Below, in pieces: positions 1 to 64,000 of a stretch of 64,000 bases of DNA. Under the pieces are notes generated by a model. The model was not told the origin of the DNA. It saw only the letters and a program-made list of their open reading frames with translations, and did not search any database. The DNA is taken from assembly GCF_037975245.1 (NCBI RefSeq), contig NC_092564.1, positions 20,623,984 through 20,687,983 on the forward strand, given 5' to 3'. Position 1 is the stretch's first letter. Each line of letters begins with the position of its first letter. This stretch comes from Apostichopus japonicus. Lineage: Eukaryota > Echinodermata > Holothuroidea > Aspidochirotida > Stichopodidae. A program made the translations under genes and the position numbers.

Positions 1-403
1 ATATTTGTCAGTTAACAAAATCCGGCAAGTTTTTACACCAGGTACGTTCAGGTAGCAAGCAAATGTTAGATGCACTATTTTGTTATTAAGTAAGGGGAAG
101 TTTACCATTTTCTTCCGTGGTAAACGACCTTCTTTCTAGTCCTAAAAGATTCACATTCCAGAAAGCATATTTCCGTTCAATGTTATCTTTATTTATGGTT
201 TCTCCTTTGTTTCCTTTGTTTAACAATATTTTGTTATGAATCGGATCTGGTTAGTCACCATTATACCCATCAGTTCCCCTATAAATAGAATAGGATGCTC
301 CATGTCAGCAAGTGTAACGAACCAGACATGCTAGCCTAACAAATGTATCCTCCACCCTCTGTTACATCATTTTTCCCAACGTAACGCTTTCATTGACTTT
401 CTG

Positions 404-500
404 TGTTGTCATAGGCGTACGAGGCGGGGGGCAGGGGCAGACTGCCCCCCCCCCAAATTTCCAGAGGACAAGAAATTCGGGCAAAAGTCCTGAAAAATTC
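404..500 (+). repeat. G/C-run dispersed repeat
   Basis: It begins near CATAGGCGTACG, then a G run, a C run, AAATTTCC and AATTCGGGCA motifs. A related copy in the opposite orientation ends in CGTACGCCTATG at about 1390-1402. Such G-rich dispersed repeats recur through the window, for example near 2797, 8110, 9410, 10010, 10650 and 36385. Confidence 0.45.
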
Positions 501-1329
501 GGGCAGCCTAAGAGGAGAAAAAAATATATATATAAATATGCAGTAGCTTGCCCGAATCTTTTTCATATTTTTGCCCGACAATTCCATGGAGAGCGTTCTG
601 TGTTATTTGTTTTGTGACGTTAATATTAATATAGGCCTGATGATTTTCTTTATTTAGCATCATGATGCCCGAATATTTCCGTGTAACACCACCGTAAGCG
701 CAGCTCATCTGGGCTCCCACGCTTTTTGCAATATCGCCCAAAATTATTAACAGGGGAACGCCGCTCACAATCGTGGTGACATGTATGCATGGATATTAGC
801 AGTCTCTGAAGTGAAAATACCGCAGTAAACATTTTCTCACTAGTCAACTGTATACCTGGACATCCCCGACATGAGTGTATAAAAGAAAAATTTCTTTTTC
901 ATGGATGGTGGGGGGGGGAGTACCTACGCTTAAAAGTACAGGTTTATCATATTCTTTGTTATTTTTTATACTTTTTTTGTGAGACAAATTGCAGTCTCAC
1001 CCGACACAGCGACATTTTCCCGCCTACAATGTATGTTTTTCTGGAGGTAGCTGAGTAATGTGTTAAAATTATAAATACCGTAACTAAATAGGAGCTTAAT
1101 AAATATACTGTCCTATTTTTCCCCTTCAAAGTGATTTTACCATTTTTTCTTCTTCTAATTTACCAAATTTTTGGGGAAGTGTAAATTTCTAAACTTGAGA
1201 TTATAAAATAAGGAATGTTTAGATGCAACTTGCAAAGCCTCAGAAGTGCCATTTCCGGCAATCTGAGAGGCATATTTTGCCCAAAAATTTCTTGTACGCT
1301 ACGCGCCAACTGATGGTGGCGCTCCGTTT

Positions 1330-1402
1330 AGATAGTGTCACGGGAACTTTCGGGCACAAAATTTTCTGCCCCCCCAAACTGAAATGGTCCCGTACGCCTA
1401 TG
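1330..1402 (-). repeat. Inverted relative of the 404 repeat
   Basis: Read on the minus strand it begins CATAGGCGTACGGGAC, then a G run and a TTTTGTGCCCGAAAG-like stretch. This parallels the plus-strand order at 404-500. The match is judged by eye and the boundaries are approximate. Confidence 0.4.
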
Positions 1403-1812
1403 TGTGTTGCTTCCCTCTTCACTCTTTATGCTAAACCTCTCCTTCGTTTAATGAAATGTCAAAAAATTATACAAAATTATGTCATCATTATAGTAAGTTG
1501 TGTCCTGACAATGGACACATCGGGAGCGGTACCAGCATCCGTCCATATGTAAAGGCTTGGAATCAGGCCACTGTGGCACAGGGCGAACCGTCCTCTCCAG
1601 TGCAGACTACATGGCAGTCCCATCATCCTCTGGCCAAGACACCGTCATTTGTACAAATCCTTCACAAGTAACAGGACATTATAGTGTTGTACTCCTTCTA
1701 AAATGGTTGGTGCCCCTCCCACTCAGAATCCCCTGGTTACGGGCCGAACTTTATCGATAGATGACTTTTTTTTTTACATCTACATACAATATTTGTATCT
1801 GTTGAAAAGTGT

Positions 1813-2086
1813 ACTGCACCGCTTTTTGCGAATCTCAAATTCTTAGTATTGTTCACATAAATTGATATTATGTTGTATAATGGTTACATTATGCAGCTTC
1901 GTCTATGTTTGACAACTTTTTCAACTGCTTGGTGATACTCATTCATGTCGTAGCCGTGCTAAGAATCATTTATCTATTCCATATTTTAGGCTTAATTCTT
2001 CGCAACTTCGCATCCATTTTATCGGAGCCAAAATTTGGAGCTCACTACCGATTGATATCATAGATTGCAAACATTTGAAAATATAA
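1813..2086 (+). pseudogene. Decayed LINE reverse-transcriptase C-terminus
   Basis: Translated in three frames with stops and frame changes, this gives the usual end of a non-LTR retrotransposon ORF2. First comes APLFANLKFLVLF, then an LMLYxxxxM-like stretch, then HSCRSRAKNHLSIPYFR, IGAKIWSSLP and a short Lys/Leu tail to TAA at 2084-2086. Jockey/CR1/L2-type elements typically end in H-NTR-S, a hydrophobic strand, and G-K-WN-LP followed by a helix. At least one in-frame stop (TAA near 1858) and a frameshift near 1930 make it non-functional. The upstream part is missing, as expected for 5' truncation. Confidence 0.6.
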
Positions 2087-4089
2087 TTTTATTATCAACT
2101 ATCATTGATTTGTTATTCCGCCATGCTTCTTTCCTTTCCTTTCGTTTTTTTTTTTCATTTTGTTATTATATTTATGTCAATTTCTTTACAAATGCGCCAT
2201 CTAGATTCTTGTTGCCATTCCCCCAATCTCTGTTTTATCGTACACGACAAATACACTGTTTATTTTTATCAAACGAGATTGAAATTAAGTTTGATGACCA
2301 TTTCTGAACTTGAAGCAAACAGGTAGATGTCATAGTTGCACACTGACAAATAATGAGTTGTTTTTTTCTTCTTTATTTTTCAGTCTATTGATTTAACCTT
2401 GGATTGGATAGGGTAACTAGTTTGTTTAAAGGGGATATGAAGATTATAAATTACTTATACCTATGGTACATTTACATTATGGATGCATCCAATTGTGGAT
2501 TATAAAATTAGGCGTAAATTTTTAAGAAATACAAATGCGCAACAATGACGTCACACCTGTTTGCTCCAAGTTCACTGTTGTTACGAAAGGTGGCAACTTC
2601 AACTGTCAATATCTTAAAAACGGTATGAAGGAATGGAATGCAAATTTCACGAGAATGCTTAGATTATGTTCCTCTTTAACATATCAAAAAGAACTTTTGA
2701 CCTGGACTAATGTTTTAAGTTAACTTCCGAGGGGGAAGGAGTGTATGTGTGTGTGGGGGGGGGGGAGGTATGATATACCAAAATGTTTCTGTGGGCGTAC
2801 GACCTCCCCTACTCCTTCCCCTCCCCATTACTCCTATATATACGCGTTTAATACGCCTGTGTGTGATAATAGTTTTAAAAAAGATATCAAAAGCAAGAAC
2901 ATTCCAAAAAAGATGCACGTGCTTGTTGGAAATTTCAGTTCTCTGTATTTTTTTTTTGCAATGAATTTTCGTCCAGTGGTTTAATAGTCTAATGCAGCAA
3001 AATCTTCAGAATATCTGACAAATACCCAATAAAATAAAATAACCGATGATTTTCTCATTCGAAATTTATTACTAAAGACAAATAAGAAATGCTTGCACAT
3101 TTGGCGAAATTAAGTTAATGAAATAGATATTTACATAAAATTAACATGATCGTATATTCACGACTCCTGAATGAACATATTTCGATGAGTGAAGCGCTTA
3201 TAGATCTGATGATTATTCCAAATTAACATTACACATGTCTGATGCATACTTTCCTAGTTGCTGAGGCGGGTTATAGTTCCCGGTTGCATCTTCATATACT
3301 GTCTAAACGTTAGATGACATTAGGGCCCAAAAAAACAAATAACAAATATGGATTCGTGACCGTCGAAATCGAACTGTCAAAGGTGTGTTAAATTCCTACG
3401 CCGCCCACGCTTTATTATATTACATGTATACAAGACTTAAATATTAAATGCTTGTGAAAATATCATGTCATCGAGGGACTTATGCTGTTTACCTTCTGTT
3501 ACAAGCTTAATGGCTTGAACACAGGAAGGCGACGGAAGAGTACTGTCCTTGTTGCAATGACTATATTGCATTAAGAAAGTGAGGGCACTGACACAGACGC
3601 TACAGTTTTAAACTTCAAGTCCAGGTACCATCTGTAGCTCATTGATACCTGAAGTACCCATGAGTTGGTACAATTTTTTGTTGTCTATACTGTACTGCCA
3701 TGTCCCGCTTCAGAGCACTCGCATTTCAGTATGAGCAGTATCAATATCATGTTTCTATCAGATGAAATGTTAGGAACTATTTGTACTGTCAATACCAGTG
3801 CTTTGAAGTATGATAATGGAGTACAGTTTAGAGAGGTATATTAGCATTAGGAAATTGTCCTAACTGGCTGCCTGAATTAGGGGTTACAGACATTGATGGT
3901 ATATTCGTTGTATAGTATCCTAACATACTATGGTATAGTATAGTATTCACTCATACCAAGTATATCAGCTCCCTTACGTAATCGACCTCATGAATATGCA
4001 CCACCAGTAATCTTACTCTAGGCAATATGTAGATACTAATATATAATCTGATAAGTGGAAAAGAGAAGAGAAGTTCACGACTATTTATA
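2087..4089. other. No gene or clear feature
   Basis: AT-rich sequence with a poly-T tract (about 2146) and a poly-G run near 2755-2767. No domain-bearing ORF, RNA gene or long repeat was recognised. Confidence 0.5.
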
Positions 4090-4252
4090 TATTTGCTGAG
4101 GGGGGCAGTCAGAGCGCTGGGCTTTTAACCAGGCCAGAGGTCACTGGATCGAATCCCACTCTAGCCATAATTTTCTTTGCTCTTTACCATTGTTTATAAT
4201 TTCCCTTGTCAGTTTATCGTTGTTCATTTACTTATATTAATAAACACTATAG
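4090..4252 (+). mobile_element. tRNA-derived SINE, copy 1
   Basis: The head looks like a degraded tRNA: a box A-like CAGTCAGAGCGCTGGGC, a CTTTTAA anticodon loop (TTT, Lys-like) and box B GGATCGAATCC at about 4147. The body is T-rich (TTTCTTTGCTCTTTACC, TATAATTTCCC) and ends in TTAATAAACAC. The same order of tRNA head, T-rich body and TTATTAATAAACA tail recurs at 25005-25155. The shared non-tRNA tail marks a SINE family rather than a lone tRNA pseudogene. Confidence 0.6.
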
Positions 4253-4761
4253 TGTAAGTAATTGTCGTTGACTTAGTGCTTGTTTTTGTACTCGGACTCA
4301 TAACAATGACAAGTTTTTACTTGTACTCCGGTATACGGTACTTATGCGATTTGTACTCGTACTAAATATCTGCAGTCAGGTATCCGAGAAGAAGATGCTG
4401 TGTTAATTTGCTACAGTAAACAAGGTGATTTGTAGCTTCAGTGTTGTGAGAAAATAGTGACATAGCTTGGCAGTGAAAGATAGCACGTAACGCACGAAGT
4501 ACGGCAGTGATGCGTTGATGACGTAATACGGTATTGACAAGTTCGCGACCTCTAACGAAGCCATTGGTGGCCCAATTAATTCCCTTAATGACATCTTACT
4601 TTGGTCCTAATCTCATAGTTTCATATAGTTCATTATTGTTTGGTTATTGTTTCTACATTGTTTGGAAGACATATATATAGTATGCCTGTATTTAGTTAAC
4701 TGGTCTTTCCATAGAATTTGTTGATGGTGTGTTTTGTTTGTTGTTCTTGTTGTTGTTTTAC

Positions 4762-4952
4762 TTAAAGTATAGAAATCTCGCAAACAAAAGGCTTTTCTTT
4801 GGTGCAGAAATGATCATTCCACCAGGCTCTTCTGACGAAGTTAGTTTCGATACAATGCTCACGTCCTCCCCAGTTGTTCGGTTCCCGCTTCCTCCAACTG
4901 GTGAATCCCCACGGTTCCCTGCTGACCCACCGGAAGCTTGTTGTGACTGCAT
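4762..4952 (-). CDS. Lectin exon 3: sugar-binding half of the CTLD and stop
   Basis: The acceptor is ATCGACAG before 4952; the exon runs to TAA at 4764-4762. It encodes residues 98-160, including REPNNWGG (EPN triad), EHCIE, WWND and FCTKEKPFVCE. These hold the calcium-2 ligands and three of the six cysteines. The protein ends five residues after the last cysteine. No AATAAA was found on the minus strand within several hundred bases downstream, so the 3' end is not defined. Confidence 0.9.
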
Positions 4953-5890
4953 CTGTCGATAGGTTAAAGGTCAAAGTCATCGGATTAGCAGAGTCTCCTT
5001 CAAGGGGAAGACTAAACGACTTGAGGAAAGAGATCTACGCAGATAGGAAACTAGCAGGTAGTAATTGCGGAGACCAAACATAAACAACTGAAGAGCGAGT
5101 AACAAGTGTTTATAACCGGTTACAACGCCGCTTGAAAGTAGCAGAATGTTAAGTATAAAGAGTGTAGACACTCGTACTTCTTGTAGGCATAATGAGCAAG
5201 ACTTTAAATAGTATATAAAGCAAAGCACTATGGTTACCGACACCAGTGAAAAGAATAGGTATATAGCCCAAACTCAGTTGTTTTTCACAGTCATGTGATA
5301 TAGTACGGTACGGTATAGTTTATACTTTGCGAATCTAAACATTCTTTGTAAGTCCTGAAGCTCCCTAAAATGCAAGGAAGGGCAGCTCACGATGTACGTT
5401 AAAGCTTCCAATGTTCTTGTTTTGAACTAAGTTATTGGCGCAGCTAATTTTTAGTGCGAAAGATAGTTCCCGGGACTCCTCTCATTATCCATGGATCCGC
5501 CCTGTATCATTCGTGTCAACTGAAATATTGTCAAAGCATTCCTGGGTGTATTCTGAGAACTTTCATGTTGTACGTAGGCGAATATATACCTCTTATTTCA
5601 CTAGTTACAGATACAGTACGAGACAACATAGAGCAAACAGTAACGTTTAAAATGTCAAATTAAATTGTTTTAGGCTGAGATTCCTTGTAATATAAACGGT
5701 AGTTTATCAAATTCACCATTTCAGAATTACACTGTCTATACTTCGGCTATTCATTTATAAAAGTGATTGAATCTAGTCAAGTTAGCACATACACAGTTAA
5801 TGAAACTCTGGAAAACATATGACTTGTGAACGTAAGTGTTTTGCACATAGATAACTGTATAACTAACCAGATACATAACCATGGAAACCA

Positions 5891-5934
<44 letters not shown>

Positions 5935-8900
5935 CATATTTGAATTACCAGATTTCGTACGGATTCCTCCAATCCATGACCTTTGACCGTCCGCCATGTT
6001 ACCGACATAGATATTTTCTGACCTCGTCATTATACTTGTTAAATCGCCACCATCTGCCTGACATATTTCTCGAGCTGTTTCAAAATTAACAACTTCTGTC
6101 TTGAATGAATAGCACGAACCCTGGTAGTACTTGTATCCTGCTGGACAAATTACTTGAGCTCCAATCCCTGTTAGAACAAAAGAAAACAATACGAAAATGT
6201 ACAAAAATGATAGAGAAATCCAAATTTTGTAAGTTGGAAAATACGTGTCGTCATAAATCGACGAGAATAATTAAAACAAGACAAAACTTGGTTATTAATT
6301 AAAAAAGGGCCTACATTAAATAAAATAAATATTCATTAGCACGGTGAAAGTATTTATCGTTTGTTTATATTTACATCCAATGACCGTTAATCAGGAAAAA
6401 CTCCCTTTGAGTATACTTTGTACAAACTATACATAGGTATACTGGGAATGAAAGTATGAAAGGTGATATGATTTCGCTCGGCCGGTATTAACTGAACGAT
6501 CGTTTCTTGCAAATACTACTTACGAAATATGCCACATTAAACTGTATGCTCGTGAAATGCATATGAGGAAAAGTATGTCTGTATCTTTGGAGAAACCGAC
6601 CGTGAACACAAAACATGATTCATATAATATTCAAATAATATTTAACTTCAACAACAGGGGCGCAACCACTATTGGGGACTTTATTCACCCTCCTTCGCTC
6701 TAAAAGGAAATAAGAGATAGCTCAGCCTTCCCCTCCCCCTCCCCCTCCCCTCGGACTAGGCTATATAATTATGGGCATAAACTTGCTACTGAAAATTGAA
6801 ACATTGAAACAAGCACATTCGGCGCCGTGGCCGAAGGTAGTAACTTTCGCGACAAAGGAAAAATCGAAAGCTTCGGCATATCTGGTCTTGGCGTTCATAT
6901 CTGGTCTTGGCGTTCACATCTGGTCTTGGTTTTTTCTGCGGTACCTTGGACACAGCGGCGTACCGGTTCCGAGCCGGTAAACCGGTATGACTATAACCGC
7001 CCCTTGAGTGGAACGGTAAATACTAAATATGTCTATGAACTGCAACAAGCTGCTGAAAACTAGCACTTTGCTCTTTGTCAACAAAAAAAAAACAATCCAT
7101 GTCATATTTCTATGATAACCGTCTATAGCAGTGATGAAACGTGGAAGGTGTTTGACCTCCGGAAGAAGACACTCTCTTACAATTCTTCAATTCATGCCAA
7201 ACGGATTGATATAGTCTTCTCATATTCTGTTCTGTGTTTTGTCAGTGGCTGAGTGACCGAGTTGAACTATGTTATCCACTTACAGTAAGGTTATATTAAA
7301 AGGAAAGAGGTACACATCCTTTGTAGTTTGGTTATGTGCGATATGTTTGTGACGTATGCAACAGAATGATTCATGTAAATGAATACTATCGTTGATGGAT
7401 ATATTGTATAAACTCGTCCTCTATATCAATCGGCAACAAACCTCAACCGACACCAGGCGATGAACCATCAATTCAGAAAGAAAAAACAGTCTATCCCAGA
7501 CGTCCCCAATGACATATTAACTTGAATACTTCAATATTTCCTTGGTTACACCCACATACACATGAAACTAATGTTGAAATTATATCCAAATATTCTATTT
7601 TTTAACCAAACGTGATAGCTTAAACTAACAATCATTTGCCGAATGTGAAAGAGACATGCTTGCTCTGTTTTACACTTCGCATGGGCGTCAATGTGGTTTT
7701 TAAAGTCCCTTGCTGAAATGTTTACTGTGCCGGGATGGAAAGTTATTACTCCATTTTTTTGGGTCGTAAATCAGTTATGTTTTTACAAAGTTACAGAAGA
7801 TGTTTTGTATGTCGAGGTAATGAGTTTAACATAGTATGACTCAACAGACTAATGTAGGCGTGTTCGTGGTATAGCCTACTTTGTCAGTTCCCGGTGGAAT
7901 TAATGTTACGTTCTGACGAATACTTAACGAGAGCTACATGTGGAACGCATATCTCTAATTTAGTAGGGTTATTGGCTATGCAAAGAAAACAATGGATACG
8001 AGTGCTTTTAATCCCCGGTATACGTCATATTACCTTTTATGTACAGTGACTGCATATTTGACTTCCGCGTGGGTTTCCACACATATAACACTGGACTATC
8101 CACGGGCGGCAAACAGTGGCGTCACCAGACTTTTCAGTCTGGGGGGGCATAGGGGGGGCACCAGCATTTGATGGGGGCACTTAGGTGGATACGGATCGCC
8201 GTCCTGGGGGAGGGGTCTAAGGGGAGGGGGTGCCCCCCTCCCCTTTGGAAAATTTTCGCATACGGAGGATGGGCTGGATGCAAAATGGTGCCACATTTGA
8301 TGCTAAATTCGATCTGAAGATATCTCCAGAAATTGCTATTTTTGAGGTAATGATTTTAACAACGCACAGAATTTTGCAGAGGATATGAACCACATATGCT
8401 GTCGATATTATGCCTAACCCTATCAATAGAACCTACATTTGTTGAATTAATGTGTGCATGACCCCCGACTCCTTTCTTGTCCTTCTCGTTTTCTCCCATT
8501 ATCTATTAAGATGTAACAGGTTCCAGCATCGTTATTGGCTCCTATCAGGGATCTCACCATGCAATCCAAAGTTTGATCACACATCGAGTATGGCTCAGTA
8601 TGCAGGTGTGAACATTCGCCATTTGTTCCTACAAGCATCTGACCTCAAATGACCTCTGCACCCCTACACAACAGGGTTAATATATGGGTCCACAAATATA
8701 GGCAAGTATGGTGCCTGCGGACCCTCACATTCTCACATTTCGTCAGCTCCTAACCTGTCAACCTCAGACCAAGGCAACATACTGCAGTACCCTCCCTTCT
8801 CATAGCAGGTCCGGATTTTCGGCATTTCACAGGCATCCAATTCACGAGAGGTAAAAGACACACACAGACAGCAGACAAACACTCTCACCCATATGACAAA

Positions 8901-11900
8901 TGCACACAAGCAGCATGACAATGAGTCAAGTGCATTAAAAAAGGAATAGAATGAACTTGGAAGAGTAATAACTGAGAGAAGAATAAAGGTATAATATTTC
9001 TGCTTGTCTATGTACAATATGAACGTCAAAGAGTGATACGTGTGAGAAGAATGAAAGTATCATTTTTCTGCTAGTCTTCACATGTTACAATATGAGCAAA
9101 ATAGGAGCCTTCTCAACTACCCTACTTAAAAACTGGAATACTCTACCCCCCTCTACTCCCGGACGTGTATAGCCGCTGGTATGGCGTGAGCACTGACACA
9201 TTCAATGTAAATATCGACACCTGTTGTGATGGCGCGGGTTACGACTTCGATACCCGACAGTCAAGGATGAACTTTTTCATTTTTTCGCAGCTCATTTGAA
9301 GAAAATACGAATTACTGTGCTTCTTTGTCCTTATGAAAAACCAACTCAGATGATGGGAGTTGAATATAACAAAATATATATATATTTTTTTACCAACCCA
9401 AATCTCAGATGGGGGGGCACTAGGTTTTCCAGGGGGGCACGTGCCCCCTACCCCCCCCCCCTTGGCGATGCCACTGACCATAATAAGAGAGCTTTGTTAG
9501 CAGAATATTTTTAGCGGCTACATAATCAATTCCCCAGTATTATCTGTAAGACTATAAGGCTAACGTCACTTAAATAGTATTCAGATCAGTCTCTCCTAGC
9601 TTGAATACGTTGCTCGACAGATGAAGTGCATGCAGATACTCGGGAAAACACTGAAAAAATAATTGTGACAAGGTTGTACCATATATTCAGAACTTGTGTC
9701 TTGCCAGGATGTGCCGATATCAATCTTAATGTGGGTCTTCTGATCATAGACATAATTAAGCGATCGTTTTTGGTTTCGATGATAATCGTAACCTATGCAT
9801 TCATGCAGGCGGAGAATGTGTGTATGTGTGTGCGTCGCCTCACTTGTGGACACAATATCTCAAGAAGGGAAGCTTGGACCAATCTAACATTTGGTGTATA
9901 TGAGTACCACATTGAGTAGAAGTTTTTGTCCTTATGAAAAACCAATTCAGATGATGGGAGTTGAATATAACAAAATATATGTATATATTTTTTGACCAAC
10001 CCAAATCTCAGATGGGGGGGCACTCGGGGGGGCACTAGGTTTTCCAGGGGGGCACGTCCCCCCTGCCCCCCCCCCCTTGGCGACGCCACTGGCGGCAAAA
10101 CCAGAGGGGAGAGGGAGGGACCCTGGCACCTCCCCCGTTTTATTAAGTATAATGTCACTTTCGGGGTGATTAAAAGTATACCATTCATGTTCCAACTTTG
10201 TCATTATGATTGTTTTTTAGATAATTGAAGTTATTATAAACAACTTCTGTGAACAATAAAGAAAACAGTCTGTAATTGAAAGGTGTAGTTGAAAATAAGG
10301 AAGAAGGAAAACAATAATTAAGCAGTAGCCATGTGTTGGAAAAGATACAAATACTTGAATTTGTGGAACGGAACGCAGGATCTATTATGTCGAAATGCTT
10401 GAGGTGAAGGTTTTTGGTTTGCACCAAATCAAAATCACATCTCCCAATGCCCCTCGAAGTACGTGTGTCCTACTTCTATTGAACCCTCTTTTCGCCGCCC
10501 CTGAAAGCTACAGGAAGCAAAGTAGATTTCCGGAGCAAGTCCTGTACATGAGGGTGTTAATGTTGATGGTGGTGTGTGTAATAATTATTATTTATATTAA
10601 TGTAGAGAAAATAATTGTTCGTACGCTGGCTATTTCGAGCGGTGTAACGCCAGGGGGGAAGGGGGGCGGGGGTTAAAACGGGCAAAGTCCCAAGCCCCGG
10701 AGCCTTAGGGGCCCTGAGCCTAAAAAGAACACACATTTCGTTCAGGGTAACAGGTTAAAATTTCATCAAGGTGTGGGTACCAAATCTCATTGCATTAGTG
10801 TGGTCTCACAGTTGCCCGCTTTGCTCATTTACGGGCCTAATCTAATCCTTGACCCCCCCCCCCTCCGCCCCGGGCTACCATATTAATCGTTACACCTCTG
10901 GCGTGATCCAATATTCTTCTATAAAACAACATCACTGCATTTCAGTGTTGAAAAATAGGATATCGACAGTTTTGCGTTACCGTCTGGTGATAGTTTTCTG
11001 TGAATGGTTTCTCTGCCCTTCCTGCATGTCAAGAATTAGAATTCAATATTTCAAATTGGTCTACATGCGACCAATTTACTTAGGTCTGCATATAAGCTAT
11101 ATAATGAGGTTTTCCTAGACAGCCGAACTGTGTGTCTAATCACAAGTTTATATCTTTATTTCATTTCCAAATTCATTCATTCAATATGTTTGCCTCATTC
11201 AAGTTTCATTATAAGCTTGATCTCTCCCCGAACGATTATCACCTATTATCGCACTTCACTTGATTTGCAGACTATAGTTAACATTATAATGAAATGTTAT
11301 CAAGAATATGGCGGCTTCCTATTTTCAACTTTACAAGAGTATAATGTTGTTATTGTCTGCTTTACGTAGGTCACAAACGGATGTTATTATTCCCGTGTAG
11401 CCTGCTACATAAAAGAGATCTTGTCTTCGCGGATTACAACGTACATAATGCCAATTCAAGCAACTACAAAAAGTAAGGTTGTCTTTTATGTCAATATTAA
11501 TCTGTTAGTTGAAAATAATAACACACAAATGATAATACACAAGATATTGCGTTAAGGGAGGTGGAGGGGGGGGGCAGGGACTTTGGTCCCGGAATCCGGG
11601 GTCGGTAGTGTCCCTAGAACAATATGGATTAAAGAAGGATGCGGATTTATTTTAATAATAGCCTTAAGGGGAAGTGGAGACTTCAAAAACGTGGCCAGGT
11701 GACAAAGTTGTCCCCGATGTCAGTAACTGGTCCCTACGCCTCTTTGTGGGCTTTAATCAGTGACAGAGCCAATCATTTTCAGTGATAATAAATGTGAATA
11801 TTAATGTTCTACATATGAGAACTGAGTCAGCGACATCCTAAGCTCCCAGGCGTGGATAGGTACAAGAAAAAACAACAACAAAGGCCCATCTAGGTGAAAA

Positions 11901-14900
11901 CGTCAGGGTTAACCATGGCTATATAGTGTAGCCCACCAAGAAAATGGCAAAAGTTAGATATTTTGATAACGGAATATTTATCACCTTTGATAAAAGGCTT
12001 CTTCCTGTTCCGATAAAATCAGTCAAACGAATTTATATTGAATTATTATTAGAACGGCGATGTCATGACGTCAAAATATAAGTCTGGTATGTAGTGACCT
12101 GAGTTGCTATTTCATGATTAATACGATAACAGTAAAGACTATAGATGTTTTGTCTGTATCTTTAAGATCTATTTCGCTGGTCATAAAATGGTCATGCACT
12201 TTCCTTACCAAACTATTACGGTTTGCTGGAAGATATATGGCCCCGGTGGTTAAAACTGCCATAATGTATAGCAGTGCTAAGCTGGAAAAATTACAAAATA
12301 ACACCCGATTTTCTATTGAAAATGTAAGCTACCAACAAGTAGGATAGTGCATGGCACCTGACATCTGCAGGGGGGGGGGGGGCGGGGTAGTGGGTGTGAG
12401 TGTGAGTGTGACCTCAATACTTTTCACAACAGTGATTTTCACTAGACAATTCCAACACAAGTAAGTGTACATTGGACTGATACCTCAAACCGACTATACT
12501 CAGCTTTTGAACATTAAGACAAGTCAAATACATTCACGAAATCTTCAGACACCAATATTTCTTTGGCCGCTAAATGCGATACGTCTGTTCATCTTGTTTA
12601 TATGTAATATGCCTACGTGACATTGCAATATGGGTTTGTGCTATATGAGTATGTGCGCTTCGTTCATGGCTTCAGACGATTCCTATAGCTGCTTGTTTTT
12701 GAATGGCGTCATTCTGTTCTCCATGCACGTTTGAATAATATTTTGTTCTGTATATATATAGAATGACATTTACTCAATGACTGCAGACGAGGGAAGTGTT
12801 ACTTGGGCCAAGTACATATCAGTTCATTTCTAGAAACTACTCAAATACATGATGAGGGGTCAACCTCAAAATGAGATGACACGTCGGCGGCGCGACGACT
12901 TTCCTAGTTTCACTTACTGAACTTAATCGACGGTTTATACGTAAAAGTTCAACGGCAGGGTACGATCTGTCGATAATAATGTAGTGGCAGAAAGGGTATA
13001 CAACTAGAAAACCAATATAGAAGCATCGCTTCATATAGTTACAAACATCTGTAAAGACTGACTTTGTTTAGTCTACGCCACCATCAGGGGCGGAATGGGG
13101 GCATAAACTGCTACCGTCTCAGTGTTACAACCGGTGGCATTTGGGGCATTGAAACAAGCAAGTGGCGCGTTTGCCACCTGGGACGAAACTTTCGAGACCG
13201 AGTGATATTAGTAGCTACAGAGATTTATATTGGCCTATAGTCATAGTTCATTGACTGACTAAACCAGTATGCCGCTAGTAGACCAATCTGCCCGGCCGGT
13301 CACCATGAAGATTTTGAGCACAAAAAGTTGTCACAAAATTCTGAATATTATAAATAAAATAAAAAAATAATAAATTTGTTTGAGGGTTTTGAGCCTTTTA
13401 GTAGTCAGTTTGGTATATATATAGGCTATGTCTCGTTGTTTAGTGACACATTATAATCCATTCGTATAATAGATGGATGCGTGCATGTCATACTCTTAAA
13501 TAGTATCAAATTAGCGAATTCCAGACAGTTTTTCTAACATATAACTAATGTGGTGCTTAGTTCAGATCATTGTTAGTATATATACACCGGTGTATAGAAT
13601 CTCAAAGCGCCAGAGAGGTAAAGCTAGGCCTACATAAGAATACATTAATGAGTGGGTATGACATTAGATTTTCCACGTAAAATAATTATATTTAAATGAT
13701 TTCAATATTGCTCATCAAATTACTGCTTATGCTGTGGCGAAAAATGTAGGACGTCTTCATAACAGTTATTTTCATTTAATCTAAGCATACTAAACCATAG
13801 CCATTGACCATAATAAGTCAACATCACTTATTGCCAAACTGTTAACGATAATATGCCATATACGAACGGCACCAATATTAGACACAAGTAGAAACCAAAC
13901 ACCGATAGGCGTTGCCAGGTTGAAAATTCTCTCGCAGTATATGTAAACTAGCCCCCCCCCCACCCAGAAAAAAAATAATGAATTTAAAATATCTCCCATT
14001 TGCAACGAACTATAGTATGGCCATATCTGACGATACATTGTATTTACATTTGCTTCAAGAGCGAGGGACTTTTTTCTCCAGAACTCAATGATTTTGCAAT
14101 ATAAGTCCATCGGCCACTATTCCGTTATTAGAGACCAAAACACTTGAGGTGTAAGATATCATCATATCTAGATATTCCGGGGTGAAGGGGGGGGGGGGGA
14201 CACTAGCTATTTTAGTTTCATTTCTTTTTTGTATACGGTCACATATATTATACTGGGTAAGATTATATACAAGCAGAGATCATGTCCAGTAAACCGACCT
14301 AACCAGAGACATTATATGTTTACAATATGGCTTTAAGTTTGGGGGTTTTCTTTATTCATTTTCTATAACATTACACTTTTTAGCGACGTCTATTTGACGG
14401 TATTGCCTTAGGGATGTCAACTGTCAGCATGGTGTCCCAGGGCTCCACATGTTGGTGGTGTTCAAGTTCATATGCCGGTCCCGTACGAAAAGTGTCGGTA
14501 TATATTGTAAGGTTGGACATTTTGTAATAAAACACGCATTTTTTTTTACTTGATAGCAATTAACCATTTTCTTACAAGTTAAATTATTAGCTGCAATCTG
14601 CTAATTAAATTTAAGCCTATTTATAACAATATATGGTCCTACTTCTGTTTGCAGTGTTAAAAAGTGATAATTTTTTTAAATATTTAATTTAAGGGTCACT
14701 ATATGCGAAATATTTTCGGCCTATAGGCATATTCTCTGTTTCAAAAAAGCGATAATTTAAGCGGGGGGGGGGGGGGGGTAGAGAATATGCTCGAACGCGC
14801 AATAAACTTTTTGTGGGAATACTGCGATATAGTTAGCTGTAATATTTCTCCTTGCTGTATACGAAAATCTAAACCAGGCAAACATTGCTGCATGTATAAC

Positions 14901-15108
14901 GTATTACACACTTAAAACCTATAACTGAGAAAAGTGTCACTTCTGCGAGACCCATCACACATATTCTTCAGGTATTTTATTTGTGTCAAATAATTAAGTG
15001 CAATAAGTATCAAATTTAAAGGCATAAATATTTACCTCCGCCTTCCACAAGAATACAAGTACCGGCGAGGAATACAGCCGTTCGTAAAAGTGCTGCTGTA
15101 GTGTCCAT
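4762..15108 (-). CDS. Secreted C-type lectin, 3 exons, 160 aa
   Basis: Spliced from exons 15108-15036, 6167-5949 and 4952-4762. Both introns are phase 1 with GT-AG ends, and the joined frame is open to TAA. The 160-residue product starts with a hydrophobic signal peptide (about residues 1-24), followed by a single long-form C-type lectin domain. Its six cysteines are at 32, 43, 60, 131, 147 and 155. The WIGG motif is at 89-92, the mannose-type EPN triad at 121-123 and the WND calcium/sugar motif at 142-144. No transmembrane segment or second domain is visible, so I infer a small secreted lectin. The family binds sugars in a calcium-dependent way, and EPN usually favours mannose-type sugars. 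About 160 aa is typical of short invertebrate secreted lectins. It has its own promoter and no lectin paralogue in the window. An in-frame start just upstream of exon 2 could give a shorter form. Confidence 0.88.
4953..5948 (-). other. Lectin intron 2
   Basis: A 996-base phase-1 intron splitting the lectin domain. It holds a short (TA)n tract near its 5' end (5894-5935) and otherwise no feature I can recognise. Confidence 0.8.
5894..5935. repeat. (TA)n microsatellite
   Basis: A pure TA tract near the 5' end of lectin intron 2. ORFs running through it (Tyr-Ile repeats) are artefacts. Confidence 0.95.
5949..6167 (-). CDS. Lectin exon 2: N-terminal half of the CTLD
   Basis: The acceptor is TTCTAACAG before 6167 and the donor is GTAATT at 5948. 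It encodes residues 25-97, with motifs CPAGYKYYQGSCYSF, ICQADGGDL and SWIGG. These are the first two beta strands, the alpha-1 and alpha-2 region and the WIG core of a long-form C-type lectin domain. A (TA)n tract begins 14 bases into the following intron. Confidence 0.9.
6765..6860 (+). repeat. Dispersed repeat, copy 1
   Basis: It shares GGGCATAAAC, a GCTAC stretch, CATTGAAACAAGCA and an ACTTTCG-GAC stretch in the same order with 13095-13200. Family unknown. Confidence 0.45.
9324..9476 (+). repeat. G-run dispersed repeat, copy 1
   Basis: It runs from TTTGTCCTTATGAAAAACCA through GATGATGGGAGTTGAATATA, an AT tract, CCAACCCAAATCTCAGATGG, a G run, a C run and the end CTTGGCGATGCCACTG. It is nearly identical to 9924-10091. 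Confidence 0.85.
9770..9922 (+). repeat. Dispersed repeat matching HIBADH intron 4 (inverted)
   Basis: It shares, in the same order, GGTTTCGATGATAAT, TAACCTATGCATTCATG, TGTGTGTATGTGTG, ACACAATATCTCAAGAAG, TTGGACCAATCT and GAGTACCACATTGAGTA with the reverse complement of about 32530-32700. Confidence 0.7.
9924..10091 (+). repeat. G-run dispersed repeat, copy 2
   Basis: The second copy of the 9324 repeat in the same orientation, with a short internal duplication of the GGGGGGGCACT segment. It abuts the end of the 9770-9922 repeat, so one element may have inserted beside or into the other. Confidence 0.85.
13095..13200 (+). repeat. Dispersed repeat, copy 2
   Basis: Same motif order as 6765-6860, about 6.3 kb away in the same intron and orientation. 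It includes GGCATTGAAACAAGCA and GACGAAACTTTCGAGAC. Confidence 0.45.
15036..15108 (-). CDS. Lectin exon 1: start codon and signal peptide
   Basis: ATG at 15108-15106 opens 24 codons plus one base, beginning MDTTAALLRTAVFLAG and ending in Glu-Gly-Gly. The peptide has a short polar start, an Ala/Leu/Val-rich core and small residues near the end, as a signal peptide should. The donor is GTAAAT at 15035. The one leftover base joins exactly to the two-base start of exon 2. A TATA box and an initiator-like motif lie at suitable distances upstream, supporting this as the true first exon despite the 8.9 kb intron that follows. Confidence 0.82.
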
Positions 15109-15202
15109 CTTCTAACTCGATTATAATTTTTTTGTCAAACTTCGGTTCTCTACTCGATGGAGTCTTATCAAACAATGTAGGGCAAATCCAACCAGCTACC
15201 TT

Positions 15203-15210
15203 TATTTATA
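15203..15210 (-). promoter_or_regulatory. TATA box of the lectin gene
   Basis: The minus strand reads TATAAATA here. An initiator-like CTACATT (YYANWYY) at 15180-15174 puts a candidate start at A15178, 32 bases from the first T. This is the standard metazoan TATA-to-start spacing. The predicted 5' leader is 70 bases to the ATG at 15108. Confidence 0.65.
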
Positions 15211-15662
15211 GCCTGCAGCCGAGAGGGCTCAGAGTGACGGTGTCGCTGTAGATCTTAGAATATTTGCATTGCGAACAAATGAATTAATAAACACAGTCTC
15301 TACAAAGTATCCCTTGTCGGTCCTTAAGACGAAAGTTTCTCTCACAAAAATGGGAACTATTGTAGTCGGGGAAACTATTCCCAATGCAATATAGCTGGAT
15401 CTTAATAGGAGAGTTGTAACTACCTCCGGCTAAAACAAGCTATTTTCGCGACCGAGGGCGAGCCTTCATTATATATCTTACAAGCGCCTTTGACCTTATT
15501 GCAAATGATTTTCACCTGGTGGTATTTATAACTTTGAAGTTGGTTTAAAGCATGAGGGTGGTTGAAGTTTCTCAGCGTTACAGGCTATACATCTCACGCC
15601 ATGCAAAGTAAAAGTTTGGCTCGCTTGACCTGAGTTTCGTTTATCAGAATGGGATGATTCGG

Positions 15663-15720
15663 TAGTGCCGTTTGGCCGTGACGATTTGGATCCCGCATGG
15701 CGGGTCACGTAAACAGCACT
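15663..15720. repeat. 58-bp direct repeat, copy 1, near lectin promoter
   Basis: It matches 15893-15950 with two mismatches at an exact offset of 230 bases. The core CCCGCATGGCGGG is a small palindrome (CCCGC/GCGGG around ATG), nested within GTGAC and GTCAC. It lies about 450 bases upstream of the lectin TATA box. Confidence 0.9.
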
Positions 15721-15892
15721 ACTAAATTTGCCTTAATGTTGAAGGCGATTTTCGCCGTTTATCTGGGGCTGCCTTTTTTGGACGGTGGTGTGCTGGGGGG
15801 GGGGGGGGTGTTTCGTTTCACTGTGGTTTTTTGAATGTTTGAGTGGGTGGTTGGGGGTTTGTCTCTGCAGGTCGGTGGGCATATTTATTTTT

Positions 15893-15950
15893 TAGTGCCG
15901 TTTGGCCGTGACGTTTTGGATCCCGCATGGCGGGTCACGTAAAAAGCACT
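15893..15950. repeat. 58-bp direct repeat, copy 2
   Basis: The second copy of the repeat at 15663. The 172-bp spacer holds a G run. The pair could be the ends of a small element or a local tandem duplication. Confidence 0.9.
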
Positions 15951-18862
15951 GTGGCTTTAGTTTGATCTCAGTTTATAACGCACGTCACAAGATATATATG
16001 TTTTTACAACTTATACGTGACTTTAAAACACAGATATCGGGAACCAATACCCCATGACTAGGACCCTAGGTCCGGCATAATATACACATGAGAATCTGGG
16101 CAAGGTAATTTACCAATACCTTAATTTCGTACAAAATTGCGTTCGTATATGGTATATACAGGAGTGAAACTGCTGCTGAGTGGAATATGATGGCTTACTA
16201 TACTGAAATGCAAAAAGGAGCTGCTTTAAGACTTGAATCCGTTAGATACAACGTTTAGTATAAATATGGGTGCTTTCTTTGTATTTTGTGCGGATTATCT
16301 TTAAAGAATGACTTAGGGACACAACATTTTGTTGCATATATGTTGCAGACCGTTAAAAACCAATCTATCGGAAGTAAAGTACAACAACACTTTTCATGTT
16401 TGAATGTAATCCAAGGAAGCTAGCTCTGTTGTTTAGTATATGAAGTTAAAAGATGCATGTTCTGGTTGATTAATTATAATTAATAAAACAAAGGATTCAC
16501 GTTACACATGTGGGACCATAATCAGCCGATAACTCAAAATATAGTAAAGTTTCAAGAACCGCTGGTGAAATACTATACAGGCGTCGATGAATATTTTCTT
16601 GTCTTTTCCTCCTTGATTTTCTCTAATTCGAAATATAAGTGGTCATCATTAAAAATGTGTTTCTATATCAGTTTTCATGTTGTTACTAGTAACCATGCAC
16701 ATTCATCTACAGATTCGTGTCAACGGCACAAAACGGCTGACTAAAATCTAGCGTCATCATGACGTAGTTCTTCCAAGTGACTGGCGGCAGGTATTTTCAC
16801 TTCCGAACCTTGTCTCCTTTGGACACTAAGCAAATAACTGCAATATATGCATGTATCTTTTTATTGGTCAAGGTTAAATTAAGGTTTTTATTGGAACACA
16901 GCAGGAAACGATTAACCTAAAAAGGTTCCACTTAGCCTTGTAATAAGTTTAACAAAATTGTGATTCATCTTAAAGTATTTTAAAAACAATTTGTCCTTGC
17001 CGTGGATTATGGTTACCAAACCTGTAAACTCATTAACAGAAAAAACTTCAGAGAACTGTCAATCGCTTACTTCGTGTATTAAGAAACTATGGGAGGGGGT
17101 GAGGGGAGGGGGAGGGGAGAGGGAATACAACCCCGGGGGCCCAGAGTCACTTAGAGGCCCAAGAACATGCATGGAGTAAAAACTAACTTCTGGCTAAATT
17201 CTGTCATTCTCACGCTTCTTAACTGTACTAAAGAAAAAGAAGATTTAAAACATGGGGCTCGGTGACATAATTATCCAAAGGGACCGACTGGGTAGTTGAC
17301 ACGCCCCGATATACCTCGAAGCTTATACTTACAGGCCTACATTCCTGTTAAATGTTATATACCCTAAAGCTACATAGTCGTGCCAAATAATAACACACGT
17401 GGGAACGAAGATATTTTGCTGGCGCTCTATGGATGTGGGCGTAAAAAATATACCAATTTAAAGTTGGTCAAAGTTATATGTGCGTGTAACAGTATACCTT
17501 CCTCTTCGCCAGCAAAGAGGAAATAAATACATTTCAAACGAAATCCCATGAACTTGCACTAATTCGTTTAAGAAATAGGCAATTCAAAGGTATGTTGTAG
17601 GCCATTAAAAGCTACATGCTATTTATCAGTCCAGTTCAATAGAACTTTTAATCTCTGAGAGAAGGCCCTTTCAACATATGAGGTTCATCACTGGACCTTT
17701 GTAGTCTGATTCACAGACCATTAGGTCATTCCTAATCAGATGCAACACGTGAAACGTTTATGGCCTCAAATGACGGGTTTCTAATGTATTATACATTTAT
17801 AAAGGACACATGTGCATGGTGTTGACTGTTAATTGTTATCCACGGGTGCACTGTTGTTTATGTGAAGTTAAAAGAACATGTTTTTGTTGAGTTATTAGAA
17901 TTTATAAAACAGTGGGTTAACATTAATGTCAGGCCTGCACTTAGGAGCCGACGTTATCATTAATTTAGCCTTTAAAGGAGCATTCGAGAAATTAATTAGG
18001 CTATTTTAAAAGTGAATATCTGGAAACCAGAATAGCTATACAGAAACATGATACTATATAGCAGTCAAATGTTTCTTCCTTTCAGTTTTTTTTTTTTTTG
18101 GGGGGGGGGGGGGCTATGAATTATCTATAAGGACATCCTTAAACTGCGGAAACAGTCAAAACCAACCACGTGTGAAACGACAACTATAGATATGAAATGA
18201 AATGATCGGAGGAACATGACGCATAAATCAACATATCTGTTTGTTTAAACAATACTTATATCTCATTCAAGGACATAGCATTTACCAATCCTTACCGCTG
18301 ACGATATTAATAAGAGTACTTTTAACTTTAAAATTTTCACGATTTATATAAGCCAATCGTGTATTTTCCCACAAGAAATTGTTTCTAATAATAAAAGTTT
18401 TCAACGTCACATGAAATGTAATACTCCATTGGTTCATTTGCAACTCTTTGAGGCTAATTTGTCTTATTTTCTCTTGTGCAATTTTGGTGCCACTTAGGCT
18501 CCAATCACACCATTCTACGACAGGATACAGCATTAAAGTTGATAAACCGTGTAATAATATGAGCCCACCGTTTACACTACATGCCACACGACACGATTAC
18601 ACGATACGAGAAGAGAGGAGGTTAGAAATTATTTCAAGTTTAGCTGCACGGTATGATCAATCTGTCGGACTGCGATCGTTGTTGATTGCCCCAATCAGAC
18701 CATATATTGAGATATAGCATAGCCTACATGTATTTTGCTGGGAGTTAGTGATATCCACAATCTTTTTCTCTTTTCTTTAATATAGGAATGTACCGTATAT
18801 AGGCCTGTACACATGCATGGCAATCTCCCATTTCTACCTTTTGGTCCTTGAAATAGAGCAAC

Positions 18863-18904
<42 letters not shown>

Positions 18905-21277
18905 ATTTAACGGTCCTAAATAGGATGCCACTACGTTGCGGCAAATTCATCTTAAAATGTAGTTTTAATACCATACCTATAACATCATATTGACTAATAA
19001 AACAACGTTAATGTTTACATATGGATGTACTTTGACTTAGTTACGTCTTCATTAGGCTATAATTCGTTGACCCTTTCATAGCTTTCAATAGAAGGCTTCG
19101 TTCTTGTTAACGATCCAGAACAGTCTACAAATCCTAATATAGATATGTATCCTGTTTGTTTTAGGTTATCAGGTAAAATGGTCAAACAGTCTGTCAACTG
19201 TATTATGTTCGGGATTATTCGAGGTCAGTTAGTGGTGCCATGTATAGCTAGACCAATTTTCGAACCCCAATGAGACGTGGAGAGTCAAATGTGTGTGTAC
19301 ACTGAAGCAACTATCGACCAATAGAGCAACCTACACACATACAGCGGGACCGTTACGAAGTGTTAATAGTTTGCCGACAGGATATGAACTACCCAATCAA
19401 CAAGTTATTTAATAAGTACTTCATAGGTAACAATTTCGGTATTGGTGGGAATGTCCCACGCGGAAAATGGGCAATTATAACCTGGTTCTGGTCTTAACTT
19501 CTATAAGCTACATGAGAGATTGGTAGGCTATACATAACAGCATAAAATTAAAATACGAACTTTATGCATGTTTCCCATTTCGTCTCAAACCGTGCATTAA
19601 TTTTCCATAAATTTCCAACCGTAAAATCTCTTCACATCACTTTCTGAAAATTTAAATGCTTTTGGTTTGTAGCAAATGTCATTTAAATATCCTCTTCACG
19701 TCACCACCTAATAAGATTCACAGAGAGTCCGAATGTTCTTCTAATACGCTTTGTGTTAGAAAAAAAAACTTTAGGTAGTTACTTTATATCAGGGATGTAA
19801 GGTGATTTACATTTTAGCTTTTTGGTTAGATTTCCAGAAAATTTGATCACACGTGTACCGACTGACTGAGCGTCAATTCAATTTATTTGTGTCCAGTATA
19901 AATAGCATGTAGTAGAAGTACATCTTTATAAATAGAGTTGTAAAAGCCTGACAAATTAAAAGCAAATCCAGATTAGCTGTTTCAGAATTCTTTTTACAAA
20001 AATTGCAAATGATGCAATTATCTCAACAGTACACCAAATTCGATAAATAAACTACGTTACTTACAAACAGCTTGGAAATCGCATTACCATATTACGGTAC
20101 CAGGCGGACCACGATGAAGAAGATTCTATATTTGGCCAATTCTTCACTTGACCTATGGGTGGTTTTACGGTTATTGCCGTCAGCCTTGAGTTACGTGAAA
20201 GATTTGTTACTAAACTTAACTTTAAATAGCTTTACCAGTCGCCATTCTTCGTAATTGTTATTTCTTCAGTACAAATTCGCATCATACATGTGGTTTGAAG
20301 ATTAAGTGTCTTTGGACAGGTCATGACCTCTAAGAACCATTCTTTAGTCATTAATATCCCACCTGTGTGTTTTCATATTTTTAGATCAATTCAATTAATC
20401 ACAATTTGTAGAGTATACCTTTCTAGGTTAGCATTTGCCAAGACAAACTTGTCACATCATGATTATTTAGTACTCGTCCAGTGTGATGTTCTTGTAAATA
20501 TGCTATCACGTGGAAATCCTCTCTATTAGATATTTATATTTCATATCTATTTATTGACACTTGAAGTTGTCTGGGTGGGGCTGTTATGATTAAGAGATGT
20601 CTGAAGGCTTTCGAATGATAGGAATGGAATAATAGTTACATGCCTATCGCTCTTTTACTCATGGATCTATCACCAAGGCGACGGAAGCAAATTAACATTT
20701 TGACAAGGGCCTTTATACGCAGGTGATGTTAGAACTGCCAAGAACTTTGCCGTCAAAGCGAGCGGTGGTGGGTGTGTGTGGGGGGAGGGGGAGTATCCGA
20801 CTCGACAATGAGGGAGTCTGAGATGAACAAACACTAAAATGCCATACCATCAGGGATAGGAAGTCTTAACGTGGAACATTCGCGTGCTGTAGAACTTTAT
20901 CTATACCATGGCCATCTTCCCTACAATCTCAAGTGTTGTGAACTTTTTTAAATCACACAGGATCCGACCTTAGGGTGAGAATAAGCCTAAAAAGTAACTT
21001 CACTGTTGTGAAACTGACCCCCTTCACCAATTACTCCAGGAGTGAAGTAGATTGACGAGGTTGCACCATGTTAATATGTATCTTACCAGTCTTCACGTAC
21101 GGTACTTGCAGCGAATATGTTATTCTGCATATATATATATATATTTAAACCAAAGTAGTGAAATTCCACACATGTTGGCCACTATATAACCTGTGGAAAT
21201 ACGTGTAGACCACAAGCCCCATGGCGGTAAACCTTTGTTCTTATGTAGGCTGCTTATACTATCGTATCTTTCAACAG

Positions 21278-21391
21278 TTTGACAGATGCCGATGTTGAAA
21301 AATGTGCTGACTTGATTACTCTCACAGGATGTGGCAAAAATACCTCAATACCATATGTCATCACAGATAATGGACTTCAAGAAACTATATG
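21278..21391 (+). pseudogene. Possible orphan exon or decayed coding fragment
   Basis: The stretch is open for 37 codons, with protein-like composition (for example TDADVEKCADLITLTGCGK and PYVITDNGLQETI). It is bounded by a CAG acceptor after a pyrimidine-rich stretch and a GTAAAT donor. I recognise no family. The next frame to the right (to 21580) is also lysine/serine-rich and open. It could be chance or a transposon remnant. Confidence 0.2.
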
Positions 21392-21861
21392 GTAAATATC
21401 AGTCTGATCATCGGAATCTCAATCTTATCGATAAATCACTTAATGAATAATCCAAATGTTTCATGTAAAAGTTATAGAAAAGGTGTTATTAGTCTAAGCA
21501 GTAAATTACAACAGATTTTACGTGATTTTTGGAAAGAAAAGAGACAAGATGAGGCTACAGGTACAGATAAGCGATGTTAATGATCACATTGATTAATATC
21601 CTTTGAAAGGAAGCTGTGTATTTAACTTCAATTTTCATCAATAAAATTCATTATATGAATATCTCTTGGCAAATAAGCATTCTCTTCTACATGAGAGCGT
21701 ACCCTATCTCAGTCATGTGACCACCTTAAGCTTTAGTTGAAGGATTACTTGAAAAAGAGAAAAAGTGTATCATTACATTGATGGTGAGGCTATCATTGTA
21801 TAGGAATATGTATTAGTGAGTTAGCGAATGTTGAAATGATTTCCACTTATTAGTCGCACAC

Positions 21862-22291
21862 TGTTGACATGACGACTTCTTGTAAGTCAAATTTATGTTG
21901 ACATCACATGACATATGTTAGCATACAATGATGTGAATGCTACTAGTAAGTCAGCATATGTTACCCTTAGCTGCTACTTGTAAGTCAGCATATGTTAACA
22001 TGGCTGCTACTTGCAAGTCAGCATATGTTGACATGGCTTCTACTTGTAAGTCAGCATATGTTACCCTTAGCTGCTACTTGTAAGTCAGCATATGTTAACA
22101 TGGCTTCTACTTGTAAGTCAGCATATGTTACCCTTAACTGCTACTTGTAAGTCAGCATATGTTACCCTTAGCTGCTACTTGTAAGTCAGCATATGTTAAC
22201 ATGGCTGCTACTTGCAAGTCAGCATATGCTGACATGGCTTCTACTTGTAAGTCAGCATATGTTACCCTTAGCTGCTACTTGTAAGTCAGCA
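21862..22291. repeat. 33-34 bp minisatellite, left block
   Basis: Tandem copies of a unit built on CTACTTGTAAGTCAGCATATG alternate with TTACCCTTAGCTG or TTAACATGGCTT as the second half. The first copies are degenerate. The block stops abruptly where the palindromic element begins and resumes at about 22650. Confidence 0.95.
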
Positions 22292-22462
22292 TAAGGGGTT
22301 AATCAACGGTCTAGCGTGCGTTACTCACAGGATTAATGCCCCTCCGGGTGTTAATGCTATCGCTGGATGCACTCGGGCTCCGCCCTCGTGCATCGCTTGC
22401 ATTATCCCCCGATCGTGCATTAATCCTGTGAGTAACGCATCCTAGACCGTTGATTAACCCCG
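22292..22462. mobile_element. Long inverted-repeat (MITE-like) element in minisatellite
   Basis: The left arm GGGGTTAATCAACGGTCTAG plus GCGTTACTCACAGGATTAAT is matched by an inverted right arm ending in CTAGACCGTTGATTAACCCC, with arms of about 45 bases. The centre contains a further inverted pair around GGGCTCCGCCC. Another partial arm, GCGTTACTCACAGGATTAA, lies at 22566-22584. There is no ORF inside. It has the structure of a non-autonomous DNA transposon or a foldback element. Confidence 0.7.
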
Positions 22463-22649
22463 TTAATTCATACACTACCATTTGTGTGGGGGAAAATCAT
22501 AAAACAAAACATTTTTGGTTACATATAACCAAAGATTTATTAAAGTGATGCCCTGTAATTTTACTGTGCGTTACTCACAGGATTAACCACGGTCAGCTGA
22601 CCTGAATGGACCAATAGGATTTAGGAATCTTTACTAAGTATGAATGAAC

Positions 22650-22962
22650 ATGGCTTCTACTTGTAAGTCAGCATATGTTACCCTTAGCTGCTACTTGTAA
22701 GTCAGCATATGTTAACATGGCTTCTACTTGTAAGTCAGAATATGTTACCCTTAGCTGCTACTTGCAAGTCAGCATATGTTAACATGGCTTCTACTTGTAA
22801 GTCAGCATATGTTACCCTTAGCTGCTACTTGTAAGTCAGCATATGTTACCCTTAGCTGCTACTTGTAAGTCAGCATATGTTACCCTTAGCTGCTACTTGT
22901 AAGTCAGCATATGTTACCCTTAGCTGCTACTTGCAAGTCAGCATATGTTGACATGACTTCTG
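22650..22962. repeat. 33-34 bp minisatellite, right block
   Basis: Continues the array of 21862-22291 with the same two unit variants, then decays by about 23000. Confidence 0.95.
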
Positions 22963-23778
22963 TGTAAGTGAGTCAGTTACATGTCTTCCTACCATTAGTC
23001 AGCCAATGTTTAAACCTAGTTAATTGTGGTAACAGTGATATCACTTTCCAATTTTTTTTCCAAAATATTCCACTCGAAATTCAAGATTTGGATCTTTATG
23101 CTGCACCTGCGTGAAATCAGACCATGTCATATTAAATTTCATCCATGATGACATGTGTCTGTGAAATTAGGCAATGTCCTGTTAATTACAGAGAATTTGT
23201 GCAGAATAGGTGAGTTCATAGCAGAGATAATAACAGGGTGGTTACATAAACATAGTAAAAAGGAAAAATCACACGTGTGTAATTTGTAACAACATGGTAA
23301 CGGCATTGCGGCAAAATTTAACTTTTAAAAAAAAGGTTATAAATACAGACAAAAATTATGTGAAGAATCCGTGATGTGTATGAAAATCTTTCAAGTGGAG
23401 ACGGTTTCATTTTTGAATCAACATCACTACATTACGCTAGTGTAAATGGGTATTGCACCTGTACATTACAAGTCATGCACAATCACACAACTTTCTCTTC
23501 AAGAAAACTTAAAATTGATGAATCCTATGAAGATTAAATATCAAAATCATATTAAGGTAGGTGAAAAACAATCATCTTCACATCTTGAATAGTACTTAAA
23601 TAGCATCAATTTGTGTGAGGCCAGTGTAAAAGATACACATAGCATATAGTAGCATAAGATATTGTTAATAGAATTGTCTACTGTTTAAGGCAGATAGAAA
23701 CAATTTTTCATGATTTGTCAACAAAAACTGCAAGATGTCATATCTGACACCTGGAAACCTAAATATCATCCCACAACA

Positions 23779-24440
23779 AGCTAGCCTTGCAAATAGCTCT
23801 CTAATACGAGGGATAGAGCTCGCTAAGGTTCATATATATGACATATGAACACCTTAAAACCATTTGGTAGCTAGCCTTGCAAATAGCTCTCTAATACGAG
23901 GGATAGAGCTCGCTAAGGTTCATATGTATGACATATGAACACCTTAAAACCATTTGGTAGCTAGCCTTGCAAATATCTCTCTAATACGAGGGATAGAGCT
24001 CGCTAAGGTTCATATGTATGACATATGAACACCTGAACACCATTTGGTAGCTAGCCTTGCAAATAGCTCTCTAATAGGAGGGATAGAGTCCTCTAAGGTT
24101 CATACGTATGACATATGAACACCTGAACACCATTTGGTAGCTAGCCTTGCAACCAGCTTTCCAATACCAGGGCTAGGGTTCTCTAAGGTTCATATAAATG
24201 TCAATTGAAAACCTAAATACCATTCGAAAACAAGTTAGCCTTGCAACTAGCCCTCTAATACGAAAGATATGGTTGTCTAGGGTTCGTATGTATAACATAT
24301 GAACACCTGAACACTAATTAGTAACATGTTAGCCTAGCAACCAGCTACCCGATAAGAAGGTTGGGGTTTTTTTAGGTTCAAATGCACGACAAATGAAAAC
24401 CTGAAACCCATACAGAATTAAAATTAGCCATGCAACTGGA
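23779..24440. repeat. 90-bp tandem array, about 7 copies
   Basis: CTAGCCTTGC recurs at 23781, 23871, 23961, 24051 and 24141, then in diverged form near 24234, 24329 and 24423. Each early unit contains GTTCATATG-TATGA-CATATGAAC, a palindrome with 9-base arms. The left copies are nearly identical and the right copies decay. Confidence 0.95.
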
Positions 24441-25004
24441 CAAAGTGCTTAAACAATCTGAAAACTAAAACATCATTGCAAAGTCATGATTACATAAATA
24501 GAGTGTAAAGAAACAGAGGAAAATTACGTATCAGACACTGCAAATTAGCAAATCATCTAACAGAAATAATAAAAGTTAAATGGGCAGTTACAAATATTAC
24601 AACCCATATTTAACTGCTCACCTTCCTCTCATGATCATTACCCCCAAAGATACAAAACTGAAGACCAGGGAAGCACAGAATTTGTCACTCGCAGTTTCCC
24701 TTTTGTTATGGCCTGTTTAGATAAGCCATCTACATGTTATTCAATCAAGTAGGGCTATTAATCAAGTTTTCTGTTTTCTGTTTTTTTTTAAAGTACTTAT
24801 AAAAACCTGTTTTATTCAAACTGTTTTCAAAGTTAACCTTTATTCAAAGGGAATAACCCCCTTTAAGCCCTGGTAAAACTGCTCTGAAAAGAAACCTTGC
24901 AGTTCCAACAGGTACACCCTATCAAGCACAACAGCATTTACAAAACTCTGCCTTTACCATACTTCTGCTATTAAGAAAAGAATAAACTGTGTAATAGTGT
25001 TTAG

Positions 25005-25155
25005 CTGATCTTGCAGAAAAGTGGGCTTGCATTCCTTAGGTCAGTGGGTTCAAATCCTAATCTAGTCAACTTTTTTCCTTTCAATTATTCATAATTTCTT
25101 TCCTCATTTTCCAGTCTGTTTTTAACATTTGATTTATTAATAAACAAAATATTAA
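25005..25155 (+). mobile_element. tRNA-derived SINE, copy 2
   Basis: Box A-like TTAGCTGATCTTGCAG, box B GGTTCAAATCC (about 25048-25058), then CTAGTC, a pyrimidine-rich body with TATTCATAATTTC and an end in TTTATTAATAAACA. It lines up by eye with 4090-4252 along its whole length, including the sequence after the tRNA-like head. Confidence 0.6.
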
Positions 25156-26316
25156 ACTACCACAAAACTACTAATCCATTTCTGTCTATCTCTCTCTTTC
25201 TCTTTGTTTTCTTGTTTTATTTCTGTTTGTTTTTTAATTATCTACCTTTTCCCTTAATTACCAATCTCTGCCTGCTGTCCAGTGATGTTTGCCAGGCAAT
25301 CTCTTAAATAAATTGCTTGCTCTCAGTATGTTTTGCTAAGCCTCTTAGAATAATGCAATACAATTCCATTTATCACTTGTTGCATAAATACAAACAGTCA
25401 ACAATGATAATATTATGTAATGGTGATGGTTCTCATGTTTCTTCAGGTTTAATACACTATAAAACACACTGATAACTAGTGACATTGTTTATGAAAACAT
25501 ACAGATTTTGATAGCAATCTTTGTACTTTTTTGCCCTTCTTTGTAATTTAGCAACACTGTAAACCAATGAAAACAAAAGAAAAAAACAAGTGAATTCTTT
25601 CAACCACAATATCAGACCAAGCATCCACAAGATCCATTCTTCAAAACATTAAACCAAGCTGCCATTTTGTCTGACTATTAAAGGAACAATTTGCAAGACA
25701 TGAAAATATGAAATCTTACCTCATTTAATTTCTGTTTTGTTCTTTCAAACTGTGTTAACAATAATGTGTTATTCAACTTCTGTATGTCACAGACAAAATT
25801 GTCACATCCATATTTCTGTAGAGAACTTCTGAGAGTTTTACATTTTGTTAATGAAGGGCTTGAGTTCTCAGCTTACATTACATCCCCCCCCCCCCATCTC
25901 GTTGAATATTTGCACCACTTACTCATCATTGATAACTTGGTAAAAAATACTTAACTCACACACTGCTTGATGTCAGTTAACAACACATCTGTTTGGACCC
26001 TGTTACAAAAACTCCCAACTTTTATCTTCTTCCTTAATTTCAAAACGTATTTTGAAAGCTTGAAAATTGTCTGTCAATTTTCTCGCATTATCACTCAATC
26101 TAGGCCACAGCCCTTTTGTAGCGTGCGTACCCATCCTATTTAGCATATAAGAATGTTAACGTTACGTTATACACACAGAAAGAGCTAACTACACATACTG
26201 ACTGTATGTTTGGGGTCAAAGATATTAAATCAGTAGCAGTTGTACCGTATATTGAGTAGTTATGCCGGTATGTGGGGCGATATGGTAAAATAATTTAATA
26301 TATCTACAAGCTAGAA

Positions 26317-26400
26317 GGCCTGACAGTCCAATGCTAGCTGGATCTTCTTCAAGCGCAAACAATTTTGAAGAAGGCCCTGCTAGGACTGAAACATTAGGCC
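26317..26400. repeat. Imperfect palindromic dispersed repeat
   Basis: Arms of about 36 bases: GGCCTGACAGTCCAATGCTA and CTTCTTCAA on the left, TTGAAGAAGG and TCCTAGCAGGGCC-like sequence on the minus strand of the right. The minus-strand core CCTAGCAGGGCCTTCTTCA resembles 51548-51590. No TIR or target-site duplication was determined. Confidence 0.55.
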
Positions 26401-26947
26401 CATTAACTTTTGTTAATTTAAATTTTCTCAAGTACAGAATACTTAGAAAGTCTTAGATGAACATTTTATTTTTCTTTTGTCTCTTCTTCGAAATAATTGA
26501 ATTGTTGCCAAGCAACCAGATTCTTTAAGGTTTTGGCCAAGTACTTCTAGCAAGCGATTGGCCATTACTATGGTAACATTAAAAAGTTACTGCAAGATGA
26601 CAAAATGACTATATGCCCTGTTCAGTATCTCATCTGCTCATCCATCTCGAGGTAAGATGAACAAGAGAGAGATACTGAGATGAACTAATATTTAGAATGA
26701 ACATGTGTTACAGCTATATGTTGTTGCATTGTACTGTGAATATATTTCACATTGACCAAGGTTTTATGATTAATATTAACACATAATTTGGATATCGAGC
26801 AGTATAACCCAAGAGTGATGACCGTGACAATCCTATGGCTGTTCCTAATTATTTGAATTAGTTCCCATTCAGTTTGATAGGAATTTTCTTCCTGTCCTAC
26901 TTACTGTATGACTTCATGAATTTTTTGGGCCTATTTCTTTGTTTTCA

Positions 26948-26953
26948 TTTATT
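26948..26953 (-). terminator. Candidate HIBADH poly(A) signal
   Basis: AATAAA on the minus strand, about 440 bases after the HIBADH stop codon. A second hexamer lies further on at 26470-26465. Chance occurrence is likely in AT-rich DNA. Confidence 0.3.
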
Positions 26954-27394
26954 TTACTGAGTATTTTTTTCTGTTACTAAGTATGTCTGCAATTAAACAA
27001 TTCTTCGTAAATTACTATTCGGCCATTCAATCACTAGGAATTGTGCAATTTAAATGTGTTAGAGTCAATTCAAGATGCAGCTTAAACTGAGACGAGATTC
27101 TCACCGTATCCTGTAGATACGGTATTTACAGCTGTTAACCAAAGAACGGAAGAGAGCCTGTGCTATCCAGATGAGGAGAGGATAATAAACTACTCTGTGG
27201 TGATATAAATTCTGACACCTCATATTAATTTCCAGAACTTGATTTGTTTGTCCAGAAGATGAAATTAACCAATAATGGAAATTTCCGGCACTCCAAGCAT
27301 CTTTACAACAGACAACTGCAAACTGCTCCTTTAAAGTTTTTGGTGCTTTTTTTTTGACGATGATACCAGCTGCTCTCCAACGTCAGTCTTTGTC

Positions 27395-27553
27395 CTACGA
27401 GGATCCTTCATCTTTCAGATATTCGTAGACGGAAGAGAAATCTTTCATGGCGTACCCTTTGTTACATAGTATTCTGTAGAGCTGATGGGCTAAGGAACCC
27501 ATAGGTATAGGCGACTTTGTTGTAGTGGCTGCATTTTGAGCCAAGCCCAGATC
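27395..27553 (-). CDS. HIBADH: HIBADH exon 8 and stop
   Basis: The acceptor is TTTCCGTAAAG. It encodes [15 protein letters not shown] through [12 protein letters not shown] and stops at TAG 27397-27395. Length and ending match the vertebrate protein. Confidence 0.95.
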   Translation of the reverse strand, partial: DLGLAQNAATTTKSPIPMGSLAHQLYRILCNKGYAMKDFSSVYEYLKDEGSS

Positions 27554-30500
27554 CTTTACGGAAATCGTGGAAAAATGAAGAAGGAGAAAGGAAATGAGAA
27601 ATCTTGGTAATTTTATTCTGTCTGCCTTCTTCATACAGAGAGCATTCGCAACAAGTACAAATCATCAAAGATGATCACAAAGATACAAAATGTAGCTCTG
27701 GTACGACTTGAGTTGAGTTTGTATAAAAAAAATGAAAGATGCTCTCCAAGATTGTAAACAGCATGTCTTGATGTGCGCCCTCCACAGACGAGAGAAAATT
27801 GAGTGAATACGTTGGGGAGTGAAATATTATTTAGATGAAATGCAATCAGGTGCTTTAAATAAAAAATAATCAAAGATTGTTCTATCATTATTTTGCTATC
27901 AGCAAGCTCAGAGCCACTGCAGGCATCCACTCACCCCCCCCCTCTCCCCTCCCACCTTCTCAACATCATTATGACTACACGTTACAGACAGTGATGACTA
28001 GCTCAATAAGAAAAAGCCAGCTCAGAACTGGCATGGAGAAGAAGAAACTGATTATCTGATTAATTCTTAAAAAAATTCTGTCATCCAGATTTTTGACAGG
28101 AGTAACCTTGGCTGACTTGAATGGGATGACCTTTATAGCGAGAATGGAATTTTTATGATTATTTAGTTATCATATCTCAACCAAGATTTTGTTCTTCCTT
28201 TAACAATTGTTAGCAAGGTACACTCTGAATCTACCTCTAAGTTCATTCTCTTGAACTAAGTTTTGGGCAGTTTTTCACTCACACAGGCCAAATTCACTTG
28301 CCTGTTTCCAATGCTTTCCAACACACAAAATTGTTGCCATGCCTCTTATTGGATTTGTATGTTTGTATCCACTTTTTTCAAGTGTTATTTTTGTATGACA
28401 AAGGTAGTGCCAAGCTGGGTGCATCCCTTGCACAGACCAGTTTGGTGATGTTTGGTGCTGATTTTAAAACACTGGTGGTCTTGACAGGCCTTTGGGGTTT
28501 TGGTTTCACAAGAATTATAATATCACTAACATATTTTTGACCTATATTGTAATTGTAAAATGGTAAACTAAACTTTGAAAAGTGTTTGCTTAAATTTTTG
28601 GTTTGTTTTTTGAAAAACAGTCTAAATGCCAGTTACTGTCGAAATGTGAGGACCCAAAGAAACCATTGGCAGGGACACATGTAAATAAACCACAGAGACT
28701 CAGTTCTTATCAGCAGACATTGCGCTGTGGTTTATCAACAGACAATACCCTCACACATGACAAAGTGTGCAAGAGGCTCAAGAACCAAGCAGCACCTGAT
28801 GAACTTTCTGTAAATCTTGATCTTACAGTTTTAATAAAGGAATAGCAACTACTGCATAAAAGAACCAACCAAGTTGAGGAGGGATGTAGTATGCATGTAA
28901 GGATGTAGGGATGAGGGATGTATTATACAAGGTCCTATCTCATATTGTCTTGGCAGTCACTAGCTTTACTAAACAGTCTCTTGTGTTTTTTTTTTAGGTT
29001 TTATTGGCTAGTGTCTATATCACAGTTAGTTTTGTGTTAATTAGTCATGTTACTTAATGTGTTTTTCTGAATGTCACATGAGAAAAAATAAAATTTGGAA
29101 TCGAATGATAGCTTGCGGTAGACAGAGTAATAATGTTGTCTACATTTTGTACAGCACTTTTGAGACTCACATAAATTCTACTCATACCATCAAAAACGAA
29201 AAAATAAATAAAAAAATGAAAAAAAGAAAGAAAAATAACAACACTATGAAGTGCTGAACTGACTAACCTTGGTCATAAGTGCTGTAGCAAAGCCTCCTTT
29301 ATAGTTGTTACTAGAAGGCACTCCTTCTAACACTCCTGGAACAGGGTTATAAACCTCACTGGCCCAGCTTCGACCGCTGCTGGTATTCAGAATCCCGGCT
29401 AGGATCTTAGCATCCAAACCAAGCCTGAAAGTGTGAAGAAAAGTAAGGGGAATTATTGAAGAGAACGTACAAAGCAACGAGTTTCCAAGACAACTGTATG
29501 ATATATAGTTGTAGGTCAGCACCTTTTCATAAAATGGAGAAAGTAATTTGTGAAAAGTACAAGAAACTTATTTCTTCAAAAGTTACAATGAGCAGGAGAT
29601 CAGACGGACAGACAAAGACAGTGATTCTATGAAGAATTCACAGAGGATCATAGCATAAAGTACCACTGTGTTGTACGAGAACTCGGTTCAATTACAGCAC
29701 ACTATAGCAGAGTTTTAATCCCCAGTTTACACCCTCTATTATATCACGGCACTGTAATGACTTGAGGAGCAAATCAAAGTAGGTATGATTGATGTTTTTC
29801 CAAGCCTTACATTTAACAAACTTACATTGTGTTTTGAGAGGAACAAATGTCTGTTTGTATGATGCTTATTCTCGATCATTGTTATCTCGAGATTCTAAGA
29901 TCATCGGCACTCCAGAATATCAAGCATTATTTTGAACAACAAACAACAAACGATGCCATTCATTCGAACAAGTTTTACTTCATGCCATCTGCGTACAAAC
30001 AAGCAATACATTTGCAAAAACCAAAGAGACCTCAATAAAACACCAAGGGAACATTCAACAGATGACAGCTAATAAAGATAAGTCCTTACCTCATTCCGAG
30101 GTTCATAGATTCCGAGACTCCAATCATTGAAATAGCCAGCATCATGTTATTGCAAATTTTGGCAGTCTGTAAAATAGAATTGGATGAAACCATCATCTTC
30201 TTGCCGGATTGAAAGACCAATCATTTCATTGTCCATCTTATCAATACTATGACTCTGGATAGTACCAGAAATGGATCTCCCTTAAATTGTAAGTAGTTCA
30301 TGTTAGAATATAAGTATGCATCTGACAGAAATTTTTTCCCGCACGGTTTGCTTCATTGTTTAGTAGATTGGTTCAGCAGGAGAGGCAAATCTTGGAAATA
30401 TTTGAAACTTGTATGAATGTAATAAAATTGGATCTTTAGAATTGATGGAAGCTCTCTTACTGTACATTGGCCTGCCCCTAAAAGTTCTTAAAGGTTTGTT

Positions 30501-33500
30501 GCATGCTGTTTTAGGGGTTTAAAGGATCTTACAGAATGTATAAAATATATTCCACTCTATTACATGCCAGTAATATTTGTTGCGTGAATCAATCAAGGCT
30601 GCAAATAATCAGTCATCAAAAATAGCCCAAAATTACATAGATCTATATTGCACTTAATTACCAGAACCACTGCATATGTATTGACCTATTATTACTCTCT
30701 TAATGGACACCATGATGGAAATAAATCACATTATTTAAAACTTTTAACATTGTATAACCCTACTAAACATTTATCAGATCACTATAAAGATTAGTCCCAA
30801 TGAAAATTTATCTTTGCATGAAGATAGAGAAACATATACTGGTGAAATTTCCATTCAATTTCTGCACACTGTTTTCAGTACTGTATAACAACAATTGACA
30901 TGACACATTTTCTACCAACAATGAACTTGAAGCAAACAGCACACTGATAAATATGCTTTTATGTTTTTGTTTAAAATTTACATTCAAATTTCTACTTCAA
31001 ATTGTCACCCATTTCAAGATGCTACAGTCACTGGTGTATTGTTAACTGCTCATCCTCTGTGGTAAAATTATAGCCTTATCTTATCCAAGATCAAAACAAT
31101 AAAGTGTAAAATAAAGCAAAAATAACAAAACACATTTTGCTCTCAGTGTTCTACTATTACATGACACCTGCAAGTAGCTGTGACAGTTTCCAGCATCTCG
31201 CAAACTCTACGTAGTATTCCCTTTCAAATTTCATCAAGTTGCTTTCAATATACTTCTCTTTCGTCAGGCGAAAATATATTTTCCGTTGGACTACCCTTTT
31301 CATACTAGGCTCAGGCTTATCGCTGGTAATCAGCTTAAAAAGTAACCTTGTTTTGAGTGATTTTCTTTTTAAAGAATATGTTAGAGACAACACTCATTTT
31401 CCATCCAGTGAAGAAGGAACTTAAGTGAACTGAAGTATGCTACTGAACCATACATTCAATTAAATCTTAATTATTAAATCTGGACTATTAATGTGTTGCA
31501 TGTAACACAGTTATGCCAGTCATAGCAGTAAATATTCCTTACTACAGTAGATGCTCTATTACTGGAGAGAAAGAACTCACTTGTCCTGTACCAACAGGTC
31601 CAGTATGTATATTTGTTTTATTACTGGAGAGAAAGAACTCACTTGTCCTGTACCAACAGGTCCAGTATGTATAATATTTGTTTTATTACTGGAGAGAAAG
31701 AACTCACTTGTCCTGTACCAACAGGTCCAGTATGTATAATATTTGTTTCATTACTGGAGAGAAAGAACTCACTTGTCCTGTACCAACAGGTCCAGTTACA
31801 ATATTTGTTTTATTACTGGAGAGAAAGCACTCACTTGTCCTGTACCAACAGGTCCAGTATGTACAATATTCTTCCCCATGTGCCTCAGTAGTTCTTCAGC
31901 TGCTTTGAATTCTTCACTTTTTCCTCCAACCATAAAAGTCAAGGAAGCCTCTTTGGCAGCTTTTACTCCTAAAGTAAAAACAAAGAAGGTTCATTACATA
32001 GGGAAGAAAAAATATGAACCTACGGATACATACTCTTCTAAAATAACAACTGTATAAAGAATCAGAAAGAAACATTTCCCATCCAAAAGTGCTTTTCCTA
32101 CTGAACATTAATCGCAGAATAACCAAAAAATTAATATCATTCTTCCTACACATGGAACAGTTTTGCGAGGTTATGATGATATCACAACTATTGGCTTGGC
32201 TTTCTTGATGACAGATTATTCCAAACCTTGGCCTTTGAGGCTTTGACCTCCACCAGAAGCAATAATACAAACCAAATATGAGATCTGTCCAAGATTCCCT
32301 TCTTACAAGATCATGTTTACAAGGTTTTCACAATTTGACCTCAATGACCCCAAATGACCTTGACCTCCACCAAAAACAATAGACCTTTGTACTCAATGTG
32401 GTACTCCTACACACCAAATATGAAGTCTGCCCAAGATTCCCTTCTTGAGATATCATGTTCACAAGGTTTTCACAACTTGAGTCCTGGTGACCCCAAATGA
32501 CCTTTGACCTCCACCAAAAACAATAGGCTTCTTGTACTCAATGTGGTACTTTTACACACCAATTATAAATCGGTCCAACCTTCTCTTCTTCAGATATCGT
32601 GTTTACAAGCTGGGCATCACAAACGCACACACATATGCACACTTACATACACACATACGCCATCATGAATGCAAAGGTTACAATTATCATCGAAACCAAA
32701 AACTTAGCAAACTAGTTTAGCACATTTTGCATTCATGAATGCATTTACATGGTAGTTATGTATGGACACAACCAGCCACTGCAAAACATGCAAAGGGTTG
32801 GTTAAGAGACCTTGGATATAAATAGCACCTGCTTTCAATTTTTCATAGTTTTTTAAATTTGTGGGGATCACAATATTATTACAAGAGTTATATATAGAAC
32901 ACAATTTTATTCCTTACAATGCAATTCACTTCAAATTTATTTCTCACCTTATTGTACAAAAATCATAACACAGAGTACAGTAGAAAAATTAACATAATAT
33001 GGAGGGCACTCTAAAACAGAGCTTTTGTTCACAAGACTAATGACTATACAATAAAGAAAGAGAAATGTCTTGTGAGCTTATGGCATTTGCTTTTCAATTT
33101 CTCTGGCTGTGTATAAATTTGCAGAGACAAGAAGCTATTTAGAGATTTTTAAAAAAATAATTGCCCTTGATGATGACGGGAAAATTCATCTCACCCACCT
33201 CCAGATACTGGAGCATCCATGAATGTTGCTCCATGCTTCTCAGCAAGAGCAGCCACTTCCTGAGAAACATATGGATCTATGGTGCTACTGTCGATCAAAA
33301 GACACCCCTTTTTCACTTTCCTAGAGAAGGAGAAAATAGTAATGAGGATAGTAAAGTGTTTGAAAACCACTGTGCAGTTTTGTGCATTGATTTGGGGGAA
33401 TATTACAATAATATTCAATACTAAGGTGATAATGGTAGATAATCAGCTTACAAAAGGCTTTCTCTTTGTAATGTGTGTTGAGAGAACTACAATGCAGGCA

Positions 33501-35306
33501 TGTTCTCATGGGGAACTTTGATAAAACTGGGAAGGATATCTTTGACAATTTTACACAAACAACTCTTTTCATATGACATGCATGATTCATTAATAAAGGG
33601 ACAGAGTCTTGTTACCTTTAAGTATCCCATTGGCACCTTTGAGTATAATGAGAAGCTTAATTAGATCCAACCTTGGATTTATAGAAAATAATCAACTGAC
33701 TCAAACAAGACTTGTGAAAACTACTTACAGGAGACCAAAACAAAAACTTCAGTTATGTAACTTGAGAACCTGGTTGGTCTAACGTTGACCTCCACACATG
33801 TTCCTTTTCTGATATGTACATAATTAAATTTCTTCACTCCTGTTGCCAAATTAATTTTTGTGGTACTTAATCAAATTAAATAGAACAACATATTGGTGGG
33901 GGATGGGGGTGGGGTCGGGGTGGGGGGGGGGGGGTGAGCAGTGGGTGGTAGGCGAAGGAGTCGATCATTTTGCTTTTTAAGCAAATTTCTTTAACCCATC
34001 ACATGAAAGCTTTCTCGCATACTGTGGCTACTTCCGTAAATCTTGTAATACTCACCCTAATATACCATTTGGTCCGTTATATACTTCCAACACATTTGGA
34101 CTGGATGGCAACATGGTGACGATACGATCCACTTTTTCTGCAACTTCAGCTGGGGTCTCAACCACCTCTCCTCCCAACTCATGGATTTCTGCTGTAGCCT
34201 CTGGGTAAACATCATTGACGACGATCGGGTAACCATTTTGTAGCAGGTTTTTAGCCATGTATCCTCCCATGTTGCCAAGACCGATAAATCCAACAGCTGA
34301 CCTGGAGGCCTGCTGAGAAAATTAATTTTGTATATTGTTTGATAATCTCACACAGGCTGTCCAAATGTGCCATAATAGTTTGGTCTCACATTTTAAACTG
34401 TCTGCCTATGTATTCAATAAGTGGCGTTCCATAGATTACGTTCCGCATAGGCCAAGTACATCTCTTCTTTGAAACAATTCACTTTATATACAATATCAAT
34501 TACATAATTGCACTTATATTCCATTGTTAATCTGAGAACAAATTTGTTAAAGCCAAAGCTTGAATGTGTTGTGGAATATTATTGTATATTTACTATTGGT
34601 CCCGCTTTAAATGGTAGCACTCTGTCTGGCAGCTACAGAAGGGTATTGCACACCATATGTGTGTGCATAGAGTTGTATGAATGAACAATTAAAAGCATAT
34701 AAACTTACCATATCTTCTGATGAAGCTGATGGAGAGAAGTAGAAATATAATTGCAACAGGCTGTGAAAAGTGAAATCTAACTCTGCAAGGATAGCTAGAC
34801 CTACAGTATTCTTTTAACATTGCACAATGCGTGAGTCAACATTTTATGTATGGTATACGGTAACTTCGCATGACCCCTACATTAGCGCATACTAACCATG
34901 CATTAAACATTGTTTTCATGTTTCTGGAATTGATAGCATGTCAGAAGTAGTACAACTACCTGGCAGCCTAGCCAACTAACGTTGCACATCAGGGTACACT
35001 GGCCTCGGCTACACTAGTAAGGGTGCAGATCTGGGCTAAGCTCCACTAAAACGAGTTCGACCCTTAATTTCACACTGTTTGCTAAAAGATAGACTACCCA
35101 ACAATCACAGTAAGGCTTGACGTTGACTTTAGCCTAGCTGTTTATGTAGCGGTGTAAGCTGTGCTTAGTATAAATATCACAATACACTCAAGTCTCAGCA
35201 CAATCATTGTAAACTTACTTGAGAACGGCGAAAAATAGAGAGCTGTTTGGGTTTGGTTTATTCTAGAGCAAAGAAGTGCTCTTTTAATAAAACGAGAAAC
35301 CTGCAT
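27395..35306 (-). CDS. HIBADH: 3-hydroxyisobutyrate dehydrogenase, mitochondrial, 8 exons, 344 aa
   Basis: This enzyme oxidises 3-hydroxyisobutyrate to methylmalonate semialdehyde with NAD+ in mitochondrial valine breakdown. The exons are 35306-35219, 34760-34709, 34301-34056, 33320-33199, 31968-31835, 30166-30090, 29424-29268 and 27553-27395. All junctions are GT-AG and in phase, giving 344 residues against about 336 in human. Visible in order are a basic transit peptide (about 1-46), the NAD-binding [10 protein letters not shown] (51-60), LLIDSST (136-142), the substrate-binding DAPVSGG (164-170), the catalytic lysine in TAKICNNM (Lys217, Asn221), NPVPGV and a C-terminal all-helical domain with SLAHQLYR and KDFSSV. 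Intron 5 carries duplicated copies of the exon 5 donor. The gene lies 24 kb downstream of Evx in the same orientation. Identity is very secure; only the exon 2-3 junction is less certain. Confidence 0.95.
29268..29424 (-). CDS. HIBADH: HIBADH exon 7
   Basis: The acceptor is CACTTTCAG and the donor GTTAGT. It encodes [35 protein letters not shown] and FATALMTK of the C-terminal helical domain. Confidence 0.95.
30090..30166 (-). CDS. HIBADH: HIBADH exon 6: catalytic lysine
   Basis: The acceptor is CTATTTTACAG and the donor GTAAGG. It encodes [16 protein letters not shown] and SESMNLGM. The Lys of TAKICNN is the family's catalytic lysine and the second Asn is a conserved active-site residue. 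Confidence 0.95.
31557..31871. repeat. 62-65 bp tandem repeat spanning HIBADH splice donor, 5 copies
   Basis: Units start at 31557, 31619, 31684, 31749 and 31811. Each holds TATTACTGGAGAGAAAG, ACTCACTTGTCCTGTACC and AACAGGTCCAGTATGTA. The rightmost unit contains the real exon 5 end and donor. The other four sit in intron 5 and keep a matching GTGAGT. Plus-strand ORFs with repeated [13 protein letters not shown] come only from this array. Confidence 0.95.
31835..31968 (-). CDS. HIBADH: HIBADH exon 5
   Basis: The acceptor is TTTACTTTAG. It encodes [15 protein letters not shown] through [12 protein letters not shown], then a GTGAGT donor. The last 36 or so bases and the donor are the first unit of a tandem duplication running on into intron 5 (31557-31871). 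Confidence 0.95.
32200..32700 (-). repeat. Tandem dispersed repeat in HIBADH intron 4
   Basis: About three copies, 120-150 bp apart, share TTTGACCTCCACCA, ACACACCAAATATGA, CCAAGATTCCCTTCTT and ATCATGTTCACAAGG; they are followed by a CA-rich stretch and ATCATGAATGCAAAGG. The inverted relative is at 9770-9922. The copy at 32498-32510 includes TGACCTTTGACCT, a direct repeat with one-base spacer. Confidence 0.8.
33199..33320 (-). CDS. HIBADH: HIBADH exon 4
   Basis: The acceptor is CTTCTCTAG. It encodes [16 protein letters not shown] through MDAPVSG, the end of the Rossmann domain and the substrate-binding loop. The donor is GTGGGT; a nearby GTGAGA would break the frame. Confidence 0.95.
33893..33950 (+). 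repeat. Long G-run tract in HIBADH intron 3
   Basis: Successive runs of three to twelve G separated by single bases or short spacers, capable in principle of forming a G-quadruplex on the plus (non-transcribed) strand. Confidence 0.7.
34056..34301 (-). CDS. HIBADH: HIBADH exon 3: NAD-binding Rossmann fold
   Basis: Contains [30 protein letters not shown] and [15 protein letters not shown]. The donor is GTGAGT. The chosen acceptor (CCTCCAG before 34301) is the one in phase with exon 2. The upstream alternative CAG before GCC would give a Gln/Ala-Ser-Arg start but does not fit exon 2. Confidence 0.9.
34709..34760 (-). CDS. HIBADH: HIBADH exon 2: transit peptide, 52 nt
   Basis: The acceptor is CTTTTCACAG and the donor a strong GTAAGT. 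Entered in phase 1 from exon 1 it gives [17 protein letters not shown], with two bases left over, which make Trp with the first base of exon 3. It is not conserved, as expected of a presequence, so support comes from the splice sites and phase. Confidence 0.6.
35219..35306 (-). CDS. HIBADH: HIBADH exon 1: start and transit peptide
   Basis: ATG at 35306-35304, 29 codons plus one base, then a strong GTAAGT donor. It begins [15 protein letters not shown] and is rich in Arg, Lys and Ser with no acidic residues, as in a mitochondrial presequence. The preceding CAGCAACA context is compatible with initiation. Confidence 0.75.
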
Positions 35307-36489
35307 TGTTGCTGTATTTTAGAAAACTTTCAAAGTTAGACAAATATCAGGCTTGGGTTAGGGCCTGGACCGAGATAGTATTTACTAGGCCTAGCCTATT
35401 CTGTTCAATATAAATCGCAGAAATATCTAGCTGTGGGTTCAATGTGGTGTTTTTAACACAGTGATCAACTGCATGGAACGCCAAAACATCGTCGCTGGAT
35501 GACAGCTGCATGAACGATGAGGTTTTTTAACTTCTGTATAGTAAACCGTCTATGTAAAGGACAATGTAGCATTGCGTCGCCAAATCACGTTCTTTGAAGC
35601 TTTCGTCACTTTTTGAGACACAGGTCTGTCTTGAGGATTGCAGAATGAGGCGCGCTCGCAAAACAAGGCGATATTTGAGTTAGAAATCAATCATTTTAGT
35701 TAGATGTGGAGGATTGTTCGGTAGGACTGTGTTGAATTGGTGATTAGCGAGTAAATGTGGATACATATATCTGGCATAGCTCGTAAACTCCTTACATGTC
35801 TTTAATTTACATACTTTTCATAACAACTCATATATTATTATGTGTGTTTATGCTGATTCATAGCTAAACAAATGTTTTTCTTTTATAAATCATGATTTTG
35901 TCATGATTTTTGTACCTGGCATCCGTCGTTATTATGTGACTAACAGAAATGTCTGTGCTTGGTTATACATTACAACACATTAGCAGTGGGGTCTATGCGT
36001 GGGCAATTCACTTCAGGGTGTACACTTCATTAGTCAGGCATGTCAACAATCCCAGAGGTAGAACAAAAATCTGCTTGGTTAAATAATAAAACTAGAAACG
36101 TAGATACGAAATCATGCATACCTCCATGTCTATGTATGGTGGCTGTACCGCATAGTCTTAAAAGATGATGGATGTGTCCGTAAACCATATCGTAGTGGAG
36201 GTCCATTTCATATTGATTTTCTATAGCTTTTTTGTAGTTTTACTGAACCCGTTCGACGTAACAGGGACGGCAGTCCACTTGAAGTGGAGGTGGAGGCCGG
36301 GGAATGAGACGAAGACACCTCAAACCGTTGCGAAACGAAAATCAGGGCACCAAACACATTGGGGCTCCAAGCAATCGCAAAGTGGGGGGGGGGGGGGCTT
36401 GGGACTTTGTCCAGTTTAGGCATCTTCGCAAAATGAACTGTTCCTTCTGTTGATGCTACGGTGACACAGATGGCATCAGAAATGTTTAA

Positions 36490-36870
36490 CATTTTTATCA
36501 AAATTTCGACTCGTTTGCCTTAAAATTTAACCTTTTCCCTCAGTGCTTGGATATTTTCTAAAAATTTCGACTTATATCTACTGTTTATCTCAGAATTTGG
36601 GTGTTTTGACTTATTCGACCAGTTTATTGTTTCTTTCCATACCTCTTTTTCCGACATTGTTTATTTAAAAATATCGACTATTTATTTCAAATTTTCGTCT
36701 ATATTCCCCAACCCTCGACGCTTTCTGAAACTTTCGACTATTCTATCTCAACATTTTTACTCGTTCCTCAAACTTACGACATTTTATATCAAATATGCAG
36801 CTTCATATTTTAAGTTTACTTTTTATCATTTTTATTTATATAAAGGTTCGACTATTCAATCTGAAAATGC
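36490..36870 (+). repeat. Degenerate TTTCGAC repeat
   Basis: TTTCGACT, TTTCGACTTAT, ATCGACTATTTAT, TTTCGACTATTCTATCTC and GTTCGACTATTCAATCTG recur at irregular spacing, mostly followed by TATCTCAA/TATTTCAAA. This looks like an old, decayed short tandem array. Confidence 0.5.
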
Positions 36871-37267
36871 TTTATTTGAAACGAAGAGTGAAAAGGTTTT
36901 GATCGTTTAATGTTAGAATTTCTTCCAACCGTTCTCCCTTTAAGAAGTATGATTGGAGGTTATTCTATTGACATCAAATCATTGTAGCCTTACGAAATCG
37001 ATTCATTATTTTTCTACTTGCTACGATAGCATTGTAGTGTATGTTGATTTTAGATTTAAATATTTCCACTGAAAAAACATGAAGTCCTTCCCTGTCTGTT
37101 GCGATGCAATAAAGAAACATTGTAAGCTTATTGTAAATTTTAGTATTCTTATCCATTGTGCTAAGGTGAGCAAGGTTGCCTGGAAGAATATTTTGATGAA
37201 ATGAGCGGAATTTATTGCTATGAATGCACATTTCCCAACCGGCAAGATACATTTAAGCTCATTGACA

Positions 37268-37385
37268 AGTACCTGGATCAGGTGGCTCAGTGTGTAAAGC
37301 TAAGTACATGGATCAGGTGGCTCAGTGTATAAAGCTCGGACTTGTTACCCGATGTTCCGGGTTCGAATCCATCTGAAGTTAGTTT
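37268..37385 (+). mobile_element. tRNA-like sequence with local duplication
   Basis: GATCAGGTGGCTCAGTGT-TAAAGCT occurs twice (about 37276 and 37312). The second copy continues as a tRNA-like fold: TCAGGTG can pair with CATCTGA over seven bases, the loop CTTGTTA would give anticodon TGT (Thr), and box B is GGGTTCGAATCC. The T stem does not pair, so this is a tRNA-derived SINE or pseudogene rather than a working tRNA. Confidence 0.5.
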
Positions 37386-40300
37386 ATGCGATACTCCTTT
37401 TCTCTTTTGCTTACTTCTCTCTGGAGTCTTTATACACTGACTTAAACAAATATTCTATCAGCTGACGTAGTGGCCTATGCTTTAAGGGGCAGATGAAAGA
37501 CTGTTACTCTGTCTGTTGTTTCAGGGTTCCTATAGGGTTCAATGCACACGGGAGTTCATAGCACTTTGGTGGTGGTATGGCACTTTTTGTGGCCTAGGAT
37601 CCCGTGTCTATGTCTCCCTTTTGTCATCAAGGGAGGATGCCAAAGGGGTCGGTCAAATCGACCAGAAGTGGCGTGCGTGAATCCTGCCTATGGTCGGAGC
37701 CTGGGTCTAATAATTGTTTGCGAATGTTGTGTGAGTGTATAATATCCACCCGAGGATTTTAACCCCGGTGCAATAGTTTGCCTTGGCGTACCCTATGACA
37801 GTTTGGACGGTTTGCAGTTCTATCATGTTAGTATGAGGATGGGTAAAACTGAAAGCACGACACAGTCTATAGTCCGCCCTGCCCCCCCCCCCCCCCCCCT
37901 TGAAGGATTTATGTAGGGATATGAAATTATATGACAGGACCAGATGCGAAAGAAGAAATTTTATAAAGGAGGACGACTGCTCTGAGGTCGACTCCTGTGT
38001 AGGGTGGGGGGGTCTGGGGTCCTCTCCCCCCCAAACAATTCTTCTTTCATATTATCCGGTAGGGTATTTTAAACTAAACTATAATATCCCCGGTTAAAAT
38101 ATTAAGGGAGAGATTTTACACTGTCACACTTGTATGTGTGCAGCCACCGTTGACGGAACACATGAACTGATGAGCTGCTATTCTTCTACTATTGAATGTA
38201 CGGATAATTTCAAAGGACATAATAGTCATTTCTATAAAAAAAAAAAAATCATTGAGTTTTAAGCTAGCGCCATCATCTTTATGATGGTTAAATTTGTCTC
38301 TTCTTAGTTCGTTGGGTTATACAGCTCGGATGCACTTGACACGCTGTTGTGGGCTCAGTTCAATTGAAACACACCATTAACTTTTGACAAAGCAAAAGCA
38401 ATTAAACTTTCAAGGGATGCGCAGGCCCAGGGTCTCCGGGAACCGTATAAAATAAATGTTTCGAACACACAAATACGCCAGTGAAGTTATATTAGATACA
38501 GTAGGGAACAACCCTAGCCCTCCCCTTAAGTTTCCTTTGTCTTCTTTAACAATAGCCTTTGAGTTGTTTACAGCAAACCTTTCTGTTGATCATTTTAATG
38601 CATTGACTGAGGATGTTTTAAACTTTTCTAAGTGTGCAGTCGACATCCTGTTGTGCACTTCAGGGATCAAACCTTGATATTTACAGAATATCACCGAGTT
38701 CTGGTTACCATTACTTTACATATGCAAGTCAACGGGGCTTATATTCTGATAAACAATGAAAAACTACCCCTTACTATATAAGGACAATTGTTACAGGTTA
38801 TAACCAACACGTAATGGGATTTTATACTCTTTGTTGAAACACAGCTGATATTTTAACTAGTAATCTGTTCATTGACATCTTTACTTCAAACTTAAAAATC
38901 AAAACAATGCGTAACTAAAATGGTTTATGCTTGCAGGCAAGATTCATAGTTTATCATGCATATAGTTCACATGCAGGTGTACGACAGGAGGTCTTCTCTA
39001 TAAAAATGAGTACTCCAGAATTCATATGGAAATTGTTACTTCCAGCAACACCATTCCTTCTAATGTTGGATATGTAACGAAGAGAATGCAATTAACTTAA
39101 CTAATTAACTTCTTCTTTAAGGTCCGTGTGTGATTCCATATGCTTTCCCGATTATTTACAACTTCAATTTGTGTTTATTTTGTCGAAATCTAGTGATGCA
39201 AAACTCGGGCTCTTTAGGAAATGTTATGTCCCTAAAAACATGACCGTACCGTGTAATGTAATTCCATGGCAAAAGGACCAGGAGAAGACCGATTTTAGAC
39301 ATATTTCCAAATGAAAAAAAAAAAATTCCAGAAGGCTATGTGTACTGTATTAAACGATTATACAAAGTCAGGCTGTTGTTACCGGACAAATCTCATAGGC
39401 TATGTTTCCAGTCACGTACCAGTATTATTATATGACTATAATTGGCAAAAGTAGTTTAAACTCACAAAGCGACGAAAAGTGAAGCCTGACTAAATTCACC
39501 ATCATATATATTAAACTTTGATAAAAGTTTCACCATGAGTGACAAATTTAAATCTATACGGTTTTTTTTAAGATGATGGAATGACACCATACATATATAG
39601 ACAAGCTAGTGGAAAATGGAAGTTAAACGACGTAAAACACAATTTACCGAAGTTAACATAAACTTTACATGAACGTTCATGTATGTTAGTTAAAAGTGGT
39701 TGTTGTGCCCGATTTAAGTGCGAGGCCAGACTCTGCCGCTACATGTTTCGACGTTAAAACTCACCATCTTAGGCGGTGTAATATGACACGCACACAATAA
39801 GTAATATGGCAGTTTCATCGCGATCTGAATAATAAATTGAGATGTGTTTACCTGATATCCAATTATACTGTATCAAAGAAATACCAAACACTGCTGCTAT
39901 CTGCGTGACACAGAAGTGCTAGCACAACATTTATACCTGGGAGATGTTCCCTACTGATATACCTATAACATTTTATTACGGTATTACAGCGATGTCGTTA
40001 CACCATGGACTAACGTTACAAATATTGTCATTAATCGTCATTGATTCTGCTTAAACGACTCCCACAATCTTCTGGTCCGGCCCCCTACAAGCTAAATCCG
40101 CCCATGGTGATTGACCCTTAAGCTGAGTACAAGGGTTCGGGTCTGGTTTACTGATTGTACGTGCAATATTCACACTAGCCGCTCCGCCAGTCTACTGACT
40201 CGGCATGGAGGTTTCATCCGATGTTTTATATCCCCGGTACTTGACATCCCACCCCCCCCCCCACCCCACCCATGCATCGGGGCGTCCGCCGCGGCAGGCC

Positions 40301-41373
40301 GGACTGGTCTAGTAACACCGCCGATGCTCATATTTGTGTATCTCTTTAGTATAGTCTTTTGTGTTGTTATTTCAGTAATTTTTTTGTATAAATTTCCTTA
40401 TTTCCCTCTTCCTTTGCTGTTATCATACTCTCACCCATATATTATTTGAGATGGAACTCAGTGTAGTGCATAGGCGCACTCTTTGATACATAATTTATGT
40501 GAAAGGAGAGTCACCCGCCTCCCCCCCCCCCCCCTCCCGCCACCTTTTCATGCACACCTTCAAGTAAAACACGGTCCTAACTACGCTCATCTCGTGGCAG
40601 ATCGAGAAATCGTTGACATCAGAGCAAAACAGTATTGAATGACACTTATTCAGGGAGTTTTTTAATAGCTATTCTGGAAAAATAGAAATTCTAATGATTC
40701 GTTTTTATAGTATTTATACCATAAAATATCATACATAAAATACTGTAATAAAAATTCCACTTAAGGAAGTCCTAAAAGTGAATCCAACACACTTGTTTCT
40801 TTCTTTCTTTCTGTTTTTTTTTTTTTTTTTGCTTCTATTTTTTAACGTTTGTTTGAAAGAATAACAAACCACGTTATGCTTTAAAGATCTTCTCTAAATT
40901 TTGCTAAAGTGAAATTGAAAAACAGCTAAATAAAAAATGACTTAAATGTTCAGACCTTACTTTAATCAATTTTGCTTGTCAAATTTCGTTTATATATATC
41001 ACCCTTTGGATAGTCACAAGACTACCGCGATAGTATTATCATGCAATTATCTGTGTATAATTAAACCAAAATGGGCTGGAACAATATCACAGCCAAAGAA
41101 AAACAGATAATTGAAAACCAGAATAGAAGGAAAAAATTAAGTTCACATGGAAGAGCGAAGTGACAAGAGACAGGTCAGGTTTGTTTAGCAGTCAATGACA
41201 GATAGTAATTATTTTGTAACCCATATTTTTCTTGTAATTTTAAGACGCTGTAACGTGAATCAAGATTAAATCCCGGTGTCAGATTTAGACTGCAGATTAA
41301 CCTTTTAATACATCTTGAAAGTTACTAATGCTAAGTTGGCCGTTAATATATCTAGGCTAATGGTAAAAGTAGC

Positions 41374-41374
<1 letters not shown>

Positions 41375-41454
<80 letters not shown>
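41375..41454. repeat. (TA)40 microsatellite
   Basis: A pure TA tract flanked by AGCG and CGCT, which makes the whole locus a perfect palindrome. Confidence 0.95.
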
Positions 41455-41455
<1 letters not shown>

Positions 41456-42502
41456 GCTTTACGCTGGGATGATTGTTCCAATATTTACACAGGGATTTTG
41501 TATATACGGTATTGTATTCTATGAATTACTCAGATTGCAACGGTTGATTGAGATAGGCTATCACATCTCCATTTATCGAATTTCAAAAATTAAATAGAGA
41601 GAGTCTGGGGTTCAAATATATAAATTATTAATATACCTACTTTGTAGAAAACCAGGAGATTCCACTTTATATCCAAGTATATAATTCATGCCATAAAGCG
41701 GGGCGGGTGGGGGGGGGGGGGACTTATGGTAACTCTGGCACCCCGGGCAATAACATTCATTATACGCCCACTATATATATACCAGCGACATAGCCAGTAA
41801 TAAAAATACGAGGGATTCACGAACCTCTTCCTAAGACAAAGTGTCTACATTTAGCTTATTTCTGAATATAGCTAATACTTTCATGGACTATCCGCATTAA
41901 TTGTAAGTTTCTATAACTCTCAGATTAAATTGCTATTCGAAAGGTCAGTATCCAACTGGAAGGAGAAGTCAGTTATATTACTAGAAATGAGCGCGAGCTT
42001 CAGAACGGACGTTTATTATTAAACTGAGAGTACGTTTCTGGACATGCTCGAACGTATTCGAAGATAGCAACAATAACAAAAATCGAAATTTGCTTGTTCC
42101 CAGAATATTTCTTATTTAACAATTTACTCCTCTTTTTTGTATAACAATACCGGTAGTAAGACTATTGGAATGAAGTTCGTAACCATACGTGCTACATATG
42201 GGAACTTCTTAGGAGGGTATACATGAAAGCTTGCGGACCTCGAATGCTCTGTTCCCCCGGGCACTGCCAATTGTCTGACCGATCAGTCCGCTTTTGGTAT
42301 GAAAGAAAAGTGCTGATTCATTTCATTTTATAGCATTTAATTCTGTAACAAGTAAAAACAACACAATTCTTTATATTGGCAAATCAAATTGGTTCGATTG
42401 TCCTCTTTCGCGACCCGCTCTTGGGTCGCACCTCATATGTTTACCGACCGTCCTTCTAAACCATACATAATTATGTTAACTTTTAACAAGAAGTTAGCGA
42501 AA

Positions 42503-42505
<3 letters not shown>

Positions 42506-42561
<56 letters not shown>
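42506..42561. repeat. (TA)n microsatellite
   Basis: A pure TA tract of 56 bases. Confidence 0.95.
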
Positions 42562-42563
<2 letters not shown>

Positions 42564-44009
42564 GGTGCGAAACTTAACAAGCGTTGCCATTGTAATACCT
42601 TTACTGTAGTTCAATATACTTTCTTCATTTTAATTTTTAATCATCTTTTTTGTTCTTGTTGTTGCTAAAGCCAAAGTACAAACGAAATAAGTTAATTCCT
42701 ACTTCATCTATAGTGTTTCAGATTTTAAATAAAGTTTGATATGTCACATATATACTTCTATATCTAAATCTATAGGAAAAAAAGCAGCACGGATCCTTGT
42801 TTTCGTTAGAATGAATTGAAATTTGATCATCCAACTCTCTGTTTTTCTTACCTGTTTTTTTTTTGCCCTAAGCTCTTTCCTATACATATACAAACTTTTA
42901 ATTTCAAGAATTTCCTCATTAATTATTGACAAGAACGGGACGATTCATCCTCGATTATCGGTCTAATTACCTAGAATTTCTCTAATTTATTTATAAAGGA
43001 CGGTAAAAGTTGGTATTGTCTACAACAATAAATATACGACACTGGCACACGGTGGAATTTTCCTAAGTGGCTATCACAGGTGAATTAGGAATCCGTACAA
43101 GTGTCTAAATGATGCACAAGCTCTATGGGTGTGTGCGTATATATATCTATACATTATATACCCACACACTCACACAAAAGGTTAAGTAGAATCTGTTTAG
43201 TCTTTTATTTGGTACGATTAATACCTATCATTTAGGCCGTCGCTTTTGGGTGATAAATTATATTTCTTTTATTGCTGCAAATTAGTTGAGACTGGTATTT
43301 TATCCGGACAAAGAAATAATAATAATTATTCTGGAACCCCCTCCCCCCTCCCTTTATATGTAACACCAAGTAACATGTCATTGTCGTATATATGTTGCAT
43401 ACACAGAAGAACCTTCATTATTTTCTTGTTGTCCTGTTTTAGTGGGAAAAGAAGTGAATGAAAGGTATTTCAAGGGCATTTGTAAGTTTTGTTTTTGTGA
43501 TAAATGACAATGTTGTCATTGAAAAGATGGCTGTTTTGAAAGTCTAAATTAAGATTAATTACATGTGTTTAATGTTACATTTCGAATGATCTTATGTATA
43601 TTTACTGCAGTTATAGGACAGTACCGAATTGAATAACCTTGTTACTATACTTTTGTATAGAAGAAATCTCCATTTTTTTCTTCACCTCTTCACAGGAACA
43701 AAATACGAAGGAACCACACTTGTAGAGCTTGATGTTATAATTGACTATATATGCAGCTATCGATGGATGGCTATATGGTGGAATTATATACGCTCTAAAT
43801 AAGCTTGGAAATGTTTAATGTTAATTTCGAAAGAAACTATGCATCACCGTCTATATAGGTCAAGTCAATCTCCGATGGAGAAAACAATAATTTATTTTGT
43901 AAGAGCGCTTCCAGGATTTAAAAAAAAAGAAGAGGAAGGAAGGGGAGGGGGGTGGTTCCGGAGGTCGTTGAAGCCGACTCCAATGTTGAGGGTGGTCTAT
44001 AGACAAGTG

Positions 44010-44100
44010 ATCCAAGTGATATACATTTGACCTTAGATCACGTGACCTTTGACCTTAGTTACACGGCAACTATATATATTTTTTATAGCACTTGAAATTC
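44010..44100 (+). repeat. Dispersed repeat, copy 1
   Basis: It shares ATATACATTTGACC, CACGTGA-CTTT-ACCT and GGCAAC with 44505-44600 in the same order. TGACCTTTGACCT lies at 44043-44055. Confidence 0.5.
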
Positions 44101-44504
44101 TCATCTGTGAAGGTTCAATGTGAATTCAATGTTATGGGGTTAAATAGCAACAACACAAACGCATTATAATTTGACCTTTGGTTCCAGGGAGTGTGCGGGA
44201 CACAATTTCCTATCACTTCCCATCGCTCCTCGGCATTTTGGCTAAGATCAAGTGTAGTATCTGTTCCCTTTCGAGGGGAATGGTGATGTACACCCGACGA
44301 TGATCACACAGTCACAGTCCCGATGCAAGGGGACTGGGGTTGAGAGCGGGTCAGTCGTTTGGTATAGTTTCGTTTTCGTGCCCAGGTTCTTTCCTGGGCG
44401 ACTTTTCCTTAAAAAAAAGTTCCCATCACGGAGTACCTTCCAACTAAGTTTGAAGATAATCGGTACAGCCGTTAAGGAGGAGTTTTTGAAACAAAATTGC
44501 GCTA

Positions 44505-44600
44505 AAAAATATACATTTGACCCTAACCACGTGAGCTTTCACCTCGGTCCCAATGGCAACCACATATTTTGATAGTATTTGACATTTCCATTATACCTAC
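44505..44600 (+). repeat. Dispersed repeat, copy 2
   Basis: A diverged relative of 44010-44100: ATATACATTTGACCC, CCACGTGAGCTTTCACCT, CAATGGCAACCACAT. Confidence 0.5.
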
Positions 44601-46639
44601 AAATTTCAACCCAAAAGGGGTTCAGCCCCTCCGCCCCCCCCCCCCACACCACCGAACCGTGGTCAAATAGGAGGCCACAGGGAAGATAGAGAAATATAGA
44701 TTTCAAGAGAAGGGGGCGGTATAACACAATTGTCCCTCCCCGGTGCCTGCCTGGCCTCTCGACGTACCGGTATGAGTTGCATACCGGTAGTATAATGTTT
44801 ACTCTCATTACTGTTTGCATGTTAGCACACACGGCACTACTGTATCCAACATATCCACATTATGATATATTTACCAATATCTTTACATAATGATAATTAA
44901 AAATCAGTATAAAAAAAATATTAACTGATAAATCTATTTTTATTAAATATTTGTTTACATTAATGTTGTGAGCATAAAACAAGCAGATATTTACATTACA
45001 GTGTTTCGGAATATATTCATGGTTGTGTGATTACAAAATAATCAAGAATCTCTTAATTGAAATGATTTGTTTTGTCGTCAAATCATCTACAAGTAATACG
45101 GATTATGTGACCGTACAACACATTGAAACCTATAGGCCTACGACAAAATCGAATAAAACGACATACTCTCTACCCTTTTTTTTTAATTTTAAATTCTGTA
45201 CTTTTGACTAAATAAATTAAATGCTTATAAATTATAGATAGATATATGTACGCTAGATTATATTTAAGTAACAGTTTGATTTATTTTGAATATTTCCACA
45301 AATTTCCTCACATTTATTAGGGTTCCGTGTGATGATTTATCATATTTTTTATTTTTTTATTTGATTGGTGATCCCTCCTCGCTAATTTCATCTTTAACAA
45401 CAAAATCATCCCAATTCAAAGAAAATCTCTACTAATCCCGGTAGCTATTTGGCCCACCTAATCCAATTTTATTATTTAGGCATTTTGCCTTTCTAGAAAG
45501 TGAACCAATTATAATCTTAAAAGGTCTTGTGATTCCCATGTCACAATGGAACAACCTTGAGTTTTTGACTTCACGATTACTAACGGCTGATAAAAAATTG
45601 ATCGTTAAGGGTAATAAACGAAATCTTTATTCACAGTTGGATCATATTTATTAAAAGCTCCTTGACTTGTTATCTGACTTACAAAGATAAGAAAAGGGAA
45701 AAAGAAATAGACGTTGGAAAAAAAACAAAAACGATATTGGCTATACAAGTCGTGACGAATAGACGGGGCAAAATAGGATATAAAACAGTGTGATAAAAAT
45801 GTCAGGGGCAATGAAAAAAATATGCTAAGTAAGTAAGAAAGAAAGAGAGAGGTGAGATATTATACATGGGTATAACGAAGTATTACGACGGGGAGGGTGG
45901 GGGAGCGTGGGGGTGGGGGTGGGAGGAAAAGCAGGACAACAGATATTAAATAAAGGCGATTTCGGCCCCCCAAAAAGAAAGTTAATGATAATGCACAAAA
46001 TTTGCAGACTGTAATGATAATCGCTCTCAAAATTTTCCTATATTTATTACAATTATGTTGTGACTCGATAGTGTGTACATGAAAGAACCCCCCCCCCCCA
46101 AAAAAAAAAAAAAAAAAATTAATTTGTAGTAAAATAATAGCCGGCTTCCTTCAATTGCAGTGCCATGCATCGTATGTTGTAAAGACGTCATGGTAGCTAT
46201 AAACACACGTGGACCTGTTATTACCGTGCATAGCTCCTTGATTTCCCTATTTTTTAACCATATATAGTGACCGAGTGTTCCTGTACGTTACGTAGGCCTA
46301 AAAGGTTCGCCGTGCTTAAAATTTCAATTGATTCAACAAAACAGGACCGGCTCCGACATTTTGTTTTTACTAAACGACAATAATTATAATTTAAATCATT
46401 TAAAAAAATGATATCTACTGATTCCATTCAGTTATATACTGATACCATATCACATACATTTATTTTCCGTGTAAGTGGTAAACTCACATGCATCCCCCCC
46501 CCCCTCTACACACACACAAATTGAACATTTTCGACCATTTTTCTGCCTTATTCGAAATATAACCCGGATACAACAACACGCTATAGTATTAGCAATGCTA
46601 TAGGTATTTGGAAATACCGATATTTTGAACTTTGACACA

Positions 46640-47045
46640 ATTACAGTTTGTGATAAGTTTTGTCGTTCTAATCTTGTATTAAGAACGACCTTTCGTACCC
46701 CTTATTAATTTCATTTAGTTTAATTAATGTTGGTATTGGACTTTTACACAATACACTAAACACATGTTTAATTGTCGTTTTCGTTTGAATTTGGCGAACG
46801 ACAATACACATACCTTACTAATACCATATTAATTAATTAATTAGTGTTAGTATACGGGAATTTATACACACTCACTGTGTACATACATTCATGTGTTTTG
46901 TCGTTCTTATATTATTTTTTTTAAGAACGACACTTCACACCATAAACTATATTTCATTTAATGAATTAATGTTAGTATGAGACTTTATACACAATTTAAG
47001 TATTCATTTGGTTTTCGGAACGACATTTCACATATACCATAATGT
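46640..47045 (+). repeat. Tandem repeat with conserved stem-loop
   Basis: Three units plus a partial, roughly 115-130 bp apart. Each has a stem-loop of the form GTCGTT...AACGAC: 46662-46689; 46771-46804 (ATTGTCGTT/AACGACAAT); 46900-46931 (GTCGTTCTTA/TAAGAACGAC, perfect 10 bp). A half-copy, GGAACGAC, is at about 47018. Between the stems run TTAATTTCATTTA, TTAATGTTAGTAT and ACTTTATACACA-like stretches. Confidence 0.75.
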
Positions 47046-49081
47046 TTCAAATTAAATAGAAGAATCCGCCCGGTTAGATATAGGACTGTATTATCCAAAT
47101 TCGTTTTTAATTATAGTTGAGTTTCTATCAAATGACATCGTAAGAACCAAATCAAGACTAAGATTTGCTTAAATGAAGTGTATTTACAAAACTGTTAAAG
47201 AGGGTGTAAAACTTGAAGGAATACTTGGCAGGGGGAATGCCCTGATTACATGTTATCAATTTAAAGTTTATTCCGAGCAGGAGTGACTGGTATCTATTAC
47301 ACCGTCACTACCGGGGTTGGACGTCGGAGCTAGATACCGAGGGACCGGTATTTAGGTCCAAACAAAATCGTTATGTGTGATTGCCTCTCTTCCACTTGAT
47401 TACTTGGAAGTTCCAATGATGTGGTTACACAATTAATTGGTCATCTTCGCTGCGGGTCTTTTCATCTTAATGTTTTCTCCGAGAAGTTAAATTTGGACCT
47501 CCTCTTTTTGCAAGGTATTGTTTGGTATAAATAGACTATCTGTCGGTAACAATAGAAGCATCGTGCGGAACCCGTTTGAAGTCCGGAAGTTAAGTTGAAG
47601 GGGAATGCTGAATTGAATAGTTGTAATAGTAAATATTCATCAGTCCGGCGCCCGGCCGCTCATCTCTCAAATGACCATCGCCTATTTGGAGATGATGAAG
47701 TGACGTTTATATTTGTTGGGCAAATTTCGGGGTAAATGACTTGTTAGTGATTGGAAGCTTTTGGTATTTGTCAATGTTCATTCTGACAAACTGGTAAGTT
47801 GTTTCTCTCTGCACATAAAAGCCGTACATACGGATGTGCGGAGGGTGCACTCGTCAAGATATGAGATAATTAACGTTAAGACAATGTTATTTAATGGTGG
47901 AGTAGAAGCTCTCTATATCAGTAAAAGAAACCCCTGCAATACCATTGTTAGTTATCGGCAGAGACCCTCCCCTCCCCATTTTCGTTTATGAAGAATCAAA
48001 CAGAAAACAAGAAAATAAACTGCCAGTCCTTTCATTCAGTTTGTCTCCTTTATTTTGTTTGCGTTTCTCATTGTTTTCTGTGGTTTATAGTTAACTATGT
48101 TTCGCCCTATAGAGAGAACTAAAAAAAAATTTAATTTTAATTTTACTGAGATCATTTAGAATAATTATCCCACACTAATCGGATTGAAATCATGTTATTA
48201 ATGTCTTTTAGACTATTTATTTAAACCATTGTAATCAACATTTGACTTCATTATGTACATTTCATGTATGTGATACATCTCGCAGTGGTTCATGGGTAAA
48301 CAAAAAGTACAGCAATAAATAAAACAAACTAGATAGAGAATAGATCTATGTATATCTATGGCAAAACACTTTACTAAAGAATTGCGAGATGGTATCTGAA
48401 AGCTACAAATTAAAAATCTCAAAAATTTAGTATTTACGTCACTCCAACTTTTTGGTAAAATTTAATGGCAAAACCCCCTACTAAAGATTAACGCCGTTGT
48501 TATAGTTTAATTTTTAGTTTAATATAGTTCATTACAGTTTAGCATTTAACAACGGTTAGGAAGCCAACGAAAGCTCCTTTCAAGTCATATCAATGTCATA
48601 AATCATGGATGAGCACCGGCTTATAAGAATCCACCTCCTTTTTCTCTGATGAGTGTTCAGAGAATAATGAGACAACATGGCGGTCCATCTGTATTAGGGG
48701 AATCGTTATATATTTAAATCGATGTATGTCAATACCAGTTGAAAGACATTCATTGGTTTATTTCATATAGGGTCATTTTAAATTGAATCTGCCAGTTTCT
48801 AAGCTAATGTTCCAATTGAAATAATAAAACACGTACCGATTGAAATAGACATATCAATAAGTCAATTTTAACAAACCTTACCGTATATGTCAATTTGCAT
48901 CAGTTTTGCATGTTATGTAGCATCGTCAGACATATCATCATTTTACCTCATAAACATATTTGATAGCGATGATCTGGAGAATGATTGGCACTTTCATTTC
49001 ATTCTATTAATATACTTGTGACAGCTCTGTAGTTATCAATATCTAACCACATTCTGGAAGTATACATAACTTTATATCTTC

Positions 49082-49084
<3 letters not shown>

Positions 49085-49161
<77 letters not shown>
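49085..49161. repeat. (TA)n microsatellite
   Basis: A pure TA tract of about 77 bases. Confidence 0.95.
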
Positions 49162-49163
<2 letters not shown>

Positions 49164-51547
49164 TTTTATTTTCAGAATTATCTGAATTGATGGTAACTCG
49201 CGATAAGTTAGAGCCCATCGTCTACATCCCTATCACTAGATTGGAAAAAATGGCAGTTAAAGCTATAATCAAAACATGTAAAATCAAACCAAATCAAAGG
49301 TAAATATATTCTTGATCTGTAACAATCAAAACACTTTATACATAGAAACATGATTTAGTGATGTACGAAATCGTACAAGGGAAAGCCTTTAAATGAACAC
49401 AAACAAGAAACATAAGAATTGAGCTCAATAGCCTCATTGAAAGAAATAAACCTAGGTTTGGCGACAGACGGCGGTAAAACGAATTAACAAGATACTAATC
49501 TGTGTTAGTAAACCATTCGAGCAGACACGCTAAATACCCTGTTGGGTATCCTAAGCACCTCTTACAGACTGAAATTAGATGACAAAATCGATCCTGCCAA
49601 GGAAGTTTTTACAAAGAAGATAAAAGAAGGTAATTTGGATGAGCTTATCGGCGGTGAACGTACTTTGGTACTCCCCTGATATTGCTTGACCTCCGATACA
49701 TATTGTATACAGTAAACATAGCCCAACACTGTGACGAGGTTTGTTGTGTGTACGACCCGGCGATGTGTTAGTCCGCGTTGAGACGGAAGGAAACCGTGAG
49801 GTGCGATGCCCTCTTTGCGTAAAAGTGATGTGCGCAAAGGATGGAAGGGGAGGGGGGGTTCCCACTCCAATCGAAATTGGGGAGGGGGAATGGTCCAGTC
49901 GGTTTTTGTTACATTCTGCCAGGGGAGTATTAGACCATTGTTAATGTAACCCCCCTTCCCTTCCCCACCCATTTTTTCGACCTCCCACAAAGTACTTCAT
50001 AGGACAACCTTGTGCTTATAGAACCACCTATATACAGACCTAAAAATGTCCTTAGAATGTACTGTGACCATTCGACGTGACCTTTAATTTCCTGGGGAAG
50101 ACCCCCCCCCCCAATAATATTTTCATGGGATTTTTATTGTTAATATTGAGTACGTATATATACCGTAAGTTTCCAATAATGCAATGAGATTAGCAAAGTT
50201 TGCCATGCAATCCTGAACATAAAACTTTCACTTATAGTGTATATAAGACATCCGTACTGATTCCTCAGTCTATATATTTTATGCCGGAAAATGGGAGCTT
50301 TTGCCTATATACTCTCTGTAGTTACACTACATTGATTATTATATATAATTATTAATTATAACTTATACTTTAATCGGAAACAGTCATCCAAAGTCATAAC
50401 CGTTGAAAATAATTTTTACATTCGTGAAATGTTGACAGGATTTTAATAAAATAATAATACGTTTCGACTTACATAAACACACTCAGATGCTACCGTATGT
50501 AGTTATTAATTAATTCAACTATCTCCGTGGTGACTCAGTTCGAGAAGTCTTTTGTTTCTTTTTATTAAAGCCCCCTCTCTTCAGGGTTTTGCGGTTCCTT
50601 TTCATTGCAAGTTTTGGGAAAACAATGACTTCCGTTTGTTGTAACAAATCCCATTAACTGCTTTCCTAGTTTTACCGTTTCCAACATCAATTTCTTTTCT
50701 ATACAACTTTACCCTTTCAGCACATAATGACGAGTGATATCAAAACAAGCCAAATTTTTAGATGAATAGGATTAGGATGAATAAGGAGAAGAAGAATAAA
50801 AACAAAAACTTTAATGCATTTTCAAAGTCTTACACTATATATGTTGTACGACCTCGTTGAAAATATGATAGATACTCGAAGTCTCCCTTAACAAGAGAAA
50901 AGAAAACATATTGACAATTTATGTAAACATACCGGCCATTTACAACCAATTATGATTGGTTTGTTATTATTCCGTATTATAAGGTTTGGTTAAAATGCTT
51001 AAATTAAGTTGAATAGTCGCTTCATTGTCATTCACAATCTCAAAACAATACAAATAAGAACGTGAGGGAATCTTTACGTCTTCTTTTGTGGTGTTACTGT
51101 TTTATTGTGTGTTTTTTTTAATCAAGTTTTTAAAGACAAACATCCAAACGGCCGTTTATTTCTTCTTTTGAAAAGTCGTAGCTGATCGATGATAAGCTAA
51201 GTAGAAAGATTTTGTTAATACAAGTAATAAAGGTTATTTATTACTTATATTTCAAATATTACCTTATATCGAAGGGAGGAAAAGTAGCAGATAATATTAA
51301 AATAAATAAAGCGGGGGGGGGGTGTGGGAGTGACCACATCTCGTAATTGTTACATCGCTTAATATATTTAGAAGTTACCTTCTATAGTTAAGGAATATAT
51401 ATCAATTTGTAAATATCATATTAGCCTTCAGTCTCAATTACTCTAGATTGAAATAATAACCAATTAGATTGAATCTGTAGTTGATAAAGTTAACACCGCT
51501 ACGGTATGCATTATCTTCTAAGTTAAGAAAAAGTGTAAAAGTAAGTT

Positions 51548-51590
51548 GGCCTGACGTTTCGATCCTAGCAGGGTCTTCCTCAGAGGCTAA
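51548..51590 (+). repeat. Dispersed repeat core related to 26317-26400
   Basis: GGCCTGACGTTTCGATCCTA, then GCAGGGTCTTCCTCAGAGG. The minus strand of 26400-26360 reads the same motif order with substitutions. This looks like the core of a widespread interspersed repeat. Confidence 0.5.
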
Positions 51591-54186
51591 ATGACAAGTT
51601 TTGCTAACAGTTTTATTTTATTTTGAAGTTAAGAAAAAGACAGTTTGCAAATTCTTTCGATGGGCTCATCTCCAGTCGATATCATCACCTGTCCTCTGTG
51701 TTCGTAGGCTCAATCAAGTCACGTGACTTTATTTACCTGCTGCGGGCTTACTTTAATCTCATGGTATCAGTTACAGGGGGTAATGAGTGACTTGTTCCTC
51801 AATTAAATCGAACCTGGTTTGTCCATCCTCTTGAATCGTCCATTCGGTCTTTATCCTTCCGAGCCTCTCCGTATAAAAGATCGATAGTGAGTTACTAGAT
51901 CGCTAAGTACGCCATAATTGTATTCTTTACCGACTAAGGATTGAAACCCCTTAACTATTTCTACCTCATTCCTTCAAACATATTTTGGACCTTTGTCCTG
52001 AAACGTTTTCCAGACGAGGAGTCTACTTTTCTGATCTGGTCGATTAGGTTTGGATAAAACGTCTTAGGTTAACACCGACCGTCTGTTTGCTTTGATCATT
52101 GCGACGTACACACGCCGCTCCCAACTTATTTTATGCATGGGTCCTCTGATGGGCAAGTGTATGGGGACATACGACTAGGACCTTCATCCTCCCAGCGAAT
52201 TTAAAATAAAAACATATTTTTATGCTGCATCTCTCCTTTAAGAGAACAATATTGTTGATACATTAACCGTTTTTATACACTATTGCTAATAAACATCGGC
52301 CATTCTCCCCGGGGGACTCCCTCTTCAGCGGGTCGAACAGGTTTTTAGGTTACCCTATAATAACATTATCTAAATTTAATGCACAGCGTAAATAATGGTG
52401 TCTTGTTTTCCCCGTTACAATGGTTTTAATATGGTATTCTGAGTATAACGCACAGATTCTTTAGTTTATCTGATGACGTCATTATGAAATTTGTAACGAT
52501 TTCACAACCGCAATCAATTGTTTTTTGTTCCTTCCTGACAACTGACCCTTTAACTTATTCTGACCATTTTTTTTTGCTCATTGGTTTCTTTTCTTTTCCT
52601 TTCCTTTAGATATTATTTTGTGTTTGTTTGTACATTTTCTACACGATTCTTCTATACTAACATTATAGAGTCAGTGATTTGACTGGCATTACCAAGAATG
52701 AAGAATTATACCAAGAAGTTATACATTTCTGATTTTCGATTTTCCAGAGATTAACAAAAATCTATCAATATAATCTGGGCGACTATATTAACTATGTTTC
52801 AATAAAAATTAAGCAGTTATGCTCTTCTCTTTGTTTTATTCATGCATTTACAATATTACATTGAGCGACATCGAACGTTATAAGTTGTCAGAGTCAACCC
52901 AACTCTTATATGAGGTTTAGTTAAAATATAACAAAGCACATTTAATGAGAAAACGGTCAGTTATTAGCTTTATTGATATATGGAGTGGTTAGTTTTTTCA
53001 AGTTTTTTTTTAAAAGAAAAGTAACACAGAAACCATGAACCACTATATCGTGACATTGGACGCCTGCACTTCCACCTACGGTCCATGTGTTCATCTATAT
53101 ATACGTTTACATATTTTAAATACATAACCGGACATGATGAAATAATTGCCAAAATATGTGAAAATATTAATCTCGATTCTCACTTCATCAAAATTCTGAC
53201 GTCACTCTATGTTTCTTTTGACCCATCTATTAATTTATTTGCTCTTATCTCAGCACATTTATAAAGTATGCGCAGGCAGGAATTCATGAAACATCTCGAC
53301 TTTTAATTTAACGTCCCCACGGGGAAATATTAACACAGTTCACTGGTCACTCTTAAAGGCGAGTCAAGCAAATTTCCTGCCAAATATATACATATATCCG
53401 TTTTAAATGTATGATACTGTTTCCTTTTTGGTGACTACAAAAACATTCAACATTATTTGATCGCAGTTAAGAAATGATAAATTAACTGTTAAAAAATGAA
53501 AAAGTTTTCGTGAAATGCGGAGCAATAAGTTCTCGCTTTTTCTTATTTTATCGATGTCATCTCTTTTCGGTTGAAAATATTAAAAAAGAAAAAAAGTGTC
53601 CCACATGGGAATACCAATCTATTAAATCTATTTGTAACAAAAAAAGACAAATTCTATCTACGCGACACAGTTCTAAAACATATTGGTATAATATGGTACG
53701 ACTTTCTTTTTTCTTGTCTCATCGCAGAAACAGGGTGAGATAATAGCTCGGTGCATTCACAGGAAATCCCTAGAGCGACTAGCAGATCTCCCCATAGACT
53801 CAACGGCAATAGTCGGCGGAAACTCGCGCCTCGCTCGCGGATTTCATAAAAGCTAATGATTCCGTACATTGTAGCCACTATTACAGCTATTATTCGTACC
53901 ATTATAGTTAGAAGGGTATTCATCTATGACTCGTGTAGGTTTAACACAGAAATAAAGTGGCAAGGTGCTACATTTGGCTAAAGAAATTCATTTACCATCA
54001 CTTAAAGAAACAAAACAAAAAACAAAAAAGAGAGAGAAAAGAGAGAATTAACGAAGTCAAAAGTTATACATTCAATTATATTGTATATCGAAGTTGCATT
54101 TATATTTAACAGTGTCTTAAAATGAGAGCAATTGTTAATACGTCTTCAGTTCTCAAATTACAGATAACGTTATCAGAGGTCACATT

Positions 54187-54190
<4 letters not shown>

Positions 54191-54227
<37 letters not shown>
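54191..54227. repeat. (TA)n microsatellite
   Basis: A pure TA tract of 37 bases. Confidence 0.95.
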
Positions 54228-54229
<2 letters not shown>

Positions 54230-55194
54230 ACTAAATTTATCGTACAAATCGTACCGAATTAAGATTCATCAAAAGCGACAGAAAAAGTATAGTGGAGTCG
54301 GGTGCATTTGAAAGCAGATCACTTAGATGCTACACTGAGCTCTAAATGATAAATTGGTGGTGGTTGGGATTTGAATCTGTTGAAAAATGATATCATTAAC
54401 AGCAAATTTAAGGAACTATGGGATTATCTGCTAATCCCCGTCAGAAATCCACTCTGCGTTAAAGTTAAGTAAATAAAAGCTTTCTGGGTACAGGGACAAA
54501 CAATATCTCACGAGCCTTAATAGCTTGACGAGATTTCGGTTAAACCTATAGCATCTTGACAGTAAATGATACAAACGACTTATCAGCTTAGGTTAATTCG
54601 ACAAGCTTTTGTTTAGCGTATAGGAAAAGTCATTCTTTGCAATGATTTACGGGAGACGTTAAAGATGATGCGAATAATTCAGGTGCTTGTGGGCGAGATC
54701 GACGTCCCTAGAAGTCGAGGGGGCGGCAAAGGTGATGAATTGATTGAACGGTGCCGGACGGCGAGATAATTAAAGACGGCCCATGAGAAAGAGAGAAAAA
54801 GGTGGAGAGAGTAAACAAAGAAAGAAAGTAAAGGAAATAGAACGTATACGATATAACAAATATTATCTGTAAATTTTAGAACAGCAGTGAAGTAGCAAAT
54901 ATGATAGAAGTGTGAAAAGGAAAAAATATCCAACCTCCTTCGGAATTTGAACCAGTTATTTCTAACCAAGGAGGTCGTATGTTTAACTGTGTAGATCTCC
55001 CGTCACCTTTCGAATAACACTAGCCCTTTAAAGTTTGTGACGTGTCATTTTCTTAATGTCTATAGTGATCGACGATATAATGTTATCGAACCATAAACCA
55101 TCTGCACATAGAGTAGAAACTAAGAAGACGTACCGAACATAGAACTATATTTATTACAATGAGGCAAAAACGAAACTATATATATTAATAAATA

Positions 55195-55370
55195 TGTATA
55201 TATATATATGTATGTATATATATATATATATATATATAAATGAAAATCGTAATGAGTTGGAAAATCAAGAACAGTGAAAAAACTTTCAGCCTCCACCGGG
55301 ATTCGAACCACGGGCCTTCCGCTCTGTACGCGGACACCCTAACCACTAGGCTATGGACGCTGATTGTATG
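55195..55370 (-). mobile_element. tRNA-derived SINE with (TA)n tail
   Basis: On the minus strand the head has box A TAGCCTAGTGGTTAGGGTG, a perfect five-base anticodon stem TCCGC/GCGGA around GTACAGA, box B TGGTTCGAATCC, and acceptor arms AGCGTCC/GGAGGCT (six of seven pair). The T stem is imperfect. A 60-base unrelated body and a (TA)n tail (55239-55196) follow, as in a SINE. Confidence 0.6.
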
Positions 55371-55581
55371 TCCAGAGGTTCGAAACCGGTAAGGAAGGTC
55401 GTAATTCCACTGTAGGCGTTTGTCACCTGTATCGAACAATACTAGTTCTGTTTTTGGTGACATATTTTGCCGTACTCTAGAGATCAAACATGATGCTAAC
55501 CAACTCGAAATCATTTGTGATTCCTAAAGCCGGATCTCGTAAGAGATACTTTGAACAGACTTTATGTTAAGAATATATACA

Positions 55582-55583
<2 letters not shown>

Positions 55584-55656
<73 letters not shown>
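55584..55656. repeat. (TA)n microsatellite
   Basis: A pure TA tract of about 73 bases. Confidence 0.95.
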
Positions 55657-55659
<3 letters not shown>

Positions 55660-56949
55660 ACAAGATTTGTAAAACAGGTTTTTTTTATAGTCTTTTTCAA
55701 TGTTATTTATTTGCAATAAAATTATAACTCCCATTGCCCTTAAATATGTTAGAAAGTGAACTGGTGGGACAGTTTAACAATCATCCTAACTGGCATTCGC
55801 CAACGTCTGTTCCTTCAATTATTTCATTTTAATAGTGTAACTTTATGCAGCCCTCAAATATCTGGAAATAAGATGGAACGTGCATGGTAACCGACGGTAA
55901 AGCATATCTTGAAATGTTAACCTTCCAAAATATTGGCCCAAGAGTAACATATAACATATGATGTAACTTTGAAAGTTTTGTTGTGATGAAAAAAATTAAG
56001 ATCTAATCTCATTAAAAGATGATCTTAAATTTGGCTGTGAAAGAGTTTTTTTTGAAGATGCGTGATGCGTAAAATTCGAATTCTCATCTCGCGTTTAACA
56101 GTGCTCCCCCAACCACCCCTCCCCTCCCCCTTGTAAAGTAACCTTCCGATCTAAAAAAAATCACAATCTAATTACAAAAACCTGTTTACACCTCGTTTTG
56201 TCAGGGTCGATCGTATTTAATTGAAGAAGTTTGAGCTTTTATTCTTATACAACAGGAATTGTACGATGTACGTTACAGTACAGGATTGCTCATCTGTCGG
56301 ATTGCTATATATATTTTTACCAATGCACCGCGGCCGAGTTTCGTATGAACAAGACTGGAGTTGTCAACATTGAGACCATCTTTTGTGACTGACAGTCGCT
56401 CAGTTGGAGCGAATTTGACCGGTGAAGAAGACATCACATTCAGCGTTTACATATTGGCCTGTATAAACATGCCCCCCTCCCCCACACTTTGTAGGTGGGG
56501 GCAGGAATTTGTCTCTGCGCTCTCACTTTTTACTTCATTATTCACCGGGAACCTTCGTCTTAGTAAAAGTGAGTGCAAGGAAATCAAATCAAAGATCTTT
56601 CGTTTCATATATTCACCAAATTATGTATAATTATTGATATTGTATCACAAAGATTTGACATAAATTTGACGTGAAGAAAAAAAGTAGAAAATTTTACGCC
56701 AAAGAAAAAAATTACCATTTGACGTTAAAGTCCAAATTGCTATGAAACACTTATCTTATTCATCTCATTCCAAAAAGTACAAATTTGGAAGTTTTACATC
56801 ATCAAGTAATGTCCAATCTGGGCAACTGCAGCATGTGTATAATTACTTAATTCTATTCTGCTGAATACCCCGGGCCTCAACAGTATTATCTACCCCCCCC
56901 ACACCCACCATTTAAAATATTTGCCTTAAATCGATTTCTTTCTCCTGAA

Positions 56950-57290
56950 TGTAAAATGTACGGTAGGGTAGGATGAGGGGGTATGTAAAATGTACGGTAG
57001 GGTAGGATGAGGGGGTGGGTATGTAAAATGTACGGTGGGGTTGGACGAGGGGGTATGTAAAATGTACGGTGGGGAAGGATGAGGGGTGGGGTATGTAAAG
57101 TGAACGGTGGGGAAGGATGAGGAGGTGGGTATGTAAAATGTACAGTGGGGTCGGATGAGGGGGTGGGGTATGTAAAATGTACGGTAGAGGGGATGAGGGG
57201 GTGGGGTATGTAAAATGTACGGTAGGGTAGGATGAGGGGGTAGGGCATGTAAAATGTACGGTAGTGTAGGGTAGGATGAGGGGGTGGGCG
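56950..57290. repeat. 34-42 bp minisatellite, about 9 copies
   Basis: The unit is TATGTAAAATGTACGGT followed by a GGGG-AGGATGAGGGGG-TGGG stretch of variable length. Overlapping minus-strand ORFs with repeated HFTYPTPSS are products of the array, not genes. Confidence 0.95.
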
Positions 57291-59561
57291 GTCATAACAA
57301 TTGTCTCAATCAGATTTAGCAATGGTGATGGTTGGGTCTCCTGCTTTCAGCTAATATATATATCGTAAATAAAATAATACGATGGAAGAAATCTATTCAA
57401 CACAAAAGTCTCCATTAATTTAAGAAATAAAATAACCAAGTAAACAATTAACTTAGGCGAAAACGGAGAATGTGGTGGTGAGGGGTGGGAGGGGGATATT
57501 GTTACTACATGGGTAGTATACGTCTGTAGTATGCGCAATTGGAGTGGGTAAAGAGGACTAATTAACTAATTAATTTATCATCCACCGGTAGCTATAAGAC
57601 ATTGCCAAGAAACAGGCGTTTCTATGTATGGACAAAAAAAAATATGAACGAGAGAGAAAGAAAATATAAGAATGATGAAAATGAAAATATTTTCAAGATG
57701 TGCAATAATACTTATTTCTTCTTCGACCTGTTATGTACAAACAAATATTTACAAAAAAAAAACATTTTAGACGAATCTTTTAACAATAATCATCAACAAT
57801 AGAACAAAGAACAACTTCTTAGTGCTTTGTACCATTTGTTTTAACTTTAATTCTTTAATTCTAATTAGTTTGGAAATCGGCATCACTTTCCCAGTCTATA
57901 CGTCACCCATTAAATGTTACCTATACCGGTTTGTTGAGTTCACTCAACGACTTCCATCAAGTTTACAGCAAACGGTCCGGTGTTTGCCCCTCTCCCCCAC
58001 CCCTCCCCAATTAAACAAACTAGGATATCTTTCTAACAAATTTCACAAAATGATTATTGATTTCGTTTAATATGGAATTCATCCAAATCTGAACCTTTTC
58101 GTCGTCCGGGAACCCTTTTTTTCGCATTTGCATTTCAGCATATGCGCAAAACAGTACGATTGTTTTTTTTTTACCGCAATATATTGAAAAAAGAAATAAT
58201 TGATAATAGCTCAACTCAGAACGGACTCGGATTGCGGAATTCAGAGCAACCAAACTTTGAGGGATGACTTTTTAAAAGCACAATATTAATTTGATTTGAT
58301 TTGATTTATTTGATTTTCCACTGGATATATACATGTGGAGGGAAGTCCTCTAAAAAGCCAATTCAGGCTTAACAAGGTAAAGGACTCCCAGAAAAAAAAA
58401 AAAAATTGCGATTAGTTTGTAGATCGTTTAAAAAGCACTATACCATCCGTTTAAGGTTGTATTTATACAACATTTGTATTTATTTTTGAGAAATTACCCT
58501 TTAAACAAGTGAGGTTCATCAATTAAAACGACTGGATTATGTAGTCTAATGTACAGACCATTAACTTAACACAGTTCCTCCGATACAAGGCAAAGCTCAA
58601 TATGAACACATAAGAATTGAATGGCCGGCCTCAAATGACATACTTACAAAGCATTACAAATTTGCCAATGACAAACGGTGTTCAGTTGTATATGAAATGA
58701 ATATATTTCAATTGCGTTATTACATTTAATCTTGCACTGAGGAACATCTATGTCATCATCACATTAGCCTTAAAAGAGCTTTCCAGAGATTCAACATATT
58801 CTCAAGGTGAATATCTTGAAAACTGGAATAAATATGAAATATTACTAACACTTATCCCCACCCCCCCCCCAACCTCACACTTGAACTATGAATATCAAGG
58901 CCAAACTTCAGCCTAATTTCATCCTGTAATAAGAAGCTAGAATATTAGTAAAGCAATATATATTTAACCATTTTTCGTAATAATATCACACACAGATAAA
59001 GCTGATGGTTGGTCTCAATATTAACGCAATATTCTTCTTTAATTGTCCAATACCTATATATATATATCATGATTAACATAAGACTAAATAAACTTTCTCG
59101 TATGCTACTTTTCCTTGTTGTGTTTGTTAATTTTCCAATTGACTATACCGTAAGCTTTCGTTTTTGGTTGGGCAAGTTGGTTTCTATTTTCTATTGTAAC
59201 ATAACTGATCAGGAAATAATGTCATTTTTTAAAACTATTGTCAACTAATGAAATGGAATATATTTATATCCAATATATTCTTCTTAAGATCTAAGAAATG
59301 CATAACGATGATATTACAAAAAGAAAATACTTTGAAAACTCTTAACTTTTAAACAGCGTAGTTAAAAAATAAAATTGCACAGTAAATGAGCATCCTGTAT
59401 TAGGACGAAACCTCCGAGAAACTCTCCACCACTGTAGCGTAACGAAAGTATAAAATTGTTCAATGATTCACCCTTCCGCGCCCCTACAGTTTGGCTTTGG
59501 ATGGTAACCAACATTATTCTATGTGGTTAATCATATTGTTTTTTTTTCAATACAGAGATCA

Positions 59562-59567
59562 TTTATT
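59562..59567 (-). terminator. Candidate Evx poly(A) signal
   Basis: AATAAA on the minus strand, about 190 bases after the Evx stop. Chance occurrence is possible. Confidence 0.35.
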
Positions 59568-59756
59568 TAATAAGAAATGTGCATCGTCGAACGTTTCATT
59601 GCAGCAAGTTTGTTTGATTTATCGGAGAAGTTCAGAGTTTGTGACTAGTATAAAGGTCACCCCTAAAGACATCCTCATTAACATTACCCATCAGAGATAT
59701 CCAGCGGTATTGAAGACAGCTTAAACGTTGAAGTTCAAAATTACCACGTGGTGACG

Positions 59757-60344
59757 TCAGTAAGTGGCATGGAGCGGGATCACCGATGAATGCGGTGTAG
59801 AAGCAATGGTTGGCAAGCCTAGTGGTACGGCTGGAATCGACGGGCGGCTCTCACTTACAGCCGATGACGTCACGACAGGATGACAAGAATGTTGCGTTGA
59901 TGAAGCGTGAGTTGAATGAGGTGGCGTCAAATGCGCATGCGTAAGATGTGTGTGGTGGCAAGAACAGGTATGGGTTCCACTGGAGAGAGAGAGTGCAGCG
60001 TTAGACCGGTAGGCCGTCGGGTTAGCGATGACGTCGCTGCCGATGGGAACACTGCCATGTTGGTACGTATGCGCTGATAACGCCCTGACTAGCTCGGCCC
60101 TCTCTCGCAGTTGCAATGCGTAGGCGTCCATCGCTGTGTAATTCGGTGCTGCGGTTCCCGGAAGTGGTTGTGGGTAGTAATTCAGATGAGGAGATACAGA
60201 CGAATGACACGGGTACGGCATCCGACCAGAGAGGAGCAAAGAGTAGAAGTGAGGGTCGATGGGGGGTAAATGGTGGGGCCAGTGACAGGCTGCTAACGAC
60301 ATCCGTTGCCTTTTGTCTTTCATCCGACGATTTTGAAACCAAAC
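59757..60344 (-). CDS. Evx: Evx exon 3: homeodomain helix 3 and C-terminus
   Basis: The acceptor is CATTTATTTTCAG. It opens with [14 protein letters not shown] (homeodomain residues 47-60) and runs 195 codons to TGA at 59759-59757. It is clearly more GC-rich than its surroundings, as real coding sequence is here. Confidence 0.95.
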
Positions 60345-63300
60345 CTGAAAATAAATGAGAAAGAATTTTTGTAACGACAGTCAAGTTAACCCTCAGAAAC
60401 TTAAAAAAAGGAGCTCAGTGTCTTTCCCGAGTAACCACCATATCCTCACCCCTATCCCCCCCACCCTACGCCGACTCCATCCCAATCTTGTTAGTTCAGA
60501 CTGCGTTTGCTTTGTTCAGTGATGAAGTGACTTACGATCTAATTTTGGCTGTATTGAAGACTCGCTGTTTATTACAAATACTCTTTACTACCTCGGAATC
60601 ATCCGGGAGTCTGTCAGTAGGTAAACCCATCCAAACAGGTTGAGTGGCACGCTCCCATTTTGCCCCGCAAACTGATGGTATGATCATGCCATTCCATATT
60701 AGATAACAACTCAACTTGCATCCCGTTAAATTCTCCAAACGAGGACTATACTTTCACTTGCACTTTCGTTTTTCTCTCTTCTTTTCTGTTTTATACTTTT
60801 ACCCTTTTCGGTTTACTCAGGCTAAAATATTTACCAAACTAACAAGAAAATAGAAAAATCAGTAGTAGCGGCCTCTTTCAAAGGGTCATATAAACAGTGT
60901 CCCAATAAAATTAACTCATTCTCTACATAGAAACAGAAAAACAGTTTGACATCCGTCCTTATTTCATGATCGACCGAGTCAGTTTTTCAGACGCAATTAT
61001 TTTTACATCTCCAATGTTTTAATTCCCTTGGGTTTTCACCTCAGACGAATAAACCATTCCTTCTATATACACAACAACATTTCGCTAAAATCATCGAATT
61101 TAATTTGCAATGACAATTGCTAATTGGTAAATTTGTACCTACAAGTGTGTATTTAAAAGCTGACGTTTTCTTTTTCTTCGTTTCTTTTTTGGTACCAATA
61201 TAATCTCTCTCTGTCTCTCTCTCGCAAGCAAAAATCTGGTCCTAAAAGTCGGACAACAATCTGACATTATTATGTTTCTTATAAGAAGAGAGAACCTTTA
61301 TTGTTTTTAAACGATCCAATACACTACTTTTGTTTCCTGTTTTTTTTTTTTTACTCTACTCTACTCCCCTCCCATAACCCCCAAACCAAAGCTCATACTA
61401 TCTCACTTTATACCTTCTTCGTGGCAGGCGATTGTTTACATAATCTTGCCTATTTAAACTACCATAAACCAAGACGCTACTTATTGGAACCCTAAGAAGG
61501 ATATGCTATTACGATAAACACATTAAATAGCAGAGGGAGATATAGAGAAAAGCATATGGAACCGACGTTTCAAAATATCAATTAGAAATAGAGAGAACCT
61601 ATATATACACGTGGAGACAAAAATGAGGAGAGAGCCATCCACTCTCGTTACTATTATCCCTATATAAACACTTCAAAAGACGATCATTTTATGGAACAGT
61701 GCCGCTTCAAAACTCGCGAATAAATGGCTTCGGATAGAAATACAAAAGAATATCTTACAATTATTATGGGGGCATTAAAAGACATTTCAAACGCAAGGGT
61801 TAAAAACGCATATATCTAAAGAGAGCGTGTTATCTAGACTTTAATACCGCCGTTCGTATTAAAAGGCCCATTAGCGTTATCTAAGGCAATACTGAACCAC
61901 ATGTTAAAAGTTACAAGGGAGAAGAAAAAAAAAGAAACTATACAGAGTCGAACGGACTGAGGGTGTATATGACAATGTTAATAATAACTCTAGAGGAAGG
62001 AAAGTGAGTTAAAGAGACAGAGAAAGAAAGCTAGTGAATTTCGTCAAGGAAATAAAATGTCGCAGGGAAGAGGGAGAGCTCACCGAGAGGAAGAGCAGGG
62101 ATGCGTTAACAGCCTAACCCCTGTCGACCCTCATTTAGAAAGAAATGCTTTTAACTCGAAGCAGGACTGTTGATCTCTTTTTGTTTTTGTAGCAAATTAT
62201 AATCCCTTTCTGTGACGCACTAATTCTTTTATACATGTACTTAGCAATGATTAAAATATCGTAAACTTAAAAGAAGTAGGATGTATGGAACATCAACTGG
62301 ACACTATAAAAACTTTCAGATAAAAAAAAATAAAAGAAAGAAAGTCGGAAAAGAGGAAACTGTTTTAGTTGAATGAGAAAAGAAAAGATAGATCTTGTTT
62401 ATAATTTGAGACCCGGATAACCCTTTTTTCACCTATACCTGAACGGATATGGGTGGATGCAAGATCTGATTTCACAGTATAAAGTGACCTAATTTATATA
62501 TAAAATCAACTTAAGAAGGGGCAACGTAATAATTTTGTTCCCTCTGAAAAATAAAAGTAAAAACTTCTTTTGATGGACAAACTTTAAACATCTCGCGGTT
62601 ACGACAATAATCATGGCCCGTTTCTCTTATTATTTTACGCTACAATCGGCTAAAACGGACACTCTTCGGTCTAACAGACAATGTGAAGGGAGGAAACCAT
62701 TTCAAGTTGATATTTATATACATGAACAATTTCAGGAAAAATTATAACTTTTGGCGCCTAAACCTATATATTTTATTGTTAATAAAGCAAGCGATTTCAT
62801 TTGTATAGTCATGTTTGTTTACGGTCAGTTATATATATGAACTATTTATTATATTAGTATCTATATAATAACGATTTGAGTTTGATTTGGCTAACCTTTG
62901 AGATTTTAAAATTAACTTTATATACGTTTTTATTTAAGTAAAGTAAGGTTAAGTAAACTCTTAAAAATGATCTTCCAATTTATGATATTTACATTTTTTA
63001 TTTTTGCTTCTAAAAGGATGTTATTTATAGAGAGCGATCCTTGCGCTTTTTCAGTACATTTTTCACTTGACATTTGTAAGGAGCGTACTTCTTTCACCTG
63101 TTCTTTTCTGTTTATATAACTGTCAGTGAATGTTGAATTTGGACATTTGCGCCAGGCAATGACAGTGTTATGTTTATCGGATTTACGTACTCTCTTTTAC
63201 AACAATTTTCAGCCACAAACTTATTAAACGCTCTCATAATTAAGTAATCACTAACTAATTTACATTTATTATGCATATCATTTTGTGTTTGCCACAAGTT

Positions 63301-63675
63301 CACCGTTATAACAACGCGCATATGAACTGTTATCATGCAAGCGCCTAGAATAAAAAGTATTGAATACAATTTTACCAAGAATAATTTAACTAAATCCACT
63401 TTTTAATTAAATGTTCAAAATAACTTTATGATTCAGACATTATATTGTATTTAATTAATATTAAATAATCTAGCGATGTGCTAGTTGTCTTATTCTGGTC
63501 CTATGTCGGTTATTTACCTTTATTGTAGATTCTGGAAGATTCAGAGAGGCAGCTAGCTCGCATCTTTTTGGCCTGGAGACGTAGTTTTCTCTCAAGAATT
63601 CCTCCTCTAGTCGACCAATCTGTTCTCTTGTAAACGCTGTCCGGTATCTTCTTATTTGACTGTTATCTCCAGAAT
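59757..63675 (-). CDS. Evx: Even-skipped/Evx homeobox gene, exons 2-3 (5' end outside window)
   Basis: A homeodomain transcription factor used in posterior, mesodermal and neural patterning. Exons 63675-63518 and 60344-59757 give 247 complete codons; exon 1 is beyond 64000. The homeodomain begins [12 protein letters not shown] and includes [18 protein letters not shown], then, across the intron, [14 protein letters not shown], with Gln50 and Asn51. The intron falls between homeodomain residues 46 and 47, as in vertebrate Evx genes. Downstream, [19 protein letters not shown] and LNYYPQP resemble the conserved Evx segment after the homeodomain. The C-terminal tail is rich in His, Ser, Thr and Pro and ends HATY. 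The first bases of exon 2 need one base from exon 1. Confidence 0.93.
60345..63517 (-). other. Evx intron splitting the homeobox
   Basis: A 3,173-base phase-0 intron. Mostly complex AT-rich sequence with few tandem repeats; no other exon recognised. An ORF at 63112-63399 has no homology I recognise. Confidence 0.85.
63518..63675 (-). CDS. Evx: Evx exon 2: homeodomain residues 1-46
   Basis: The acceptor is TTTTTATCTCATCAG and the donor GTAAAT. After two bases of a split codon and SGDNSQ, the homeodomain starts at 63655. Residues Arg5, Phe8, Leu16 and the RPKRCELA segment are of Evx type. Confidence 0.95.
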
Positions 63676-64000
63676 CTGATGAGATAAAAACCACATAAAC
63701 ATACTAAGTACTGAATTTAGAATCATTTTCTTATAAATCATATAATTATTACCTAATATGGTATAAAAACCGGGTGTTGCAATATTTGGTCAATTCCATA
63801 ATCTCTCACATCAATGTATAATATTAATCTCTGAGCAGCTCCTTTATACTGACACGCATATATACATGGGCTTATGCAAGTCTTTGTACTCTTACCTTCA
63901 TCAATCACTTGTTTTTAAATTTTTATGATTTTATTTATTATTTTGCTAAACGTGGCTATCTGAGGGCCTTAGTGGAATCATTATCAACAATTTAAACACC
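63676..64000 (-). other. Evx intron 1, partial
   Basis: The intron leading to exon 1 outside the window. No coding signal is seen. Confidence 0.7.

Follow-up and report, generated by a model that had tools for sequence, protein, structure and literature searches.

An Evx–HIBADH gene pair in the sea cucumber Apostichopus japonicus that looks older than its separation from the Hox cluster

Evx and HIBADH are direct neighbours

We analysed a 64,000-nucleotide stretch of the Apostichopus japonicus genome (C4:20,623,984-20,687,983, hereafter the window) and searched the whole assembly to which it belongs, 671,581,487 bases in 35 contigs. A published assembly of the species is given, in part of the text of PMC10344927, as 671.60 Mb in 34 scaffolds, with 23 chromosomes and 19,828 genes. 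The window holds the two homeobox exons of an Evx gene and, next to them, a gene for 3-hydroxyisobutyrate dehydrogenase (HIBADH), both on the minus strand.

The first Evx homeobox exon (63518..63675, minus) encodes homeodomain positions 1-46 and was identified by a match to the Pfam Homeodomain family (E 2.5e-13), by its splice sites and by PDB comparison. The last exon (59757..60344, minus) has a fitting splice acceptor and a genome match of 99%, and encodes the last part of the homeodomain ([14 protein letters not shown]), followed by a C-terminal region that carries a WP..DP.FY motif. Exon 1 (C4 20,690,692-20,691,199) is 3 kb outside the window, which gives the gene a total length of about 7.5 kb. 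The gene is thus longer than the interval given in the preliminary description and begins outside the window. Among the best 60 of 103 PDB matches, the closest structure is Even-skipped (E 8.4e-33) and the next family is engrailed (1.2e-21). The intron interrupts the homeobox after position 46 (splice sites 63518/60344), and vertebrate Evx genes likewise carry an intron after this position. The C-terminus that follows the homeodomain ([17 protein letters not shown]) is by eye similar, though not identical, to the WPYLDPYY motif described for Evx in a passage of PMC13125763. A second Evx was not found in the genome: the 30 matches comprise the three exons of this gene (92-99%) and 27 other homeoboxes (34-59% identity).

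HIBADH (27395..34321, minus) comprises six coding blocks recognized by tblastn, PDB comparison and the Pfam families NAD_binding_2 and NAD_binding_11. The tblastn query was the human protein. Its matches (34309-34058, 33322-33197, 31969-31829, 30169-30080, 29429-29268 and 27571-27407, all minus) are colinear with residues 37-333 of that protein. Four joined exon frames match PDB entries 2i9p (E 3.6e-96) and 2gf2 (4e-96), both human 3-hydroxyisobutyrate dehydrogenase. The next entries, 3q3c and 3obb, follow at 3.4e-51, so animal HIBADH structures are closer to this gene product than the superfamily's other dehydrogenases are. No second HIBADH was found genome-wide, as all six matches at E<=0.001 are the exons of this gene.

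Evx is transcribed in the direction of HIBADH, and 25,436 bp separate its 3′ end from HIBADH. We recognized no gene in this gap (34322..59756): none of its 107 open frames of at least 55 amino acids (34.33-59.75 kb) matched Pfam at E<=0.01, in a scan that would miss genes lacking Pfam domains or made of short exons. These results bear out the preliminary description in its account of the two genes as neighbours, supported by tblastn blocks, homeobox exons, splice sites and genome matches, on one strand, with HIBADH downstream and nothing recognizable between them. The gap contains TA microsatellites, a 38-bp minisatellite and one tRNA-like repeat copy. The last of these (55287-55361), which is the sole RNA match in the window, was rejected as a gene on account of its at least 40 genomic matches at 99-100% identity, itself included (40 of 797 candidates scored). 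Its identity to copies elsewhere means that recent insertions into the gap are possible. With 25 kb, against an average of one gene per about 34 kb, the gap is ordinary in length and is not a gene desert. By self-comparison, repeats cover 1.4% of the gap, 1.8% of the sequence to its left and 7.1% of that to its right, in a comparison of too little power to rank them.

Other genes flank the pair on both sides. On the right, three SPMAP1-like frames lie on the plus strand, head to head with Evx (E 8.9e-07, 1.9e-05 and 8e-20, the second of these below the curated cut-off); the SPMAP1-like gene takes the place upstream of Evx that Hox13 has in vertebrates. Beyond it, TIR and Arm matches and a Sin3a_C match just below its cut-off fall in minus-strand frames, in a Pfam scan that covered 8 of the 268 right-flank frames. 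To the left of HIBADH, two frames at 4.8-6.3 kb encode C-type lectin domains, and NUP210 lies beyond the window. Four other Pfam families on the left flank, each matched by one frame at E 0.003-0.0096, were taken as chance. The 134 kb around the pair, made up of the window, 60 kb on its right and 10 kb on its left, is free of Ns.

The Hox cluster and other flank genes lie elsewhere on the chromosome

A genome search with the Pfam homeodomain gave at least 93 matches (150 of 158 candidates scored). The Hox cluster lies on the same chromosome as Evx, at C4 6.139-6.929 Mb, with its posterior end nearer to Evx. It contains ten Hox-class homeodomains that we read by eye as Hox1 through Hox11/13c; the homeodomain at 6.198 Mb matched in part only. 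The ten agree with the absence of Hox4 and Hox6 in A. japonicus that is stated in an excerpt of PMC6018497. The preliminary description had proposed looking to the right of Evx for posterior Hox genes. None was found there, and the closest homeodomain on that side, among the matches listed, is at C4 25.2 Mb. Its suggestion that the pair may mark the outer boundary of an Evx/Hox regulatory domain is not borne out either, as the Hox cluster is 13.76 Mb to the left and SPMAP1-like, TIR, Arm and weak Sin3a_C matches lie to the right. In this assembly Evx does not adjoin posterior Hox genes as it would in an intact extended Hox cluster. Evx and Hox are adjacent in most deuterostomes, according to part of PMC4066700. 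Passages of PMC11175523 describe the neighbour genes of Hox clusters as highly rearranged, evx excepted, and derive the ambulacrarian Hox chromosome from a fusion with mixing. Rearranged Hox neighbours of the kind reported there fit the scatter on C4, which leaves the displaced Evx as the exception.

That scatter includes other genes from the 5′ Hox neighbourhood of vertebrates. JAZF1 is at C4 2.45 Mb (two exons, 47 and 57% identity); its query also gave a weaker match on C13, inside a 1345-aa open frame. PF10058, the LNPK domain, has a single genome match, at C4 8.32 Mb. The SKICH domain has two loci, at C4 12.64 Mb and on C15. By eye, the C4 gene runs on into a coiled coil, as expected of TAX1BP1/CALCOCO, and the C15 locus looks like an inositol-phosphatase relative. 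Metaxin (PF10568), tried as MTX2, a marker of the HoxD side, matched on C13 only and was set aside, since this may be another metaxin. Four of the five flank queries (HIBADH, JAZF1, LNPK and SKICH) thus have their best match on C4, metaxin being the exception, and the three scattered flank genes and the Hox cluster are 8 to 18 Mb from Evx. That JAZF1, LNPK and the TAX1BP1/CALCOCO-like gene are all on C4 but dispersed suggests that local order was shuffled while the chromosome was kept.

Such a pattern has been reported before, and the scatter itself is not new: in part of PMC9976460, jazf1/2, atf2/7 and atp5g are placed on the Hox chromosome, away from Hox, in amphioxus and blood clam. Like the SuperHox or Hox-chromosome genes of that study, Evx, Hox, JAZF1 and other ANTP-class homeoboxes are spread along C4. 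PMC9976460 does not mention HIBADH (0 occurrences), which here is the one flank gene still beside Evx. Against this scattered background, the adjacency of Evx and HIBADH stands out.

Age and orientation of the pair

Our comparison covers one echinoderm species, with the vertebrate side taken as background. In human, EVX1 and HIBADH are convergent, with HIBADH on the 3′ side of EVX1. The sea cucumber pair resembles the vertebrate HoxA flank in that Evx and HIBADH are direct neighbours and HIBADH is 3′ of Evx. It differs in that HIBADH is in tandem, that no Hox gene lies upstream of Evx, and that, along the same chromosome, the TAX1BP1/CALCOCO-like gene is 8 Mb away and JAZF1 18 Mb. The change of orientation in the preliminary description, tandem here and convergent in human, holds. 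Since the 3′ neighbour of Evx is HIBADH in both species, the difference can be accounted for by an inversion of HIBADH by itself. The further claim that one gene inverted while linkage was kept stands to the extent that this flip is the simplest account; two taxa do not tell in which lineage it took place.

The vertebrate HoxA 5′ flank reads HOXA13 - EVX1 - HIBADH - TAX1BP1 - JAZF1 (teleost neighbours in part of PMC2080641), and linkage of Evx and HIBADH in vertebrates is already known from that source. In teleosts, Hibadha is 5′ of evx1 and hibadhb adjoins the HoxAb cluster, according to passages of PMC2080641 and PMC3897358. The same two genes are thus neighbours in distant phyla, in this genome and in teleosts as described in PMC2080641.

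About 875 genes are expected on C4 from the 19,828 genes in 671.6 Mb given in part of PMC10344927. For two given C4 genes, the probability of adjacency by chance is about 0.0023 on either side, and about 0.1% on the same side of Evx. The pair was picked with the human gene order already in mind, but few alternatives were open. With the adjacency found in a non-vertebrate, no second copy of either gene and a chance probability of about 0.2%, the linkage is likely to be older than the vertebrate Hox duplications, as the preliminary description proposed. We infer that Evx and HIBADH are an ancient pair, inherited from the common ancestor of vertebrates and echinoderms. The pair looks like an old adjacency that has outlived the adjacency of Evx to Hox as well as the remainder of the 5′ Hox neighbourhood known from vertebrates.

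We found no report of the pair outside vertebrates in the titles, abstract openings and some passages of the open-licence literature, although the supplementary figures S24 and S25 of PMC11175523, which concern Hox neighbours, could contain it. Nor did titles and abstract openings of that literature yield a report of the Evx-Hox distance in sea cucumbers, and the word Evx is absent from the sea cucumber papers PMC13228809 and PMC10874539.

Why the pair may have stayed together

The reading that we favour, and to which we give about an even chance of being right, is that the ancestral pair was held together by a regulatory block in which HIBADH is a bystander. Enhancers of Evx would be situated between the two genes or within introns of HIBADH, and breaks that part the genes would then be selected against. 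HIBADH, a housekeeping enzyme gene, would take no other part, and its orientation would be free to flip. Vertebrates offer a precedent. In parts of PMC3873244, Hibadh and Jazf1 harbour the strongest mouse HoxA limb enhancers, interactions between Evx1 and Hibadh are enriched in the mouse limb, and a subset of the enhancers is considered likely to regulate Evx1 and Hibadh too. In the limbs of transgenic mice, HIBADHb, TAX1BP1b and JAZF1b of pufferfish are expressed together with HoxAb genes, according to an excerpt of PMC3897358. A bystander arrangement of this kind around Evx would explain the retention of HIBADH.

Several points limit this reading. The enhancers of PMC3873244 are limb enhancers, tied in that text to a discussion of the fin-to-limb transition, and may be vertebrate inventions. 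The ordinary size of the gap counts against a regulatory block, and the flip of HIBADH indicates that the exact geometry is not constrained. In favour of the block, conserved microsyntenic pairs of other developmental genes fall inside TADs in sea star and sea urchin, as reported in part of PMC13317027. The pair is like the genomic regulatory blocks around Pax1/9, Foxa, Tbx2/3 and Egr in that source, in which a developmental transcription factor is kept with another gene across phyla. It is unlike them in that conservation of Evx and HIBADH is seen only in vertebrates, through papers, and in this genome, at the level of gene order.

A serious rival to the regulatory block is neutral retention, which we regard as quite possible while falling short of probable. 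On this view the adjacency goes back to the ancestor without being maintained by anything, and it has escaped breakage by luck. One of the four flank genes on C4 is still beside Evx and three are scattered, and a lone survivor needs no special cause; the ordinary length of the gap fits as well. Against luck stands the extent of shuffling on this chromosome, with the other flank genes and Hox 8 to 18 Mb away, as does the regulation that mouse and fish HIBADH shares with its Hox/Evx neighbours in the passages of PMC3873244 and PMC3897358.

It is improbable that rearrangements inside a single conserved chromosome brought the two genes together independently in the echinoderm and vertebrate lineages. 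The best matches of four of the five flank queries on C4 do reduce the possible neighbours to under a thousand genes, and the orientation of HIBADH is opposite to that in human. Coincidence would nevertheless have a probability of about 0.2%, or 0.1% if HIBADH has to fall on the same side of Evx, and few pairs were tested, which makes for a small correction.

It is very improbable that the first intron of HIBADH contains Evx, with a transit-peptide exon to the right of Evx locking the genes together. We did not identify that exon: one scan of the gap gave 12 candidates and another gave 14 there plus 4 beyond its right end at 59.7 kb, none convincing by eye. The lack of any gap candidate resembling a phase-0 transit-peptide exon, and the shared minus strand, would suit nesting. 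However, the four candidates to the right are no better, one of them being inside Evx exon 1, transit-peptide exons are short and unconserved, and the scan has little power. Human HIBADH is not known to contain EVX1, which also counts against nesting.

Least probable of all is a scaffolding error by which the contig with the pair was misplaced and Evx truly adjoins the Hox cluster: part of PMC10344927 gives only 3.18 Gb of Hi-C data for an A. japonicus assembly that resembles this one, but it also gives a contig N50 of 17.2 Mb, other genes flank the pair on both sides with no Ns in the 134 kb around it (a check that covers this stretch of the 13.8 Mb to Hox and its surroundings in small part), and the adjacency of Evx and HIBADH is independent of scaffolding.

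Evx without Hox

Evx is usually treated as a flank of the Hox cluster, and here the Hox genes are gone from its side while an enzyme gene stays. Being linked to Evx is therefore separable from being linked to Hox in the sea cucumber. With a good deal of doubt, we also suggest that the two genes may share a regulatory landscape that predates the Hox cluster and does not depend on it, and that survives by itself 14 Mb from Hox in sea cucumbers. If this were true, the 5′ enhancers of vertebrate HoxA in HIBADH would have been built on an older Evx landscape that was later shared by the posterior Hox genes. The sea cucumber locus thus offers a natural way to ask whether enhancers in the vicinity of HIBADH worked for Evx first and for Hox genes only later.

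Surroundings of the Evx–HIBADH pair

We examined the flanks of the pair formed by Evx and HIBADH through frame matches on four stretches (L010, positions 582–9046; L012; L014; and L035). SPMAP1-like frames on the plus strand lie head to head with Evx, the right flank carries TIR, Arm and weak Sin3a_C frames, all on the minus strand, and the left flank carries NUP210 frames, also on the minus strand. Downstream of HIBADH, the tandem-repeat scan detected minisatellite arrays whose repeat units measure 34/67/100 and 90 bp (window 21938–22949 and 23779–24311). The same type of scan, together with tblastn exon blocks, placed a 65-bp tandem repeat of 4.9 copies (window 31557–31870) over the end and splice donor of the HIBADH exon at 31969–31829; the HIBADH intron therefore contains copies of this exon end.

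A tRNA-like repeat lies at window 55287–55361 and on stretch L036 (7335–8031). A genome search with the window copy gave at least 40 matches of 99–100% identity, its own locus counted, among 797 candidates. By eye, two occurrences of frames from this repeat were seen no more than 10 kb from the Hox11/13c homeobox.

Homeobox genes along C4

A Pfam homeodomain search of the genome located, among the matches listed, homeoboxes on C4, the chromosome carrying the pair, that we take by eye to be Meox (2.25 Mb), Hox (6.1–6.9 Mb), Nedx-like (17.06 Mb), En (19.27 Mb), Evx (20.69 Mb) and Ro (25.2 Mb). The Meox-like homeobox lies about 0.2 Mb from JAZF1 (2.45 Mb), a 5′ Hox neighbour in vertebrates. Within the Hox cluster, the Hox11/13b-like homeodomain (C4 6,849,339–6,849,509) is on the strand opposite to the other nine. 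The joint presence on C4 of the homeoboxes named above is what one would expect of a dispersed SuperHox group.
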